The notes under the pieces were generated by a model that did not search any database, was not told where the DNA came from, and worked only from the letters and a program-made list of their open reading frames with translations. Source: Myxococcales bacterium (GTDB taxonomy: Bacteria > Myxococcota > Myxococcia > Myxococcales > Anaeromyxobacteraceae). From it: a stretch of 64,000 nucleotides of DNA. Position numbers and translations under genes: made by a program. Shown here one piece after another: positions 1 to 64,000 of this stretch. Each line of letters begins with the position of its first letter. Positions within the stretch are counted from its first letter, which is position 1. The DNA lies in assembly GCA_021806645.1 (NCBI GenBank), contig JAJZQX010000011.1, positions 101,755 through 165,754 on the forward strand. Reading direction: 5' to 3'.

Positions 1-62
1 GGGTCCGCCCAGGATGTGGACCTGCCCTGATCTGGCTCCATCGCCTGGCAGGGAGGCGCTGT

Positions 63-1049
63 TCAGGCCTGGGGCTCGTCGGAGTAGAGCTCCAGCAGCG
101 CCTTCGCCTGCTTCTCCAGGAGCTCCACCGCCTCCTTCGGCCCCGCGATGGTCGCCTCGCCGCCGTACCCGAGCACCTGCCCGACCAGGTAGTTCCCCGG
201 AGTCACCATGGACTTCACGCTGACCGAGCCCTCCGGCCCGGCCTCGGCCCGCCCGGCCGCACGCGCCTTCGCCAGCGCCGCCGACAGGCCGGTGAACCGG
301 AGCGTCACCTCGACCTCGGCGCCCGACTCGAAGTAGAGCCCCTTCCTGAGATACCGCGCCACCGGAGGCCCCTGGTGCGCCCCGAACAGGCGCGTGCCCA
401 GTTCCACCGAGACCACCCGGTCGAGCCGGTAGAGGTGCTCCGCCCTCTTCTCCACGTTCCAGGCCGCCAGGTACCAGAGGCCGTCGCGCTGGAAGAGGAG
501 CCGCGGCTCGACGACGCGCCTCGTGATCTCGGCGTCGGCGACGGCCCGGTACTCGAGCGTGGTCTCCAGCCGCTGCGCGATGGCCTGCTGCAGCGACGGC
601 GCCCACGGCTCGGGCGGCTTCCCGCCGAGGTCGAGCCCCTTCGCCAGCCGATCGGCCTCGCCACGCAGGACCTCGGGCACCGCCCTGCGGAGCTTGCGGA
701 TCGCCTCCTTGACGGGCTTGCTGCCGTCCTTCTCGAACGGGGCCAGGGCCGCCAGCAAGACCGCCCCCTCGGCCAGCGAGAATGCGGGGGGCGTCCCGAA
801 GTGGTGAGCGTAGGTGACCTGCACCTCGCCGTCCTCGACGTAGAGGTCGATGGCCTCCTCGGCGCCGCTCGGATCCACCCAGAGGTCCTGCACCGAGGCG
901 ATGTCGTCGCGGAGCTGGGCCTCGCTCCGGGCGCCGCAGGCCTCCGCGGCCCTGGCGAGCGGCAGGCCGCGCCCGCTCCGCGCCGCGCGCGCGACCACCG
1001 GGATGAGGAGGAGGAGCCGGCGGAGCCGCTGCACGGAGAGGTCGCTCAC
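63..1049 (-). CDS. WYL-domain transcriptional regulator (PafC-like)
   Basis: A 328-residue WYL-family regulator. Residues ~165-235 hold the WYL core, with an intact W-Y-L in 'DGLWYLAAWN' followed by 'YRLDRV', a segment that in this family senses ligand or single-stranded DNA. The N-terminal ~60 residues resemble the shortened winged helix of PafC proteins. Its ATG overlaps the stop of the upstream WYL gene (ATGA), so the two are translationally coupled like pafB-pafC, which act as a heterodimeric activator of DNA-damage genes in actinobacteria. WYL pairs also control phage-defence loci, and the next genes here are defence-like. The family call is firm; which regulon it controls is unknown. 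Confidence 0.85.
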   Translation of the reverse strand: MSDLSVQRLRRLLLLIPVVARAARSGRGLPLARAAEACGARSEAQLRDDIASVQDLWVDPSGAEEAIDLYVEDGEVQVTYAHHFGTPPAFSLAEGAVLLAALAPFEKDGSKPVKEAIRKLRRAVPEVLRGEADRLAKGLDLGGKPPEPWAPSLQQAIAQRLETTLEYRAVADAEITRRVVEPRLLFQRDGLWYLAAWNVEKRAEHLYRLDRVVSVELGTRLFGAHQGPPVARYLRKGLYFESGAEVEVTLRFTGLSAALAKARAAGRAEAGPEGSVSVKSMVTPGNYLVGQVLGYGGEATIAGPKEAVELLEKQAKALLELYSDEPQA

Positions 1050-2089
1050 GGCGTCCGCCCCGCTTCCGTCCCGACGATGCCCTCGAGGATCTCACGCGCC
1101 ATGGCGCGTCCCTCGGCCGGCTCGACCAGCTCGGCCTCGAGCCCCCAGGCGAGCGCCTGCCGGACCAGGCCGCGCAGGTTGCGGACCTCGAGCCGCGCCA
1201 GGCGAGCGCCGCCCGGCTCGGTCGAGAGCGCGGCCTCGGGCAGGAGCTGCTTCGCCACCCGCGCCAGCGAGCCGCGGAAGCGAACGGCGGCCTGCACCGG
1301 CGCGTGGACGTCGTAGTCCCAGGCCTGCTGCCTCGACCAGCGCCGGATGTCGAAGCCGGCGGGGAGCTCGTAGTCGGGGTCCTGTGCCCTGACGCCGTTC
1401 ATCTTCAGCGAGCGGCAGCGCGAGAGGTAGAAGATGCGGACCCCCTTCCGCAGGTGGCAGAAGCCGACCAGGATCCACTCGCCCCGCCGCAGGGCCCAGC
1501 CGTAGACGTCCACCTGGCGAGGGGCCACCTCGCCCGTGCTGGCGCGCCAGTAGTCGATCGTGACGGTCTTGCGGCGCGTCCAGGCGTCGATGAGCTTGTC
1601 GAGCAGCTTCTGCTGCGCGGAGGCGTCCACGCCGCCGTCGGCCGTGAGCTCCTCCATCGGCGCGGCGCGGGGAGGCATCCCCTTGCTGCCCACGATGAGC
1701 TTGCGGAGCGCGTTCTCCAGCTCGTCGCGCAGCGGATGGTCCGAGAGGCGCAGCGCGCCGGTGCCGGCGGCCCAGACCAGCGCCGCCTCGTCGGGCGTGA
1801 ACTCCACCGGCGGGAGCGTGCTGGAGCGGGCGTCGAGCACGTAGCCGATCGCCTCCCCCCGGCCGCCCAGTTCCACGGTCTCGAGCGCGAAGCCGAGGTC
1901 CCGGAGGAGCGCCTTGTCGCGGCCGAACTTCTTCTCCCTGGCGGCCGGGTCGCCGGCGTACTCCTCGGGGAACGCGGCGTAGATGCGCTCGCGGCTGGCC
2001 GGCTCGTCCTGGGTGAGGAGCCACTGGGCCAGGCGCAGGCAGCGGACCGCGCCGGTGTCGTTCTTGGGCCTGGCGCGGGGAGCGGGCAT
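1046..2089 (-). CDS. WYL-domain transcriptional regulator (PafB-like)
   Basis: A 347-residue WYL regulator started at the ATG at 2089 (MPAPRARPKNDTG); the open frame extends further upstream but that part is not protein-like. The N-terminus has a winged helix-turn-helix ('RLAQWLLTQDEPASRERIYAAF') followed by the 'KKFGRDKALLRDLGF' segment typical of PafB/DeoR-like WYL proteins. The central WYL core reads 'GEWILVGFCH', so the tyrosine is replaced by isoleucine, while the following 'FYLSRC' is kept. It overlaps the second WYL gene by 4 bp. Probably a DNA-binding partner of that protein. No convincing promoter was seen upstream. Confidence 0.85.
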   Translation of the reverse strand: MPAPRARPKNDTGAVRCLRLAQWLLTQDEPASRERIYAAFPEEYAGDPAAREKKFGRDKALLRDLGFALETVELGGRGEAIGYVLDARSSTLPPVEFTPDEAALVWAAGTGALRLSDHPLRDELENALRKLIVGSKGMPPRAAPMEELTADGGVDASAQQKLLDKLIDAWTRRKTVTIDYWRASTGEVAPRQVDVYGWALRRGEWILVGFCHLRKGVRIFYLSRCRSLKMNGVRAQDPDYELPAGFDIRRWSRQQAWDYDVHAPVQAAVRFRGSLARVAKQLLPEAALSTEPGGARLARLEVRNLRGLVRQALAWGLEAELVEPAEGRAMAREILEGIVGTEAGRTP

Positions 2090-2372
2090 GAGCGGAGGGG
2101 AGTCTACCGCGACAGGCGTACCGAGAGATGAGGCGAGTGAGAAGTGCCCCAGGAGTCCGGGCCCCGTTGTAGAACCGAAGGTATGCACGAGGTCTGGCCG
2201 GCCCTGTTCGTCGCGGAGCGCGCTTCGTGGTCGCCCTGGAGGACGGTCGAGTCCTGGGCACCGCCGAAGGCACCGTTCCCGCGGCCATCGAGTTCGCTGG
2301 CCCACTCGCACATGGCGAGCACCTGCGCCTCGTCCGGGATGAGGCCAGGCTCGCCTCGCCGACCAGCGCGCT
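2090..2372. other. Intergenic stretch with no supported gene
   Basis: About 280 bp between the AAA_14 gene and the WYL pair. On the plus strand a short frame around 2225-2350 reads 'VVALEDGRVLGTAEGTVPA', which looks protein-like, but it has no good start and runs out of frame into the antisense of the ATPase gene. It could be a gene relic. No terminator hairpin with a T-run was seen. Confidence 0.4.
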
Positions 2373-3851
2373 TCAGTACGCCAGCAAGAAGTCCCGAAGC
2401 GGCACGACCAGCAGCCGATCATCGTCCAGCCCGGACGTGTCCCGGGTCACGAGCAGGCCGCGCCGGCACTTGAACTGCTCCATGAAGCGGCGGAGCGCCG
2501 CGAAGTCGGCGTCGTCGATGCGGTGCCGGAACTTCACCTCGACAGGAAGGACCGCCCCGTCGGTTCGCTCGGCCACGAAGTCGACTTCCTGGAACGGCGA
2601 GCGACGGTCTGCCGGGTTGAGCCGCTCCCGGTAGAAGTGGGCCGCGAGGTCGGCGTCCCGGATCACCGACTGGACGACGGTCTCGACGAGCGGGCCGACC
2701 ACGTCCGGCGCCGACTCCCACAGCGACGGAGCGCCGCGGAAGATGGCGTTGCGGACCCCGAGGTCGGTGAGCGTGGTCTTGACCGGGACGCGGGCCGTCT
2801 TGGCCTTGGCGAGCGGGAAGCGGCGGAACTCGCGGATGAGGAGGGCGTCCGCCAGGTAGTGGAGGTAGCGCCCGACGGTTGGCTGGTTGGTGCGCAGGCC
2901 GGCGGCGTTGGCCTCGGCGGCCAGCTCGAGCTGGCTCACCTCCTGTCCCGTTCGCCGCGCTACAGAGAGGTACAGGTGCCGGAGGAGCTGAGGTTGCTGG
3001 ATGGGGAAGAGATCCGGGATGTCGACGCCGAGGACCCGGTCGAACACCGTCTCGATGAGGTAGTCGGCCCAACCGTCCTCCGCGACCTCACCCGAGTGGA
3101 GCCGCGGATAGCCGCCCCGGTTGTAGTAGCGGTCGAGGGCCTGCGCGAGCGCCGGGGCATGCATCTCTCCGAATGCGTGGAGTTCCCTGAAGACGTCTCG
3201 CGCCTCGGTCTCGAAGGTCTTGAGGAAGCGGAGGGGCGCGGTGGGCGGTGCGAGCTCGGGGTGCCACGCCTCAACGACCTCGCGGAACGAAAACGGAGGG
3301 AACTCGGTGGTCACGACCCGGCCTGCAAGGCTCTCCCGCGTGCCCTTGGCGACGAGGACACTGGAGGATCCCGTCACCACCATCCGAGCACGGGTCGTCT
3401 CGGCGAGATGCTTCACTTCCTCGTTCCACCGCGGCAGCTTGTGGACCTCGTCGAGGAGGAGGAAGGCGGGCTCGCCGCTGTTGAGGTCTCGCTGGCGGAC
3501 GTTGGCCTCGAACCACCGGACGAGGCCGAGCAAGCCGCCCGCCTCTCGCAGCGTCTGGAGGTCGAAGCGGAGCACCAGGACGTCCGTGGGCCTCACGCCG
3601 TCGGCGAGGAGCGCCTCCACGAGCTGGAGCGTGGAGGTGGTCTTGCCGACCTGGCGAGGGCCTCGGATCACCTGGATGAGCGGGGACTTCTGACGAAGCC
3701 GCTCCGAGAGCAGTCGTGTCTGGCGGCGCCGGAAGGCTGGCACGGCAGGCCGGACCAGATGCGGTGGGCTCCACCAGGTGTTCAACCCACGCAGGAGGGC
3801 GGGGAGTTCTGGCGGGACGAGGGCAAGCTGGCCGGCTGGGCGATCGACCAT
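2373..3851 (-). CDS. AAA_14/DUF4143 ATPase
   Basis: A 492-residue ATPase of the AAA_14 plus DUF4143 architecture. Walker A is GPRQVGKT (residues 64-71), Walker B/DE is LLLDE (131-135), and 'VVTGSSSV' is the sensor-like motif. The C-terminal half (from ~225, 'RGGYPRL', 'YLIETVFDRVLGVDI') is DUF4143, which often carries a nuclease-like fold near the C-terminus ('EVDFVAE...VEVKF', the D-ExK pattern of PD-(D/E)XK enzymes). Start chosen at ATG 3851; a TTG at 3860 would add three residues. The family is widespread, mobile and functionally obscure, and is often found near toxin-antitoxin and defence genes. A second family member lies at 32554-33774. Confidence 0.85.
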   Translation of the reverse strand: MVDRPAGQLALVPPELPALLRGLNTWWSPPHLVRPAVPAFRRRQTRLLSERLRQKSPLIQVIRGPRQVGKTTSTLQLVEALLADGVRPTDVLVLRFDLQTLREAGGLLGLVRWFEANVRQRDLNSGEPAFLLLDEVHKLPRWNEEVKHLAETTRARMVVTGSSSVLVAKGTRESLAGRVVTTEFPPFSFREVVEAWHPELAPPTAPLRFLKTFETEARDVFRELHAFGEMHAPALAQALDRYYNRGGYPRLHSGEVAEDGWADYLIETVFDRVLGVDIPDLFPIQQPQLLRHLYLSVARRTGQEVSQLELAAEANAAGLRTNQPTVGRYLHYLADALLIREFRRFPLAKAKTARVPVKTTLTDLGVRNAIFRGAPSLWESAPDVVGPLVETVVQSVIRDADLAAHFYRERLNPADRRSPFQEVDFVAERTDGAVLPVEVKFRHRIDDADFAALRRFMEQFKCRRGLLVTRDTSGLDDDRLLVVPLRDFLLAY

Positions 3852-3862
3852 GGTGCACAAGC

Positions 3863-3878
3863 TATACGCATATGTATA
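3863..3878. promoter_or_regulatory. AT-rich inverted repeat upstream of AAA_14 gene
   Basis: The 16-mer TATACGCATATGTATA has TATAC/GTATA arms and sits 12 bp upstream of the ATPase ATG at 3851, an AT-rich island in very GC-rich DNA. It may combine a -10 element with an operator for the minus-strand gene. This rests on position and composition only. Confidence 0.35.
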
Positions 3879-3967
3879 ACTGGTCCAGTCCAGGTCCGGT
3901 CGGACACGGGTGCCATGGCCCGCTCGGTCCTGGGTGCCGCACAGGGGAGGCGCGACGCGAGCGAGTA

Positions 3968-4195
3968 CCAGTACCGCTTCAGCTCCGGCGCGGCCTCTTC
4001 CTCGGGCCGGTTCGCCGGGGTGATCGCACCAGCCAGGATCAGGTCGCTGTCGAGATCGGTGGCGATGTGACGCCTGTAACCGTTGAACCGCTTCGACTTG
4101 CTCTTCCGCCCATGCCGCATCTCGCCGTCCTCCACCGAGACGCGGCGGTCCGGCGCGACGCCCTCGCGGATCTTCACGCCGCCGCCAAAGTTCAT
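3968..4195 (-). pseudogene. DDE transposase remnant (IS1182/IS5-like)
   Basis: The minus strand encodes ~75 residues that look like the catalytic-core region of a DDE transposase: 'VSVEDGEMRHGRKSKSKRF', then 'GYRRHIATDLDSDL' and 'TPANRPEEEAAPEL'. Beyond about position 3968 the frame stops resembling a transposase and runs into the promoter region of the AAA_14 gene. Neither the N- nor the C-terminal part of the enzyme is present and no terminal repeats were found. This is a dead fragment marking an old insertion or recombination point between the ATPase and the plus-strand genes. The exact IS family is uncertain. Confidence 0.75.
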
Positions 4196-4320
4196 GGGGA
4201 CTTCAAGCAGATCGGTGCTCTGGCCCGGGTCACGGACAGTGGGTGGAGCAGCGTGTTCGCCGTGATAGCTTCCCCCACGCCCTTCACTCCTGCGCCCCCG
4301 GGCCTCCCGCCGACCGCTCC
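4196..4320. other. Short intergenic region, start of plus-strand gene pair
   Basis: Between the transposase remnant and the next plus-strand gene. No recognisable -35/-10 pair or Shine-Dalgarno was found, so the start of the next gene rests on the protein sequence. Confidence 0.3.
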
Positions 4321-5538
4321 ATGCCCAAAGCCTTGCCCCACAAGTGGCAGTTCAAGGCCAGGTTCCGGCGCCACGCCTTCGGGTGGCGCTCGCAGCCGGC
4401 CATGCAGCGGCTGAGGGAGGCGCTCACCGAGATCCGCAAGGCCGCCCGCCAGTCCCTGGTGATCGGCGCCGAGGGTGGGGTTGTGCTCATCGAGCGCCTC
4501 TCTCCGGCCATCGAGCAGGTGGACAGCTCCTCGGGCGCCATCGGCTCCGCCGTGTACGTGGCCCTCGAGGAGCTGGCGGGGCTCATCTCAGACGCTCCGG
4601 CCCCGCCGGCGGTGCGCGAGGCCTGGATCGAGCGGCTCTGGCAGGCCTTCAATGACGACGAGATCCCCTACCTCGAGAGCCTCGGCGAACACTGGGGCGC
4701 CATCTGCGGCTCGCGGGAGCGCGCCTCGGCGTGGGCCGACGAGCACCTGTGGGTCACCTCCCAGGCGCTGGGCCCCGACCCGAGCATGCGCGGCTACTAC
4801 AAGGGCGCGACCGCTTGCCTGAGCTGCCTGCACCGGGCCGAGCGGTTCGAGGAACTCCTGGCCCTGGTCGAGCGCGAGCCGACCGCCTTGTGGCACTACC
4901 GGGAGTGGGGCGTGCGCGCGCTCGTCGGCCTCGGCCGGAAGGACGACGCAATCCGGTTCGCCGAGGCGAGCCGCGGCAAGTGGACCAACGACCTCGCCGT
5001 GGACAAGGCGTGCGAGGAGATCCTGCTCTCCTCCGGGCTGGCGGACGAGGCGTACCGGCGCTACGGCGTCCGCGCGGGCCGTGGAGGCACCTTCCTCGCC
5101 ACCTATCGAGCGCTGGCGAAGCGATACCCGCACAAGGCACCCGCCGAGCTGCTCGCTGACCTGGTGGCCACCACGCCCGGCCAGGAGGGGAAGTGGTTCG
5201 CCGCGGCGAAGGACGCGGGGCTCCTCGACGAGGCGCTGGCTCTCGCGAGCCGGACGCCGACCGACCCGAAGACGCTGACGCGGGCCGCCCGCGACCATGT
5301 CGAGGAGGAGCCCGAGTTTGCGCTCGGCGCCGGCATGGCCGCGCTGCGCTGGCTCGCCGAGGGATACGGCTACGAGATCACCGGCGCCGATGTCTGGTCG
5401 GCGTTCGCGAACACCATGAACGCAGCGCGAGTCCTGGGCCGCGAGCAGGCGGCGCGCGGTGAGATCCGGGCGCTGGTGGAGAGCGACCGGACCGGGTTCC
5501 TGGCGAAGGTGCTCGGGCGAGAGCTGGGGAGCGGTTGA
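4321..5538 (+). CDS. Conserved hypothetical helical-repeat protein
   Basis: A 405-residue protein whose family I cannot name. It begins MPKALPHKWQFKARFRRHAF at ATG 4321; the open frame extends upstream to 4243 but the extra residues are low-quality. The whole chain is predicted helical, with TPR/HEAT-like pair spacing ('GYYKGATACLSCLHRAERFEELLALV', 'ALVGLGRKDDAIRFAE', 'AKDAGLLDEALALA'). There is no signal peptide, membrane segment or obvious catalytic motif. It lies in the same orientation 99 bp upstream of the multidomain helicase, so the two may be co-transcribed; a scaffold or sensor role in that system is only inference. Confidence 0.7.
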   Translation: MPKALPHKWQFKARFRRHAFGWRSQPAMQRLREALTEIRKAARQSLVIGAEGGVVLIERLSPAIEQVDSSSGAIGSAVYVALEELAGLISDAPAPPAVREAWIERLWQAFNDDEIPYLESLGEHWGAICGSRERASAWADEHLWVTSQALGPDPSMRGYYKGATACLSCLHRAERFEELLALVEREPTALWHYREWGVRALVGLGRKDDAIRFAEASRGKWTNDLAVDKACEEILLSSGLADEAYRRYGVRAGRGGTFLATYRALAKRYPHKAPAELLADLVATTPGQEGKWFAAAKDAGLLDEALALASRTPTDPKTLTRAARDHVEEEPEFALGAGMAALRWLAEGYGYEITGADVWSAFANTMNAARVLGREQAARGEIRALVESDRTGFLAKVLGRELGSG

Positions 5539-5637
5539 AGGAGCGACCAGGCGGACGCCGCGATGGCCTCCTCCCAGCCGAACCAGGGGGATTGTGCGTC
5601 TTGGGATGTCCCTCCCGGTGCTACGCTCCCCTCGCTG

Positions 5638-8600
5638 ATGTCCTCCCCCTTTCTCTCCATGCCCGAGACCGCGTGGGTCGGCTCCAATGCCCTCGCCTTC
5701 GCGATCCGCGACAGCTTCCCGGTCACTCCAGGCCACACACTGGTCATCCCGCGCCGCGAGATGCCGACCTGGTTCGACGCGACCCGCGAGGAGCAACTCG
5801 CGATCCTCGACCTCGTCGGCGAGGTGAAGCGCCAGCTCGACGCCGAGCTGCACCCGCACGGCTACAACGTCGGGTTCAACGCGGGCGAGGCGGCTGGCCA
5901 GACGGTGATGCACCTGCACGTCCACGTCATCCCCCGGTACGAGGGGGACATGGACGACCCGCGAGGCGGCGTCCGGCACGTCATCCCGTGGAAGGGGAAC
6001 TACAAGCGCACGCTGGCGGCGCCGCTCGCGACGGGCGGCCTGGCCGACCCGTTCCTCACCCACCTGCGGCCGCTCTTCGCGGAGAGCCGCGAGGTGGCCA
6101 TCGTGGCCGCCTTTGTCCAGGACAGCGGCCTGGCGCTCCTGCAGGACCCGGTGCTGTCCGCGGTGGCCCGCGGCGCGCGCGTGAAGCTGGTCACGGGCGA
6201 CTACCTGGACATCACCCAGGCCGAGGCGCTCCAGCGGCTACTCGACTGGCAGGGTGCACCGGCGCCGGAGGGCGAGGACGGGGCCTTCGAGGTCCGCATC
6301 GTCGAGACCGCGAAGCTGGCCGGACCGAGCCGCTCCTTCCATCCCAAGTCCTGGCGCTTCGAGGGGCCGGAGATGGGGGTCGCCTGGGTCGGCAGCTCCA
6401 ATGTCTCCGCGTCGGCGCTTCGCTCCGGTGTGGAGTGGAACCTGCGGGTGGATCGTTGGCGCGACCCCGATGCGGTCGACCGGGTTCGGGCGGCCTTCCA
6501 GGCGCTCTGGGCGAGCGCCTCGCCGCTCACGCAGGCCTGGGTGGCGGCCTACGCCCAGCGAGCCCGTCAGCAGGTCGCGCGGCTGCCGCCGGGCGAGGCG
6601 GAGCCAGAGCCGCTCACGCCGGCGCCGAAGCCGCACCCGGTCCAGCTCGAGGCGCTCGATGCCCTGCAGCTGGCCCGGGCGGAGGGCAAGCGCCGGGCCC
6701 TGGTGGTCATGGCCACGGGCCTCGGCAAGACGCTGCTCGCCGCGCTCGACGCCGCGGCCTACGGCCGGGAGCTCGGCCACCCCACGCGCGTGCTCTTCCT
6801 GGCCCACCGCAAGGAGCTGCTGACGCAGGCCGCGACGACGCTCCGGCTGGTGTTGCGGGAGGGGCGGCCGAGCCTTCAGATCGGCTGGTACGCCGAAGGG
6901 CGCGCCGAGCTGGACGCCGACGTGGTGGTGGCGTCGATCCAGACCATCGCGCGGCCGGAGCACCTCGACCGCCTGGCCGGCCAGGCCTTCGACTACGTGG
7001 TGGTGGACGAAGCGCACCACGCCGAGGCGGCCACCTACCGGCGAATCCTCTCGCGCATCACGCCGGGCTTCCTGCTCGGCCTCACGGCCACGCCGGACCG
7101 CGCCGACGAGGGGGACATCGTCGGCCTCTTCGACGACCACGTGGCCTTCCGAGCCGACCTGGGCGTCGGCATCCAGGTCGGCCGCCTGGTGCCGTTCGCC
7201 TACTTCGGCCTGAAGGACACGGTCGACTACTCGTTCGAGAACATCCCGTGGCGGAACCGCCGCTTCGACCCGGCGGCCCTCGAGCGGGCGGTCCAGACCC
7301 AGCGGCGCATGGAGGCGCTCTGGGCAGCATGGCAGGAGCACCCAGGGACGAGGTCGCTCGTCTTCTGCTGCTCCATCGCGCACGCCGCCTTCGTCCAGCG
7401 CTGGCTCGCCGAGAAGGGGCTCCGCACCCGGCTGGTCCACTCCGGTCCGGGCTCGGACGACCGGAGCGCCGCGCTCAGCGATCTGGAGGCCGGTCACATC
7501 GACGCGGTCTGCGCGGTGGACCTCTTCAATGAAGGAGTGGATGTCCCGCTCATCGACAGGGTGGTGATGCTCCGCCCGACGGAGTCGCCGATTCTGTTCC
7601 TCCAGCAGCTGGGGCGCGGGCTGCGCACGGCCGAGGGCAAGGCGCAGCTCACGGTCATCGACTTCGTCGGCAACCACCGCGTCTTCCTGGACCGAGTGCG
7701 GACGCTGCTGTCGCTGGGTGGGCGCGGCACCGCGCTCCGGGAGCTCGTGGATGGCGCCGGCTCGCTCGAGCTGCCCAGCGGTTGCTCAGTGGAGATCGAG
7801 CTCGGGGCCATCGAGCTGCTCCGCTCGCTCCTGCCCCGGGGCGGCAGCGAGGTGGAGCGCGTCTACCGTGAGCTGTACGCCGCCCGGGGCGAGCGCCCGC
7901 GCATCGGCGAGCTGCTCCGGATGAACCTGTCGCCGAGCACACTCCGAGCGGCGCACGGGAGCTGGCTCGACTTCGTCGCTGGGGAGGGGCATCTGACCGC
8001 CGACGAGGTCAAGGTCCTCGCCGCGGCAGGGCGCTGGTTCTCGGAGCTCGAGACGTCGCCGATGACCAAGTGCTTCAAGATGGTCGTCCTGGAGGCGCTC
8101 ATCGAGCAGGACGCGCTGCGCTCCGGCGTCACGCTGGAGCAACTCGCCGCGAAGTCCCACGAGATCCTCGCGCGCTCGCCGGAGCTGTTACAGGACCTGG
8201 AGGCCGTGAAGGAGCTGCCGGAGCCGAAGGCGCCGGACGCGAGGACCTGGCAGGCCTACTGGCGGAAGAACCCGGTGGCGGCCTGGGCGGGGACGCCCGA
8301 GAAGCCGGGCGACTGGTTCCGGGTCGAGGGGGAGCGCTTCCAGCCCCGGCTGCCGATCCCAGACGGCCTGGACGAGGTCTTCGAGGAGCTGACGCTCGAG
8401 CTGGTGGACTACCGCCTGGCCATGTACCGGCGCCGGCTGGACCAGGCGGCGACGTCCGGCGCCTTCACCTGCAAGGTCTTCTCCAACAACAAGGGGCCGG
8501 TGCTCAAGCTGCCCGACCGGACCCGCCGGCCCGACCTGCCGTTGGGTGACGTGGACGTGCGCCTGCCGGACGGCTCCGTCTGGCGTTTCCGGTTCGTGTC

Positions 8601-9891
8601 CATCGCCTGCAACGTGGCGCATCCGGTCGGCAGCGACCGGAACCAGCTCGCTGACCTTCTCCGCCGCTGGTTTGGCCCGACGGCGGGTCGCCCCGGAACC
8701 GCCTTTCACGTCCGGTTCACGCCCTCGCCGGACGGCCTGTGGGTCGAGCCGCTGGGCCAGGTGATCGAGCTGCCACCCCGCGGCGCCGTCACGGCGTTCC
8801 CGTCCCTCCGGGCCGCCGCCGGCCGCGTCCTGGGAGAGGTGGCTGGGGCGCCCGAGCCCGAGCAGGTCTTGTTGCCGGTGAAGACTCGTGCCCCCGACAT
8901 CTTCGCGGTGCGCGCGGCCGGCGACTCCATGGACGGCGGCGCGGACCCCATTCGCGACGGCGACTGGTTGATCTTCAAGTACGCACGCGGCGCCGGCCTG
9001 GGCGCGGTGGAGGGGCGGGTTGCGCTGGTGGAGACCGAGGGCCAGCACGGTGACGCCGGCTACCAGGTGAAGCGGGTGGTTCGGGAGGGTGGCCGCTGGT
9101 TCCTCGCGTCGGACCGCGCGGGTGCCGAGCGCTTCGAGGCCTCGGAACAGACGCGGGTGGTGGCGCTCCTCGTCGAGCGGCTCCGCCCCGAGGCCCTGGC
9201 GCCCGAGGTCGGGGCAACCTTTGACGACGACGGGCTCGCCAAGGCCTTTGGCCTTGGCCAGCCGCCGGTGGACGGCCGGGTGGGTGGGCACCTGTTCCTG
9301 CTCGTCGAGAAGCGCGGGGAGCTGGTCGCGCCGGACCGCGTGAAGCGGCGCGTCGCCGACCGGCGGCCGGGCGAGACGGCCTACGTGCTTACCCGGGAGG
9401 GCCCGGAGGTGGCGTGGCGGTACGGCGGGGTAGGGCGGTGGAGCGAAGCCGCAGGGGCGTGGGTGCTGCCCGAGGTAGACTTCGCCACGTGGAGGGCGTT
9501 GGGGAAGGGCCGGAGCGCGTCACGTAGGCTGGCCCCGGTCTTCGAAACCCGGGCCTCGGACCTGGTCGACCGGGTCCTGGCCACCGTGGCGGAGGGCGGC
9601 TGGGTCGAGTTCGGAGGGAAGCGCTGCCGAGTCGTCGGAAAGGCCAAGAGCGGCGGGCTCCGCGTCGACGGTGGCCCCGGTGGTTTCGCCGAGCGGACCG
9701 TCTCCCTTACCGATTTTGCGTGGGCGCTTGCGGCGAGCCGTGACGTCGAAGAGCACGGGGGCGTGCTGGACGAGGCACGGGTAAACCGGCTGCGTTACCT
9801 GGAGGGAACGCCAAAGGAGTCCACGCGGTGGATTGATACCGGATGGGCTCTCGTGGCGGTTCGCGGACTCGGTGGCAGTTCTGGCGAATGA
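5638..9891 (+). CDS. HIT-PLD-SF2 helicase-S24 peptidase fusion protein (putative defence)
   Basis: About 1417 residues, started at ATG 5638 (MSSPFLSMPETAW); an ATG at 5563 would add 25 atypical residues. Domains in order: HIT hydrolase (~8-110; histidine triad HLHVHV at 92-97); phospholipase-D-like nuclease (~130-310; HPK at 235 and GSSN ~255); SF2 DEAD/DEAH helicase (~340-690; ATGLGKT 359-365, DEAH 457-460, LTATP 482-486, QQLGRGLRT ~655-663); a DUF3427-like middle (~700-1060); and an S24/LexA-type module (~1060-1165) with the catalytic pair in place (Ser in AGDSM, residue 1097; Lys in YQVKRV, residue 1145). The C-terminal ~230 residues are unassigned. Helicase-plus-nuclease fusions of this sort are typical of phage-defence effectors. 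Defence is inferred from architecture and neighbours. Confidence 0.85.
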   Translation: MSSPFLSMPETAWVGSNALAFAIRDSFPVTPGHTLVIPRREMPTWFDATREEQLAILDLVGEVKRQLDAELHPHGYNVGFNAGEAAGQTVMHLHVHVIPRYEGDMDDPRGGVRHVIPWKGNYKRTLAAPLATGGLADPFLTHLRPLFAESREVAIVAAFVQDSGLALLQDPVLSAVARGARVKLVTGDYLDITQAEALQRLLDWQGAPAPEGEDGAFEVRIVETAKLAGPSRSFHPKSWRFEGPEMGVAWVGSSNVSASALRSGVEWNLRVDRWRDPDAVDRVRAAFQALWASASPLTQAWVAAYAQRARQQVARLPPGEAEPEPLTPAPKPHPVQLEALDALQLARAEGKRRALVVMATGLGKTLLAALDAAAYGRELGHPTRVLFLAHRKELLTQAATTLRLVLREGRPSLQIGWYAEGRAELDADVVVASIQTIARPEHLDRLAGQAFDYVVVDEAHHAEAATYRRILSRITPGFLLGLTATPDRADEGDIVGLFDDHVAFRADLGVGIQVGRLVPFAYFGLKDTVDYSFENIPWRNRRFDPAALERAVQTQRRMEALWAAWQEHPGTRSLVFCCSIAHAAFVQRWLAEKGLRTRLVHSGPGSDDRSAALSDLEAGHIDAVCAVDLFNEGVDVPLIDRVVMLRPTESPILFLQQLGRGLRTAEGKAQLTVIDFVGNHRVFLDRVRTLLSLGGRGTALRELVDGAGSLELPSGCSVEIELGAIELLRSLLPRGGSEVERVYRELYAARGERPRIGELLRMNLSPSTLRAAHGSWLDFVAGEGHLTADEVKVLAAAGRWFSELETSPMTKCFKMVVLEALIEQDALRSGVTLEQLAAKSHEILARSPELLQDLEAVKELPEPKAPDARTWQAYWRKNPVAAWAGTPEKPGDWFRVEGERFQPRLPIPDGLDEVFEELTLELVDYRLAMYRRRLDQAATSGAFTCKVFSNNKGPVLKLPDRTRRPDLPLGDVDVRLPDGSVWRFRFVSIACNVAHPVGSDRNQLADLLRRWFGPTAGRPGTAFHVRFTPSPDGLWVEPLGQVIELPPRGAVTAFPSLRAAAGRVLGEVAGAPEPEQVLLPVKTRAPDIFAVRAAGDSMDGGADPIRDGDWLIFKYARGAGLGAVEGRVALVETEGQHGDAGYQVKRVVREGGRWFLASDRAGAERFEASEQTRVVALLVERLRPEALAPEVGATFDDDGLAKAFGLGQPPVDGRVGGHLFLLVEKRGELVAPDRVKRRVADRRPGETAYVLTREGPEVAWRYGGVGRWSEAAGAWVLPEVDFATWRALGKGRSASRRLAPVFETRASDLVDRVLATVAEGGWVEFGGKRCRVVGKAKSGGLRVDGGPGGFAERTVSLTDFAWALAASRDVEEHGGVLDEARVNRLRYLEGTPKESTRWIDTGWALVAVRGLGGSSGE

Positions 9892-10101
9892 CCCGGTACC
9901 GGGCCGCAGGGGTTACCAGCGGGGCCGCATGGTCAGGCAGCCGTTACGAAATCGCCGCCCCTGAGGCTCAGGACCGCACGTAAGAGTCCAATCGCTCCTT
10001 GTGAACATTGGGACTTTGCGAAGCAGTCCACCGCGCCGGAGCAAGCCGAGATGACCTCACGGACCGCAAAGGCGTGCAAGGTGGTTGTCCTGCGATTGGA
10101 T
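9892..10101. other. Intergenic region between helicase gene and larB
   Basis: Contains the 12-bp perfect palindrome CCCGGTACCGGG immediately after the helicase stop codon but no T-run, so it is not a clear terminator. Composition is less GC-rich than the flanking genes. No coding region could be supported. Confidence 0.35.
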
Positions 10102-10129
10102 TTGATCTGCGGGTTGAAGGCCATACACT
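10102..10129 (+). promoter_or_regulatory. Candidate sigma-70 promoter for larB-larC
   Basis: TTGATC (10102-10107) and TACACT (10124-10129) are separated by 16 bp, 45 bp upstream of the larB ATG. The match is moderate, but this is the best -35/-10 pair in an otherwise promoter-poor GC-rich stretch. Confidence 0.4.
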
Positions 10130-10174
10130 CGCAGCCAGCTTGCTCACTCAGCTCAACCCAAGGTGGATGCCACG

Positions 10175-10918
10175 ATGAACGAGACCACCCTCCGCCGTCT
10201 CCTGAAGCGCGTCGCCAGCGGTGCCACCCCGCTCGACGCGGCGGTGGCGGCGCTCAAGGCCGCCCCTTTCGAGCGGCTCGGCGACGTGGCCACGCTCGAT
10301 ACCCACCGGGCCCTGCGCCAGGGGATGCCGGAGGTGGTGCTGGCCGATCGCAAGTCAGCGGCGCAGCTGGTGGCCATCGTCAAGCGGCTGGCCGCCCACG
10401 GCCCGCTGCTGGTGACGCGCCTCTCGCCGGAGAAGGCCGTGCCGGTGAAGCGGGCCGTCAAGGGGTCGATCTACGACCCGGTCTCGCGCACCCTGCGGCG
10501 CGGCCGGATGGAGCTCCCGGCGCTGGGGCCGGTGGCGGTCTGCTGCGCCGGCACCAGCGACGTGCCGGTCTGCGAGGAGGCGGTGGTCACCCTCGAGGTC
10601 ATGGGGGTCGAGGCGCTGCGCGTCTATGACGTGGGCGTGGCCGGGATCCACCGGCTGCTGGCGCGGCGCGAGGAGCTCACCCGGGCCCGCGCCGTGGTGG
10701 TGGCGGCCGGCATGGAGGGGGCGCTGCCGAGTGTGGTGGGCGGCCTGGTGGGGCGTCCGGTCATCGCCGTGCCGACCTCGGTCGGCTACGGGGCCTCGCT
10801 GGGCGGCATCGCCGCGCTGCTGGCCATGCTCAACTCCTGCGCCCCCAACGTGACCGTGGTCAACATCGACAACGGTTTCGGCGCCGGCTTCGTGGCGGGG
10901 TTGATCGCCCGCGGCTGA
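10175..10918 (+). CDS. larB: Nickel-pincer nucleotide biosynthesis protein LarB
   Basis: A 247-residue LarB, the enzyme that carboxylates the pyridinium ring of nicotinic acid adenine dinucleotide and hydrolyses it to pyridinium-3,5-dicarboxylate mononucleotide, the first step of NPN cofactor synthesis. The C-terminal half has the PurE-like fold, with 'GTSDVPVCEEA' and the signature 'LNSCAPNVTVVNIDNGFGAG'; its Cys222 matches the catalytic cysteine of characterised LarB. ATG 10175 is preferred because AAGGTGG (10160-10166) sits 8 nt upstream; an in-frame GTG at 10163 is inside that site. larC follows 21 bp later, so the two form an operon. Confidence 0.93.
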   Translation: MNETTLRRLLKRVASGATPLDAAVAALKAAPFERLGDVATLDTHRALRQGMPEVVLADRKSAAQLVAIVKRLAAHGPLLVTRLSPEKAVPVKRAVKGSIYDPVSRTLRRGRMELPALGPVAVCCAGTSDVPVCEEAVVTLEVMGVEALRVYDVGVAGIHRLLARREELTRARAVVVAAGMEGALPSVVGGLVGRPVIAVPTSVGYGASLGGIAALLAMLNSCAPNVTVVNIDNGFGAGFVAGLIARG

Positions 10919-10939
10919 CGTGCTCCGCTCACGGTGACC

Positions 10940-11665
10940 ATGCCCCAGCGCCTCCTTCTCCTCGAACCGATCGGCGGCCTGGCCGGCGACATGTTCCTCG
11001 CCGCCGCGCTCGACCTGGGCGTGGACCGCGCCGACCTGGAGGCGCAGCTCGCCACCTTGGCGCTACCGGGCTGGCGGCTGGATGTGCGCCGGATCGAGGT
11101 GAACGCCATCGCAGCCATCCACGTCGACGTGTACGTCGATGGTCCGCCCGGCCCGGCCCGGCGGCTCGCCGATCTGACTGCCATCGTCGAGTCGAGCGGC
11201 CTCTCGCCGCGGAGCCGGGCGGCGGCCCGTGACCTCTTCACCCGGCTGGCTCGGGCCGAGGCCAAGGTGCACGGCTGCGGCGTCGAGGAGGTCCACTTCC
11301 ACGAGGTCGGGGCAGTCGACTCGATCATCGACGTCTGCGGCGCGGTGGTGGTGATGGAGCTGCTTGGCTGGCCGCGCGCGGTGGCCTCGCCGCCCGAACT
11401 CGGCAGCGGCTTCGTCAAGACCGCGCACGGCCTGCTCCCGGTCCCGCCGCCGGCGGTGCTGGAGCTGCTGGTCGGCCTGCCGGTGCGGCCGGGCGGGCCG
11501 GCCGGTGAGGCGGTCACTCCCACCGGGGCGGCGCTGCTGGCCGGCCTCTTCGAACTCGGCCCGCTCCCGGCCCACCGCCCCGGCCGGATCGGTTACGGCG
11601 CCGGCACGGCGCGCTGGATCGACAGGCCCAACCTGGTCCGGCTCACGCTGGGAGAAGCGGTGTAG
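10940..11665 (+). CDS. larC: LarC N-terminal part only (LarC1-like)
   Basis: A 241-residue protein matching the N-terminal half of LarC, the CTP-dependent enzyme that inserts nickel into the pincer cofactor. It shows the N-terminal '[12 protein letters not shown]' motif, '[17 protein letters not shown]', and ends in '[21 protein letters not shown]', the usual junction before the C-terminal domain. A TAG at 11663 ends it, and only ~60 bp separate it from convergent larE, so the C-terminal domain (LarC2) is absent here. In Lactiplantibacillus full LarC is made by a programmed frameshift; no downstream frame supports that here. ATG 10940 chosen; GTG 10934 is possible. Confidence 0.88.
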
Positions 11666-11727
11666 GTCGGGAAACCGGACGCCGAGGCGCCGCTGATCCC
11701 TCCGGAAGCGCCGTCGTGCCAGCCTGG

Positions 11728-12570
11728 CTACAGGACCGGAAGCGGACGGCCAGCAAGTTCGTTCAACCGACCGGTGCGGAAGGGCTCCAGATCGAGCGCC
11801 ACCAGCTTGAAGCCCGCCAGCTTCACTGCGCTCGCAACATCGGCACGGCGAGCATATGCCGTGTCCATCTCCTCGGCCGAGACCTCGACCCGACCGATGT
11901 CCCCGTGCCAGCGTACGCGAAAATTCCGCAGGCCAAGGTCCCGGAGTGCCGCCTCGGCCCGCTCCACTTGCAGGAGGCGCTCCGGAGTCACCTCGGTGCC
12001 GTACGGGAGGCGTGACGCAAGGCAGGCCATCTGCGGCTTGTCCCAGGTCGGCAGCCCGAGCGAACGGCTCCAGGATCGGATCTCGTCCTTGGTGAGCCCA
12101 GCGTCCGCCAGCGGGGAGGAAACATTTGCTTCCAAGGCTGCTCGGTGGCCTGGTCGATGGTCCCGCCGGTCATCGGCATTGAAGCCGTCGACGACGGCAG
12201 GCAACCCCTCCCGCTGTGCCGTGTGGGCGCAGAGCCTGTAGAGCTCAGTCTTGCAGAAGTAGCAGCGGTCCAGATCGTTTGCTCGGTAACGCGGGTCCGC
12301 TCCCTCCTGGCTCTCGACCGCGAGATGACGCACACCGAGAAGGGTGGCGAGCTGCCGCGCCGCGTCTCGCTCGGACCGAGGCACACTCGGCGAGTGCGCC
12401 GTGAGGGCGACGACCCGGTCCCCGAGCACGTCGTGAGCAACAGCAAGAACGAGGGCCGAGTCGACGCCCCCGGAAAAGGCCACGAGCACGCCCTTCAGCT
12501 CCGCGAGCAAGGCCCGCAGTCGCGCCATCTTGTCTGCGCTCTGGCGTTGAAGCTCGATGTGGTCGGTCAT
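11728..12570 (-). CDS. larE: Sacrificial sulfur transferase LarE
   Basis: A 280-residue LarE of the PP-loop ATPase superfamily. It adenylates and thiolates the pyridinium dicarboxylate mononucleotide to give the NPN thio-acids. The PP-loop SGGVDS is at residues 33-38, 'RCYFCKTELY' at 102-111 is diagnostic of the family, and Cys183 in 'QMACLASRLPYG' matches the cysteine whose sulfur is donated (converted to dehydroalanine) in single-Cys LarE proteins. It is convergent with larBC and divergent from the IclR-headed operon, so one regulatory region (12571-12735) may control both larE and the catabolic genes. Confidence 0.93.
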   Translation of the reverse strand: MTDHIELQRQSADKMARLRALLAELKGVLVAFSGGVDSALVLAVAHDVLGDRVVALTAHSPSVPRSERDAARQLATLLGVRHLAVESQEGADPRYRANDLDRCYFCKTELYRLCAHTAQREGLPAVVDGFNADDRRDHRPGHRAALEANVSSPLADAGLTKDEIRSWSRSLGLPTWDKPQMACLASRLPYGTEVTPERLLQVERAEAALRDLGLRNFRVRWHGDIGRVEVSAEEMDTAYARRADVASAVKLAGFKLVALDLEPFRTGRLNELAGRPLPVL

Positions 12571-12695
12571 GGTCCTGCTGGCCTCCTGCAGGTGATAGTC
12601 CGGCGACCCGGCTCGTGCATCTGGAAATCGGTCGTACCAGGTCTGGGAAGCGACTTCGGTGACCAGCCAGGGCGGCCGTGGACCAGTGACTTCGC

Positions 12696-12724
12696 TTGAC
12701 AGGTCAATTCCGGTCGGGTACCGC
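12696..12724 (+). promoter_or_regulatory. Candidate iclR operon promoter with TTGAC palindrome
   Basis: TTGACA at 12696-12701 is a perfect -35; 17 bp later (12719-12724) the -10 is poor (TACCGC), as expected for an activator-dependent promoter. The -35 is part of a perfect inverted repeat TTGAC-AG-GTCAA (12696-12707), which may be a regulator site. It lies in the divergent larE/iclR intergenic region. Confidence 0.4.
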
Positions 12725-12735
12725 TGAGCACATCC

Positions 12736-12753
12736 GTGAAATCACCATTTCAC
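12736..12753. promoter_or_regulatory. IclR-type palindromic operator overlapping the start codon
   Basis: GTGAAAT-CACC-ATTTCAC is a perfect 7-4-7 inverted repeat whose first three bases are the proposed GTG start codon of the IclR-family gene. The arms resemble IclR-family operators, which commonly carry GGAAAT/ATTTCC-like half sites. Placement over the translation start would fit autorepression. It was recognised by symmetry only. Confidence 0.5.
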
Positions 12754-13620
12754 ATTCTGAAACGTCCAGGCTCGCCCCGACGCTACCAGATCAAGGTCCT
12801 GGAGAAGGCGCTCGCCGTGCTCGACCTCCTCGGCGAGGCCGAAGGAGCGCTCACGCTCTCGGAGGTCAGCGAGCGGCTCTCCCTGAGCAAACCTACGGCG
12901 TTCCGGATCCTGAGCGTCCTGGACCAGGCCAGCTACCTGGAGCGGGCGCCGGGCTCGCAGGGCTACCGCCTCGGGCTCAAGCTCTCCCGGCTCGGCGCGC
13001 GGGTAGACCGCACCATGGCATTCCAGAAGGTCGCCAGGCCATTCCTCGTGGAATTGAAGGAGCGGTGTGGCGAGACCGTGCACCTCACCGTGCTCGAGAA
13101 CGGGGAGGCGCTCTACCTCGACAAGATAGAGGGGCAGCGCGCGGTGCGAGTCGTCTCGCGCGTGGGCATGAGGCTCCCCGCGCACTGCTCCGGCGTCGGC
13201 AAGGTGCTGCTGGCCTACCTACCGGACGACGAGGTTGCCGAGGTCATTCTCGAGCGCGGCCTGGCGCGCCTGACTCCGAACACCATCACGGATCGGACCG
13301 CGCTCCGAGCCGAGCTGAAGCGGATCCGTGAGCGTGGATTCGCCATCGACAACGAGGAGATCGAGGTTGGACTCAAGTGCGTTGCGGCGCCGATCCGGGA
13401 TGCCTCCGGCGAAGTCAGGGCTGCACTGAGCATCTCGGGGCCGAAGTTCCGGTTCACCGAGGCAGAGACCAAGAAGCTCGTGAACCTCGTGGTGCGCATG
13501 GCGGAGCAGATCTCCTCCGCCATCAGGCAGGAAGCCCTGGATCGGACAGAACTCAGGAGGGCACCGGATGCAATCGTCGATAGGACGGTCGGCAGGCGGC
13601 GCACGGCTGGCCGAAGCTGA
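12736..13620 (+). CDS. IclR-family transcriptional regulator
   Basis: A 294-residue IclR-type regulator. The N-terminal winged helix spans residues ~15-75 ('KALAVLDLLGEAEGALTLSEV', 'LSKPTAFRILSVLDQASYLER'), and the effector-binding IclR domain ~85-260 ('LPAHCSGVGKVLLAYLP', 'EVGLKCVAAPIRD'). No ATG precedes the HTH, so the GTG at 12736 is the likely start and it lies within a palindrome. As first gene of the catabolic operon, with the next gene overlapping it by 53 bp, it is probably the pathway-specific regulator responding to the substrate or an intermediate. Confidence 0.9.
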   Translation: MKSPFHILKRPGSPRRYQIKVLEKALAVLDLLGEAEGALTLSEVSERLSLSKPTAFRILSVLDQASYLERAPGSQGYRLGLKLSRLGARVDRTMAFQKVARPFLVELKERCGETVHLTVLENGEALYLDKIEGQRAVRVVSRVGMRLPAHCSGVGKVLLAYLPDDEVAEVILERGLARLTPNTITDRTALRAELKRIRERGFAIDNEEIEVGLKCVAAPIRDASGEVRAALSISGPKFRFTEAETKKLVNLVVRMAEQISSAIRQEALDRTELRRAPDAIVDRTVGRRRTAGRS

Positions 13621-14428
13621 CCCGCGCAAGGCGCCGATCGACGTGCGTGAGGTGCTCCTCGCGCCGCTGGCCGGGAAGACCTTCCAGTTCGCGATCACGG
13701 CGGTCGAGCCGGCGGTCCTGGCGGGCTCGTTCCGGCTGGCCGAGAAGGCCAAGGAACTCGGGTTGCACATGAGCCAGGTGGCGGCCAACGGTGACCGGCT
13801 CGTGGCAGGCTCCATGGTGTGCCAGGCGCGGGCTGGAGCTGCTGGCCTGGCCCGCGCCGAGGAGCAACTCCTCGGGCTGATCGGCAAGGCCTCGGGGGTG
13901 GCGACGGCCGCCGCCGAGCTGGTCGCGATCTCCAGGGGTCGGGCGCGCATCGTGTGCGGCGCATGGAAGAAGGTCCCGGCGGAGATCCGGCTCGACCTGC
14001 GAGATGCCGCCGCCCTGGGAGGCGCCGGGATTCGCATGCTCGATCGCCCGTTCGTGTACCTCGACAAGAACCACGTTCGCATGCTCGGCGGCGTGGTCCG
14101 CGCCGTGAGGCAGGCGCGCCTGGTGGAGGGCCGCGCCATCGTGGTGCAGCTGCGCGGCGACGGCGACTCCATCGCCGATGAAGCAGAGGCGGCAGCGGCC
14201 GAAGGCGCCGAGATGCTCATGGTGGACACGGGTCGAGTGGCCGATCTGCAGGCGGTCGCCATGCGGGTGCGGTCGCGGGTGGAGCGACACGAGGTCCAGC
14301 TGGCGTTCGGTGGCGGAGTCCGCGCGGCGCACCTCGAGTCGGTGATCGAGGCAGGGGCCCATGTCATCGACGTGGGCCGGGCGATCCTGGACGCACCGAT
14401 GGTCGACTTTCGTCTCGACGTGGGATGA
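13568..14428 (+). CDS. NadC/ModD-like phosphoribosyltransferase family protein
   Basis: A 286-residue protein of the quinolinate phosphoribosyltransferase fold. It keeps the barrel motifs 'LDKNHVRMLGG' (NadC 'IKDNHI...GG'), 'GAEMLMVDTG' (NadC 'IIMLDN') and 'FGGGVRAAHLESVIEAGAHVIDVG'. Several residues that hold quinolinate in NadC are altered: the RKT motif reads GAWKK, HR reads IR, and the K-D-N-H order is D-K-N-H. It is therefore unlikely to be a housekeeping NadC. AGGAGGG ends 6-7 nt before ATG 13568, inside the iclR 3' end. The substrate is unknown; because LarB also handles pyridine nucleotides, a role in NPN metabolism is an attractive guess. ModD-type proteins are the other relatives. 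Confidence 0.8.
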   Translation: MQSSIGRSAGGARLAEADPRKAPIDVREVLLAPLAGKTFQFAITAVEPAVLAGSFRLAEKAKELGLHMSQVAANGDRLVAGSMVCQARAGAAGLARAEEQLLGLIGKASGVATAAAELVAISRGRARIVCGAWKKVPAEIRLDLRDAAALGGAGIRMLDRPFVYLDKNHVRMLGGVVRAVRQARLVEGRAIVVQLRGDGDSIADEAEAAAAEGAEMLMVDTGRVADLQAVAMRVRSRVERHEVQLAFGGGVRAAHLESVIEAGAHVIDVGRAILDAPMVDFRLDVG

Positions 14429-15357
14429 GCGCCAGGATGGAACTGAACCTCCTCGAGAAGACCACCTTCTGGGTCGACGACATCGAGCTCGCCGAGGTCG
14501 ACCTGGGAGCGCTCGCAGCGGCCGCTGCGCGGGCCATCGACCTTCCGGCTGACGAGGTGATGGTGGTCGATGTTCGTCCAGGGCTGGTGGCCTTCGACGT
14601 GCTTCGGCCGAAGGTCCTGGCCGAGGCGGTGGTCGGCAAGGAGCGGGTGCTCCTGGATGGCCTGGCCGCGGTGGCGGGGGTCACGCTCGGCCCTGCGGCG
14701 GCGGTGCACTCCGAGGGCGTGCTGGGGTTCATCGCGCTCGACCCCATCTCGGGGGCGAAGGCCGTCGAGGCCGGCGCGGCCATGGCGGTCTCCGTCCTCG
14801 AGAGGGTGGCCCGCCGGGCCATCGTCTTCGCGTCGGGGAGCGAGGTGCGCGACACCAAGATCCGCGACACCAACTCACCTTACCTCGTCGAGGTCCTCGG
14901 GAAGATCGGCTTCCAGGTCAAGTTCGGTGGCGTCCTCGAGGACCACCTGGGTTCCGTGGTGGCGGCCCTGGAGGACGCCATCGGGCGGGGCCACGGGCTG
15001 GTGGTGACCACGGGTGGCGTCGGGGCCGAGGACAAGGACTTCAACGTGGAGGCGGTGCTCCGGGTGGACCCCGATGCCCACACCCCCTGGATCCTCCGCT
15101 TCGAGCCCGACATGCGCCGCCATCACAAGCCGGGTGTCCGCATCGCCGTGGGACGGATCGGTCCGACCTTGCTGGTCGCGCTCCCGGGGCCCCACGACGA
15201 GGTCCGGGTAGCCGGCGAGGTGCTGGCCTCAGGCCTGGCCAGCGGGATGGCAGACGCCGAACTGGCGGAAGGGCTGGCCTCGGTGATCCGGGAACGCTGG
15301 CTCTCGAAGATGGCCAAGAATGGAGGCAACGGTGATCGACATCCCCACCCTGTCTAG
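14425..15357 (+). CDS. MoCF/CinA-type molybdopterin-binding-domain protein
   Basis: 310 residues, ATGA-overlapping the NadC-like gene. Residues ~130-270 form a MogA/MoaB/CinA (MoCF) domain: 'ASGSEVRDTKIRDTNSPYLVE', 'VLEDHLGSVVAALEDA', 'VVTTGGVGAEDKDF', and 'LPGPHDEVRV'. In this fold that region binds and adenylylates a pterin or nucleotide. The N-terminal ~125 residues are a separate domain I do not recognise ('LLEKTTFWVDDIELAEVDLGAL'). No molybdenum enzyme is encoded in the operon, so canonical molybdopterin work is doubtful; the tight pairing with a NadC-like enzyme suggests joint work on a cofactor. Confidence 0.75.
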   Translation: MSARMELNLLEKTTFWVDDIELAEVDLGALAAAAARAIDLPADEVMVVDVRPGLVAFDVLRPKVLAEAVVGKERVLLDGLAAVAGVTLGPAAAVHSEGVLGFIALDPISGAKAVEAGAAMAVSVLERVARRAIVFASGSEVRDTKIRDTNSPYLVEVLGKIGFQVKFGGVLEDHLGSVVAALEDAIGRGHGLVVTTGGVGAEDKDFNVEAVLRVDPDAHTPWILRFEPDMRRHHKPGVRIAVGRIGPTLLVALPGPHDEVRVAGEVLASGLASGMADAELAEGLASVIRERWLSKMAKNGGNGDRHPHPV

Positions 15358-16108
15358 CGCCCTGCTCGAGGCGGAGGCCACTCGCAAGGCGATCGACCCG
15401 CTGACGCTGGTGTATCCAGGCATGAAGATCGAGGACGCCTACCAGGTGCAGCTGGCCGGCATCCAGGTCAAGGTCGGCCGCGGCCGCCGGATCATCGGGA
15501 AGAAGATCGGCCTCACCAGCAAGGGGATGCAGGACCTCCTCGGGGTCCATGAGCCAGACTATGGGCACCTGCTGGACGACATGCTCGTCCCCGCCGGTCA
15601 GCCATGCCGCCGGAACTCGCTCCTGCTCCCCAAGGTGGAGGGGGAGGTGGCCTTCGTGATGAAGGATCGGCTCGCCGGGCCCGGCATCCACGTGGCCGAC
15701 GTGCTGCGCGCCACCGCCGGGGTGATGCCGGCGCTGGAGATCGTCGACACCCGGATCCGGGACTGGAAGATCAAGCTCATCGACACGGTCGCCGACAACG
15801 CCTCCAGCGCGCGGTTCGTCCTGGGCTCACGGCTCCTGCCCGTGGAGCGGTTCGACCTGCGGCTCATCGGCATGTGCCTGGAGAAGAACGGACAGGTCGT
15901 GAACAATGGGGCCGGCGTGGCGGTGCTGGGACACCCGGCGGCGGCCGTGGCCTGGCTCGCCAACCGGCTGGCCGATTTCGGCGCGGCCCTGGAGGCGGGG
16001 GACATCGTCCTCTCCGGCGCGGTGACGGCGGCGGTGGACGTGGCCGCCGGTGACTTCGTAGAGGCCCACTTCGACCGGCTGGGCTCGGTCGCCGTGAAGT
16101 TCGTGTAG
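15332..16108 (+). CDS. 2-oxopent-4-enoate hydratase family enzyme
   Basis: A 258-residue member of the MhpD/DmpE/HpaH hydratase-decarboxylase family. The enzyme adds water to 2-hydroxypenta-2,4-dienoate to give 4-hydroxy-2-oxovalerate. The metal-binding acidic motif '[10 protein letters not shown]' and the strongly conserved '[22 protein letters not shown]' and '[13 protein letters not shown]' are present. GTG 15332 is preferred because GGAGG (15322-15326) is five bases upstream; the ATG at 15320 would bury that site. It overlaps the preceding gene by 26 bp. With the next two genes it forms a complete lower meta-cleavage module. A 4-oxalocrotonate decarboxylase role cannot be excluded. Confidence 0.9.
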
Positions 16109-16125
16109 CTGGGAAGGGGCGTCCA

Positions 16126-17004
16126 GTGACGGAGAAGGTCAAGGTGGCGGTCATCGGGCCCGGCAACATCGGCACCGACCTCATGTACAAGCTCCTGCGG
16201 AGCAAGCAGCTAGAGCTGGTGTTGCTGGCGGGCGTCGAGGAGTCGGAGGGCATCCTGCGCGCGCGCGCGCTGGGGGTCCAGACCGTCATCGGCGACCTGA
16301 GGCCGGTCCTGGAGGATGCCTCGATCCGGATCGTCTTCGACGCCTCGAGCGCCAAGGCGCACCTGCGGCACGCTCGTAAGCTCGAGGCCGCCGGCAAGGT
16401 GGCCATCGATCTCACGCCAGCGGCGGTCGGGCCGTACGTCGTGCCCTCCGTCAATCTCGGATCGCTGCACGGCGCCAAGAACTTCAACATGGTCACCTGC
16501 GGTGGCCAGGCCACCGTGCCCATCGTGTACGCCATCAACCGGGCGGCGGGGGCCAGGTACGCCGAGATGGTGTCGGCCATCGCCAGCAAGAGCGCGGGCC
16601 CTGGGACCCGGAACAACATCGACGAGTTCACGCGGACCACCGCACGGGCGCTCTCGGTGCTGGGCGGGGCCAAGCGGAGCAAGGCCATCATCGTGCTCAA
16701 CCCGGCCGAACCTCCCATGATCATGACCAACACCGTCTACGTCGAGGTGGATCGCCCCGACGAGGCGGCGATCCGGTCGTCGGTCGAGCAGATCGTGGCT
16801 GAGGTGCAGCAGTACGTGCCGGGGTACCGGCTGCGGGTCCCGCCGCAGCTCGAGGGCAACAAGGTCACCACCATCGTCGAGGTGGAAGGGGCCGGGGACT
16901 TCCTTCCGAAATATTCCGGGAACCTGGACATCATCACCGCGGCCGCGGTGGGTGTCGCCGAGAAGCTGGCGGCCGGATGGTCCAGGAAGGAGGCCACCGC
17001 GTGA
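16126..17004 (+). CDS. Acetaldehyde dehydrogenase (acylating)
   Basis: A 292-residue acylating acetaldehyde dehydrogenase of the MhpF/DmpF/BphJ family, which converts acetaldehyde, NAD+ and CoA to acetyl-CoA while channelled to the aldolase. The Rossmann motif '[11 protein letters not shown]' is near residues 9-19, and the catalytic Cys125 lies in '[12 protein letters not shown]'. '[19 protein letters not shown]' and '[11 protein letters not shown]' are family hallmarks. It begins with GTG at 16126 behind GGAAGGGG and overlaps the aldolase gene by GTGA. It is slightly short (usual 300-316 residues) but complete. Confidence 0.95.
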
Positions 17005-18026
17005 GCGAGCCGAGCTTCGTCCATGTCCTCGATGCGACCCTCCGGGATGGCAGCCACCCAATGGGCCACTCCTTCACTCGCGAACAGATCGCGGCCGTAG
17101 CTGGCGGTCTCGACGCGGCGGGCCTCGAGTACATCGAGATCTCCCACGGTGATGGACTGGGCGGCTCCTCCATCAACTACGGGCGCTCGCTCCTCACTGA
17201 CGAGGAGATGCTGGAGGCGGCCGCGCCGGTCATCCACCAGGCCAAGCTGACCGTGCTGCTGCTCCCGGGCATCGGCATCAAGGAAGACCTGGAGATGGCG
17301 GCCAAGCACGGCGCGAAAGCCGTGCGCATCGCCACGCACGTCACCGAGGCGGACATCGCGGCGCAGCACATCGAGCTGGCGCGGAAGCTGGGGATGGAGG
17401 CCTTCGGCTTCCTGATGATGTCCCACATGGCGCCGCCGGAGGTCGTGGCGGCCCAGGCGCGGCTCTTCGAGTCGTACGGCGCCACCACCGTCTACGTGGC
17501 GGACTCGGCTGGCACCATGCTGCCCGGGGACGTGAAGGCGCGAGTGAAGGCGGTCGTGGATGCCGTGAAGGTGCCGGTCGGCTTCCACGCCCACAACAAT
17601 CTCTGCATGGCGGTGGCCAACTCGGTGGCGGCGCTGGAGGTCGGCGCCAGCTTCCTCGACGGCACCTGCCGCGGGCTCGGGGCGGGAGCGGGCAACGCCC
17701 AGCTCGAGGTGCTGGCAGGCGTCCTCGACAAGCTCGGGTACCGGTCCAGCCTCGACTTCTACAAGGTCATGGACGTGGCCGAGGAGATCGTCGCGCCCAT
17801 GATGAAGCGGCCCCAGGTCGTCTCCAAGAACGCCCTCATGATGGGCTACGCCGGCGTCTACTCCAGCTTCCTGCTCTTCACCGCCAGGGCGGCGGAGCGC
17901 TTCGGCGTGGACGCCCGGGACATCCTGGTCGAGCTGGGCAAGCGGCGGATGGTGGGCGGCCAGGAGGACATGATCATCGACGTGGCCTACCGGCTGGCGG
18001 AGCAGCGCAAGGAGAAGACGGCATGA
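17001..18026 (+). CDS. 4-hydroxy-2-oxovalerate aldolase
   Basis: A 341-residue class II pyruvate aldolase (DmpG/MhpE/BphI) that splits 4-hydroxy-2-oxovalerate into pyruvate and acetaldehyde. The N-terminal '[16 protein letters not shown]' supplies the catalytic Arg, metal Asp and catalytic His; '[15 protein letters not shown]' supplies the two metal His. The C-terminal communication domain, which docks on the dehydrogenase, is present. The start is GTG 17001 behind AAGGAGG, overlapping the previous stop. It ends ATGA-overlapped with the ferredoxin gene. Confidence 0.95.
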
Positions 18027-18640
18027 AGACCGTACGCCTCTTGGCCGTGGTGGATCCCGCGAAGTGCACCGGCTGCACCATCTGCGACCGGGTCTGCCCG
18101 ACGCTGGCGATCAAGACCGACCGGAAGTTGCACCTGGCCTCGGTGGACGAGGCACGCTGCAGCGGCTGCCCGGCTTGCGAGCAGCGCTGCCCGGAGGGTG
18201 CCATCCACGTCGTGGTCAGGGAGCGCCCGTTCCACATGGGGGTCGAGGTGCCACCCGCCGACCGCGTGCAGGTCGACGCCATCTGCAGGAAGGCCAAGTT
18301 CCATCCGGAGCAGCTGGTCTGCTACTGCACCGCGACCCGAGCCGACGAGGTGGCGGCGGCCATCCTGCAGGGGGCGCACACGCCCGAGGAGATCTCCTAC
18401 CGCACCGGCGTCCGGACCGGCTGCACAGTCGAGTGCCTGCAGCCGATGCTGCGGCTGCTGGACGCCGCGGGGATCTTCCCGAAGCCGCCGCCTGGGGGGT
18501 GGCAGTGGTACGGGAAGACGGTCACGGCCTGGGAGATCCCCGAGGCGATCAAGCGCAAGTACGGGGCGAGCGGCTTCTACTTCGACGAGGACATCGAGAT
18601 CCTCGACCGCGTCGTCAACGCGCCATCGCAGGAAGAGTGA
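18023..18640 (+). CDS. Ferredoxin-BFD fusion iron-sulphur protein
   Basis: A 205-residue redox protein in two parts. Residues ~10-70 form a bacterial 2x[4Fe-4S] ferredoxin ('CTGCTICDRVCP' and 'CSGCPACEQRCP'). Residues ~95-150 form a BFD-like [2Fe-2S] domain ('CYC' ... 'GCTVEC'). The remaining C-terminus ('WQWYGKTVTAWEIPEAIKRKYG') is unassigned. BFD domains normally dock on flavoenzymes or accept electrons from partner proteins; none is encoded next door, so it may serve the LarA-like enzyme that follows, or an off-locus reductase. ATGA overlap shows co-translation with the aldolase. Confidence 0.85.
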   Translation: MKTVRLLAVVDPAKCTGCTICDRVCPTLAIKTDRKLHLASVDEARCSGCPACEQRCPEGAIHVVVRERPFHMGVEVPPADRVQVDAICRKAKFHPEQLVCYCTATRADEVAAAILQGAHTPEEISYRTGVRTGCTVECLQPMLRLLDAAGIFPKPPPGGWQWYGKTVTAWEIPEAIKRKYGASGFYFDEDIEILDRVVNAPSQEE

Positions 18641-18651
18641 GGGAGGAGACC

Positions 18652-20079
18652 ATGCGTCCACCCATTGCGCCCATGCCACCCCGCAAGTCGCAGTACGGGA
18701 TCGACCCGTCGCTGGTGAGGCGCCGGGTCAGCGAGCTTCCCGGCATCACCTCGATCACCCTGAAGGAGCTCTTCCCCGAGCTGCCCGACGTGATCGTGCC
18801 CGGCCCGGGTGGCCTGCCCGCGGTCCGCAGGGCGGCCGAGGCCACGCTCGACGCCGTCGACATGTCGAGGATCAAGCCCGGAGACAGCGTCAACGTGCTC
18901 GCCTCCCACCACGGGTTCACGCTGCTCGGCGGCGAGCCGTACGCCGAGATGCTGAAGGCCATCAAGGACGTCATCGTGCGCCGGACCGGCTGCACCGACA
19001 TCCGCCTCCGGGCCGGGGTCGGTCTCCGCTTCCGCGAGACCGAGGAGTACATCCGCCGCTTCGGGCTCGATACCCATTTCAACGGGAAGGCCATCGGCGT
19101 CGCCCCCATCGACCAGGCCATCCCCATCGAGACCGAGATCGGCACGCTCTACGGGATCAAGCGGGTCTACGACGCCGACTGGATCGTGCATGCGCACAAC
19201 AGCGACGTCCGCGAGGTGCACTTCCACCGGCAGGTAGATCGCGCCGTGAAGCCGTTCGGCATGTCCTACGCCCGCATCGAGACCCGCTCGACCTACCACC
19301 AGAACATGGGGCCGCGCGCGGCCAACTTCATCGCTCGTGCCATCTTCGACTCCCCCTTCGTGCAGGGGAAGTACGCCTTCTCCTGCTTCCTCACCATGTC
19401 GCCGAACGGGATCATGGGCGTCGATGCGGACCGCGATCTCTACGCACTCAACGAGCGGGTGACCTTCACCGGGTGCAGCCTCTACGGCAGGGTCATGACC
19501 CTGTTCGGCGAGATCGACGAGTGCATCGTCGCCCTCGATTTCCCGTGCCCGGTGGTCTACGTCTTCTCGGCCGGCGTCATCTACGCGAACTTCGCGGGCG
19601 CCAACACCGACCTCTACGACCTGGAGCTCCCGCTGCCCGCGTACACCTGGTACACGGAGGCTTTCTACGGGAAGCAGGGCCGTCCGCTGCTCCCCGAGAT
19701 ACCTCCGCTCAACCCGGCCATCAAGATGTGCGTCCAGAATTACGCCTGGACCGGCTACCCGAGCGCCTTCTTCAGCGAGCACATCCCCACGGTGATCGTG
19801 GGGAAGGAACAGGCGGAGCTGTTCGACCGGGACGCCCAGAACGCGCTGTACACCAGCCACGCCAAGATCCTCGACACCACCGAGGAGGCGATGGCCTACG
19901 CCAGGAAGACCACGGGCAGCGAGAAGGTGCTGGTCTTCGACGGGGCGTTTGGCGGCCTGAACCTGACCGAACCCCTCGCGGAACTCCTGCTGAAGAAGGC
20001 GCCGGCGGTGAGTCGGCGCGTCGACGAGGAGCTGCTTCCCAAGTGGCTGCGGCAGCGCGGGATCTCGTCAGCGGCGTGA
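18652..20079 (+). CDS. Divergent LarA-family (nickel-pincer) enzyme
   Basis: 475 residues, ATG 18652 with GGGAGGAG upstream. Most of the chain is unlike lactate racemase, but the LarA N-domain pattern is visible ('VNVLASHHGFTLLGG', 'IRLRAGVGLRFRETEEYIRRFG', 'GTLYGIKRVYDADWIVH'). Crucially 'EVHFHRQVDRAVKPFG...STYHQN' places His190, Lys200 and His216 at +10 and +26, the same spacing as His174, Lys184 (covalent NPN anchor) and His200 (Ni ligand) of Thermoanaerobacterium LarA. The position equivalent to LarA His108 is Arg. With larB, larC and larE nearby, an NPN-dependent hydride-transfer enzyme (racemase, epimerase or related) acting on a pathway hydroxy-acid is likely; the substrate is unknown. 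Confidence 0.78.
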   Translation: MRPPIAPMPPRKSQYGIDPSLVRRRVSELPGITSITLKELFPELPDVIVPGPGGLPAVRRAAEATLDAVDMSRIKPGDSVNVLASHHGFTLLGGEPYAEMLKAIKDVIVRRTGCTDIRLRAGVGLRFRETEEYIRRFGLDTHFNGKAIGVAPIDQAIPIETEIGTLYGIKRVYDADWIVHAHNSDVREVHFHRQVDRAVKPFGMSYARIETRSTYHQNMGPRAANFIARAIFDSPFVQGKYAFSCFLTMSPNGIMGVDADRDLYALNERVTFTGCSLYGRVMTLFGEIDECIVALDFPCPVVYVFSAGVIYANFAGANTDLYDLELPLPAYTWYTEAFYGKQGRPLLPEIPPLNPAIKMCVQNYAWTGYPSAFFSEHIPTVIVGKEQAELFDRDAQNALYTSHAKILDTTEEAMAYARKTTGSEKVLVFDGAFGGLNLTEPLAELLLKKAPAVSRRVDEELLPKWLRQRGISSAA

Positions 20080-20144
20080 CCTGCAGCCTTCAACTTGTCG
20101 CAGATGCACCACGCAGCAACCACCCACCACGGAGAGGTGCCCAC

Positions 20145-21317
20145 ATGAAGACCCGTCTTTCCACGGTTTCACTCGCGCTCGCGGGCGTCCTGTCCGCCGC
20201 CAGCGCCATCGCCGCCGAGCCCATCAAGATCGGCGTCGTCACCCCCCTCACCCAGACGTACGCGCCCATCGGGCAGCAGGTCCGCTGGGGCCTCGAGCTG
20301 GCCACCAAGGAGGTCAACGCGGCCGGTGGCATCCTGGGCCGCAAGGTGGAGCTGATCTTCGAGGATGAGGAGGCCAATCCCGCCGTGGCCACGCAGAAGG
20401 CCGAGAAGCTGTTCCAGGTCACCAAGGTCGACTTCCTGACCGGAACCGTAAACTCCGGTTCCACCCTGGCGGTGGGCCAGGTGGCGGAGCGCAACGACAG
20501 GCTGATCGCGACCACCGTCTCCTTCTCCGATGCCATCACCGGGGACAAGTGCTCGCCAAACGTGTTCCGCGTCAATGCCCGGGCCGGGCAGCAGTCCGCC
20601 GCCCTGGCGGAGTGGCTGAACAAGGAGAAGCCGGGCGCGTCGGTGTTCTTCCTCGGTCCGGACTACGAGATGGGCCGCAACACCGTGGCGGCCTTCAAGG
20701 CGGCGGTGGAGAGCCGCGGGATGAAGACGGTGGGCGAGATCTTCGCCCCGCTCGGCAACAAGGACTACTCCCCGTTCTTCGGCCAGATGCGGGCCGCCCG
20801 GCCGACGGTGCTCTACACCTCCGTGGCCGGCAACGACACCGCCCGCTTCTTCACGCAGCTGGAGGAGTACGGCCTGCGCAAGAACCTGCTCATCGTCGGA
20901 GCGTCGGGGACGGTCACGTCGCAGAACATGGGCGCCCTGGGGGCCGTCGCCGAGGGGTACGTGACCGGCGTCGGGTATTCGCCCGAGATCGATCTCCCCG
21001 CCAACAAGAAGTTCGTGACCAGCTTCCAGGCCATGGCCGGTGCCGCTCCAGACCTCTACGGCGCTGACTCTTACGGGCTCATCTACTTCTACAAGGCGGC
21101 GGTGGAGAAGGCCAAGTCCACCGACACCGCCAAGGTGCGCACGGCCATGCGTGGCCTGAAGTGGATGACGCCGCAGGGAGAGAAGGAGATGCGCGCGGGC
21201 GACCACCAGGCCATCCAGGACATGTACGCGGTCCGGGTCGAGGGTGGGAAGTTCCGCATCGTGAGCAAGGTGGCGGGAACGCTCGCGGTCGGACCGGACT
21301 CCTGCACCCGCTTCTAG
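20145..21317 (+). CDS. Branched-chain-type ABC transporter substrate-binding protein
   Basis: A 390-residue periplasmic LivK/UrtA-like binding protein. A Sec signal peptide ends near residue 24 ('LAGVLSAASAIAA|EPIKIG'), followed by the Peripla_BP_6 core ('GVVTPLTQTYAPIGQQVRWGLELA', 'AAGGILGRKVELIFEDE'). It is well spaced (65 bp) after the LarA-like gene with GGAGAGG before the ATG, consistent with higher translation. In this operon it most likely captures the pathway substrate (an organic or aromatic acid) rather than leucine. Confidence 0.92.
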   Translation: MKTRLSTVSLALAGVLSAASAIAAEPIKIGVVTPLTQTYAPIGQQVRWGLELATKEVNAAGGILGRKVELIFEDEEANPAVATQKAEKLFQVTKVDFLTGTVNSGSTLAVGQVAERNDRLIATTVSFSDAITGDKCSPNVFRVNARAGQQSAALAEWLNKEKPGASVFFLGPDYEMGRNTVAAFKAAVESRGMKTVGEIFAPLGNKDYSPFFGQMRAARPTVLYTSVAGNDTARFFTQLEEYGLRKNLLIVGASGTVTSQNMGALGAVAEGYVTGVGYSPEIDLPANKKFVTSFQAMAGAAPDLYGADSYGLIYFYKAAVEKAKSTDTAKVRTAMRGLKWMTPQGEKEMRAGDHQAIQDMYAVRVEGGKFRIVSKVAGTLAVGPDSCTRF

Positions 21318-21339
21318 CCGCCGAGCGAGGCCGAGACCG

Positions 21340-22236
21340 ATGGGAGCCCTTGTCGACTACATCCAGTTCGTGCTGGTGCCTCAGGTCTTCAACGGGCTCA
21401 CCATCGGGGTCGCGGTGATCCTGATCGCGCTCGGGCTCACCATCATCTTCGGTCTGCTCGACGTCTTCAACATGGCGCACGGCGAGTTCTACGCGCTGGG
21501 CGCCTACCTCGGGGTGACGTTGGCGGGCCGCGGCGTGAGCTTCTGGCTCCTGCTGCTGCTCGTCCCCCTCCTTCTCGTCCCCGTCGGGATCCTGGTGGAT
21601 CGTGCGCTGATCCAGCGCGTGTTCCACAGGAAGGAGCGGCACATGCTCACCATGCTTCTGACCTTCGGCCTGGCGGGGGTGATGGAGGACGTCTTCAAGG
21701 CCATCTACGGGGCGAACATCATCAAGCCGGCGACGCCCCTCACCGGTGGCATCGACTTCCTGGGAAACTACTTCCCAACCTACCGGGTCTTCCTGCTCGC
21801 GGTGGGCGCCTTGACCATCGCCGGCGTCTGGCTGGTCGTGAACAAGACGTCCTTCGGCGCCATGGTGCGGGCCGCCGCGTTCGACCGCCAGATGGCCGCC
21901 TCGCTGGGGGTCCCGGTGCGCCGGGTCTACTCGGCCACGTTCGCCTTCGGCGTGGCGCTGGCCGCCCTCGCCGGGGTGTTGCTGGCCCCCCTCTACTCCG
22001 TGTTTCCGACGATGGGAAAGGACTTCATCCTGCTGGCCTTCACCGCGGTGATCGTCGGTGGGTTCGGGAGCGTCCGCGGCGTCGTGCTGGGCGGCCTTCT
22101 CCTCACCCAGATCCAGTCGCTCGCCAGCCTGTACGTCTCACCGGTGTGGGGTGATCCCATCGTGTTCGGGATCATGGTGCTGGTGCTCTTCGTGCGACCG
22201 CAGGGGATCTTCGGAGGCAAGCTCGGGCATGCTTGA
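21340..22236 (+). CDS. Branched-chain-type ABC permease (LivH-like)
   Basis: A 298-residue inner-membrane permease with about eight hydrophobic segments and the LivH core motifs 'GLTIIFGLLDVFNMAHGEFYALGAY' (in pieces) and 'GGFGSVRGVVLGGLLL'. It forms the heterodimeric channel with the LivM-like protein that overlaps its 3' end by 8 bp. It starts at ATG 21340, 22 bp after the binding-protein gene. Confidence 0.92.
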   Translation: MGALVDYIQFVLVPQVFNGLTIGVAVILIALGLTIIFGLLDVFNMAHGEFYALGAYLGVTLAGRGVSFWLLLLLVPLLLVPVGILVDRALIQRVFHRKERHMLTMLLTFGLAGVMEDVFKAIYGANIIKPATPLTGGIDFLGNYFPTYRVFLLAVGALTIAGVWLVVNKTSFGAMVRAAAFDRQMAASLGVPVRRVYSATFAFGVALAALAGVLLAPLYSVFPTMGKDFILLAFTAVIVGGFGSVRGVVLGGLLLTQIQSLASLYVSPVWGDPIVFGIMVLVLFVRPQGIFGGKLGHA

Positions 22237-23263
22237 GTCCACGCCTCTGGTCCAGTCCACGCCGCTGGTCCAGCCCGCGAAGCTCGGTCGCGTCGCGGCG
22301 TACGAGTGGTCGCATCGAAGCGCACAGGTCTTCATCGCGGCGGCGCTGGTCTTCACGGGGGTCGCGGTCTTCGTGGGAGACACCTTCTTCCTGCGCCTCG
22401 CCACCGAGGCGTTGATCTATGCGGGCTTGGCGATGAGCGTCGACCTGCTGCTCGGGGTCACCGGGATGCTCTCGCTCGGGCAGGCCCTTTTCTTCGGCCT
22501 GGGCTCGTACGCATCGACGCTGGTGCTGAAGCACGTGACGCCATCCTTCTGGGTGGCGATGGCGGTGGCGCTCGCGGTCGGGACGGTGGCGGGCGCGATC
22601 GGGGCGGTGCTCTCCATTCGCGCCCGCGGCGTCTACTTCGCACTCATCACCTTTGGTATGGCGCAGGTGGTTTCGAAAGTGGTCTACAACACCCGCTCCA
22701 TCGGCGGCTCCGACGGCATCATCGGTATCCCCGTGATCAAGGTGAACCTGCTGCTGTTCGAGGTCGACACCGCCAGCCCGGCCGGCTTCTTCCTCCTGGT
22801 GCTGGCCCTGGTGATGCTCCTCTACTTCGGGCTGGCCTACCTGCTGCGGACGCCAGCCGGGCGAGTGCTGGTGGCGGTGCGGACCAACGAGGCCCGGGTG
22901 CCGTTCCTCGGGTACCAGATCCGGAACGCCCGGTTCCTCGCCTTCGTGGTGGCGGCCGACCTGGCGGCATTCGCCGGGGCGCTCTACCCGATGCTGCGTG
23001 GTTTCGTCTCGCCGGAGCTCATGTACTTCAACGTCTCCGGCGACGCGGTGGTCACCGTCGTCATCGGTGGGCTTGGGACCCTGATCGGCCCGATTTACGG
23101 GAGCGTGGTGATCACCGCCCTCAAGTCGATCATCGGCACCTACACCGACCACTACCCAATCGTCATCGGCGCGCTCTTCATGCTGGCGGTGATCGCCTTC
23201 CCGAACGGCCTCATGGGCGCGGTCGACACGCTGCGGGCGCGCCGAAAGGGAGGGTCGCCTTGA
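22229..23263 (+). CDS. Branched-chain-type ABC permease (LivM-like)
   Basis: A 344-residue second permease subunit, ATG 22229 with GGAGGC upstream. Hydrophobic segments surround the typical 'DLLLGVTGMLSLGQALFFGLGSY' (in pieces) and 'RNARFLAFVVAADLAAFAGAL' regions and the 'GGLGTLIGPIYGSVVI' motif. The N-terminal ~30 residues contain a short direct repeat (STPLVQSTPLVQ). It overlaps livH by 8 bp and is followed by the TTG-initiated livG. Confidence 0.92.
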   Translation: MLESTPLVQSTPLVQPAKLGRVAAYEWSHRSAQVFIAAALVFTGVAVFVGDTFFLRLATEALIYAGLAMSVDLLLGVTGMLSLGQALFFGLGSYASTLVLKHVTPSFWVAMAVALAVGTVAGAIGAVLSIRARGVYFALITFGMAQVVSKVVYNTRSIGGSDGIIGIPVIKVNLLLFEVDTASPAGFFLLVLALVMLLYFGLAYLLRTPAGRVLVAVRTNEARVPFLGYQIRNARFLAFVVAADLAAFAGALYPMLRGFVSPELMYFNVSGDAVVTVVIGGLGTLIGPIYGSVVITALKSIIGTYTDHYPIVIGALFMLAVIAFPNGLMGAVDTLRARRKGGSP

Positions 23264-24024
23264 ACCAGGAGACACCCATCCTCGAGGTGCGAGACCTGAG
23301 CGTTGCGTTCGGCCCCCTGGTGGCCGTGGACCGAATGAGCTTCTCGGCCCAGCGTGGCCACATCACCTCCGTGATCGGCCCAAACGGTGCAGGGAAGAGC
23401 ACCCTGTTCAACCTGGTGAGCGGCGCGCTGCGGCCCGGCAGTGGCGCCGTCCTGTTCGACGGCGCGGATATCACCCGGGAGCGTCCCGACCGCCTGGTTC
23501 GACGGGGACTCTCCCGCTCCTTCCAGATCACCAACCTCTTCGCTGAATTGCCGGTGGTCGAGAACCTACGGCTGGCGGCGCAGGTGCTGGAGTCCCCGTG
23601 GAAAGCCCTCCTCCCCACGTCGGCCTCGAAGCGGACGCGGGACCGGGTCGAGGAGCTGGTCGAGCGGTTCAAGCTCGAGGAGAAGCGGGACGAGCGGGCC
23701 GGTTTCCTTTCTCACGGTGAGCAGCGCCGGCTCGAGATCGCAGTGGCGCTGGCAGGGCGACCAAGGCTCCTGCTGCTCGACGAGCCGACCCAGGGGATGT
23801 CTCACGGGGACACGCTCGATACCGCCGAGCTCATCCGGCAGGTGGCGCAAGAGGCCAGCATCATCCTCATCGAGCACGACATCGACCTGGTCATGAACCT
23901 CTCGGACAACGTGGTGGTGATGCACCAGGGAAGGAAGCTCGCCGAAGGCCCACCCCAGGAGGTTCGGGGGAATCCAGTGGTCCAGGCGGCCTACTTCGGG
24001 ACACAGGTCCATGCTGAGAATTGA
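23260..24024 (+). CDS. Branched-chain-type ABC ATPase (LivG-like)
   Basis: A 254-residue ATPase with Walker A 'GPNGAGKST', signature 'LSHGEQRRLEIAVAL' (S-H-G-E-Q in place of S-G-G-Q-Q), Walker B 'LLLLDEPTQGM' and the His switch 'IEHD'. The only plausible start is TTG 23260, which overlaps the livM stop (TTGA) and has AGGGAGGG just upstream. It energises import with the LivF-like subunit. Confidence 0.9.
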   Translation: MNQETPILEVRDLSVAFGPLVAVDRMSFSAQRGHITSVIGPNGAGKSTLFNLVSGALRPGSGAVLFDGADITRERPDRLVRRGLSRSFQITNLFAELPVVENLRLAAQVLESPWKALLPTSASKRTRDRVEELVERFKLEEKRDERAGFLSHGEQRRLEIAVALAGRPRLLLLDEPTQGMSHGDTLDTAELIRQVAQEASIILIEHDIDLVMNLSDNVVVMHQGRKLAEGPPQEVRGNPVVQAAYFGTQVHAEN

Positions 24025-24718
24025 GGCGCTGCACGCCCATTACGGGCTGAGCCACGTCCTCCAGGGCGTCAGCCTCGAGGTGCACCCCGGCGAGGTGGTG
24101 GGCCTGTTCGGCCGCAATGGCGTGGGGAAGACCACGGTGATGAAATCCGTCGCGGGCTGGGTCACGCCAAGCTCCGGATCGGTCAAGTTCGGCGGAGTCG
24201 AACTGGGCGGCAAGCCCTCGGACGTAATCTGCCGGATGGGGATCGGATTCGTTCCCGAGGACCGGCGAATCTTCCCAGGGTTCACGACCGAGGAGAACCT
24301 CAAGCTGGGTTTCCTGCAGTGTCCGGGGCGCACCTGGGCGGAGGACCGGCTCGCCCTCGAACGCGCCTACCAGCGCTTCCCGCGCCTCAAGGAGCGCCGC
24401 CGGCAGATGGGCGTCACGCTTTCGGGCGGGGAACAGCAGATGCTCGCCATGGCCCGGGTGCTGGTCGGTGCTCCCAAGCTCATCCTCATCGACGAGCCGA
24501 CCGAAGGGCTGGCCCCAATGATCGTAGAGGAGATCTTCAACACCATCGACGCGCTCCGGCGCGATGGGGTTCCCATCCTCCTGGTGGAGCAGAAGGTCTT
24601 CCGCGCTCTCGATGTTTGCGACCGCTTCTACGCGCTGGAGCGGGGGCAGGTGATCGCTCGCGGGGACGCCTCGAAGACGGACGACCGCGAGGCCCTTCGG
24701 CAGGCCATCGCCGTCTAG
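24011..24718 (+). CDS. Branched-chain-type ABC ATPase (LivF-like)
   Basis: A 235-residue second ATPase with Walker A 'GRNGVGKTT', signature 'LSGGEQQMLAMARVL', Walker B 'LILIDEPTEGLAP' and switch region 'LLVEQKV' (Gln where many ABC proteins have His, normal for LivF). It starts inside the 3' end of livG (14 bp overlap). It completes a five-gene importer. Confidence 0.92.
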   Translation: MLRIEALHAHYGLSHVLQGVSLEVHPGEVVGLFGRNGVGKTTVMKSVAGWVTPSSGSVKFGGVELGGKPSDVICRMGIGFVPEDRRIFPGFTTEENLKLGFLQCPGRTWAEDRLALERAYQRFPRLKERRRQMGVTLSGGEQQMLAMARVLVGAPKLILIDEPTEGLAPMIVEEIFNTIDALRRDGVPILLVEQKVFRALDVCDRFYALERGQVIARGDASKTDDREALRQAIAV

Positions 24719-24730
24719 ACGAGACCGCCA

Positions 24731-26209
24731 TTGGTCTCCTGGCTCATGGCGGTGGTGGCGGCGCTTCCGGTGGCGGCGGTCTTCCTGCTCATCGGCTCGC
24801 GGCGGGCGCCGGCCTGGAAGGCCGCCCTGCTTGGCGCTGGGTTGGCCTTCCTGCTGGCGACCACGGTCTGGTCCATGCCACTGGCCGCGGCGCTGGCGGC
24901 GGTTGCCTACGGAGTCGCCACCGGGATCTACCCGATTCTCTACATCGTCTGGGGGTCGCTGTTGCTGTACCAGCTGACCGTCGTCACCGGCTGGGCGGAG
25001 CGGCTCCGGACCAGCATGGCGCACCTGGCAACGGATCGTCACCTGCTGCTTCTCCTGGTGGGCTTCGGCTTCGCCGCGTTCCTGGACAGCACCGCCGGCT
25101 TCCTCACGCCCGTGACCGTGGCCACTGCGCTGCTGGTCGGTCTGGGCGTGCCCGCGCTGGAGGCAGCGGCGTACACGCTGGTGGCCTCCTCGCTCCCACC
25201 CATCTTTGGCGCCATGGGTATCCCGGTCCTGGTGATGGCCGAGGTGGCGGAGGTGCCGCTGGAGGCGCTGGCCAGGACGCAGGCCGCCATCGCTGCCTTG
25301 CTCATCGTGGGGTTTCCCGCGTGGCTCACCGTGACGTTCGGCGGGATGGCGGCCCTTCGGCGGCTCTGGTGGCCGGCGCTGGCGGCTGGCCTCGCCTATG
25401 GGACCGCGCTCTGGTGGACGGTGACCCGCGTCAGCCTCTACCCGGCCGGGCTGGTGGCCGCAGTGGCTGCGCTGCTCGCCATCTGGGTGACCGCCGGCCA
25501 CCGCCGCCTCACTGGCCCTGATGGGTCCTGGCGCGCCGCCCGGCCCTGGTGGCCGTACTGGGTGCTGATGGGCGCGGTCGTGGTCTGGTCACTTCCGGCA
25601 GTGTCGACTGTGCTGGGCCGCTCCACGATCTTGGTGAGAATGCCGGTGCTCCAGACCCTGAGCTGGCGCCTCGACCTGCTCGCGTCTCCGGGTACTGCCA
25701 TCCTCGCCGCCACGGCGCTGGTGGCCTTGTTCGCTCGGAGTTCGTTGGCCCAGGTCGCCGAGGCCGTGGTTGCCTCAGCACGCCAGGTTCGCTACCCGCT
25801 CGTGAACATGCTCAGCATGTTCGCCTTGGCTCAGCTCATGAACGCGAGCGGGATGACTCGTTCGCTGGGCATGGCCGTGGCCGGCGCCCGCGGGGCATTC
25901 CCCCTCTTGAGCCCGTTCCTGTCCTGGTTTGGCGGTGCGCTGGCGGGGAGCAACACCGCTTCCAACGCACTCCTCGGACGGCTCCAATCCTTGACCGCGA
26001 GCCAGCTCGGCCTCGACCCGCTGCTTGTCGTCGCCATCGCTGGAGCGGCGGCGCCGCTCGGGAAGATGGTGGCTCCGCAGGTCATCGCGGCAGCCGTCGG
26101 GGCGGCACGGCTGGAGGGGGCCGAGGGGCGGCTGCTCCGAATTGGGCTACTGCACGGGCTGCTCTGGACGAGCCTGCTCGGTGTGGCAGGAATGCTCCTG
26201 ATGTGGTGA
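24731..26209 (+). CDS. L-lactate permease family (LctP) transporter
   Basis: A 492-residue integral membrane protein of the lactate permease family, with about twelve hydrophobic segments and the C-terminal signature 'FGGALAGSNTASNALLGRLQ' close to the LctP/GlcA 'GSNTSSNALFG' motif, plus 'APLGKMVAPQ'. It follows livF by 12 bp, so it is the last gene of the operon. TTG 24731 gives MVSWLMAV; ATG 24746 is an alternative start. LctP proteins move short 2-hydroxy-acids (lactate, glycolate), which fits a pathway containing a LarA-type enzyme. Having both an ABC importer and a permease suggests two related substrates, or export of an intermediate. Confidence 0.88.
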   Translation: MVSWLMAVVAALPVAAVFLLIGSRRAPAWKAALLGAGLAFLLATTVWSMPLAAALAAVAYGVATGIYPILYIVWGSLLLYQLTVVTGWAERLRTSMAHLATDRHLLLLLVGFGFAAFLDSTAGFLTPVTVATALLVGLGVPALEAAAYTLVASSLPPIFGAMGIPVLVMAEVAEVPLEALARTQAAIAALLIVGFPAWLTVTFGGMAALRRLWWPALAAGLAYGTALWWTVTRVSLYPAGLVAAVAALLAIWVTAGHRRLTGPDGSWRAARPWWPYWVLMGAVVVWSLPAVSTVLGRSTILVRMPVLQTLSWRLDLLASPGTAILAATALVALFARSSLAQVAEAVVASARQVRYPLVNMLSMFALAQLMNASGMTRSLGMAVAGARGAFPLLSPFLSWFGGALAGSNTASNALLGRLQSLTASQLGLDPLLVVAIAGAAAPLGKMVAPQVIAAAVGAARLEGAEGRLLRIGLLHGLLWTSLLGVAGMLLMW

Positions 26210-26267
26210 GGAACAACGCCGCGGCACTGACGCCGGTTGCGCCAGGCCATTCGCGGTTGTATGTAAC

Positions 26268-26277
26268 TTCCGGAAGA
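26268..26277. promoter_or_regulatory. Palindrome upstream of AbiE-type TA operon
   Basis: CTTCCGGAAG is a perfect 10-bp palindrome 10 bp upstream of the antitoxin ATG, embedded in a locally AT-rich stretch (TTGTATGTAA). AbiEi-type antitoxins autoregulate by binding inverted repeats in their promoters, so this is a candidate operator. Confidence 0.4.
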
Positions 26278-26287
26278 TAAAGGACCT

Positions 26288-26869
26288 ATGGCCGTCGCAA
26301 CCCACCCCCAACTTCGCCCCGGGCGCGCCTACCGGACCAAGGACCTGGCCGGCTGGAGCGCCAACGCGCCGAGGCTCGCCAAGCGGTTGGTGCGGGAAGG
26401 TCAGCTTGTTCCTCTGGCCCACGGCCTCTTCGCCCACCCGCGCAAGGGTCGCTTCGGCGACGTGCCACCGACCGATGAGGAGGTCATGCGGGCCTTCCTC
26501 GACGGGGGAAGGTTCGTCTTCACCGGGCCCGAGCGGTGGAACGCCCTGGGCCTCGGGACCACGGCCCTGTTCGCGGTACCCCTGGTCTACAACACCAAGC
26601 GCTCCGGGTCCTTCGAGCTCGGCGGCCGGCGGTACGTCCTGCGCCGCGTGGCCTTCCCGTCGCGCCCGGCGGCGGAGTGGTTCGTCGTCGACCTCTTCGA
26701 GAACGCCGACCGCGCGGGAGCGGCGCCGGCGGAACTGGCCAGGGCGCTGCGCCGCGCGGTGGCCGCCGGCTCGTTCGACGCGGACCGGCTTCGCGAGATG
26801 GCGCAGCGCTACGGGACCCGCCGGACCAAGGCGCTCGTGGAGAGCGCCCTGGAGGCGAGCGTCACATGA
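26288..26869 (+). CDS. AbiEi-like antitoxin (type IV TA)
   Basis: A 193-residue protein of the AbiEi/DUF6088 antitoxin group. The N-terminal winged helix ('AYRTKDLAGWSANAPRLAKRLVREGQLVPLAHGLFAHP', in pieces) binds DNA, and the C-terminal part ('FVFTGPERWNALGLGTTALF') is the AbiEi C-domain that counters the toxin. The stop overlaps the toxin start as ATGA. Type IV antitoxins do not bind the toxin directly. The locus lies directly after the catabolic operon, so it may be a cargo gene of the accessory segment. Confidence 0.87.
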   Translation: MAVATHPQLRPGRAYRTKDLAGWSANAPRLAKRLVREGQLVPLAHGLFAHPRKGRFGDVPPTDEEVMRAFLDGGRFVFTGPERWNALGLGTTALFAVPLVYNTKRSGSFELGGRRYVLRRVAFPSRPAAEWFVVDLFENADRAGAAPAELARALRRAVAAGSFDADRLREMAQRYGTRRTKALVESALEASVT

Positions 26870-27825
26870 GCCTTCCGCACGAAGACCGCGACTTCGCAGA
26901 CCTGGTGGCCGTGGTCGCCCGGCGTCGCCGTCTCGCGCCGGCGCTCGTGGAGAAGGACTACTGGGTCACCCATGTCCTGTGGGGTCTGCACCGGCTCGGG
27001 CTGGAGATCTGGTTCAAGGGCGGGACGTCGCTCTCGAAGGGCTTCGGCCTGATCGAGCGCTTCTCGGAGGACCTCGATCTCAAGATCGAGCCAGGGGCCC
27101 TCCGAGCACTGTCCGCCGTCAGGAACTGGAAGAGCGAGGGGAAGAAGGCAGTCCAGGAGCGGCAGGCCCACTTCAAGGCGCTGCAGCGCCTAGTCGAGAT
27201 CCGTGGGATCGAGATCTCGACGGATTCAACCTTCGAGGATCCAGCGCACCGGAGCGCGCAGTTCCGCGCGATTTACTCGGGCGCTCACCTTTCCGGCTTG
27301 GGGATGTTGCGGCCATTCGTGCTCCTCGAGGTCGGCGACGCCCGGGTGACTCCCTTCGTTCGCCGTGACATGACCTCCTTCATCCATGAGGAACTCGGGG
27401 CGCTGGGGCAAATCGGCACGTTCGACGACAACAGGCCGAAGGCGGTTCGCTGCGTCCATCCGCTCGTGACGCTCATCGAGAAGCTGGACGCGCTGCGGCG
27501 TCGCGTGCCGCGGGGCGACGTCGCGCCGGCCGCGTTCGTCCGTCACTTCGAGGACGCAGCGCACATCATCGCGGCGGAGGACGAATTGCCGGCACTCGAG
27601 GGCTACGAGAGCCCGCGTGCCCTTGCTGAGGATATGCTCGCCCAGCGCCAGGTGGCTGCGATCCCGACGGCAGTAGACGCCGCGTTCAATCCGGACGCGG
27701 GCCCGCGCTTCGCGGAGATCCGGCGGGCACACGAGGCGATCGCGCCGATGTTCTGGGGGCCTCGGATCGGCCTGGACGCTGCCTGCGCGACGATCCGGGT
27801 GTGGGTGGCCAAGCGGCTGGCGTAA
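26866..27825 (+). CDS. AbiEii-like nucleotidyltransferase toxin
   Basis: A 319-residue toxin of the AbiEii (nucleotidyl transferase) family. The polymerase-beta-like motifs are clear: 'FKGGTSLSKGF' (residues ~49-59) and 'FSEDLDLKI' (~67-75), then 'EKLDALRRRVPRG'. Characterised relatives add nucleotides to tRNA acceptor ends and halt growth. Started at ATG 26866, coupled to the antitoxin; the open frame extends upstream only as shadow. Confidence 0.9.
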   Translation: MSLPHEDRDFADLVAVVARRRRLAPALVEKDYWVTHVLWGLHRLGLEIWFKGGTSLSKGFGLIERFSEDLDLKIEPGALRALSAVRNWKSEGKKAVQERQAHFKALQRLVEIRGIEISTDSTFEDPAHRSAQFRAIYSGAHLSGLGMLRPFVLLEVGDARVTPFVRRDMTSFIHEELGALGQIGTFDDNRPKAVRCVHPLVTLIEKLDALRRRVPRGDVAPAAFVRHFEDAAHIIAAEDELPALEGYESPRALAEDMLAQRQVAAIPTAVDAAFNPDAGPRFAEIRRAHEAIAPMFWGPRIGLDAACATIRVWVAKRLA

Positions 27826-27887
27826 GTTGGAGACCACGGCTCCTGGATGGCAACGGAATGGCGAGTGCCGCCGTCACTTCTGCGCGA

Positions 27888-27921
27888 GAAACGAAAACCC
27901 CGTAAGCCGGTGGGCTTACGG
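27888..27921 (-). terminator. Rho-independent terminator after the tRNA genes
   Basis: On the minus strand, CCGTAAGCC-CACC-GGCTTACGG is a perfect 9-bp hairpin (27900-27921) followed by GGTTTTCGTTT. It lies 13 bp beyond the tRNA-Asp 3' end and so ends the tRNA transcript. The stem may also stop read-through from the convergent toxin gene. Confidence 0.75.
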
Positions 27922-27934
27922 AGTCGGGAAATGG

Positions 27935-28008
27935 CGGGGTGTGCGGGGCTCGAACCCGCGGCCTCCAGCGTGACAGGCTGGCGTTATAACCGACTTAACT
28001 AACACCCC
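27935..28008 (-). tRNA. tRNA-Asp (GTC)
   Basis: A complete 74-nt cloverleaf on the minus strand: acceptor GGGGTGT/ACACCCC, D-stem GTTA/TAAC, anticodon stem CCAGC/GCTGG enclosing loop CTGTCAC (anticodon GTC), T-arm GCGGG-TTCGAGC-CCCGC, discriminator G. No CCA is encoded. It is co-transcribed with the tRNA-Val 9 bp upstream. Confidence 0.93.
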
Positions 28009-28017
28009 AGAGAGTAG

Positions 28018-28089
28018 TGGGCGGAGCAGGTTTCGAACCTGCGACCCTCGCCTTGTAAGGGCGACGCTCTACCCCTGAGCTATCCGCCC
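28018..28089 (-). tRNA. tRNA-Val (TAC)
   Basis: A complete 72-nt cloverleaf on the minus strand: acceptor GGGCGGA/TCCGCCC, D-arm GCTC-AGGGGTAGA-GC, anticodon stem TCGCC/GGCGA around loop CTTACAA (anticodon TAC), T-arm GCAGG-TTCGAAA-CCTGC, discriminator A. No encoded CCA. First gene of the two-tRNA unit. Confidence 0.93.
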
Positions 28090-28225
28090 AAGGCGAAAGC
28101 GGGCCGGTATCTAGCCCGCCGGGTACCCCCCTGTCAACGCCCGGCGCGACGATCCAACCCCGCAACGTCACAGGCCTGTTCGGTTCCTTGTACCGCCGCG
28201 AAGCGGGTGGTACCACCCCTTTCGA

Positions 28226-30928
28226 ATGGCCTTCAAGCAAGGGCAAAAGCTCATCCACCGCGCCCAGCGCGCCTGGGGCGTCGGCGTGGTCATCCAGGTC
28301 GATGACGACGGCCGCCGCGTCGCCGTCCGCTTCGCCGGCCGCGACGGCATCACCCTCGTCTCCGGCCGCGACCCGGCCCTGCTCGCCGTCCCCGACGATA
28401 CCCCCATCGACGCCGACGCCGGCGGCCCGCTCGACGCCCTCGCCGCCGGCCAGCCCGGCCCCGCCTCCTCCTGGGCCATCCGCTCGCGCGCCCTCAAGCT
28501 CGACGCCCTGCGCCGCGCCGACGGCCTCGGCGCGCTCCTCTCCTCCCGCGTCCACGTCCTCCCCCACCAGGTCGGCGCCGCCGGTCGCATCCTCGCCGAC
28601 CGCCTCCCGCGCTTCGTCCTGGCCGACGAGGTCGGCCTCGGCAAGACGGTCGAGGCCGGCCTGGTCTTCGCCGGCATGCGCCAGCTCGGCCTGGCCGAGC
28701 GCGTGCTGGTGGTGGTGCCCGAGCACCTCGCCTTCCAGTGGCTGGCCGAGCTCTTCCACAAGTTCAACGCCCTCTTCACGCTCCTCACGCCGTCGCGGCT
28801 GGAGGAGCTGGGCGGCCCGGAGGCGGCGCTCACCCGCTCGCCGCTGGCCATCGTCTCCTACGAGGCCCTCCTCGCCGACGAGGAGCTGGCCACCGCCGCC
28901 GCCGCGCTGCCGCTCGATCTGGTCATCGTGGACGAGGCCCACCACCTGGCCAGCGACGCCCTCCACGACGTGGTGGCGCCGCTCTGCCACCGCGCCTTCG
29001 GCGCGCTCCTGCTCACCGCCACGCCGGTCCGGCTCGATCCGCGCGAGTACTTCCGCCTCCTCTCGCTGGTCGAGCCCATCCCCAGCACCACCGAGCAGGC
29101 CTTCCTCGACCGGCTCGAGCAGCACGAGGCCTACGCCACTGTGGCCCGCGAGCTGCTCGGCGGCGGTGCCGTGCCGGTGGCGTTGAAGAAGCTCCACAAG
29201 CTCTCGCCCGACGACCCCCTCTTCGACGACGGCGAGCTCACCAGCGACGACCTGCTGGCCCACCTGGCCGACCACTACTCCCTCTCCGCCCGGCTCATCC
29301 GCAACCGGCGCGTCAAGGTGGGCGCCTTCACGGCCCGCAAGCTGCAGCGATTCGACGTGCCGGCCGGCGGCCGCATGAAGGCGCTGGTCGAACTCTGCGC
29401 CGGCCTCGCCAAGGCCGGCGAGAAGGTGCTGGTCTTCGGCTCCGACCCCGACCACCTGGCCGAGCTGCAGGCCGGCATCGCCGGCGCCGGCTACGAGGCG
29501 CTCAGCTACGACGGCGCCCGCACGCTCGAGGCCCGGGATCGGCTGGTGGCCCGCTTCCGCGATCCCGAAGGGCCGCGCCTGCTCCTCTCCGGCGAGGCCG
29601 GGGGCGAAGGGCGCAACTTCCAGTTCGCCGCCCACCTGGTCTGCGCCGACCTGCCCGAGTCGCCGCTGGTGCTGGAGCAGCGCATCGGCCGGCTCGATCG
29701 GCTCGGCCAGACCAGGCCGGTGCAGATCCACCTGGTGGTCGAGCCGGGCGAGGAGCGCTTCCTCGCCGACCTCTATGAGCACGAGATCGGCATCTTCGAG
29801 GAGCCGGTCGGCGGCCTCGACACGGTGCTCGCCTCGCTCCCCGACGAGCTGGCCGCCCTGCGCAAGAAGAAGACCGCCAGGGCCCGCGCCGACTTCCGCG
29901 CCAGGCTGGCCGCCCGCGTCGCCGAGGCCCGCCGCGTCCAGCACGAGGGCGATCCGCTCCTCGACATCCGCTCCGCCTCGCTCCCCGAGCTGGCGGCGCT
30001 GGTCGGCAACGCCTTCGCCCGGCTCGGCGAGGAGCCGCCCGACGCCATCGCCTCGCTCCGCGGCGTCCCCACCGAGACCGGCATGGAGGCGGTGCGCGAG
30101 GCGCTGATCACCCTCTCGCGCTGGCTGGAGGAGGAGCTGGAGGACCTCGGCACCGACATCGGCCGGCGCATCGGCCTCGACGTGGACACCGACCAGAACG
30201 TCTCGCCGTTCGAGGTCGCCTTCACCATCGGCTCCGGCCTGCGCGTCGAGGCCCTGCCCGGCATGGCCGTCCCCGACGAGCCGGAGACGCTGCTCGGCTC
30301 CTTCTGGCGCGAGACCGCCGTGCAGCGCGACGAGCTGGAGTGGTACGCCACCGGCCACCGGCTGGTCGAGGCGCTCATCGGCATCGCCCGCGACGGCGAC
30401 GCCGGCCGGGTGGCGGTGATGCGCCGCCCCTGGGCCTCCCGCCGCGGCAGCCTGGCCATCCGCTTCACGCTGCAGTGGGCCACCGGCGCCGACACCACGC
30501 CGGGCGCCCGGGTCGGCTCGCGCCAGGCCTCCCGCTACCTGGCCGGCGAGCCGATCACCGTGATGGTGGACCTCGACGCTCACCGGCTCATCACCGGCGG
30601 CGGCGAGCGGCTGGAGGCCGAGGCCGACGAGGCCGAGGACGTCCGCGTCGGTGGCGTGCCACCGGCGCTGCTGGAGCGGGCCCGCGAGGCCGCCCAGGCC
30701 GAGGCCGAGACCCGGCTCGCCAAGCGCAAGAAGGAGGCGCTGGCCCGGCTCGACGCCCACGCCAGCGGCGAGGAGCAGCGGCTCATCGAGGTCGCCTTCG
30801 CCGGCGGGACCGGCAAGAAGCTGGTCGAGGCCGCGCTCGGCGCCGTCCGCCAGCACCGCCGCGTCACCGCCGCCTCGCTGGAGCGGGTCACGCTGGCGCT
30901 GGATGCGGTGGCGCTGATCGTGCCGTAG
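28226..30928 (+). CDS. RapA-like SNF2/SF2 helicase
   Basis: A 900-residue Swi2/Snf2-type ATPase resembling RapA, the RNA-polymerase-associated recycling factor. Motif I 'DEVGLGKTVEAGL' is near residues 134-146, DEAH is at 236-239, 'LLTATPVRLDP' is motif III, and 'QRIGRLDRLGQTRPVQIH' is motif VI near 490. An N-terminal Tudor-like region ('WGVGVVIQVDDDGRRVAVRF') precedes the motor. The C-terminal third is rich in charged helices. Codon use here shows extreme C/G at third positions compared with the catabolic operon. Start ATG 28226; no strong Shine-Dalgarno. Confidence 0.87.
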   Translation: MAFKQGQKLIHRAQRAWGVGVVIQVDDDGRRVAVRFAGRDGITLVSGRDPALLAVPDDTPIDADAGGPLDALAAGQPGPASSWAIRSRALKLDALRRADGLGALLSSRVHVLPHQVGAAGRILADRLPRFVLADEVGLGKTVEAGLVFAGMRQLGLAERVLVVVPEHLAFQWLAELFHKFNALFTLLTPSRLEELGGPEAALTRSPLAIVSYEALLADEELATAAAALPLDLVIVDEAHHLASDALHDVVAPLCHRAFGALLLTATPVRLDPREYFRLLSLVEPIPSTTEQAFLDRLEQHEAYATVARELLGGGAVPVALKKLHKLSPDDPLFDDGELTSDDLLAHLADHYSLSARLIRNRRVKVGAFTARKLQRFDVPAGGRMKALVELCAGLAKAGEKVLVFGSDPDHLAELQAGIAGAGYEALSYDGARTLEARDRLVARFRDPEGPRLLLSGEAGGEGRNFQFAAHLVCADLPESPLVLEQRIGRLDRLGQTRPVQIHLVVEPGEERFLADLYEHEIGIFEEPVGGLDTVLASLPDELAALRKKKTARARADFRARLAARVAEARRVQHEGDPLLDIRSASLPELAALVGNAFARLGEEPPDAIASLRGVPTETGMEAVREALITLSRWLEEELEDLGTDIGRRIGLDVDTDQNVSPFEVAFTIGSGLRVEALPGMAVPDEPETLLGSFWRETAVQRDELEWYATGHRLVEALIGIARDGDAGRVAVMRRPWASRRGSLAIRFTLQWATGADTTPGARVGSRQASRYLAGEPITVMVDLDAHRLITGGGERLEAEADEAEDVRVGGVPPALLERAREAAQAEAETRLAKRKKEALARLDAHASGEEQRLIEVAFAGGTGKKLVEAALGAVRQHRRVTAASLERVTLALDAVALIVP

Positions 30929-30955
30929 GAGTGCCGGCAGAAGGTAGGAAATGTC

Positions 30956-31348
30956 ATGGCCAAGTACGTGGTGACCTATGAGCGGGACGAAGGCGGCTGG
31001 TGGATCGCCGAGGTCCAGGGCGTCGCGGGCGTGAACAGCGACGGCCGGACGGTGGCCGATGCACGGCGCCGGGTGAGGGAGGCCCTGTCTCTCGCCATCG
31101 GGGACGCTGCCGCCGATCGGGCCGAGTTCGTCGATGACATCAAGTTGCCGGCCGATGTTCGCCGTGTGGTCAAGCAGGCCACCGTGGCGAGGGCCCGTCT
31201 CGATGACGTGCAGTCCAAGGCGATGGCAGCCACGGCCGCGGCCGCCAACGTGCTGACCAGGAAGTTCGGCCTCTCGGTGCGCGACGCCGCGGAGATGCTC
31301 GGCGTGTCCCACCAGCGCATCCAGCAGCTGGCCGGAGCCAAGCGGTAG
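30956..31348 (+). CDS. HicB-like protein with C-terminal helix-turn-helix
   Basis: 130 residues. The N-terminal ~50 residues match the HicB partial RNase-H fold ('YVVTYERDEGGWWIAEVQGVAG', in pieces), normally the antitoxin of a HicAB pair. The C-terminal ~45 residues ('LTRKFGLSVRDAAEMLGVSHQRIQQLAG') are a clear helix-turn-helix. No hicA-like double-stranded-RNA-binding ORF flanks it, so it is an orphan. GGTAGGAA precedes the ATG. It may act as a DNA-binding regulator or neutralise a toxin encoded elsewhere. Confidence 0.75.
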   Translation: MAKYVVTYERDEGGWWIAEVQGVAGVNSDGRTVADARRRVREALSLAIGDAAADRAEFVDDIKLPADVRRVVKQATVARARLDDVQSKAMAATAAAANVLTRKFGLSVRDAAEMLGVSHQRIQQLAGAKR

Positions 31349-31356
31349 GGAGGCCC

Positions 31357-32481
31357 ATGGACCTCGTCCCGCTGCTCCAGGCCCTCATCCGCATCGACTC
31401 CACGTCGAGCCGCCCCAACGGGCCGGTGCTCGACCTGCTGGAGGGGGAGCTGAAGCCGCTCGGCTTCCACACCCGGCGCCACCTCTGGACCGACCCCGAT
31501 GGCGTCGAGAAGCAGAACCTCACCTGCCGCCGCGGCCCCGACCTGCCCGGGGGCCTGGCCCTCATCGGCCACACCGACTGCGTCCCGTTCGATCCCGCCT
31601 GGAGCGAGGCCCTCACCGCGCCGGTCCGCGACGGCCAGGTCTTCGGCCGCGGCGCCGCCGACACCAAGGGCTTCCTCGCCGCCGCCGTCACCGCCGCCCG
31701 CCGCACCCGCCCCGGCCAGCAGCCGCTCACGCTCCTCTTCACCGCCGACGAGGAGATCGGCTGCCTCGGCGCCAAGCAGGCGCGGGCCGAGGGGCGCATC
31801 CGGCCGCGCCACGCCATCATCGGCGAGCCGACCTCGCTGGTGCCGGTGCGCGCCCACAAGGGCTACTGCACCGTGGACGTGGAGGTGACCGGCCTGGAAG
31901 GCCACAGCGCCTACCCCGACCTCGGCGCCTCGGCCGTCCACGCGCTGGGGCGGCTCCTCCTGGAGCTGGAGCGGATCGGCGGCGAGCTGAAGCTGGTCAC
32001 CGACGCCGCCTTCGATCCCCCCTACACCACCTGGAACGTCGGCGTGGTGGCCGGCGGCAAGGCGCGCAACATCATCGCCGGCCACTGCCACTTCACCTAC
32101 GAGTGGCGGCCGCTCCCCGGCCAGGAGCCGCGCCAGGCGCTCTGGCTGCTGGAGGGGGCCTGCGCCCGGCTGGTGGAGGACTGCGGCGGGCGGTTGCAGG
32201 TGGCGATCTCGTCGCTCCGCTCCGACGCCGCGGCCGTCACCCCGCCCGACGCCGAGATCGTCCGCTACCTGGAGCAGCGCAGCGGCCACGCCGCCATCAC
32301 CGTGCCGTTCGGCACCGAGCTGCCCGAGGTGATCGCCATGGGGGCCGAAGGCGTGGTCTTCGGCGCCGGCGACATCCGCGTGGCCCACCGGACCGGCGAG
32401 CACGTGGCGGTGGCCGAGCTGGAGCAGGCCGCCGACATCCTCACCGGCGCCATCGAGCGGTTCTGCGGCGCCGCGGGGTAG
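31357..32481 (+). CDS. argE: M20 family acetylornithine deacetylase-like enzyme
   Basis: A 374-residue M20 dizinc hydrolase. Metal and catalytic residues are visible: 'GHTDCVPFD' (zinc His), 'GRGAADTKGF' (bridging Asp), 'FTADEEIGCLGA' (catalytic Glu pair), 'GEPTSLVPVRAHKGY', and the dimerisation-domain 'EGHSAYPDLGASAVHAL'. The pattern fits ArgE, which frees ornithine from N-acetylornithine; a related N-acyl-amino-acid deacylase is the alternative. It lies 8 bp after the HicB-like gene. Confidence 0.82.
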   Translation: MDLVPLLQALIRIDSTSSRPNGPVLDLLEGELKPLGFHTRRHLWTDPDGVEKQNLTCRRGPDLPGGLALIGHTDCVPFDPAWSEALTAPVRDGQVFGRGAADTKGFLAAAVTAARRTRPGQQPLTLLFTADEEIGCLGAKQARAEGRIRPRHAIIGEPTSLVPVRAHKGYCTVDVEVTGLEGHSAYPDLGASAVHALGRLLLELERIGGELKLVTDAAFDPPYTTWNVGVVAGGKARNIIAGHCHFTYEWRPLPGQEPRQALWLLEGACARLVEDCGGRLQVAISSLRSDAAAVTPPDAEIVRYLEQRSGHAAITVPFGTELPEVIAMGAEGVVFGAGDIRVAHRTGEHVAVAELEQAADILTGAIERFCGAAG

Positions 32482-32492
32482 GGCATCGGTCA

Positions 32493-32533
32493 GTGGTTGA
32501 AAGTCAGCCACCGCGTGGTTGATTTTCAACCAC
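32493..32533. promoter_or_regulatory. Two tandem 8-3-8 palindromes upstream of AAA_14 gene
   Basis: GTGGTTGA-AAG-TCAGCCAC (32493-32511, one mismatch) and GTGGTTGA-TTT-TCAACCAC (32515-32533, perfect) share identical left arms. Their centres are 22 bp apart, about two helical turns, so two dimers could bind on one face of the DNA. The pair ends 20 bp before the ATPase ATG. A strong operator candidate; the regulator is unknown. Confidence 0.6.
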
Positions 32534-32553
32534 GAAGCGGCCAGGATTCCGCC

Positions 32554-33774
32554 ATGTTCGAGCGCCACCTCCAGCCGGCCATCGAGGCCGCGCTGGCCGA
32601 CACGCCCGCCACCATGGTGGTCGGGGCCCGGCAGGCCGGGAAGACCACGCTGGTCCGCGCCGTGGCGGCCTCCGAAGCCGAGGCGAGCTACCACTCGCTC
32701 GACGACGAGGACGTGCTCGAGGCGGCCATCGCCGACCCGATGGGCTTCGTCGCCGGTCTGCGCGGGCTGGCGGTGATCGACGAGATCCAGAAGGCGCCAC
32801 GCCTCCTCCCGGCCATCAAGGCCTCCATCGACCGGGATCGGCAGCCGGGCCGCTTCCTGCTCACCGGCTCCGCCAACGTGCTGGCGTTGCCGAAGGTGTC
32901 CGAGTCGCTGGCCGGCCGGCTGGAGGTGGCGACGCTCTGGCCGCTCTCGCAGGGCGAGCTGCGACGCCACCGGGAGGGGTTCGTTGACCTGGTCATGCGG
33001 GGTGACCGGCCGGCTGGCCACGGCGGGGAGGACCTCCTGCCCAGCCTCGTCCAGGGCGGCTACCCCGAGGCCTCGACCCGCCTCCGGCCCGACCGGCGGC
33101 GCGCCTTCTTCGACGCCTACGTCACCACCCTCGTCACCCGCGACGTTCGCGACGTGGCCGCCATCGAGGATCCGGGGGCGCTCCGCCGCCTGCTCCAGCT
33201 CTGCGCCGCCCGGACCGGCGCGACGGTGAACCACGCCGAGCTGGGTCGGACCCTTGGCGTGCCGGTCTCCACCCTCAAGCGCTACCTCGCGCTCCTCGAG
33301 ACGCTCTTCCTCGTTCACCACGTCCCCGCCTGGGCCTCCAGTCGGGGGAAGCGGCTGGCCAAGGCGGCCAAGCTCCACGTCGCCGACACCGGCCTCGCCA
33401 CCGCGCTGGTCGGGCTCGGCGAGGCGGCGCTGCGGCTGGATCGGTCGCCGCTCGGCCCGCTGCTGGAGTCCTTCGTGGCGGCCGAGCTCCGGAAACAACT
33501 GGGGTGGGCCGAGTCACGGCCTGGGCTGTTCCACTTCCGCTCCCACGCCGGCGCCGAGGTGGACCTGGTCCTCGAGGACGGGCGGGGGCGGGTGGTCGGC
33601 ATCGAGGTGAAGGCCAGCGCCACGGCCGCGGCCTCCGACTTCAACGGGCTCCGCGCCCTCGCCGAGGTCGCGGGAAAGTCCTTCGTCCAGGGGATCCTGC
33701 TGCACCTCGGGACCAGGCCGGTCAGCTTCGGCCCCGCCTTGACCGCCTGCCCGATGGCGGCGCTCTGGGCGTGA
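32554..33774 (+). CDS. AAA_14/DUF4143 ATPase
   Basis: A 406-residue ATPase of the same architecture as the gene at 2373-3851. Walker A GARQAGKT is at residues 24-31, 'LAVIDEIQKAP' (DE 76-77) is Walker B, 'FLLTGSANVLALPKVSESLAGRL' (in pieces) the sensor motif, and 'GGYPEASTRLRPDRRRAFFDAYV' (in pieces) begins DUF4143. The C-terminus has 'AEVDLVLEDGRGRVVGIEVKAS', the D-ExK pattern of a PD-(D/E)XK nuclease fold. ATG 32554 is preferred; upstream residues would be read through the palindromes. Function unknown. Confidence 0.87.
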   Translation: MFERHLQPAIEAALADTPATMVVGARQAGKTTLVRAVAASEAEASYHSLDDEDVLEAAIADPMGFVAGLRGLAVIDEIQKAPRLLPAIKASIDRDRQPGRFLLTGSANVLALPKVSESLAGRLEVATLWPLSQGELRRHREGFVDLVMRGDRPAGHGGEDLLPSLVQGGYPEASTRLRPDRRRAFFDAYVTTLVTRDVRDVAAIEDPGALRRLLQLCAARTGATVNHAELGRTLGVPVSTLKRYLALLETLFLVHHVPAWASSRGKRLAKAAKLHVADTGLATALVGLGEAALRLDRSPLGPLLESFVAAELRKQLGWAESRPGLFHFRSHAGAEVDLVLEDGRGRVVGIEVKASATAAASDFNGLRALAEVAGKSFVQGILLHLGTRPVSFGPALTACPMAALWA

Positions 33775-33821
33775 GGCCCGGAGCGCGACGGGCCGCACCG
33801 CGACCGGGTACAATACCCGCC

Positions 33822-34613
33822 GTGCCACCCCTCCACTTCACCAAGTACCACGGGCTCGGCAACGACTTCGTGGTCGTGGACGGCCCGCTCATGGCCGCCG
33901 CCCGCGCCGTCCGGCTCTGCGACCGCCACCGAGGCCTCGGCGCCGACGGCATCCTCACCATCCTGCCGCCGCGCACCCCGGCCGCCGTGGCCACCATGCA
34001 CGTCTACAACCCCGACGGCTCGGTCGCCCTCATGTGCGGCAACGGCATCCGCTGCGTGGCCCGCCACCTGGCCGACCAGTACAAGCTCTCCGGCGAGCTG
34101 GTCATCGACACCGACTCCGGGCCGCGCGCCTGCATCGTCCACCGCGACGCCGCCGGCCAGGTCGAGGCCGTCTCGGTCGAGATGGGCGCCGCCCGCCTCG
34201 ATGGCGAGCAGGTCTTCACGGTGGGTGAGGAGAAGCTCCGCACCGTGCGCGTCAACATGGGCAACCCGCACGCCGTGCTCTTCGACGAGCCGACCCGCGA
34301 GCGGGCCGGCCTGATCGGCCCGGCCATCGAGCGGCAGGTGCCCGGCGGCGTCAACGTCGGCTTCGCCCGCCCCGGCCCGGCCGGCATAGACCTGGTGGTC
34401 TGGGAGCGCGGCGCCGGTCTCACCGACGCCTGCGGCACCGGGGCCTGCGCCGCGACCGTGGCCTCGATCCGCTCCGGCGCCATCCCGGCCGGCGCGCCGG
34501 TGGAGGTGCGGCTGCCCGGCGGCCCGCTGCTGGTCACCGTCTCGCCCGACCTCTCCCGCGTCACCATGCGCGGCCCGGCCGAGCGGGTCTTCCAGGGCGA
34601 GACCGGGCTCTAG
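33822..34613 (+). CDS. dapF: Diaminopimelate epimerase
   Basis: A 263-residue DapF that interconverts LL- and meso-diaminopimelate for lysine and peptidoglycan. Both catalytic cysteines are present, in 'MCGNGIRC' and 'DACGTGAC', with the N-terminal 'FTKYHGLGNDFVVVDG'. GTG 33822 gives MPPLHFTKYHG, the normal family start. A TACAAT hexamer at 33809-33814 is a good -10 but would leave a leader of only a few bases; no matching -35 is seen. The next gene follows by 4 bp. Confidence 0.95.
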   Translation: MPPLHFTKYHGLGNDFVVVDGPLMAAARAVRLCDRHRGLGADGILTILPPRTPAAVATMHVYNPDGSVALMCGNGIRCVARHLADQYKLSGELVIDTDSGPRACIVHRDAAGQVEAVSVEMGAARLDGEQVFTVGEEKLRTVRVNMGNPHAVLFDEPTRERAGLIGPAIERQVPGGVNVGFARPGPAGIDLVVWERGAGLTDACGTGACAATVASIRSGAIPAGAPVEVRLPGGPLLVTVSPDLSRVTMRGPAERVFQGETGL

Positions 34614-34617
34614 GCCG

Positions 34618-36093
34618 ATGGCGCTCGCGCGGCCGCCGGCCTTCGACGACGAGCGGTTCTTCCGCGACGCCCTCAAGCTGCTCGGCACGCTCGACCTCGA
34701 GCTGCTGCAGGAGCTGGCGCTGCAGGCGCTGGCGCGGGTCACCGACGCGCAGGGGGCGGCCCTCTGGGTGGCCGACGAGCGCGGCGCCCTCACGCTGCGC
34801 GGCTACCGGGGGCTGGTCGATCGCGGCGCCCTCGCCCCCCGCATCGACCCGCACGCCCAGCCGTGGGCGGGAGCGGTGGCCCGGCCCGAGGCCATCCCGG
34901 CGCCGGGGGGCCGGCCCGACGAGGCCTTCTACGTGCCGCTGGTGGCCAACGAGGAGCTGCTCGGGCTGGTGCTGCTGACCGACCGGGCCCGCGGCCGCTT
35001 CGGCCCCGGCGAGCAGGCAGCGGCGCTGGCGGTGGCCGACTTCACCGCCATCGCGGTCCGCAACGCCCGCCGCTTCCAGGCCCTGGAGCGGGTCGGGCTG
35101 CGCGACCGCGAGACCGGCGCCTACAACCTCGCCTACTTCGTGGACTACGCCGGCAAGGAGTTCTACAAGGCGCGCCGCTACGGCCGCGCCTTCTCGCTGG
35201 TGGTCCTCTCCATCGACAACGTGGAGCAGCTGCGCCGCGCCGGCGGGCGGGAGCGCTACCGGCTGGCCATGCGCGATCTGGTCAGCGCCGTCTCGCGCGT
35301 CATCCGCGACGCCGACATCCTCGCCAAGGTCTCGGAGAGCGAGTACTACCTGCTCCTCCCCGAGACCGACCCCTTCGGCGCGCTCATCTTCCTGCGGCGC
35401 GCCACCGAGGAGATCCGCGGCGAGGCCTCCATCCGCGCGCTGGAGGAGCACGCCCCGGTGCTGGTGAGCATGGGGGCGGCCGCCTTCCCGCGCGACGGCG
35501 AGGACTTCGACGAGCTGCTCCACTGGGCGCGGCAGCGCGTCGAGGTGCAGCGCGGCTCGCTGGTGCGCCGCCTCCACCTCGGCGACCTGGAGCGGACCGC
35601 CTTCTGGGAGCTCTGCGACCTGCTCATCGGCGGCGCGCCGCACCTCCCCGAGACCAGCCCCTCGGCGCGGCTGCCGGCCGACCCGGAGGCCTTCGCGGCG
35701 GTGCAGCGCGAGGTGGCGCGCGAGCTGGCCCGCGATCCCCGGGCCCGCGGCCTGGTCTACGTCGGCGGCCCCGGGCTGGCCCGCGCCCCGGTGCGCGCCG
35801 CGCTCCCCGACGGCGAGGCCACCGCCCGCGCCGGCGACGCCTCGGCCCAGGTCTTCCTGCTCGGCCCGCGCGGCGGCGACCACCCGGCGCCGCCCCACCC
35901 GCAGGTCACCGAGGTCTGGCTCGACGGCGACCAGCGGCTCTCCGGCCACCAGTTCCTCCTCCACCTCTCCGAGCAGGGCGGCTACGCCTGGCTGGCCAGC
36001 GAGGACGGCCGCGCCTTCCAGACCTCCGACGTGCCGCTGGTTGACGCCCTGGTGCAGCGGCTCCAGGCCCTCTACGACCTGCAGCCCCTCTAG
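34618..36093 (+). CDS. GAF domain plus degenerate GGDEF protein
   Basis: 491 residues. A GAF-like sensor spans ~25-160 ('QGAALWVADERGALTLRGY', 'LVANEELLGLVLLTDRARGRFGPGE'). A GGDEF fold follows (~165-320, 'DRETGAYNLAYFVDYAGKEF'), but the signature loop reads V-S-E-S-E-Y near 239-244 instead of GGDEF, so it should not make cyclic-di-GMP. The C-terminal ~150 residues are unassigned. It probably acts as a signal-binding scaffold. It is tightly linked to dapF and to the receiver-PATAN gene that follows by 12 bp. Confidence 0.78.
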   Translation: MALARPPAFDDERFFRDALKLLGTLDLELLQELALQALARVTDAQGAALWVADERGALTLRGYRGLVDRGALAPRIDPHAQPWAGAVARPEAIPAPGGRPDEAFYVPLVANEELLGLVLLTDRARGRFGPGEQAAALAVADFTAIAVRNARRFQALERVGLRDRETGAYNLAYFVDYAGKEFYKARRYGRAFSLVVLSIDNVEQLRRAGGRERYRLAMRDLVSAVSRVIRDADILAKVSESEYYLLLPETDPFGALIFLRRATEEIRGEASIRALEEHAPVLVSMGAAAFPRDGEDFDELLHWARQRVEVQRGSLVRRLHLGDLERTAFWELCDLLIGGAPHLPETSPSARLPADPEAFAAVQREVARELARDPRARGLVYVGGPGLARAPVRAALPDGEATARAGDASAQVFLLGPRGGDHPAPPHPQVTEVWLDGDQRLSGHQFLLHLSEQGGYAWLASEDGRAFQTSDVPLVDALVQRLQALYDLQPL

Positions 36094-36105
36094 CCGAAAG
36101 CCGCC

Positions 36106-37560
36106 ATGCCCCCGGCCCGCAAGATCCTCATCGCCGACCCAGACCCGGAGACGGTGCGCCTGCTGGCGCCGGCGCTGCGGCAGCGCGGCTACCAGGTCCA
36201 CGCGGCGCGCGACGGCTCGCGGGCGCTGCAGGTGGCCATCCTCCGCTTCCCCGACCTGGTCATCTTCGACGAGCGGTCGCCGCTGCTCGACGCCCGCACC
36301 TTCGTCCGCATCCTGCGCACCAACCCGCGCACCGAGCGGATCCCGGTGCTGCTCACCGGCGAGGGGGACGACCCCGACCGCGCCCGCATGGGCATGTGGC
36401 TGCGCAAGCCGCTGCGGCTCGACGAGGTGCTGCTGCGGGTGGAGCAGCTCTTCCGGCGGGCCGACGCCTCCCGCGCCGTCGGCGCCGCCGCCGATCTGGA
36501 GGGCAACCTCGCCCAGATCCCGCTCACCGACCTGCTCCAGATCCTCTCCGTCAACCGGCGCTCGGGCCGGCTCACCGTGGAGCGCGGCGGCCAGAAGGCC
36601 GAGGTGGTGCTGCGCGAGGGGCGGGTGGTGGACGCCGGCTACGGGCTGGCCGGCGCCGAGAAGGCGCTCTGGCGGCTCCTCACCCAGCACGAGGGGCAGT
36701 TCGTCTTCTCGCCCGGCGAGCCGCCCGGGACCGACCGGATCGAGCGGCGGCTCGACGACCTGATCCTGGAGGGGCTGCGCCAGGCCGACGAGCTGGCGCG
36801 GCTGCGCCCGGCCCTACCGTCGCCGGACCAGGCGGTGGAGCTGGCGGTGGGGCCGGAGGAGATCCCGGCCGACCTCCACCCGGTGACGGCCGAAGTGGTG
36901 GCCAACCTCGCGGCGCCCTGCCGGGTCGGCGAGCTGATCGACCGCTGCGCCGCCTCCGACCTCGAATCGGCCCGCGCCCTGCTGGCGCTGCTCGACCACG
37001 GCTACGCCCGGCTGGCCGCCGCTGCGCCGGCCGCGCCCGAGCCGGCGGCCCTGCTGGCGCCCCACGAGCTGCACGCCCTGCGGACGCGGGTGGCGCGCGG
37101 CCGGGCCTCGGGAGCGCGGACCATCGGCAAGGTGGTGGTGACGGGGGGCGGGCCGCTCTCGCGCCAGGCGGCGCTGGCCGGCTTCGCCGCGCTCCCCGGC
37201 TTCGAGCCCATGGCGGTGGAGCCGGGCCTCTTCGGCACGCTGGGGAGGCTGGCGCTCGGTGAGGGCGTGCGGGTGGACCTGGTGGAGCTGCCGGGCGATC
37301 CGGAGCAGCGGCCGCTCTGGCGCCCCTTCGGCGCCGGCGCGGTCGGCGCCCTGGTGCTGCTCCCGGTGGAGGGCGGCGGGCTGCTCGACGAGCTGGTGCG
37401 CGTGCTGCAGGTGCCGGTGGTGGTCTGCGGGCCGGCCGGGGCCGAGCTGCCGGCGCCGCTGCGCGACGCCTCCGGGGGCGTGGCCCTCGGCGGGAGCGAC
37501 GCGGCCGAGGCCTTGCGGGCCCTGCTGGCGGGCGCCGGGGCGCGGGCCGCCGCCTACTGA
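36106..37560 (+). CDS. Receiver-PATAN (DUF4388)-pseudoGTPase protein
   Basis: 484 residues. Receiver domain 5-120 with phospho-acceptor Asp55 ('LVIFDERSP') and a conserved Lys ('LRKPLRLDE'). PATAN/DUF4388 domain ~129-230 ('LAQIPLTDLLQILSVNRRSGRL'). The C-terminal ~140 residues look like an MglA/Ras-type G domain ('TIGKVVVTGGGPLSRQAALAGF'; 'VDLVELPGDPEQRPLWRPFG' resembling a DxPGQE...W switch 2), but the P-loop GKT is gone, so it is a pseudo-GTPase. It ends 7 bp inside the convergent hemerythrin gene. Likely part of polarity or motility signalling. Confidence 0.78.
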   Translation: MPPARKILIADPDPETVRLLAPALRQRGYQVHAARDGSRALQVAILRFPDLVIFDERSPLLDARTFVRILRTNPRTERIPVLLTGEGDDPDRARMGMWLRKPLRLDEVLLRVEQLFRRADASRAVGAAADLEGNLAQIPLTDLLQILSVNRRSGRLTVERGGQKAEVVLREGRVVDAGYGLAGAEKALWRLLTQHEGQFVFSPGEPPGTDRIERRLDDLILEGLRQADELARLRPALPSPDQAVELAVGPEEIPADLHPVTAEVVANLAAPCRVGELIDRCAASDLESARALLALLDHGYARLAAAAPAAPEPAALLAPHELHALRTRVARGRASGARTIGKVVVTGGGPLSRQAALAGFAALPGFEPMAVEPGLFGTLGRLALGEGVRVDLVELPGDPEQRPLWRPFGAGAVGALVLLPVEGGGLLDELVRVLQVPVVVCGPAGAELPAPLRDASGGVALGGSDAAEALRALLAGAGARAAAY

Positions 37561-37997
37561 CCGGAATGGGCGTCGCGGTGGTCGCGCTGCGTGGCCAGGT
37601 AGTCGGCCAGGCGGCGATCGGTCCGGCAGATGTGCTCGCAGAGCCAGGCCGTCACCCGGTTTCCGAACTTGATCACGAAGACCGACCCCGGTCCGTCGGC
37701 CTGGTAGTCCTGGAAGAGCCGCCCGTACTCGGTGACGAAGTGCTGGTGCTCGGCCCGGTGGGCCGGCGCCGCGGGATAGCCGGCCTCGACCATGATCCGC
37801 TCCTCGGCCTCGAAGTGGCTGACCACGTAGTCGCCGAGGAAGGTGAGCAGCCGCCCCACCTCGGCCCGGGCGCGCCGGTCGTGCGTGGCGGCCATGAGCT
37901 GGTCGATGCGGCGGAAGAGCTCCTGGTGCTGCTCGTCGATCTCCGGGTCGCCGGTCTCCAGGCTCCTGTCCCAGCTGACCCGAATCCGGACTTCCAT
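37554..37997 (-). CDS. Bacteriohemerythrin
   Basis: A 147-residue single-domain hemerythrin with the di-iron ligand set visible: 'DEQHQELFRRID', 'HFEAEERIM', 'HRAEHQHF', and 'WLCEHICRTDRRLADYL'. It binds O2 reversibly for sensing or storage, suited to a facultative or microaerophilic lifestyle. ATG 37997. It follows a second hemerythrin gene by 35 bp in the same direction. Confidence 0.92.
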   Translation of the reverse strand: MEVRIRVSWDRSLETGDPEIDEQHQELFRRIDQLMAATHDRRARAEVGRLLTFLGDYVVSHFEAEERIMVEAGYPAAPAHRAEHQHFVTEYGRLFQDYQADGPGSVFVIKFGNRVTAWLCEHICRTDRRLADYLATQRDHRDAHSGQ

Positions 37998-38032
37998 GCC
38001 GGTGCCTCCTGCCCCAGGGGCCAGGGAGCGTA

Positions 38033-38467
38033 TCACGCCCAGCTCACCTCGGTGCCCAGGGTGGCGGTGACGAAGTGGCCCAGGGCCACGTCGGCCACGT
38101 AGACGTGGTCGCGCAGCCAGGCCACCACCTCGTGCTCCAGCCGCAGCACCAGGTCGGGGGTGGTGCCCTGCTCGCGGAAGGCCGAGTCGAGCACCAGGAT
38201 CGAGGCGGCGAAGGCGTGGTGCTCCTCGGCGTGGCGCGCGGCGTCCGGGTAGTGGAGCTCGCGCATGAGCTGCTCCTCCGCCGCGAAGTGGAGCACCACG
38301 TGGTCGCGCAGGAAGGCGGCCAGCGTCGAGGCCTCGCCGCGGTCCCCGTGGAGCATCGAGTCGAGCAGCCGATCGACGCGGTCGAAGAGCTCGCGGTGCT
38401 GCGCGTCGAGGTCGGGGACCCCGAGCGACAAGGCGCTGGACCACTGGAGTGCCAACCGATCCCCCAC
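38033..38467 (-). CDS. Bacteriohemerythrin (second copy)
   Basis: A 144-residue hemerythrin with 'DAQHRELFDRVD', 'HFAAEEQLMREL', 'HAEEHHAF' and a C-terminal 'WLRDHVYVAD'. No ATG is available; GTG 38467 gives MGDRLALQW, a typical N-terminus. Upstream reading frame beyond this is translated repeat DNA. The two hemerythrins are diverged paralogues, not a recent duplication. Confidence 0.88.
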   Translation of the reverse strand: MGDRLALQWSSALSLGVPDLDAQHRELFDRVDRLLDSMLHGDRGEASTLAAFLRDHVVLHFAAEEQLMRELHYPDAARHAEEHHAFAASILVLDSAFREQGTTPDLVLRLEHEVVAWLRDHVYVADVALGHFVTATLGTEVSWA

Positions 38468-38537
38468 GCGGACGGTATGTCCTACTACGCCGCATAGTTT
38501 AAAGGGAAGCCAGCGGGAACGCACGCGGCGACTCGGG

Positions 38538-38590
38538 GTGCGTGAATTGACCCGGAGGTGCGCGAATTGACGCGGTGGTGTGTGAATTGA
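38538..38590. repeat. Three direct repeats with a 20-bp period
   Basis: GTGCGTGAATTGA (38538), GTGCGCGAATTGA (38558) and GTGTGTGAATTGA (38578) recur at exactly 20-bp intervals. The array is ~70 bp upstream of the hemerythrin start and just past the M16 peptidase stop. It could be a multi-site operator for the hemerythrin operon. The GGGTCAATTCAC-type unit (reverse strand) is also reminiscent of the reiterated ends of IS21-family elements, so an IS-end relic is the alternative. Confidence 0.65.
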
Positions 38591-38610
38591 CCCTTCCCGC
38601 CGAGGGCGGG

Positions 38611-39996
38611 TCAGGGAGACAGCGGGCCGCGCTCGGCGAGCCGCTCGACCGCGCGCCTTTCGCGAATGCCAGCGTGTCCGACCACCACGGCGGCCAGCCG
38701 GGTCCGGCGGAAGGTGGCGGCAGCCACCCTTTGGAGCGAGTCCGGCGTGACCGCCTCCACCCGCCGGCAGCGCGCCTCGAACCCCTCGGGAGAGGAGAGG
38801 ATCTCGCCGGCGCCGTACCAGCCCACCAGGTCGGCCGGGCTGTCGAGCGAGAAGGCCAGCATCATCCGGTGACGCCGCTGCACGCGCAGCAGCTCCGCCT
38901 CCGGCACCGGCCGCTCGGCCAGCTCGGCCAGCACCAGCAGGATCCGCTCCACCACCCGCGCCAGCTTGCGCGGCGAGCAGGCGCCGTCGATCACCAGCAT
39001 CCCGGCGTCCACGAAGGTGTCGAGGCCGCAGTGGAGCGAGTAGGCGAGGCCCCGCTTCTCCACCACCTCGAACGGCAGGCGCGAGGAGAGGCCGTCGTCG
39101 AGCACCCGCCGCAGCAGCAGGAAGGCCGGGAAGTCGGGGTGGAGCTCGGGGGGGCAGGGGAAGGCCAGCGTGAACTCGGCCTGGGCGTCGTCGTGATCGA
39201 CCAGCTCGAGGCGCGGCCCGTCGGGCCACGGCGGCGGCGGGCGATCGACCGAGCGGACGCCGCGCGGCAGCGCGCCCAGGTGGCGGTGGGCCAGCTCCAG
39301 CACCTCGGCGTGGCGCACCGGGCCGGCCACCGCCAGCACCAGGTTCTCGCCGGTGTAGAAGCGCTCCAGGTGGGCGGCGGCGTGGCGGCGGGAGAGCGCG
39401 CGCACGCTGGCCGGGGTGCCGCCGATCTTCCGCGCCAGCGGGTGGTCGCCGAAGACCAGCCGCTTCACCAGGTTGTCGGGGTCGATGTCGCGCCCGTCGG
39501 CGTCCACCTCGTCGAGGATCTCCTCGAGGATCACCTCGCGCTCGACCTCGATCTCCTTGAGCAGCGGGCGGCGGACCATCTCGCCGAGGACGGAGAGGCC
39601 GGTGCCGAGCTCGGTGGGGTGGAGCGGCGTGTAGTAGGCGCCGTGATCGCGGGCGGTGACGCCGTTCAGGTTGCCGCCGGCGCTCTCGATGGCGGCGTTC
39701 ATGGCCACCGAGTCGGGCCAGCCCGCCGAGCCCCGGAAGAGCAGGTGCTCGAGGAAGTGCGAGACGCCGTTGACCGACGGGGTCTCGTGGCGCGAGCCGG
39801 CCCGGACGTAGAGGGCCACCATGGCCGAGTGGAGCCCGGGGGCGCCGGCGGTGAGCACCCGCAGCCCGTTGGGGAGCTCGGCCCGCTCCAGCCGGCCCCA
39901 GCCGTCGCCGTCGAGCCGCTGGAGCGCCGCGCTCCGGCCCCGGGTCCCGGCCCGCGCTCCGGCCGGCGTGGCGCGCTTCACTCTACGTCGAGTCAC
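38611..39996 (-). CDS. M16 family zinc peptidase
   Basis: A 461-residue M16 (insulinase/processing-peptidase-like) protein. The inverted zinc motif HFLEH lies in 'GVSHFLEHLLFRG', the downstream metal Glu in 'EREVILEEILDEVD', and the C-terminal half is the second, inactive-type M16 fold ('RGLAYSLHCGLDTF'). No signal peptide. GTG 39996 overlaps the stop of the kinase gene (GTGA); a GTG at 39981 is possible. It probably degrades short peptides in the cytoplasm. Confidence 0.88.
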   Translation of the reverse strand: MTRRRVKRATPAGARAGTRGRSAALQRLDGDGWGRLERAELPNGLRVLTAGAPGLHSAMVALYVRAGSRHETPSVNGVSHFLEHLLFRGSAGWPDSVAMNAAIESAGGNLNGVTARDHGAYYTPLHPTELGTGLSVLGEMVRRPLLKEIEVEREVILEEILDEVDADGRDIDPDNLVKRLVFGDHPLARKIGGTPASVRALSRRHAAAHLERFYTGENLVLAVAGPVRHAEVLELAHRHLGALPRGVRSVDRPPPPWPDGPRLELVDHDDAQAEFTLAFPCPPELHPDFPAFLLLRRVLDDGLSSRLPFEVVEKRGLAYSLHCGLDTFVDAGMLVIDGACSPRKLARVVERILLVLAELAERPVPEAELLRVQRRHRMMLAFSLDSPADLVGWYGAGEILSSPEGFEARCRRVEAVTPDSLQRVAAATFRRTRLAAVVVGHAGIRERRAVERLAERGPLSP

Positions 39997-41543
39997 TGGG
40001 TCACCTGGGCGTGAAGGGCGGGGGCGGGGGCCGCGGCCCGCTCGTCGGGGGCGGCCGGCAGCCGGATGGTGAAGGTGGCGCCGCGCCCCGGGGCGCCGTC
40101 GCACCGGACCGTGCCGCCGTGCTCCTGCACCACCTCCTGCACGAAGGCGAGGCCGAGCCCGGTGCCGCGCTCCTTGGTCGAGTAGAACGGGTCGAAGAGG
40201 CGCGGCAGCGCCTCGGGCGAGATGCCGGCGCCGGTGTCGCGCACCTCCAGCTCCACCCCGCCGCCGGCCCGCCGGGCCGCCACGGTGAGGGTGCCGCCGC
40301 CGGCCATGGCCTCGCGGGCGTTGCGGACCAGGTTGAGCAGCACCGCCCGCAGGCGCGCCTCGTCGCCGCGGATGGCCGGCACGCCGGGCTGGAACTCGCG
40401 CCGCACCTCGATGCGGGCCGCGGCCAGCTCGGGCGCCAGGAAGTCGAGCAGGGTGCCGATCAGCTCGCCCGGCTCGTGCCGGCCGGCGGGGCTGCGCGGG
40501 GCGCGGGCGAAGCGCAGGTACTCCTCGGTGAGGGCGTTGAGCCGGTCCACCTCGCGCGAGATGGCGGCGCAGAGGGCGCGGGCTTCCGGCGCGCCGCCCG
40601 GGACGGCCTCCAGCTCCTCGGCCAGCAGCTCGGCGTTGAGGCCGATGGCGTTGAGCGGGTTGCGGACCTCGTGCGTGATCTGGGCGGAGATGCGCCCCAC
40701 CGCCGCCAGCCGCTCGGCGCGCCGCAGCTCGCGCTGCTGGGAGAGGAGCGAGGCGGCCATGGCGTTGAACTCGCGGGCCAGGAGGGTGAGCTCGTCGTTG
40801 CCGGGCGCCTCGACCTGGCGGGAGAGGTCGCCGGCCGCGATCGCCTTGACCCCCTCGGTGAGCCGCTCGATGGGGGAGAGCAGGCGGCGCGCGAAGAGGG
40901 CCGAGGCCACCCCCACCATCAGGGCGATGGCCGAGTAGAGGATGATCAGGACCACGGTGCGCGACTCGGCCGCCCCGGCCGCGCGCACCTGGTCGGCGAT
41001 GCGGCTCTCCAGCTGGGCCTGCAGCAGCTTCACGTCGAGCGAGAGCGACTTCTCCAGCTGCCGGGTCTCCTGGGCGCGCGCCTCCAGCAGCTCCGGCGGG
41101 CCGCCCCGCTCCAGCAGGTCGAGCAGGGCGTTCGAGGCGGTGTCGTACTGCATCCAGCGGGTGCCCAGGGCGTCGAGCCGAGCGCTCACCTCGGCCAGCA
41201 CCCGGACGTCCTCCTCGCCGCCCAGCGCCGCGGCGGCGCGGGCCACGCGGCGGCCCTCGTCGAGCTTCTCGCGGACCAGGGCCGGGAAGTGGGCGCGGAC
41301 CACCGGCAGGTAGGCCCGGCGGGCCGCCGGGTCGAGGTCGCGCAGCTCGAGGGCGCGGGAGGCGATCCAGTCCTTCACCTCCAGCTGCGTGGCGATCCGC
41401 CCGAGCGGGAAGTAGCCGGTGGTGAGCAGCTTGAGGTCGCGGCCGAGGTCCTGCAGCCGCACCACCGCCAGCGCCGCCACCAGGCCGAAGGCGGCCAGGG
41501 CGACGGCGAAGGTGAGGAAGATCTTGGTGGCGACTCGGCGCAT
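39993..41543 (-). CDS. Membrane sensor histidine kinase with HAMP domain
   Basis: 516 residues: TM1 (~7-30), a helical periplasmic sensor (~31-200), TM2 (~203-225), HAMP (~227-280, 'RRLLSPIERLTEGVKAIAAGD'), HisKA with His291 ('QITHEVRNPLNAIG'), and HATPase_c with N box 'NLVRNAREAM', G1 'DTGAGI' and G2 'GTGLGL'. It resembles NtrB/AtoS-type kinases of Myxococcota. No response regulator is adjacent. The M16 gene overlaps its stop. Confidence 0.92.
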   Translation of the reverse strand: MRRVATKIFLTFAVALAAFGLVAALAVVRLQDLGRDLKLLTTGYFPLGRIATQLEVKDWIASRALELRDLDPAARRAYLPVVRAHFPALVREKLDEGRRVARAAAALGGEEDVRVLAEVSARLDALGTRWMQYDTASNALLDLLERGGPPELLEARAQETRQLEKSLSLDVKLLQAQLESRIADQVRAAGAAESRTVVLIILYSAIALMVGVASALFARRLLSPIERLTEGVKAIAAGDLSRQVEAPGNDELTLLAREFNAMAASLLSQQRELRRAERLAAVGRISAQITHEVRNPLNAIGLNAELLAEELEAVPGGAPEARALCAAISREVDRLNALTEEYLRFARAPRSPAGRHEPGELIGTLLDFLAPELAAARIEVRREFQPGVPAIRGDEARLRAVLLNLVRNAREAMAGGGTLTVAARRAGGGVELEVRDTGAGISPEALPRLFDPFYSTKERGTGLGLAFVQEVVQEHGGTVRCDGAPGRGATFTIRLPAAPDERAAAPAPALHAQVTQ

Positions 41544-41645
41544 GTCGGGGGTGGCATCCTACCGCTTCCCTTGCCGGCGGATCTTGGGTACCTAATGGAC
41601 CCGCGCCGTCATCTCCAACCCGAACACCGTCCCCCGGAGTCCGCC

Positions 41646-42551
41646 ATGTCCGGCTTCGCCATCCTCCTCGCGCTGGTCGGCGTCCTCGCCGCCGTCGCCT
41701 TCTTCATGCAGTCGCGCACCGCGCGGGCCAGGGCCGCCGCGCTGGCGGGCCAGATCGCCGGGGCCCAGGCCGAGGCCGCCGCGGCCCAGCAGGCGCTGGC
41801 CGCCCAGAAGGGGGAGCTGAAGGAGAAGCGCGAGGAGACCGTCTCGCTGCGCCAGAAGCTGGAGGAGAGCAGGAAGAAGGCCTTCGAGCAGGCCGAGGCG
41901 CAGAAGAAGGCGGGCGGCGCCGTGGCGTTGCGCGAGGACCTCGACAAGCTGGCGGCCCGGCTGGTCGAGACCCGCGCCGAGGCGGCCCACCAGGCCGAGC
42001 TGGCCCGGTCGGCCGAGACCGCCCGCGCCCGCGCCGTGCAGGAGGCCGAGCGGCTCAAGGCGGCGCTCGATCGGAAGCCGGTCCCGCCGGTGCCGGTCGC
42101 CCCTCCGCCACCGGTGGCTCCGCCCGAAGGGAGCGTGCAGGCCGAGCTGGAGAAGAGGCTGGCCGCCGAGACCGATCGCGCCGACAAGGCCGAGGCGCGC
42201 GCCACCGACCTGAAGAAGAAGCTGGCCGACGTCGAGAAGGAGCTGAAGGCGTCGCGCGGCAAGGTGGAGACCGACCGGCGCGTCTTCATCGTCCAGAAGG
42301 GGGAGCTCGACCTGGCCCACGACCGGTACGCCGAGCTGAAGCGGCGCAACGACCAGCTCCGGCGCGAGCACGAGGAGCTGATCGAGGCGGTCCGCCAGGC
42401 GGCCCGCGAGGAGCGGCAGCAGACCGAGGGCAAGAGCACCGCCGCCGCCATGGTCGCCGAGGGCGGGCCCGAGCCGAAGCCGGTGGAGCCGACGCCCGTG
42501 GATCCGACGCCCGTGGAGCCGACGCCCGTGGAGCCGACGCCGGCCGCGTAG
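41646..42551 (+). CDS. Membrane-anchored coiled-coil protein
   Basis: 301 residues, ATG 41646 (an ATG at 41595 is possible). One N-terminal hydrophobic segment (residues 3-20) is followed by long Ala/Glu/Lys/Arg-rich coiled coil (~25-140), a proline hinge ('PVPPVPVAPPPPVAPP'), a second coiled coil (~165-270), and a C-terminal tail of PTPVE repeats. No enzyme motifs. It is likely an inner-membrane structural or scaffolding protein; the family is not recognised. Confidence 0.72.
   Translation: MSGFAILLALVGVLAAVAFFMQSRTARARAAALAGQIAGAQAEAAAAQQALAAQKGELKEKREETVSLRQKLEESRKKAFEQAEAQKKAGGAVALREDLDKLAARLVETRAEAAHQAELARSAETARARAVQEAERLKAALDRKPVPPVPVAPPPPVAPPEGSVQAELEKRLAAETDRADKAEARATDLKKKLADVEKELKASRGKVETDRRVFIVQKGELDLAHDRYAELKRRNDQLRREHEELIEAVRQAAREERQQTEGKSTAAAMVAEGGPEPKPVEPTPVDPTPVEPTPVEPTPAA
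42483..42542 (+). repeat. Four tandem 15-bp repeats encoding VEPTP units
   Basis: GTGGAGCCGACGCCC occurs four times with single-base changes at the 3' end of the coiled-coil gene, giving (V-E/D-P-T-P)n. An in-frame short tandem repeat of this kind can change copy number by slippage without breaking the frame. Confidence 0.85.
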
Positions 42552-42846
42552 GGCGCGACTCGTTGGGCACCGGGCGCGCCTTGGCGCCCGTCGTTCATCT
42601 ACCGCTCGACGCCGAAGCCACCGAAGGCGCCGCCCAAGGGCTCGGCGGGCGGGCCGCGAAGGCCCCTGCGAGCAGCGCCGAGGAGGCCTCGCTCGCCCGG
42701 CGCGCCGTCGAACCGCTGGCGGCGCTTCCCGAGCCGCCCACACTCGTTCCCCGGCCGCGCGCCGCAGGCCGACGAGCACATCGTGGCGCAGCGCAGCACA
42801 GTGCCGGAGCGGACCCGACCCGCCGGGCCCAGGCCGGCGCCGTCAC
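42552..42846. repeat. GC-rich non-coding region holding a partial dispersed repeat
   Basis: No gene is supported here. The right end (about 42640-42846), read on the minus strand, aligns by eye with the left part of the element at 55682-56325: both start GTGACGGCGCC, continue with a near-identical GGCCCGGCGGG stretch and 'CCGCTCCGGC', and later share 'CGCCCGCCG' followed by 'TTGGGCGGCGCCTTC'. The opposite terminal repeat is missing, so this copy is partial. Confidence 0.6.
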
Positions 42847-42871
42847 GTCTTCTCGAGCGCCTTCGGACCGC

Positions 42872-43267
42872 CTAGAGGAACTTCTTCGAGAACGCCCGGG
42901 GCAACAGCTCACCCAGCGTGAGCTCGACCCGCGCCCCGCGCGCACCGACCAGGATGACCGGGAGCGCGGCCGAGCCGAACTCGGCCAGCGTCTGCAGGCA
43001 CATGCCGCAGGGCGGGGTCGGCGGCACCGTCGCGCTCGCCACCACCACCGCGTCGAGCTTCCTGGCGCCGGCCAGCACCGCCGCCGCCACCGCGTTCCGC
43101 TCGGCGCAGACCGTGAGGCCGTAGCTGGCGTTCTCCACGTTGCAGCCGGCGTGGACGGCGCCGCCGGCCAGCACCGCCGCGCCGACGTGGAACCTGCTGT
43201 AGGGGGCGTGGGCCCGCCTGGCCGCCCGCCGCGCGGCCCCGACCAGCCTGGCCAGCGGCAGGGTCAC
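42872..43267 (-). CDS. cdd: Cytidine deaminase
   Basis: A 131-residue tetrameric-type cytidine deaminase. The zinc and catalytic motifs are 'CNVENASYGLTVCAERNAV' (C-A-E) and 'PPCGMCLQTLAEF' (P-C-x2-C). It converts cytidine and deoxycytidine to uridine forms for salvage. GTG 43267 overlaps the PilZ gene stop. It is last in the deoA-punA-pilZ-cdd unit. Confidence 0.93.
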   Translation of the reverse strand: MTLPLARLVGAARRAARRAHAPYSRFHVGAAVLAGGAVHAGCNVENASYGLTVCAERNAVAAAVLAGARKLDAVVVASATVPPTPPCGMCLQTLAEFGSAALPVILVGARGARVELTLGELLPRAFSKKFL

Positions 43268-43596
43268 GACCCGGTGGCCGTCTGGAGGTAGCGCGCCACC
43301 GCCAGCTCCGAGTCGAGCGGGATGTTGGTGAACCGCAGGTGGGCGCCGAATCGCTCGCCATCCCGCGAGACGCGCAGCACCTGGCCGAGGGCCATGATCT
43401 CCTCGGTGTGGCCCGGGAGCAGGAAGCGGACCTCGACCACCGCGCCGACCGGCGGGTGGAGCCCGGAGTAGTAGATGCCGCCCAGTGCGAGGTTCCCCTC
43501 GCGCTCCTCGAAGGAGCCGCGGGCCTCCGCCTCCCGGACCTGGAAGCGGAAGGGCACCCGGTGGCTGTCGCGTCGCTCGTCGTTCGGCTGAGCCAT
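43264..43596 (-). CDS. PilZ domain protein
   Basis: 110 residues, essentially one PilZ domain. The cyclic-di-GMP motifs are 'RRDSHRVPF' (RxxxR-like) and 'NLALGGIYY', where the usual D/N-x-S-x-x-G is N-x-A-x-x-G, so binding affinity may be changed. It is inserted between punA and cdd and shares a GTGA overlap with cdd, an unexpected pairing of second-messenger reception with nucleoside salvage. Confidence 0.85.
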   Translation of the reverse strand: MAQPNDERRDSHRVPFRFQVREAEARGSFEEREGNLALGGIYYSGLHPPVGAVVEVRFLLPGHTEEIMALGQVLRVSRDGERFGAHLRFTNIPLDSELAVARYLQTATGS

Positions 43597-43638
43597 CGCT
43601 TCCTCCCCCGGCCACGCTACCAGCCGCTGGGCGCCGGT

Positions 43639-44480
43639 TCAACGCGCGGCGCGAGGGAGGAAGGCGGCCAGCACCGCCTCAAGCGACGCCGCGGCACGGG
43701 CCGCCACCCGCTGCACGTCGTCATGCGTCAGCGCGGTCCGCGTGAGCCCGGCGGCCGGGTTGGTGACCACCGAGAGGCCGGCCACCGGGACGCCCTGGTG
43801 GCGGGCCGCCGTGACGTCATGGACCGTGGACATGCCGACCAGGTCCGCCCCCATCGCCCGCAGCATCCTGATCTCGGCCGGCGTCTCGTAGGAGGGGCCG
43901 CTCACCCCGGCGTAGATCCCCCGGCGCAGCGGGACCCCCGCCTCGGCGGCGGCCGCCTCGAGCAGCTGGCCCAGCTCCGGGTCGTAGGCGGCCCCCATGT
44001 CGGGGAAGCGCGGGCCGACCGCGTCGTCGTTCTCGCCGGTGAGGGCGTTCTGCCCGGTCAGGTTGAGGTGGTCGGTGATCCGGACCAGCGTCCCCGGGCC
44101 GAAGTCCGGGTTGACGCCGCCGCAGGCGTTGGTGACCAGCAGCGCCTTCACGCCGAGCGAGCAGAGGACGCGGGCCCCGAAGGCCACCTCGGCCGCGCTC
44201 CAGCCCTCGTAGCCGTGGACGCGCCCCTGCATCAGCACCACCCGGACCGGGCCGCCGGTGGCCGCCAGGTCGCCCAGCACCAGCCGCCCGGCGTGGCCCG
44301 CCACGCCGGAGGCCGGAAAGCCGGGGAGCTCGGCGTAGGGGATGGAGACGGCCCGCTCCAGCCGGCCGGCGAAGCCACCCAGGCCGGAGCCGAGGATGGC
44401 CGCCACCTGGGGCGGCGCGCCGGTGCGGCTCCGGATCAGCGCGGTGACCTCGGCGAGCCGGGCGGAGAGCTGGCGGGGGC

Positions 44481-44484
<4 letters not shown>
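43639..44484 (-). CDS. punA: Purine nucleoside phosphorylase (trimeric type)
   Basis: A 281-residue low-molecular-mass PNP that phosphorolyses inosine and guanosine. Motifs: 'AAILGSGLGGFAG', 'MQGRVHGYEGW', 'LLVTNACGGVNPDF', 'YAGVSGPSYETPAEIR' and 'GADLVGMSTVHDVTAARHQG'; the asparagine of the base pocket lies in 'VVTNPAAG'. ATG overlaps the deoA stop (ATGA). Confidence 0.93.
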
Positions 44485-45797
<1,313 letters not shown>

Positions 45798-45825
45798 GCC
45801 GGCTCCCCGGGAAGACCTCCGCCCG

Positions 45826-46209
45826 TCACCAGATGATCGAGTCGACCAGCTCGTCCACCATGTCGCCCAGCTTCTCGATCCCGTGCGACTTGGAGAGGTA
45901 GCCGTCGGCGCCCGCCTGCTCGGCGATCTCGGCCAGCTCCACGTCGGGCTTGGAGCTGAAGAGGACGATGGGGATCCGCTCGGTGTGGAAGTCCTGCTTG
46001 AGAACGCGGACGATGTCCTTGCCGGAGATGTCCGGCATCATCAGGTCGGTGAGGATGATCTCGGGCTGGAACCGGTCGAGCTCGGCCTGGAACTCGAGCA
46101 GGTTGGCGGCCACCGCCACCTCGTAGCCGCGGTCCTCGAGCACTGCCTTCTCCATCTCGAGCGTGATGGTCGAGTCGTCGAGGAGCAGGATCTTCTTCTT
46201 CCCAGCCAT
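45826..46209 (-). CDS. Single-domain response regulator next to frz cluster
   Basis: A 127-residue CheY-like receiver: acidic pair 'LLLDDS', phospho-acceptor Asp in 'IILTDLMMPD', 'IVLFSSK' for the Ser/Thr position, and the conserved Lys in 'GYLSKSHG'. It follows frzF by 15 bp in the same direction, so it is probably a diffusible output of the Frz pathway, filling a role like FrzX. No DNA-binding domain. Confidence 0.9.
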   Translation of the reverse strand: MAGKKKILLLDDSTITLEMEKAVLEDRGYEVAVAANLLEFQAELDRFQPEIILTDLMMPDISGKDIVRVLKQDFHTERIPIVLFSSKPDVELAEIAEQAGADGYLSKSHGIEKLGDMVDELVDSIIW

Positions 46210-46224
46210 GTGGTCTCGTTGCGC

Positions 46225-47742
46225 CTAGAGCGCGGCCAGCGCGTATTCGGCGGCGCGGGCGAAGGCGGCGCCGTCCTCCGGGATGTCGGGATAGTACCCC
46301 AGGAAGGCCTGCCGCTTGCCGCCGGGGAGCCGCTTGCTGGCCTCGATGGTGTTGCGATAGGCGAGGCGGGCCCGCTGCGGGTCGCGCTGGGCCTCGCGGC
46401 AGCGCCCCAGGTAGTAGTGGGCCAGCGCCAGGTCGGGATCGAGGAAGAGGGCGCGCGACAGCTCCTGCGCCCCACCTTCGGCGTCGGCCTGCGAGAGCAG
46501 GTGGATGCCGTAGAAGAGGTGGGCCTCGGCGCTGAGCGGCTCGACGGCCAGCGCCGCCTGGTAGCTCTGGCGCGCCCGATCGTACTGGCGCAGCACGCCG
46601 TAGAGGTTGGCCAGCGTGAGGCGCACCGCCAGCCCCTCGCCGTGGTGCTCGAGGTGGTGCTCCAGCAGCGCTCGGGCGGCGCCGAAGCGCCCCTCCGAGA
46701 AGAGGGCCACCGCGCCGTCGAGGAACTCCTGCGGGGCCAGCGGCTCCTCGGCCTCGGCCTCGGGCCGGGGCGGCCCGGCCGGCGTCGCCGGGGCCGGCGG
46801 CGTGGACGGCGGGCGCGGCGCCGGTGGCGGGAAGACCACGTGGCGCACCGCGGGCGGCGAGGAGGGAACGTTGGCGCGGGGCTTCGGCGCCGCCAGCCGC
46901 ACCCGGCCCTCCTCGGGCTTCCGGTAGAGGAAGGCGCCGTTCACCTCGCTCAGGTCGAACCCTTCGAAGAGCCGGAAGAGCGACTCCGAGTAGCCGAGGA
47001 AGAGCCAGCCGCCCGGCGCCAGCGCGTGGTGGAACTGCTCCAGCACGCGGCGGGTGGTGGTGGTGTCGAAGTAGATGATGACGTTGCGGCAGAAGATGAC
47101 GTCCCACCCGCCGGAGGCCGGCGCCGGGAAGCCCACCGAGACCAGGTTGTGCGGGCGGATGGCGGTGAGATAGCGGCGCAGCGAGGTGCGCACCCGCCAG
47201 TCGTCACCTTCCCGGTCGAAGTGCTCGCCCAGCAGCGAGGTGGGGATGTCGCGTACCCGGCGCGCGTCGTAGAGCCCGCGCGCCGCGGCGCCCACCGCCT
47301 CGGGGTTGACGTCGGTGGCCAGCAGCTCCACCTGCTCGGGCTCGAGCCTTCGCTGGGCACAGCACATGGCGATCGAGTAGGGCTCCTCGCCGGTGGCGCA
47401 ACCGGCCGACCAGACCCGGAGCGGCTGGCCTCCTCCGGACGCCCGCGCGAGGAATCCCGGGAGGAGCGCGTCGAGGGCCTGGAACTGCCGCTCGTCGCGG
47501 AAGAAGCTGGTCTTGCCCACCGTCACCAGCGGCAGCAGCTGGCGCAGCTCCTCGTCGCCGGTCGGCCCGCCCAGCAGGGCGAGGTACTCGACGGCACCGG
47601 GCGTGGCGGCGCGGAGCAGGTCGAGCCGGGCCGCCACCGCCAGCTTGAGCGCCGGGTAGCTGTCGGGCCGGATGTGGAGGCCGACCCGCTCCTTGAGCAG
47701 GGCGGCCAGCTCGGCCAGCTGGGTGGTCTCGACGGCGATCAT
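46225..47742 (-). CDS. frzF: CheR-type methyltransferase with TPR tail (FrzF)
   Basis: 505 residues. CheR methyltransferase at ~1-275 ('VGKTSFFRDERQF', SAM site 'SAGCATGEEPYSIAM', 'DVIFCRNVIIYFD'), a proline-rich linker (~290-340), then TPR repeats (~345-480, 'AEGGAQELSRALFLDPDLALAHYYLG'). Methyltransferase plus TPRs is the FrzF architecture; it methylates the FrzCD receptor, with the TPRs controlling site specificity. ATG overlaps the frzG stop. Confidence 0.9.
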   Translation of the reverse strand: MIAVETTQLAELAALLKERVGLHIRPDSYPALKLAVAARLDLLRAATPGAVEYLALLGGPTGDEELRQLLPLVTVGKTSFFRDERQFQALDALLPGFLARASGGGQPLRVWSAGCATGEEPYSIAMCCAQRRLEPEQVELLATDVNPEAVGAAARGLYDARRVRDIPTSLLGEHFDREGDDWRVRTSLRRYLTAIRPHNLVSVGFPAPASGGWDVIFCRNVIIYFDTTTTRRVLEQFHHALAPGGWLFLGYSESLFRLFEGFDLSEVNGAFLYRKPEEGRVRLAAPKPRANVPSSPPAVRHVVFPPPAPRPPSTPPAPATPAGPPRPEAEAEEPLAPQEFLDGAVALFSEGRFGAARALLEHHLEHHGEGLAVRLTLANLYGVLRQYDRARQSYQAALAVEPLSAEAHLFYGIHLLSQADAEGGAQELSRALFLDPDLALAHYYLGRCREAQRDPQRARLAYRNTIEASKRLPGGKRQAFLGYYPDIPEDGAAFARAAEYALAAL

Positions 47743-48761
47743 TCGGTGAGCGCCACCAGTGTTCGTGGGATGTCCTCGAGGGCCAGCACGCGGTCCACCG
47801 CCCCCAGGTCGATGGCGGCCTTGGCCATGCCGAAGACGGCGCTGCTCGGCTCGTCCTGCGCCAGCGTGGCGCCGCCGGCGTCGTGCAGCACCTTCAGGCC
47901 CGCCGCGCCGTCGTGCCCCATGCCGGTGAGGATGACGCCGCAGGCGCGCGGGCCGTAGGCCTGGGCGGTCGAGAGGAACAGCGGCGTCACCGACGGCTTG
48001 AAGGTGTCGAGCGCCGGCCCGTCGAAGAGCCGCACCCGCCCCTCGCCGACCAGCAGGTGGTGGCCGCTGGGCGCCAGCAGCACGTGGCCCGGCCGCAGCA
48101 GGTCGCCGTGGGCCGCCTCGCGCACCTGCAACCGGCACTCCTGCGTCAGCCAGTTGGCCAACCCCTCGGTGAAGCCGTCGGCGATGTGCTGCACCACCGC
48201 GATGCCGACCGGGAAGGTGGGCGGCAGGCCGCGCAGCAGCGTGGCCAGCGCCCGCGGCCCGCCCAGCGAGGCGCCGATCACCACCACGTCGGCGCGCCGC
48301 CCCTTGGTGGGCGGCAGCGGCAGCTTCCGCTCGCGCAGGCCGCGCAGGTGGCGGATCACCTTGACCCCGGAGAGGAGCCGCAGCCGGGAGCGGATCTCGG
48401 CGCCGTACGCCTCCAGGTCGGCGTTGGCCTCCGGCTTCTCGAGGATGTCGAGCGCGCCCAGCGAGAGCGCCTTGAACCCGACCACCTCGGCCTTGTTGCC
48501 GGTCAGCACCATGATGGGCGTCGGCGTCTCGGCCATGATCCGCGCGATGCCCGAGAAGCCGTCGGCGTCGGGCATGTTGAGGTCCATGGTGATGACGTCG
48601 GGCCTCAGCTCGCGGGCCAGCCTGGCCGCGGCGTTGCCGTCGGCCGCCACCGCCACCACCTCGAAGCCCGCGTCGGCGCCGATCACCCGCGACAGCACCT
48701 CGCGGAAGAGCTCGGAGTCGTCGGCCACCAAAACGCGGATTCGCGTCTCGCTCCTGCTCAC
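47739..48761 (-). CDS. frzG: CheB-type methylesterase (FrzG)
   Basis: A 340-residue methylesterase. Receiver ~8-125 ('VLVADDSELFREV', Asp in 'VITMDLNMPD'), catalytic domain ~150-335 with Ser in 'VIGASLGGPRAL', His in 'VVQHIADGF' and Asp in 'ILTGMGHDGAAGL'. M. xanthus FrzG lacks a receiver, so this is a fuller CheB form. GTG 48761 overlaps the frzE stop. Confidence 0.92.
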   Translation of the reverse strand: MSRSETRIRVLVADDSELFREVLSRVIGADAGFEVVAVAADGNAAARLARELRPDVITMDLNMPDADGFSGIARIMAETPTPIMVLTGNKAEVVGFKALSLGALDILEKPEANADLEAYGAEIRSRLRLLSGVKVIRHLRGLRERKLPLPPTKGRRADVVVIGASLGGPRALATLLRGLPPTFPVGIAVVQHIADGFTEGLANWLTQECRLQVREAAHGDLLRPGHVLLAPSGHHLLVGEGRVRLFDGPALDTFKPSVTPLFLSTAQAYGPRACGVILTGMGHDGAAGLKVLHDAGGATLAQDEPSSAVFGMAKAAIDLGAVDRVLALEDIPRTLVALTE

Positions 48762-50965
48762 ACCGAGACCCCGCAGAGCCGCTCCAGCGCGCTGGCCAGC
48801 GTCTCGGCGTCCAGCTCGCCCTTGACCATGTAGGCGTCGGCCCCGGCGTCCACGCCGCGCCGGCGCTCCTCCGGTGCCGAGAGCGAGGAGAGGATGAGGA
48901 TGGGCAGCTTGAAGAAGCGCGGCGACGCCTTCACCCGGCGGGTCAGGTCGATGCCGTCCAGCACCGGCATCTGCACGTCGGTGATGAGGACCTGGAAGCC
49001 GCCCCCTTGCAGCCGCTGCCAGCCGTCCTCGCCGTCCACCGCCTCGTCCACCTCGTGGCCGAGCGAGCGGAGCAGCGCCGCCTCGGCCTCGCGGGCGATG
49101 GCCGAGTCGTCCACCAGCAGGACGCGCAGGCGGCGCCGGTCGCGGCCGCGCGACATGGCCGGGGAGGCCAGCCGGCGCGCGGCGGAGATCAGGTCCGGGG
49201 TGGAGAGCAGCAGCGCCACGCGCCCGTCCTCCAGCGCCGCCGCGCCGGTGACGAAGCGCAGCCCCTTCAGGAAGGCGCCCGGGGCCTTGACCGCCACCTC
49301 GCGCTCGCCGAAGAGGCCGTCCACCACCACCGCCGCCCCCTCGCCGCCGTGCATCACGTAGGCCACGGTGGGGCGCGGGTGGCGGGGGCCGCCATTGAGC
49401 GAGAGCAGCGGACCGAGCGCCACCAGCGGCAGGAGCCGGTTGCGGTAGCGGACGGCGCGGATGCCGGCAACCTCGGCCACGTCCTTGGGGTCGAGCCGGT
49501 CCACGCTGTCCACGTCCACCGCCGGCAGCCCGTAGACGTCCTCGTCGATGCGGACCAGCAGCACCTTCATCAGCGAGAGTGACTGCGGGAGGCGCAGCGT
49601 GAACCGGGTCCACTGGCCCGGCTCCGACTCCACCGTCACCGAGCCGCCCAGCGCCGTGACCTTGCGCCGGACCACGTCGAGCCCGACACCGCGCCCGCTG
49701 GTCTCTCCGGCCTGGTCGCGGGTGGAGAAGCCGGCCACGAAGATCATGTCGAGGGCGGCGCGGGCCGAGAGGCCGGCCGCCTGCTGCTCGCCGATGACGC
49801 CGCGCGCCAGCGCGGTGGCCCGGATCTTCGCCGGGGTGATGCCGCGACCGTCGTCCTCCACCACCAGCGCCAGCAGGTCGCCATCGGAGCGGGCGGTGAT
49901 GGTGAGCCGCGCCACCGGCGGCTTGCCGGCGGCGGTCCGCTCCTCCGGTGTCTCGACGCCGTGGTCGATGGAGTTGCGGACCAGGTGGACCAGCGGGTCG
50001 TTGAGCGAGAGCAGGATGGCCTTGTCCACTCCGGTCTCGCCGCCAGAGACCTCGCAGTCGAGCTCCTTGCCCTGCTCGCGCGCCATCTCCCGGGCGGCGC
50101 GCGGGAAGCCGGCCAGCACCCCGGAGAGCGGGATGAGCCGGGCCGAGCCGACCCGCTCGGCCAGCAGCGTGAACTGGGCGCGCGCCCCCTGCACCGCCTC
50201 GGAGTGGACGCGCGAGAAGCGGAAGGTGTCGGAGCGGAGCAGGTGGACGTCGCCCTCGAGCTGCTCCACCGCCTTGTCGCCGTAGCCTTCGTGGCGCAGC
50301 TGCTCCGCCAGCAGCACCACCCGGTCGGAGATCCGGTTCCAGCGGGCGAACAGGCCGTCGAGGTCGCGGGCCCGCCGGTTGGCGCGGGCCCCCTCCACCA
50401 GCACGTCGCCGGCGATGGCGGCGATCTCGTCGAGCCGGTCCACGTCCACCCGGATCGAGGCGTGGACCCGGTCGCCGCGCAGCTCCAGGCTGGCCCGGGC
50501 GCGGAGGCCACCGGCCTCGGCGGGCTCGGTGGGCCCGGCCGCCGTGGCGGGATCGGGGGTCGCCGGCGTGGCCGCCGCCCCGGGTGACGCCGCGGCGCCG
50601 ATCAGCCCGTGTAGCCGCGTCACCAGCGCCTGGGAGGCCGGGCCGAGCTCGGCCGGCTGGTCGAGCATCGCCAGCACCGCGTCGCAGGTCTCCAGCAGCG
50701 CCTGCGCCTGCTCTCGCGAGGGCATGGCGCCGCAGCCCTTCAGCAGGTCCTCGGCGGCGTGGATCACCGAGGAGATGGCGGCGAAGCCCATCATCCGGGC
50801 CTCGCCCTTGAGCGTGTGGAGCTCGCGCGCCAGCTCCTCCCGCTGCTCGCCGCTGGCCGTGCCGCGCTCCAGCTGGAGCAGGGCGGACGAGATCTTCTCC
50901 ACCCGATCGGCGGTCATCTCCCGGAATCGCGGGAGCAGCTTCTGGCGGATCTCCTCGGCGCCCAT
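48758..50965 (-). CDS. frzE: Hybrid CheA-receiver kinase (FrzE)
   Basis: A 735-residue CheA-CheY fusion. Hpt with His50 ('ELHTLKGEARMMGF'); an Ala/Pro linker (~130-165) in place of a clear P2 domain; dimerisation domain; HATPase ('DPLVHLVRNSIDHGVETPEE', 'DDGRGI', 'GRGVGLDVV'); CheW-like ~455-590; receiver ~605-725 with Asp in 'VLITDVQMPVLDG'. This is the FrzE architecture, in which the receiver restrains the kinase. It transfers phosphate to the FrzZ receivers. Confidence 0.93.
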   Translation of the reverse strand: MGAEEIRQKLLPRFREMTADRVEKISSALLQLERGTASGEQREELARELHTLKGEARMMGFAAISSVIHAAEDLLKGCGAMPSREQAQALLETCDAVLAMLDQPAELGPASQALVTRLHGLIGAAASPGAAATPATPDPATAAGPTEPAEAGGLRARASLELRGDRVHASIRVDVDRLDEIAAIAGDVLVEGARANRRARDLDGLFARWNRISDRVVLLAEQLRHEGYGDKAVEQLEGDVHLLRSDTFRFSRVHSEAVQGARAQFTLLAERVGSARLIPLSGVLAGFPRAAREMAREQGKELDCEVSGGETGVDKAILLSLNDPLVHLVRNSIDHGVETPEERTAAGKPPVARLTITARSDGDLLALVVEDDGRGITPAKIRATALARGVIGEQQAAGLSARAALDMIFVAGFSTRDQAGETSGRGVGLDVVRRKVTALGGSVTVESEPGQWTRFTLRLPQSLSLMKVLLVRIDEDVYGLPAVDVDSVDRLDPKDVAEVAGIRAVRYRNRLLPLVALGPLLSLNGGPRHPRPTVAYVMHGGEGAAVVVDGLFGEREVAVKAPGAFLKGLRFVTGAAALEDGRVALLLSTPDLISAARRLASPAMSRGRDRRRLRVLLVDDSAIAREAEAALLRSLGHEVDEAVDGEDGWQRLQGGGFQVLITDVQMPVLDGIDLTRRVKASPRFFKLPILILSSLSAPEERRRGVDAGADAYMVKGELDAETLASALERLCGVSV

Positions 50966-50996
50966 GCGGACTCTTCGGCTGCGGTGCGGCCGCCGG

Positions 50997-52250
50997 CTAG
51001 TCGATCTTGAAGCGCTTCACCAGCTCGGCCAGCCGCTCGGCCAGCTTGGTGAGCTCGGAGGCGGCGCCGGTGGCCTGGCGCGAGCCGGACTGGGCCGACC
51101 GGGTGACCTCCTCGATCTCCGACATGGAGAGGACCACCTGCTCGGTGGCCGTCCGCTGCTGCTGGGTGGCGAGGTGGATGACGCGCGCCGCGTCGCTGGT
51201 CTCCTGGATGCCGGAGAGGATGCCGGAGACCGAGGTGATGGCCGCGCCGCCCAGCTTCTCGCCCTCCGAGGCCTCCCGCTTGTTGCCGTCGGAGGCCTCC
51301 TTGGCGGCGTGGGTGGACTCGCGGATCTCGGTGATGAGGTTCTTGATCTCCTTGGTGCTCTCCATCACGTTCTCGGCCAGCCGCCGCATCTCGGCGGCCA
51401 CGATCGAGAAGCCGCGACCGGCCTCGCCGGCCTTGGCCCCTTCCAGCGCGGCGTTGAGCGCCAGCAGGTCGGAGCGGTCGGCGATCTCGTCGATCACCTC
51501 GACCACGGTGCCGATCCGCTCGACGCGCTTGGAGAGCTTGCCGATGGCGTCGTCCACCTCGACGGCGTTGCGGCGGACCTTCTCCATCGACTGCATGAAG
51601 AGCTTGATCGAGCCCTCGCCCTGGCGCGCGCCGGTGAGCGTCTGCTCGGCGATGGCGGCCACCATCTGGGCGTTCTCGGCGATCTGGTGCGAGGCCCCCT
51701 TCAGCTCCTCCATGGTGGCGGTGGTCTCGTGGATGGCGCTGGCCTGGGCGGCGGTGGAGGACTCGTTCTGCGTGGCCGCCGCCAGCACCTCGGCCGAGGA
51801 GGTGGAGAGCTGCAGCGCCGCCTCGCGGATCTCGGTGACGAACCGCTTGAGCGTCTCCATCACCTGGCCGATGCCGGCGATGAGCGGCGTCAGCGCCGCG
51901 TCGGTCACGCCCAGCCGCAGCTCGCCGGAGAGGTCGCCCTTCACCACCAGCCGGATGAGCGCCTCGATGGCCTGGTCCACGCCGTGCGAGACGTTCTTGA
52001 CCCGGTCGTTGAACTCCTTGAGCTGCGCGCCGATGCCGGCGCCTGCGCCGGCGAGCGCCGTGGCGATGAGCCGCAGCCCCGGGTCGGCGTAGTCCGCGGG
52101 GCGGATGCGGGCGTCGAGCTTCCCGTTGGCGAAGGCGGTGACGGTCGCCGCCAGCGTCGCGGCGTCGCCGGTGGTGCGGCGCGCCGGCGCCTTGCCGGCG
52201 GTGGGCTTCTTGCTCGACTTCTTCGACTTCGGGGCGGGCGTCATGGCCAT
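50997..52250 (-). CDS. frzCD: Cytoplasmic methyl-accepting chemoreceptor (FrzCD)
   Basis: 417 residues, the same length I recall for M. xanthus FrzCD. There is no transmembrane segment or sensor domain. The first ~30 residues are a basic tail ('KSKKSSKKPTAGKAPARR') like the FrzCD segment that anchors arrays to the nucleoid. Coiled-coil signalling domain with the tip 'DRSDLLALNAALEGAKAGEA' and flanking methylation-type helices. It lies between frzB and frzE as in Myxococcus. Confidence 0.93.
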   Translation of the reverse strand: MAMTPAPKSKKSSKKPTAGKAPARRTTGDAATLAATVTAFANGKLDARIRPADYADPGLRLIATALAGAGAGIGAQLKEFNDRVKNVSHGVDQAIEALIRLVVKGDLSGELRLGVTDAALTPLIAGIGQVMETLKRFVTEIREAALQLSTSSAEVLAAATQNESSTAAQASAIHETTATMEELKGASHQIAENAQMVAAIAEQTLTGARQGEGSIKLFMQSMEKVRRNAVEVDDAIGKLSKRVERIGTVVEVIDEIADRSDLLALNAALEGAKAGEAGRGFSIVAAEMRRLAENVMESTKEIKNLITEIRESTHAAKEASDGNKREASEGEKLGGAAITSVSGILSGIQETSDAARVIHLATQQQRTATEQVVLSMSEIEEVTRSAQSGSRQATGAASELTKLAERLAELVKRFKID

Positions 52251-52260
52251 GGTGGGCCTC

Positions 52261-52677
52261 TCAGGCGGTGGCTGCGGGCGGAGACGGCCGGGGCGGCGCG
52301 GCGGCGAGCCGCTCCCGGACCAGGATGGGGAGATCGACGATGAGCGTGGGGGCCTCGTCCAGCAGCACGAGGCCGGAGATGGCGCCGGAGGTGAGCACCG
52401 CGGCGGCGAAGGCCGGGAGCGGCTGGAGCTCCGACTCGGGGACGGTGCGGACGCCCAGCACCTGGTCCACCACCAGCGTGGACTCGGCGCCGCCCTCCGG
52501 CGCCGCCACCACGAGGCCGCGCTGGCGGGCGAAGGTGGGGCCGAGGCTGGTCCCCTCCACCAGCGCGTCGCGCGGCACGTCGGCGATGTTGCCGATCCGG
52601 ACCACGTCGCGGACGGTGGTCGCGAAGACCCTCGCGCCGAGCTGGAACATCAGGAGCTCACTGACCGGCTCGGTCAT
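52261..52677 (-). CDS. frzB: CheW-like adaptor (FrzB)
   Basis: A 138-residue CheW-fold protein ('LLMFQLGARVFATTVRDVVRIGNIADVPR', in pieces; 'VVDQVLGVRTV'). ATG 52677 overlaps the frzA stop (ATGA). Second of two CheW genes at the head of the operon, matching the frzA-frzB order. The usual central hydrophobic strands are shortened, consistent with FrzB being a divergent, non-core adaptor. Confidence 0.85.
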   Translation of the reverse strand: MTEPVSELLMFQLGARVFATTVRDVVRIGNIADVPRDALVEGTSLGPTFARQRGLVVAAPEGGAESTLVVDQVLGVRTVPESELQPLPAFAAAVLTSGAISGLVLLDEAPTLIVDLPILVRERLAAAPPRPSPPAATA

Positions 52678-53186
52678 GTGCCGGCGCTCCCCGCGGGGAC
52701 GGCGCGGCTGCGCGCCGCCTCCACCAGCCGGGGCAGGTCGAGCACCGCGATGGTGCCCAGCTTGTCGCGGGCCACGCCGGAGAGGAACTCGGCCATGCCG
52801 GAGCTCTCGGCCGGCGGCGCCTCCAGGTGCCGGCGGGGGATGACCACCAGCCCCTCGAGGCCGTCGGAGATCACCGCCACCTTCCACTGGCCGCTGTGGA
52901 CCACCGCGGCACGCGTGGAGGCGCGGATGGCGATCGCCCCCTGTCCCACCAGCTGCCCGATGTCGAGCACCGGCAGCACCTCGCCGCGGTGCATGAAGAC
53001 GCCGGGCAGGAAGGAGGGGGCCGCCGGGAGGCGGGTCAGCGGCCCGAGCCGGACCACCTCGGTCACCAGCAACGCCTCGAAGGCGTAGCGGCCGCCCAGG
53101 ATCCGCAGGCAGAAGAACCAGGCGTCCTGCCCGGCGTGGCCGGCGCCGGACGGTGCTGCCTCGCTGGAGGGCCTGACCTGGGACAT
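52674..53186 (-). CDS. frzA: CheW-like coupling protein (FrzA)
   Basis: A 170-residue CheW protein coupling receptor to kinase ('WFFCLRILGGRYAFEALLVTEVV' in pieces, 'PGVFMHRGEVLPVLDIGQLVG', 'VISDGLEGLVVIP'). ATG 53186; GTG 53192 would add two residues. First gene of the frz operon, divergent from frzZ with an 82-bp shared promoter region. Confidence 0.9.
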   Translation of the reverse strand: MSQVRPSSEAAPSGAGHAGQDAWFFCLRILGGRYAFEALLVTEVVRLGPLTRLPAAPSFLPGVFMHRGEVLPVLDIGQLVGQGAIAIRASTRAAVVHSGQWKVAVISDGLEGLVVIPRRHLEAPPAESSGMAEFLSGVARDKLGTIAVLDLPRLVEAARSRAVPAGSAGT

Positions 53187-53268
53187 GGTCACGGATTATC
53201 GACGGACCCGGGACGAAGCAGCAAGGATGGTGCTATACGGAACTCGCCTTTCTCCCCGATATCGTGTC
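53187..53268. promoter_or_regulatory. Divergent frzA/frzZ promoter region
   Basis: 82 bp between the two start codons, noticeably less GC-rich than the genes. On the plus strand TATACG (53233-53238) could serve as a -10 for frzZ, about 30 bp before its GTG. No clear -35 is visible in either direction. Confidence 0.4.
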
Positions 53269-53961
53269 GTGAAGATCCTCATCTGCGCCGACAGCGACCT
53301 CCTGCTCCAGGCGGCCGCCATGACCTTGGAGCCGGCGGGCCACCAGGTGGCCGGGAGCCGGGATCCGTTCGCCCTGGCCTCGGCGATGGAGGGGGCGACG
53401 GTGCTCCTGACCGACCAGGCCCGCGGGCGGCAGGCGGCGGCGGTGCTGCGCGACCGTGGGTTCACCGGCCGCGCGCTGCTGCTCGCCGATGGCTCCGCCG
53501 AGGATCTGCCGGCGCAGGCCAGGGAGCTTCACCTCGACGGCTGGGTCGAGCTCTCGCCGACCGAGGGGCTCCCGGCGCGGCTGCAGGCCGCGCTCGGCCG
53601 GAAGCGCAAGGTGCTGATCGTGGACGACTCGGAGATCGTGGCCCGGCTGCTGGCCCAGGACCTCGAGTCGAAGGGGTTCGAGATCCAGTACGCGCCGGAC
53701 GCGGAGAAGGCCACCTCGATCATCCTGAAGCGCGCCACCCGGCCGGACCTGATCCTGCTCGACATCAACATGCCCAAGGTGGACGGGGCCCAGTTCTGCA
53801 AGTTCGTGAAGAAGAACGAGATGTTCAAGAGCATCAAGGTGCTCTTCTGCTCGGGCGAGGACCGCGAGAAGGTGACGCGGCTGGTCACCGAGTGCGGCGC
53901 CGACGGCTACATCCTCAAGGGCGAGGTCCTGGGGAAGTGGGTCCTCGAGAACGCCAGCTGA
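53269..53961 (+). CDS. frzZ: Double-receiver response regulator (FrzZ)
   Basis: 230 residues made of two receiver domains joined by a short linker. The first has 'ICADSD' and Asp49 in 'VLLTDQARG'; the second has 'LIVDDSEIV', Asp165 in 'LILLDINMPKVDG', 'VLFCSGEDRE' and Lys in 'YILKGEV'. GTG 53269 gives MKILICADSD; upstream in-frame ATGs (for example 53227) lie in the promoter region. Divergent from frzA exactly as in M. xanthus, where FrzZ is the output of the FrzE kinase that triggers reversal. Confidence 0.88.
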   Translation: MKILICADSDLLLQAAAMTLEPAGHQVAGSRDPFALASAMEGATVLLTDQARGRQAAAVLRDRGFTGRALLLADGSAEDLPAQARELHLDGWVELSPTEGLPARLQAALGRKRKVLIVDDSEIVARLLAQDLESKGFEIQYAPDAEKATSIILKRATRPDLILLDINMPKVDGAQFCKFVKKNEMFKSIKVLFCSGEDREKVTRLVTECGADGYILKGEVLGKWVLENAS

Positions 53962-53975
53962 ACCCCGCCGCCGTC

Positions 53976-54953
53976 TCACGGGCAGCGCGCCGGCGGCGTC
54001 ACCGAGTTGCACCCGCCGGGCGTCCCCTCGTCGAGCGCGCAGGCGAAGTTGGCCGGCTCGTCGGGCGCCAGCGCGTCGATCCGCTCCACCGCGGCGGGGC
54101 AGCGCGGCCCCGCGCCACCCTGGCCGAAGGTGGCCAGCACCGCCCCCGAAGGATCGAGCAGCCGCACCTCCGGCGACCGCTCGTCGGCGAGGCCTCCCGC
54201 CAGGGTCGAGGCCCCGCAGGTGAAGCGGACCGTGCCGGCCGCGGCCGGGTAGCGGCCGTCCCACGCCCCGCCGGCGACGAGGCCGAAGGCGCCCGGCGGC
54301 AGCGCCGCGGCGGCCGCGGCGACCGTGCAGCCGGCCAGCGAGCCCGAGCTGGTCCGCTTCTCCAGCCGCCAGCCGGAGAGGTCGAGCGGCTCCTCGCCGA
54401 GGTTGACCAGCTCCACGTACTCGCCGCCCCCCTGCGGCGTCACCGCCACCGCCCGCACCTCGGTGAGGACGGGGCGCGGTGGCGGTCCCGCCACGGTCGA
54501 GAAGGTGGCGACGAAGGTCCGGCGCTGCCCCTCGGGGTCGAGCACGGCGCGCCCCTCGGCGTCGAGCAGCGTCGGGGCGACCACCAGCGCGTAGGCGGCC
54601 GCGCCGGCCAGCGGCGCGATGGGCCGCAGCTCGATGCGGCGTCCGCCCTCGGCGAGCGCCGGGTCGCAGGGGAGGGCGAGCGGGCCGGACGGCTCGCCCG
54701 CCTCGAGCAGGCGGGCCACGGCGCGGGCGTCGGCGGCGCGAACCAGCGCGACCAGGAGCCCCTCGGCGAGGCCGCCGGCGGCGACCGGCGCGGTGAAGTC
54801 CACCGTGACCGGCGCCGAGCGCGCCACCCCGGTCCCGCTCGGCGACCAGCCGGCGATCCGCGTGTGCGGCGCGGGCGCCTGCGGGCCGCAGCCGGAAAGG
54901 GCGACGGCGGCCAGCAGCGCCACCGCGGCCGCTCGTTGCGCGCGCCAGCTCAC
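53976..54953 (-). CDS. Lipoprotein with lamin-tail domain
   Basis: A 325-residue predicted lipoprotein: basic start, hydrophobic stretch and lipobox 'VALSGC' with Cys22. An Ig-like (Big_5) region follows (~35-150, 'VTVDFTAPVAAGGL'), then a lamin-tail (LTD) domain (~155-260, 'GEYVELVNLGEEPLDLSGWRLEK'). GTG 54953 overlaps the stop of the upstream gene. Surface or periplasmic binding role; the ligand is unknown. Confidence 0.82.
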   Translation of the reverse strand: MSWRAQRAAAVALLAAVALSGCGPQAPAPHTRIAGWSPSGTGVARSAPVTVDFTAPVAAGGLAEGLLVALVRAADARAVARLLEAGEPSGPLALPCDPALAEGGRRIELRPIAPLAGAAAYALVVAPTLLDAEGRAVLDPEGQRRTFVATFSTVAGPPPRPVLTEVRAVAVTPQGGGEYVELVNLGEEPLDLSGWRLEKRTSSGSLAGCTVAAAAAALPPGAFGLVAGGAWDGRYPAAAGTVRFTCGASTLAGGLADERSPEVRLLDPSGAVLATFGQGGAGPRCPAAVERIDALAPDEPANFACALDEGTPGGCNSVTPPARCP

Positions 54954-55543
54954 GGCCGCCGCTCCAGGAACAGGCCGCCGGTCAGCGCGTCCAGCTCGGC
55001 GGTGACCCGCGCCAGCTCCAGCTCCGCCTCGAGGCGCGCCCTCGCGTCCGGGGGCGGATCGGCCAGCAGCGCCAGCAGCCGGTGGCGCCGCTCGAAGTGG
55101 AGGGCGGTGGCCTTGCCGACCGCCTCGTCGCGCCGCCTGGCCCGGGCCAGCGCCGCGGCGGCGGCCGCCGCCTCGCCGGTGGTCGCCACCAGGTCGCCCA
55201 GCTCCCAGGTGGCGTGGAGCGAGACGGAGGTGCCCGGCGACGAGCGCAGGTAGTCCACCTCGCTGGTGCCCTGCATCCCGACGACACGGTAGGCGCGTTC
55301 GTCGTGGCGCACCTCGGCGGTGATCCGCGGCAGCAGCGCCGAGAGCCGCCGGCGCTTGGCCAGCTCGGCGGGATCCGGGGTGGCCGCCTCGGCGTGGCGG
55401 GCGGCGGCCGCCTGGACCGCGGCCACGCTCGGCTCGCTGATGGCGAGACGGGCGAGGAGCTTGGCGGGGTCGGGAGCCGGAAGCGCGGCCACCGGGGCGG
55501 CCGGCGGGGCGAGGAGCAACAGCGCCAGGAGGGTCGAGGTCAT
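54950..55543 (-). CDS. Secreted helical protein of unknown function
   Basis: 197 residues, ATG 55543. An N-terminal signal peptide (~1-20, 'LLALLLLAPPAAPVAA') precedes an almost all-helical mature region with heptad-like charge patterns and one beta-rich insert ('ITAEVRHDERAYRV', 'SLHATWELGDLV'). The mix of a strand pair between long helices recalls a short TolC-like outer-membrane efflux protein, but at this length it cannot be a full one. It is coupled to the lipoprotein gene (GTGA overlap). Confidence 0.65.
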   Translation of the reverse strand: MTSTLLALLLLAPPAAPVAALPAPDPAKLLARLAISEPSVAAVQAAAARHAEAATPDPAELAKRRRLSALLPRITAEVRHDERAYRVVGMQGTSEVDYLRSSPGTSVSLHATWELGDLVATTGEAAAAAAALARARRRDEAVGKATALHFERRHRLLALLADPPPDARARLEAELELARVTAELDALTGGLFLERRP

Positions 55544-55681
55544 GGCGTCGCCGGGAGCAGGACCCGGGCCGCGCCAACCCCGCGACGCCACGCGGGCCGC
55601 CGCCGGCGCGACGGGACGCCAGCCGGACCTCGGCCCGCGGCGCGGCCGACATTCCTGTCCCAGAGTCGTTGCGCCCTTGAT

Positions 55682-56325
55682 GTGACGGCGCCGGCCGGGG
55701 CCCGGCGGGACGGAGCCGCTCCGGCCCTCGTGCTGCGCGACGCCACGAGGGCACCGCGGGCCTCGGCGCGCTGCGAGTGGACATGATGGGCGGGGCTGCG
55801 GAAACTTGCTCCGCGCTCGCTGCGCGACGCGGAGCTTCGGACAGTCCTCGCCCCGCACAAGGCAGCACGGCGCGCCGAGGCGAACGCTGCACGTCCCTGC
55901 GCCGCTCCGCAAAGGGCCTCGCGTCCCGCCCGCCGGGCTCTTGGGCGGCGCCTTCCCGTGAAGGCGCCCCACGTCGCCCGGCGGTTAGGCGTCCAAGCGC
56001 CCAGGCGCCGAAGTCGGGCGGGGCTGTCGCGCGAAGGCACACTTGCCGAGCACGCCCGCGAGGAAGCGCTGCCGAGGCGCGCCCGGGTCCATGGTGCGCG
56101 ACGGCAACCGGAGCCTCGCCCGGGCCCGGTCGCAGACGCCGCAGGCGCTTCAGCGAGGCGACCCTTGGCGGCGCGCCCCGCACCTCCAGCGGGTAGCGCG
56201 CCGAGGCCGGCGAGCAACCGAACGCGCGCGCAGGCCGTGTGCCGGAGCGGGACAGCCTCCCGCCCGCAGGCGCCGCCGGGTGGAAGGGCGCGCCGAACCG
56301 CCGGGCCCCGCGGCGGCGCCGTCAC
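55682..56325. repeat. Non-coding repeat element with ~27-bp terminal inverted repeats
   Basis: GTGACGGCGCC at 55682-55692 is matched by GGCGCCGTCAC at 56315-56325. Inside each end a second exact 12-bp match (GGGGCCCGGCGG at 55697-55708; CCGCCGGGCCCC at 56298-56309) extends the inverted repeats to 27-28 bp, with a small mismatch block. The 644 bp between hold only low-complexity Arg/Ala-rich open frames. A partial related copy lies at ~42640-42846. This fits a MITE-like or structured non-coding repeat. Confidence 0.65.
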
Positions 56326-56465
56326 TGGTCGAGCAACTCAGCACAGCACGGCGTTCAGCGTTCTCCCGTCCCAGAGTAGGTGCAGCGCCCGCACCCGACT
56401 CCTTGCCGAAGTCAGGCAGGCTGACTCTTGACGTGAATTATGAGAACTCCTAGAGTCCACATATC
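56326..56465. other. Promoter region of Phd/PIN pair
   Basis: GC drops sharply near 56420-56465 (TGACGTGAATTATGAGAACTCC...CACATATC), the usual look of an autoregulated toxin-antitoxin promoter. A clear -35/-10 pair could not be fixed. Confidence 0.35.
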
Positions 56466-56771
56466 ATGACCACTCCGCTCGACGGGACCGTCATCACCCC
56501 CATGGACCTCCGCGCCCACGCCGGCGAGTTCCTGGATCGCGTCCGGCTGCAGCACGACACCTTCATCATCGAGCGGCGCGGAACGCCCATGGCGGCGCTG
56601 GTGCCGATCGAGCGGCTCAGGCAGATGCGCGAGTCGGCGGTGCGACTGTCCCGGCTCATGTCCCGGCTCCAGGCCGAGCATGTCGAGGCGTCGGGCCAGG
56701 ATCCGGCCGAGATCGACGCAGCGGCCATCGAGGCGGTTCGGCGCGTCCGCGCCCGGGCGAAGCGGAGGTGA
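56466..56771 (+). CDS. Phd/YefM-like antitoxin
   Basis: 101 residues. The N-terminal half is the Phd/YefM fold ('VITPMDLRAHAGEFLDRVR', 'FIIERRGTPMAALVPIERL') that binds the operator; the basic, helical C-terminus is the part that would wrap the toxin. It overlaps the PIN gene region, with GGAGG at its 3' end serving as the toxin ribosome site. Confidence 0.85.
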   Translation: MTTPLDGTVITPMDLRAHAGEFLDRVRLQHDTFIIERRGTPMAALVPIERLRQMRESAVRLSRLMSRLQAEHVEASGQDPAEIDAAAIEAVRRVRARAKRR

Positions 56772-56773
56772 CC

Positions 56774-57289
56774 ATGGCCTCGTGCCTCGTTCTCGACTCG
56801 ATGGTCTGGGCCCAGGCCGCGGCCGATCCGCGCGGCCCCTCAGGTGCCATCGTGGAGTTGGCCCGCGAGCGCGCCTTGGTGCTGGTGGCGTCGCCCTACA
56901 TCCGCGCCGAGGTTCGCCTCGCCTCGCACGATGTGGGCTTCCGCAAGCGGCTGGGCTCGAAGTTCGACGTCGATCTCTGGCTCGAGTCCACCCTCGCCGC
57001 CTGCGCCGAACTGGTCGACGTCACCGGCCCGCCGGTGCTGCTGGAGCACGCCAAGGACGACCCCATCCTCTGGCTCGCGGCGGCCGGTGGCGCCTCCCAC
57101 CTGGTCACCTGGGAGCAGCGCCTCCTCGACCTGAAGGAATACCGCTTCACGCGGATCCTGACGCCGCCGGCGTTCCTGCGCGCCTGGCGCAACCCCGCCG
57201 GGCACGAGCCGCTTCCCGAGTGGAAGGTGCTTCGGCGCGCGGCCGACCTGCCGCGCCGGCGTGCGCCGCGGGTGGCGGCCGGCGGCTAG
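56774..57289 (+). CDS. PIN-domain toxin
   Basis: A 171-residue PIN-domain ribonuclease. Acidic active-site residues: Asp in 'LVLDSMVW', Glu in 'IRAEVRLA', Asp pair in 'AKDDPILWLA'; the fourth position reads 'LVTWEQRLLDL', with Glu where Asp is usual. ATG 56774 is preferred over GTG 56768 because GGAGG (56764-56768) lies five bases upstream. Forms a type II pair with the Phd-like gene; ends 4 bp inside the convergent iscX gene. Confidence 0.85.
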   Translation: MASCLVLDSMVWAQAAADPRGPSGAIVELARERALVLVASPYIRAEVRLASHDVGFRKRLGSKFDVDLWLESTLAACAELVDVTGPPVLLEHAKDDPILWLAAAGGASHLVTWEQRLLDLKEYRFTRILTPPAFLRAWRNPAGHEPLPEWKVLRRAADLPRRRAPRVAAGG

Positions 57290-57483
57290 CCCTCCACCTC
57301 GTCGAGCCAGGCCATCTGGATGGCCTCGAGCACCTTCTCGCTGGAGCGCTCCGGGTCGTCGTCGAACCCGGGCAGCTCGCAGACCCAGCGGTGCAGGTCG
57401 GTGAACCGCACCTGCAGGGGCGCCACGCCGGCGTGACGCTCGCTCAGCTCGATGGCGATCTCTCGGATGTCGCGCCACTTCAT
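57286..57483 (-). CDS. iscX: Fe-S assembly protein IscX
   Basis: A 65-residue acidic IscX ('WRDIREIAIELSERHAGV', 'RFTDLHRWVCELPGFDDDPE', 'AIQMAWLDE'), the small IscS-binding modulator and possible iron adaptor. Last gene of the isc operon, 10 bp after fdx. Confidence 0.93.
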   Translation of the reverse strand: MKWRDIREIAIELSERHAGVAPLQVRFTDLHRWVCELPGFDDDPERSSEKVLEAIQMAWLDEVEG

Positions 57484-57493
57484 GGAGCCCCCG

Positions 57494-57799
57494 TCAGCTG
57501 GCGATCCGGTTCCCCGGGATGCGCGCCACCACCGCGGCGTCGCCCACCCGGGCCTGGCAGCCCAGCCGGCTGCGCGAGGCGAGCCCCACCGCCTCGTCGA
57601 GCTTGTCGTCCTCCCGCTCGGCCGGCGGCGAGAGCGAGTCGAGCCCGCGCTCCACCCAGACGTGGCAGGTGACGCAGGCGCAGACGCCGCCGCAGTTGTG
57701 AGGCAGCTCCACGCCGGCCGCCTCGGCGGCGTCGAGCAGCGTGGTGCCGGTGGCGACGTCGGCGCTCTCGCCGCCCGGCAGGAAGGTCACGCGGGGCAT
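57494..57799 (-). CDS. fdx: Isc-type [2Fe-2S] ferredoxin
   Basis: A 101-residue adrenodoxin-type ferredoxin. The cluster ligands are C36, C42 and C45 ('NCGGVCACVTC', C-x5-C-x2-C) and C81 ('LGCQA'). It supplies electrons for cluster assembly on IscU. Lies 6 bp after hscA. Confidence 0.95.
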   Translation of the reverse strand: MPRVTFLPGGESADVATGTTLLDAAEAAGVELPHNCGGVCACVTCHVWVERGLDSLSPPAEREDDKLDEAVGLASRSRLGCQARVGDAAVVARIPGNRIAS

Positions 57800-57805
57800 G
57801 GCGAG

Positions 57806-59668
<1,863 letters not shown>

Positions 59669-59698
59669 CACGTCTCCAGGTGAGCGGGGGGATCCAGG

Positions 59699-60307
59699 CT
59701 ACGGGGTGCCGGCGCCGCGCTCGGCGTCGGCGATGATGTTGTCATAGTAGCGCGCCCGGGAGAGCCGGCGGGCGATCTCCCAGACCGACTCGCTGAACCA
59801 GTCCTGCTCGTCGAAGAAGCGGCCGCAGTCGGCCTCCAGGGCGGTGAGGCGGGCCTGGGCTCGCGCCGCGATGCCGGCGAGCGCGGCGGCGTCGCCGTCG
59901 GCGCGGGCCAGCGCCAGCGCCTCGCGCCACTCCAGCTGCTCCTCGAGGAAGTCCGGATCGTGGAAGGTGCGCCCCTCGCCGAAGACGTCCTGCCCGGCCA
60001 GCTTGAGCAGGTAGGCGGCCCGGCGGCGCCAGTCCTTGAGGGCGCGGTGGGCATCGTTGAGCCGGGTGGCCCGCTCCAGCGCGATGCGCCGCTCGCGCGG
60101 CTCGGCGCGGGCGAAGCGGTCGGGGTGGAACTGGCGGGAGAGGTCGCGGAAGCGCCGCTCCAGCTCGCGCGGGTCGAGCGCGAACTCGCGGGGGAGGGCG
60201 AAGAGCGAGTAGTGGTCCTCGGCCGGGCCGATGGGCTGGAGCTTCCGGCAGGAACCGCAGAACGGCGTGCTCTTGGCCGTCGCTCCGTGGCAGCTCCAGC
60301 AGGTCAC
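59699..60307 (-). CDS. hscB: J-domain co-chaperone HscB with N-terminal Cys4 motif
   Basis: A 202-residue HscB. The J-domain (~32-100) carries 'FHPDRFA' (HPD) and is followed by the three-helix IscU-binding domain. Unusually for bacteria, the N-terminus has a CxxC-CxxC zinc-type motif ('CWSC', 'FCGSC'), as in eukaryotic HSC20. GTG 60307 starts it. It lies 30 bp upstream of hscA. Confidence 0.92.
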   Translation of the reverse strand: MTCWSCHGATAKSTPFCGSCRKLQPIGPAEDHYSLFALPREFALDPRELERRFRDLSRQFHPDRFARAEPRERRIALERATRLNDAHRALKDWRRRAAYLLKLAGQDVFGEGRTFHDPDFLEEQLEWREALALARADGDAAALAGIAARAQARLTALEADCGRFFDEQDWFSESVWEIARRLSRARYYDNIIADAERGAGTP

Positions 60308-60351
60308 GAACTCCTCGTGGGCGCGCCGGGGGACGCCCCCGGGAGGCGCCG

Positions 60352-60681
60352 TCAGATGGTGAAGGACTCGCCGCAGCTGCAGGACGTCTTGACGTTGGGG
60401 TTGCGGAAGACGAACCCCGACTGCATCAGGGTCTGCTGCCAGTCGATGACGGTGCCGGCCAGGAACACGGCGCTCTTCGGGTCCACGAAGACCCGCGCCC
60501 CGTCCCGCTCGACCACCTGGTCGAACCTGGCCGGCTCGGTGGCCCAGTCCACGTGGTAGTTGAGGCCCGAGCAGCCGCCGCCCTTGACCCCGAGCCGCAG
60601 CCCGCCCGCCGGCGTGCCCTTCTCGCCGATCAGGGTCCTGATCCTGGCCGCCGCCTTCTCGCTGATCTCGATCGCCGCCAT
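60352..60681 (-). CDS. iscA: A-type Fe-S carrier IscA
   Basis: A 109-residue A-type carrier with the three cluster cysteines in 'GGGCSGLNY' and 'SCSCGESF'. It accepts clusters from IscU and passes them to apo-targets. Located between iscU and hscB as in the classical isc order. Confidence 0.95.
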   Translation of the reverse strand: MAAIEISEKAAARIRTLIGEKGTPAGGLRLGVKGGGCSGLNYHVDWATEPARFDQVVERDGARVFVDPKSAVFLAGTVIDWQQTLMQSGFVFRNPNVKTSCSCGESFTI

Positions 60682-60700
60682 CCCGTGCCCCCCGCCCGCC

Positions 60701-61129
60701 CTAGTGCCCCGACTCGAGGACGCCCTCGGGGCGGGGCGCCGCCGCCCTGGCCTGCTGCTTGCGCTGCCAGTCGGCGACCGCCGCCTTGATGGCGTCCTCG
60801 GCCAGCACCGAGCAGTGGATCTTGACCGGCGGCAGGTCGAGCTCCTGCGCCACGTCGGTGTTCTTGATCCGCAGGGCCTCGGCGACCGTCTTCCCCTTGA
60901 CCCACTCGGTCACCAGCGAGGAGGAGGCGATGGCCGAGCCGCAGCCGAAGGTCTTGAACCTGGCGTCCTCGATCACCCCGGCGTCGTTCACCTTGATCTG
61001 CAGCTTCATCACGTCGCCGCAGGCGGGGGCGCCCACCAGGCCGGTGCCGACGTCGGCGGCCTCCTTGTCGAGGGAGCCGACGTTGCGCGGGTTCTCGTAG
61101 TGGTCGATGACCTTGTCGGAATACGCCAC
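60701..61129 (-). CDS. iscU: Fe-S scaffold protein IscU
   Basis: A 142-residue scaffold. Ligand cysteines lie in 'PACGDVM' (with the regulatory Asp), 'TFGCGSAIASSS' and 'IHCSVLAEDAI', and the HscA-binding LPPVK motif precedes the last. GTG 61129 with AAGGAGCG upstream gives MAYSDKVIDHYENPRNVG. The C-terminus is ~14 residues longer than E. coli IscU. Confidence 0.95.
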   Translation of the reverse strand: MAYSDKVIDHYENPRNVGSLDKEAADVGTGLVGAPACGDVMKLQIKVNDAGVIEDARFKTFGCGSAIASSSLVTEWVKGKTVAEALRIKNTDVAQELDLPPVKIHCSVLAEDAIKAAVADWQRKQQARAAAPRPEGVLESGH

Positions 61130-61140
61130 GGTCGCTCCTT

Positions 61141-62364
61141 TCACCCCGAGTGCGGAGTGGCCCACTCGACGCGGGACAGGTCCACGCCGTCCTTGACCAT
61201 CTCGTAGAGCGGGCTCATGTCGCGCAGCTTCTTGACCTTGGCGATCACCAGGGCGATGACGTGATCGACCTCTTCCGCCGTGGTGAAGCGCCCCAGGCCG
61301 AACCGGATCGAGCTGTGGGCGAGGTCGTCGCCGATCCCCATGGCCCGCAGCACGTAGGACGGCTCCAGCGAGGCCGAGGTGCAGGCCGAGCCGGAGGAGA
61401 CCGCCACGTCCTTGATGGCCATCATCATGGCCTCGCCCTCCACGTAGGCGAAGCTGACGTTGAGGTTGCCGGGCAGCCGGTGCTCAAGAGAGCCGTTCAG
61501 GGAGACCAGGTCGAGCCCGGCCTCGAGGCCGCGCCGCAGCCGCTCGCGCAGCGCCAGCACGCGGACCGCCTCGGCCTCGCGCTCCGCGCCGGCCAGCTCG
61601 CAGGCCTTGCCGAAGCCGACGATGCCCGGGACGTTGAGCGTGCCGGAGCGGAAGCCGCGCTCGTGGCCGCCGCCGTCGATCTGGGTGGTGAGCCGGACCC
61701 GCGGCTTGCGCCGCACGTAGAGGGCCCCCACGCCCTTGGGGCCGTAGAGCTTGTGGGCCGAGAGCGAGGCCAGGTCCACCTGGGCCCGCTCGACGTCGAA
61801 GGGGATCTTGCCGGCGCTCTGCACGGCGTCGCAGTGGAAGAGGACGCCGGCGGCGCGGGTGATGGCGCCGATCTGCTCGATGGGCTGGACCGTGCCGGTC
61901 TCGTTGTTGGCGTGCATCACCGAGACCAGCACGGTGTCGGGGCGCAGCGCCGCCTTCACCGCGGCCGGATCGACGCGGCCGTCCCTGGCCACCGGCAGGA
62001 CGGTGACGGTCCAGCCTTCCCGCTCCAGCGCGTGCATCGAGTCGAGCACCGCCTTGTGCTCGGTGGCGACGGTGACGAGGTGGCGCCCCTTCTCCCGGTA
62101 GAACTGGGCCGCTCCCTTGATGGCCAGGTTGTTCGACTCGGTGGCGCCGGAGGTCCAGACCAGCTCCCTGGCGCTGGCCCCGATCAGGGTGGCCACCTGG
62201 ACCCGGGCCGCCTCGACCGCCTCCTCGGCCCGCCAGCCGAAGGAGTGACTCTTGGAGGCGGCGTTGCCGAACTCCCCCTTGAAGAAGGGGAGCATGGCGT
62301 CCAGCACCCGCGGATCGACCGGGGTGGTCGCGTGGCAATCCATGTAGATGGGCAACTTCACCAC
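61141..62364 (-). CDS. iscS: Cysteine desulfurase IscS
   Basis: A 407-residue PLP enzyme, very close to E. coli IscS. PLP Lys in '[10 protein letters not shown]', '[10 protein letters not shown]', catalytic Cys in '[17 protein letters not shown]', and 'MHANNETG'. It provides persulfide to IscU. GTG 62364 (or 62361). First gene of the operon: no iscR precedes it, and the 154-bp upstream region is shared with the divergent dsbD-like gene. Confidence 0.96.
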
Positions 62365-62518
62365 GTTCGCGTACCTCTCGCGGAAGGGATGCCCCCGGCC
62401 GGGAATACTGGACGGTGGGGGTCGTTTATCCGGAAAGGTCCCACCCGGTCAAGGGGGACGCGCTGCACAAATCCCGGGCGCAACAGCTGTTTTTGGATTA
62501 ATAGCGGGCCGCATCGCC

Positions 62519-63850
62519 ATGAAAAAACTGAGCCGGATCTCCCTCGCACTCATCGTCTTCGCCGCGGTCCTCTGGCTTCCCGACCTGATGGGAGCCGGCC
62601 CGACAGGCCCGAAAGGGGATCTGGCGCTGGGCGATCTGCTCGGGCGCGGGTCGTGGCTCGCCTTCGCCGTCGCCTTCGCCGGCGGCTTCCTGACCAGCCT
62701 CACCCCGTGCGTCTACCCGCTCATCCCCATCACCGTCTCCATCTTCGGGGCCCGCAAGGCCGGGTCGCGCGGCGAGGCGGCGCTCCTCTCCGGCCTCTAC
62801 GTGTTCGGCATCGCCGCCACCTACTCGGCGCTCGGCGTCGGGGCGGCGCTAACCGGGCGGGCCTTCGGCTCGGTGATGCAGAACGGGTGGGTCATGGGGG
62901 GCGTGGCGCTGGTGCTGGTGGTCCTGGCCGCCTCGATGTTCGGCGCCTTCGAGCTCACGCTCCCAGCCTCGCTGCAGCAGCGGCTCAACCGCGTGGGCGG
63001 GGCCGGGCGGACCGGCGCCTTCGGCATGGGGCTGGTGGCGGGCGTCATCGCCGCGCCCTGCACCGGACCGGTGCTGGCGGCGGCGCTCACCTTCATCGCC
63101 GCCAAGGGGTCGGTGGCGCTCGGCCTCGCCATCATGTTCCCCTACGCGCTGGGGATGGGGCTCCTCTTCTTCGTCATCGGCGTCTTCTCGGTGTCGCTGC
63201 CGAAGAGCGGCGCCTGGATGGAGACGGTCAAGTCGGTCTTCGGCGCGGCCCTGCTGGCCATGGCCGGCATCTACCTGAAGGATCTCCTCCCGGGGTTGAA
63301 GCCGCTCTTCTCGGCGGCGCCGGCGGCGGCCCTGCTGGCGGCGGCGGTGGCCGGGGCCGGCGTGCTGCTCGGCGCGCTGCAGGGCTCCTTCCACGGCGGG
63401 CCGAACCAGCGGGCGCTGAAGGCGCTCGGCGTGACGCTGCTGGTGGGCGGGGTGGTCTATGGGGCCGGCGCGGCCGGGGCGCGGGAGCGGGCTCACGCGG
63501 CGGCCAGCTTCGTGTGGCTGCACGCCGAGCAGGAGGCGGTGGCGCTGGCGCGCGCCGAGGGGCGGCCGGTGATCGTGGACTTCTGGGCCGAGTGGTGCGC
63601 CGCCTGCAAGGAGCTGGACAGGCTGGCCTGGGCCGACCCGCGGGTGCGCGAGGAGGCCTCGCGCTTCGTGAAGATCAAGGTGGACGGGACCGAATCGACC
63701 GACGAGGTGTCGGCGATCCAGGAGCGCTACCGGGTGCAGGGGATGCCCACCGTGGTCTTCATCGACTCGGCCGGGCGCGAGGTGGCGGACCGGGTCATCG
63801 GCGCCGTCGACGCCGACGAGATGCTGCAGCGGCTCCGCGCGGTCCAGTAG
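62519..63850 (+). CDS. DsbD-like transmembrane thiol reductase
   Basis: 443 residues: N-terminal hydrophobic segment, about eight membrane helices (~45-325) with the redox cysteines in 'SLTPCVYPLIP' and 'AAPCTGPVL', then a C-terminal thioredoxin domain (~330-443) with 'WAEWCAACKEL' (CAAC). The periplasmic N-terminal domain of full DsbD is missing. It moves electrons across the membrane to keep periplasmic thiols reduced or for cytochrome c maturation. Start ATG 62519 (MKKLSRISLAL). Confidence 0.9.
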   Translation: MKKLSRISLALIVFAAVLWLPDLMGAGPTGPKGDLALGDLLGRGSWLAFAVAFAGGFLTSLTPCVYPLIPITVSIFGARKAGSRGEAALLSGLYVFGIAATYSALGVGAALTGRAFGSVMQNGWVMGGVALVLVVLAASMFGAFELTLPASLQQRLNRVGGAGRTGAFGMGLVAGVIAAPCTGPVLAAALTFIAAKGSVALGLAIMFPYALGMGLLFFVIGVFSVSLPKSGAWMETVKSVFGAALLAMAGIYLKDLLPGLKPLFSAAPAAALLAAAVAGAGVLLGALQGSFHGGPNQRALKALGVTLLVGGVVYGAGAAGARERAHAAASFVWLHAEQEAVALARAEGRPVIVDFWAEWCAACKELDRLAWADPRVREEASRFVKIKVDGTESTDEVSAIQERYRVQGMPTVVFIDSAGREVADRVIGAVDADEMLQRLRAVQ

Positions 63851-63967
63851 CGGCCGGCCGAGGCGCCGTCCCCGGCGCTAGACAGTATGGAACGACCGGC
63901 TCACTCGTTGAGCGCGGGTTAGCCTCGGCAAGGCCGCGGCCAGAGCCGCAAACGAGGAGCCGATCGA
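63851..63967. other. Left non-coding end of an IS110-type element (probable)
   Basis: 117 bp between the dsbD-like stop and the transposase ATG. It lies immediately upstream of the IS110-type ORF, where IS110-group elements keep the non-coding segment that encodes the bridge RNA. A GAGGAGCC ribosome site sits at its end. The exact IS end is not definable without the rest of the element. Confidence 0.4.
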
Positions 63968-64000
63968 ATGAAAACTACAACGATGTGGGTCGGAATGGAC
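63968..64000 (+). CDS. IS110-family transposase, 5' end only (runs off window)
   Basis: The last 33 bases translate as MKTTTMWVGMD. 'WVGMD' at the very N-terminus is typical of IS110-type (DEDD/RuvC-like) recombinases, where the Asp is the first catalytic residue and is usually followed by VH. The rest lies beyond the window, so the call rests on eleven residues. Confidence 0.6.
   Translation, partial: MKTTTMWVGMD

What the first reader, a model, noticed from the sequence alone, without database searches (positions are those of the whole stretch)
10102..26209. Nickel-pincer cofactor genes coupled to an undescribed catabolic operon
Seen: larB, larC (N-part) and larE flank an IclR-headed, tightly overlapping operon containing a LarA-family enzyme, a complete lower meta-cleavage module (hydratase, aldolase, acetaldehyde dehydrogenase), a ferredoxin-BFD protein, a NadC-like and a MoCF-like protein, a Liv-type ABC importer and an LctP-type permease. 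Known: LarB/LarC/LarE make the NPN cofactor; LarA-family enzymes use it for hydride transfer at 2-hydroxy-acids; the module turns 2-hydroxypentadienoate into pyruvate and acetyl-CoA. No ring-cleavage dioxygenase or CoA ligase is present, so substrate must enter late or by a new chemistry. Inference: a dedicated NPN-dependent pathway for a C5-type (hydroxy/oxo) acid, with its own cofactor supply.
Basis: partly seen in the sequence, partly recalled or inferred. Interest (0 to 1): 0.85.

Follow-up and report, generated by a model that had tools for sequence, protein, structure and literature searches.

The report
Nickel-pincer operon for furoate ring opening
This operon pairs a protein with a predicted lactate-racemase fold with an iron-sulfur protein and enzymes of the families that split a five-carbon acid into pyruvate and acetyl-CoA; because some relatives carry it beside close homologues of the enzyme that makes 2-furoate, it is predicted to open the furan ring of this plant-sugar breakdown product by adding hydrogen, likely on a nickel cofactor and without oxygen.

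The parts
10163..10918 (+). larB (NPN biosynthesis, carboxylase)
   Evidence: NF033503 270 bits, cut-off 175; 87% identical to a second copy on contig C28
10934..11665 (+). larC, N-terminal part only (truncated)
   Evidence: PF01969 positions 1-235 of 375; C-terminal part not found in the window; intact 408-aa paralogue on C28
11728..12570 (-). larE (sacrificial sulfur transferase)
   Evidence: TIGR00268 320 bits, cut-off 150; second copy on C29, 64% identical
12736..13620 (+). IclR-family regulator
   Evidence: PF01614, PF09339; an IclR homologue is in 37 of 63 fetched loci
13568..14428 (+). NadC-like (QRPTase-family) protein with an altered but conserved site
   Evidence: PF01729; human QPRT GTRKT/HR/KDNH positions read GAWKK/RM/DKNH
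14425..15357 (+). MoCF-like protein: N-terminal domain not identified + MogA/MoeA-type domain
   Evidence: PF00994 on residues 134-268; model and Foldseek; TGGVGAEDKD stretch conserved
15320..16108 (+). 2-oxopent-4-enoate (2-hydroxypenta-2,4-dienoate) hydratase-like
   Evidence: best NCBIfam TIGR03220 300.5 bits, below its equivalog cut-off of 408.8
16126..17004 (+). acylating acetaldehyde dehydrogenase
   Evidence: PF09290 196.7 bits, cut-off 26.6
16977..18026 (+). 4-hydroxy-2-oxovalerate aldolase
   Evidence: TIGR03217 515 bits, cut-off 286; PF07836 communication domain
18023..18640 (+). 2x[4Fe-4S] ferredoxin fused to BFD-like [2Fe-2S] domain; predicted electron donor
   Evidence: PF00037, PF04324; homologue in 62 of 63 fetched loci, just upstream of the LarA-like gene where listed
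18652..20079 (+). divergent LarA-fold protein; predicted NPN-dependent 2-furoate ring-opening reductase
   Evidence: AlphaFold pLDDT 87.7; only LarA-family structures match well; K200 and H216 invariant in 37 of 37
20145..21317 (+). Liv-type substrate-binding protein (predicted importer)
   Evidence: PF13458; also in L002, L010, L011
21340..22236 (+). LivH-type permease
   Evidence: PF02653
22229..23263 (+). LivM-type permease
   Evidence: PF02653
23254..24024 (+). LivG-type ATPase
   Evidence: PF00005, PF12399
24011..24718 (+). LivF-type ATPase
   Evidence: PF00005
24731..26209 (+). lactate-permease-family transporter
   Evidence: PF02652 270 bits; no homologue in 63 loci at tblastn E 1e-8

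Best explanation
The operon likely encodes an oxygen-free route for 2-furoate in which a divergent protein with a predicted LarA fold, predicted to carry a nickel-pincer cofactor, would open the furan ring reductively with electrons likely coming from the adjacent ferredoxin-BFD protein. Proposed mechanism (inferred): a cofactor-bound hydride adds to C5 of 2-furoate. The resulting carbanion expels the ring oxygen from C5, giving 2-hydroxypenta-2,4-dienoate. The hydratase adds water, the aldolase yields pyruvate and acetaldehyde, and the acylating dehydrogenase makes acetyl-CoA and NADH; these three steps follow from enzyme families. The balance furoic acid + 2 H2O = pyruvic acid + acetic acid (C5H8O5 on both sides) means the NADH can repay the electrons used in ring opening. 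Upstream in some relatives, HmfF-type UbiD, iron-type alcohol dehydrogenases and AOR- or Mo-type aldehyde oxidoreductases would feed furfural, HMF and furandicarboxylate into 2-furoate. The NadC-like and MoCF-like proteins go with the LarA-like/ferredoxin pair even in most loci that lack the lower module, so they probably tailor or load the cofactor or assist ring opening (speculative). Shown: gene content, conservation, predicted fold, invariant K/H, association with LarB and HmfF. Inferred: NPN use, substrate, reaction, electron path.
Against: No biochemistry. HmfF-type UbiD is in only 11 of 64 loci and 10 of 49 carrier genomes, and this genome has none (its one UbiD is 27% identical), so the substrate here rests on orthology. 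One of the 5 HmfF-type genomes, G111, has no LarA-like gene. 43 of 49 carrier genomes also have canonical LarA, which could alone explain their LarB; 3 of 49 lack LarB over cut-off. LarA kinship is not seen by sequence: hhalign probability 3.8%. LarA's Asp72/Arg75 (NPN ribose/phosphate) seem to align with His86/Phe89, so the nucleotide part would be held differently; that alignment is weak. No clear counterpart of catalytic His108. Five of 23 loci with at least 8 kb on both sides lack acdh/ald, three of these also hyd. L017 and L053 lack NadC-like and MoCF-like. M24 protein, NadC-like and MoCF-like have no assigned step. A different, oxidative anaerobic furfural route was proposed for Desulfovibrio furfuralis (PMC11384913 passage).
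Confidence: 0.6

Rival explanations
1. Same operon and cofactor, other five-membered heteroaromatic acid: the LarA-like protein reductively opens pyrrole-2-carboxylate (or thiophene-2-carboxylate); from pyrrole-2-carboxylate the aminopentadienoate would hydrolyse to 2-oxopent-4-enoate plus ammonia.
For: The lower module would receive the same C5 skeleton; an M24 creatinase/prolidase-type protein, a family with members acting on imino-acid peptides, is in 26 of 64 loci.
Against: The neighbouring UbiD is far closer to HmfF than to PA0254/HudA (4ip2: 97 and 108 bits against 581 and 527). Fe-ADH and AOR beside it fit furan alcohols and aldehydes.
Confidence: 0.1
2. The operon handles a non-aromatic C5 hydroxy/oxo acid; the LarA-like protein is an ordinary redox-neutral 2-hydroxyacid racemase or epimerase feeding the lower module.
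For: Every LarA homologue whose activity is described in the passages I read is a 2-hydroxy-acid racemase or epimerase (PMC7583248, PMC11770544); a lactate-permease-family gene is next door in this window.
Against: Does not explain the ferredoxin-BFD partner in 62 of 63 loci, BenE, HmfF, or why a C5 pool would need a 2-oxopentenoate hydratase; the permease has no homologue in 63 loci at E 1e-8 (the weak match printed for L006 is a TRAP permease of cluster 34).
Confidence: 0.15
3. Furoate is the substrate, but ring opening follows the oxidative route proposed for Desulfovibrio furfuralis (5-oxo-4,5-dihydrofuran-2-carboxylate to 4-oxobutanoate); the LarA-like operon does something else in parallel.
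For: Published proposal (PMC11384913 passage); xanthine-dehydrogenase-type Mo genes near some loci (L019, L036, L039, L041, L051).
Against: 4-oxobutanoate does not need the hydratase, aldolase and acetaldehyde dehydrogenase that are conserved here; Mo genes are in 5 of 64 loci.
Confidence: 0.1

Closest known systems
LarA superfamily of NPN-dependent 2-hydroxyacid racemases/epimerases (LarA, Mar2, LarA_Ip, LarA_Sp/Bw)
   Different: No detectable sequence similarity; NPN ribose/phosphate positions seem altered; near-constant ferredoxin-BFD, NadC-like and MoCF-like partners; predicted net redox reaction instead of racemisation.
Lower meta-cleavage module (DmpEFG / MhpDFE)
   Same: Hydratase, acetaldehyde dehydrogenase and 4-hydroxy-2-oxovalerate aldolase.
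   Different: Predicted to be fed by an oxygen-independent step; carriers are largely anaerobes by their names; hydratase below the TIGR03220 equivalog cut-off.
Aerobic Hmf pathway (hmfABCDE + hmfFG)
   Same: Would use 2-furoate; HmfF-type decarboxylase present in some relatives.
   Different: The known route goes through furoyl-CoA and C5 hydroxylation to 2-oxoglutarate (PMC6604932 passages); here no CoA ligase or HmfABC in the operon, and predicted products are pyruvate and acetyl-CoA.
NadC / QPRTase; MogA/MoeA/CinA
   Same: Pfam families; the MoCF-like model matches MogA, MoeA, CinA and gephyrin E structures.
   Different: Quinolinate-binding residues replaced by a conserved different set; MoCF-like carries an N-terminal domain that the whole-model search did not identify and that was not searched alone.

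Membership tests
LarA superfamily | LarA two-domain fold | tested here: met
LarA superfamily | Lar_N sequence profile (PF09861) | tested here: not met
   0 of 37 members at E<=10; hhalign prob 3.8%. It is therefore described as LarA-fold and predicted to work like LarA, not filed in the known LarA families
LarA superfamily | Lys that anchors NPN and His that binds nickel | tested here: inconclusive
   K200 and H216 invariant 37 of 37 with LarA spacing of 16 (LarA residues); superposition of the residues could not be run
LarA superfamily | two catalytic His (108 and 174 in L. plantarum LarA) | tested here: inconclusive
   H190 sits 10 before the Lys as H174 does, but is Asp or Tyr in the sister subfamily; no counterpart of H108 seen
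LarA superfamily | NPN content and 2-hydroxyacid isomerisation | not testable with these tools
   needs purified protein
HmfF (furandicarboxylate decarboxylase), for the neighbouring UbiD in relatives | closest to PtHmfF among solved UbiDs | tested here: met
   581 and 527 bits against 194 and 203 for the next families, 2 of 11 UbiDs searched
Lower meta-cleavage module | hydratase + aldolase + acylating acetaldehyde dehydrogenase | tested here: met
   TIGR03217 over cut-off, PF09290 over cut-off; hydratase best TIGR03220 but below its equivalog cut-off
Lower meta-cleavage module | ring-cleavage dioxygenase in the same gene cluster | tested here: not met
   none among the genes of 10163-27825; genome-wide search not done
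NadC (carboxylating QPRTase) | quinolinate-binding Arg/His/Lys residues | tested here: not met
   GTRKT, HR and KDNH positions of human QPRT read GAWKK, RM, DKNH (which residues bind quinolinate is recalled); 88 bits against a cut-off of 198
Aerobic Hmf furoate pathway | furoyl-CoA synthetase and HmfABC | not tested
   absent from the operon; genome not searched for them

The most novel reading that the evidence does not exclude
This is the first enzymatic reductive opening of a furan ring: a LarA-fold enzyme in which a nickel-pincer cofactor, perhaps rebuilt by the NadC-like and MoCF-like partners, takes electrons from iron-sulfur clusters and delivers them as a hydride. It turns the pincer cofactor from a hidden-redox racemase device into a true reductase, and a sister subfamily, in one genome beside a CoA ligase, would do the same to other heteroaromatics.
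Probability: 0.5. Interest if true: 0.93.

Novelty: new variant of a known kind. Interest (0 to 1): 0.85.

Why it matters
Furfural and HMF are toxic by-products of biomass processing (abstracts in the listing). A review (PMC6604932 passages) presents the known aerobic degradation route, names its oxygen requirement as the limitation, and expects other routes to be found. This operon gives a concrete, testable gene set for oxygen-free furan breakdown in many anaerobes. It also adds a candidate to an open question in nickel biochemistry: which proteins use NPN in genomes that have larBCE but no larA (about 15% of genomes analysed, PMC11796402 passages), and whether NPN can do net reductions; [quoted passage not shown]

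Tried and rejected
Aromatic meta-cleavage: no dioxygenase among the genes of 10163-27825, and carriers are mostly anaerobes by their names. Lactate metabolism: the lactate-permease gene has no homologue in 63 loci at E 1e-8. Nicotinate/quinolinate breakdown suggested by the NadC-like gene: quinolinate-binding residues are gone and carbon counts do not fit. Detecting LarA kinship by sequence failed: Pfam, NCBIfam, PDB phmmer, PDB hmmsearch with A3, hhalign with A1/A2 (prob 0.2%) and A3/A4 (3.8%). Plasmid collection: no match. The N-terminal domain of the MoCF-like protein was not identified in the whole-model search and not searched alone. Literature: searches in the open-access library, whose listings were capped at 8-20 titles, showed no description of this operon, of NPN-dependent furan chemistry or of furoate entering this lower module. 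Subscription papers are mostly not held; the PtHmfF paper and Brune 1983 are not held, Folkerts 1989 on D. furfuralis was not looked up and is known here only through PMC11384913. An unseen report is possible. All papers cited were seen as passages, one outline with abstract (PMC12611868) and listings, none in full.

Limits of the counts. L001 (own genome) is left out of the 63-locus tallies but is in the 64-locus tallies. Alignments use part of what was at hand: A1 39 sequences, A3 37, A5 34 (window plus 33 of 38 MoCF-like), A6 19 (window plus 18 of 38 NadC-like). The 63 loci were found with six peptide patterns and lean towards close relatives; the 199-genome sample is drawn evenly from the phylum of G061, but G061 itself, a carrier, is in it as the centre. 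The bit limits for 'HmfF-type' (475, 398) were set after seeing the scores; both results are given. ORFs in fetched loci were called mechanically, so cluster counts are lower bounds in GC-rich loci and one representative per cluster was scanned; tblastn counts are the better ones, and count a homologue anywhere in the locus.
Full report
What is there. The gene list of the finding is correct. From 12736 to 20079 an IclR regulator is followed by seven tightly packed genes: NadC-like, MoCF-like, 2-oxopent-4-enoate hydratase-like, acylating acetaldehyde dehydrogenase, 4-hydroxy-2-oxovalerate aldolase, a 2x[4Fe-4S]-BFD protein, and the 475-residue 'LarA-like' protein; a Liv-type ABC importer and a lactate-permease-family gene follow to 26209. 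larB, a larC without its C-terminal part, and larE (opposite strand) lie upstream. G+C is 0.67-0.69 over 12-28 kb against 0.72 before and 0.71-0.76 after. Among 60 genomes, the own one and 59 relatives, the LarA-like gene is in 3: own, one at 88% and one at 48% identity. Both facts fit horizontal gain.

Does it go with NPN biosynthesis? In 49 genomes carrying the gene, LarB passes its curated cut-off in 46. Of 199 genomes drawn from the phylum of one of them, 16 carry the LarA-like gene and 15 of the 16 have LarB (the exception has only a 95-residue fragment at a contig edge), against 97 of 183 others (Fisher 9e-4). In 7 of the 15 full-length carriers larB lies within 10 kb of the LarA-like gene. 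Against this, 43 of the 49 also have canonical LarA over cut-off, which could explain LarB by itself; the six without it all have LarB, Moorella thermoacetica among them. In 14 of 36 loci with at least 4 kb on both sides, and in 12 of 23 with at least 8 kb, a lar gene is nearby.

What is the core? Of 36 loci with at least 4 kb either side, ferredoxin-BFD is in 36, NadC-like in 34, MoCF-like in 34, hydratase in 32, the full hydratase/dehydrogenase/aldolase set in 30. Several distant loci (L054, L059, L062, L064; also L070 in the relative G008) keep NadC-like and MoCF-like near the LarA-like/ferredoxin pair without the lower module (L054 is a short contig), so these two proteins probably belong to the LarA-like reaction or its cofactor, not to the downstream steps. 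Exceptions: L053 has the pair without either, and L017 has the lower module without either. The NadC-like protein has lost the quinolinate-binding residues but keeps a different conserved set (GxWKK, YLDKN, VDTG). The MoCF-like model matches MogA, MoeA and CinA structures, folds that in the known enzymes handle nucleotide-linked metal cofactors (recalled). That they modify or load the cofactor is an idea, not a result.

What is the substrate? Neighbours in some relatives point to furans. A UbiD decarboxylase lies in 11 of 64 loci, in L042 inside the operon. The two UbiDs searched match PtHmfF (6H6V) at 581 and 527 bits, the next families reaching only 194 and 203. HmfF converts 2,5-furandicarboxylate to 2-furoate (PMC6644310 and PMC8988006 passages). 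In the 199-genome sample, HmfF-type UbiD (over 475 bits) occurs in 5; 4 of them carry the LarA-like gene, against 12 of the other 194, and in these 4 the two genes lie within about 16 kb (Fisher 1.4e-4). At a looser limit (over 398 bits) it is 6 of 9 (7e-6). Genomes G281 and G110 hold iron-type alcohol dehydrogenases, AOR-family oxidoreductases, hmfF, the whole operon and larBC(E) in one gene island. BenE-type permeases are in 30 and M24 creatinase/prolidase-type proteins in 26 of 64 loci.

Chemistry. 2-Furoic acid is C5H4O3; 2-hydroxypenta-2,4-dienoic acid, the hydratase substrate, is C5H6O3. The difference is two electrons and two protons. Hydride addition to C5 followed by expulsion of the ring oxygen gives exactly this compound, and the ferredoxin-BFD protein is a plausible electron source. 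Hydration of furoate would instead give 2,5-dioxopentanoate, for which the module is of no use. The sum furoic acid + 2 H2O = pyruvic acid + acetic acid is redox-balanced, so the NADH of the last step can pay for the first. Hydride-proton pairs that cleave the furan C-O bond are reported for a chemical catalyst (PMC11533051, seen in the search listing only). A paper reports that Desulfovibrio furfuralis grows on furfural and forms acetate, by a different, oxidative route (PMC11384913 passage).

Limits. In this genome no HmfF-type gene was found, so the substrate here follows from orthology (LarA-like protein 82% identical to that of Desulfotomaculum copahuensis, same gene order). The adjacent larC is truncated and the larB/larC pair is 87/79% identical to an intact copy on another contig, so cofactor supply probably comes at least partly from that copy. 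HmfF is present in a minority of carriers (10 of 49). No activity has been measured.

Verdict. The best reading is an anaerobic furoate pathway that starts with a reductive ring opening by a LarA-fold, probably nickel-pincer enzyme. Its parts belong to known superfamilies; the first reaction, if confirmed, would be new as far as the searches listed under Tried and rejected show.

Noticed in passing
L070:1046-6691 (G008), L062, L064: A sister subfamily of the LarA-like protein (41-49% identical) with ferredoxin-BFD, NadC-like and MoCF-like but without the hydratase/aldolase module; in L070 it sits with a PaaK-like CoA ligase and a weakly HadA/MaoC-like protein (both below curated cut-offs), suggesting another heteroaromatic substrate handled as CoA ester.
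   Followed up: partly
L036:15208-16500, L052:10757-12043, L019:5315-6703: Canonical-type LarA homologues near the operon in which the NPN-anchoring lysine position seems to read Met (by eye); they may not bind NPN covalently.
   Followed up: no
L003:12829-13938 and 25 other loci: M24 creatinase/prolidase-type protein in 26 of 64 loci (nearest NCBIfam names for the copy in L091: PepQ, aminopeptidase, ectoine hydrolase, all below cut-off); its role in a furoate pathway is unexplained.
   Followed up: partly
window 10163-11665 and L071:5158-7149: Two larB-larC copies in one genome (87% and 79% protein identity), one with larC cut to its N-terminal part.
   Followed up: yes
window 5563-9891: 1442-residue fusion of HIT, PLD-like, ResIII/DEAD helicase and S24-like domains.
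   Followed up: no
window 26288-27825: Pair resembling AbiEi-type antitoxin (below Pfam cut-off) and AbiEii toxin directly downstream of the operon, followed by two tRNA genes on the other strand.
   Followed up: no
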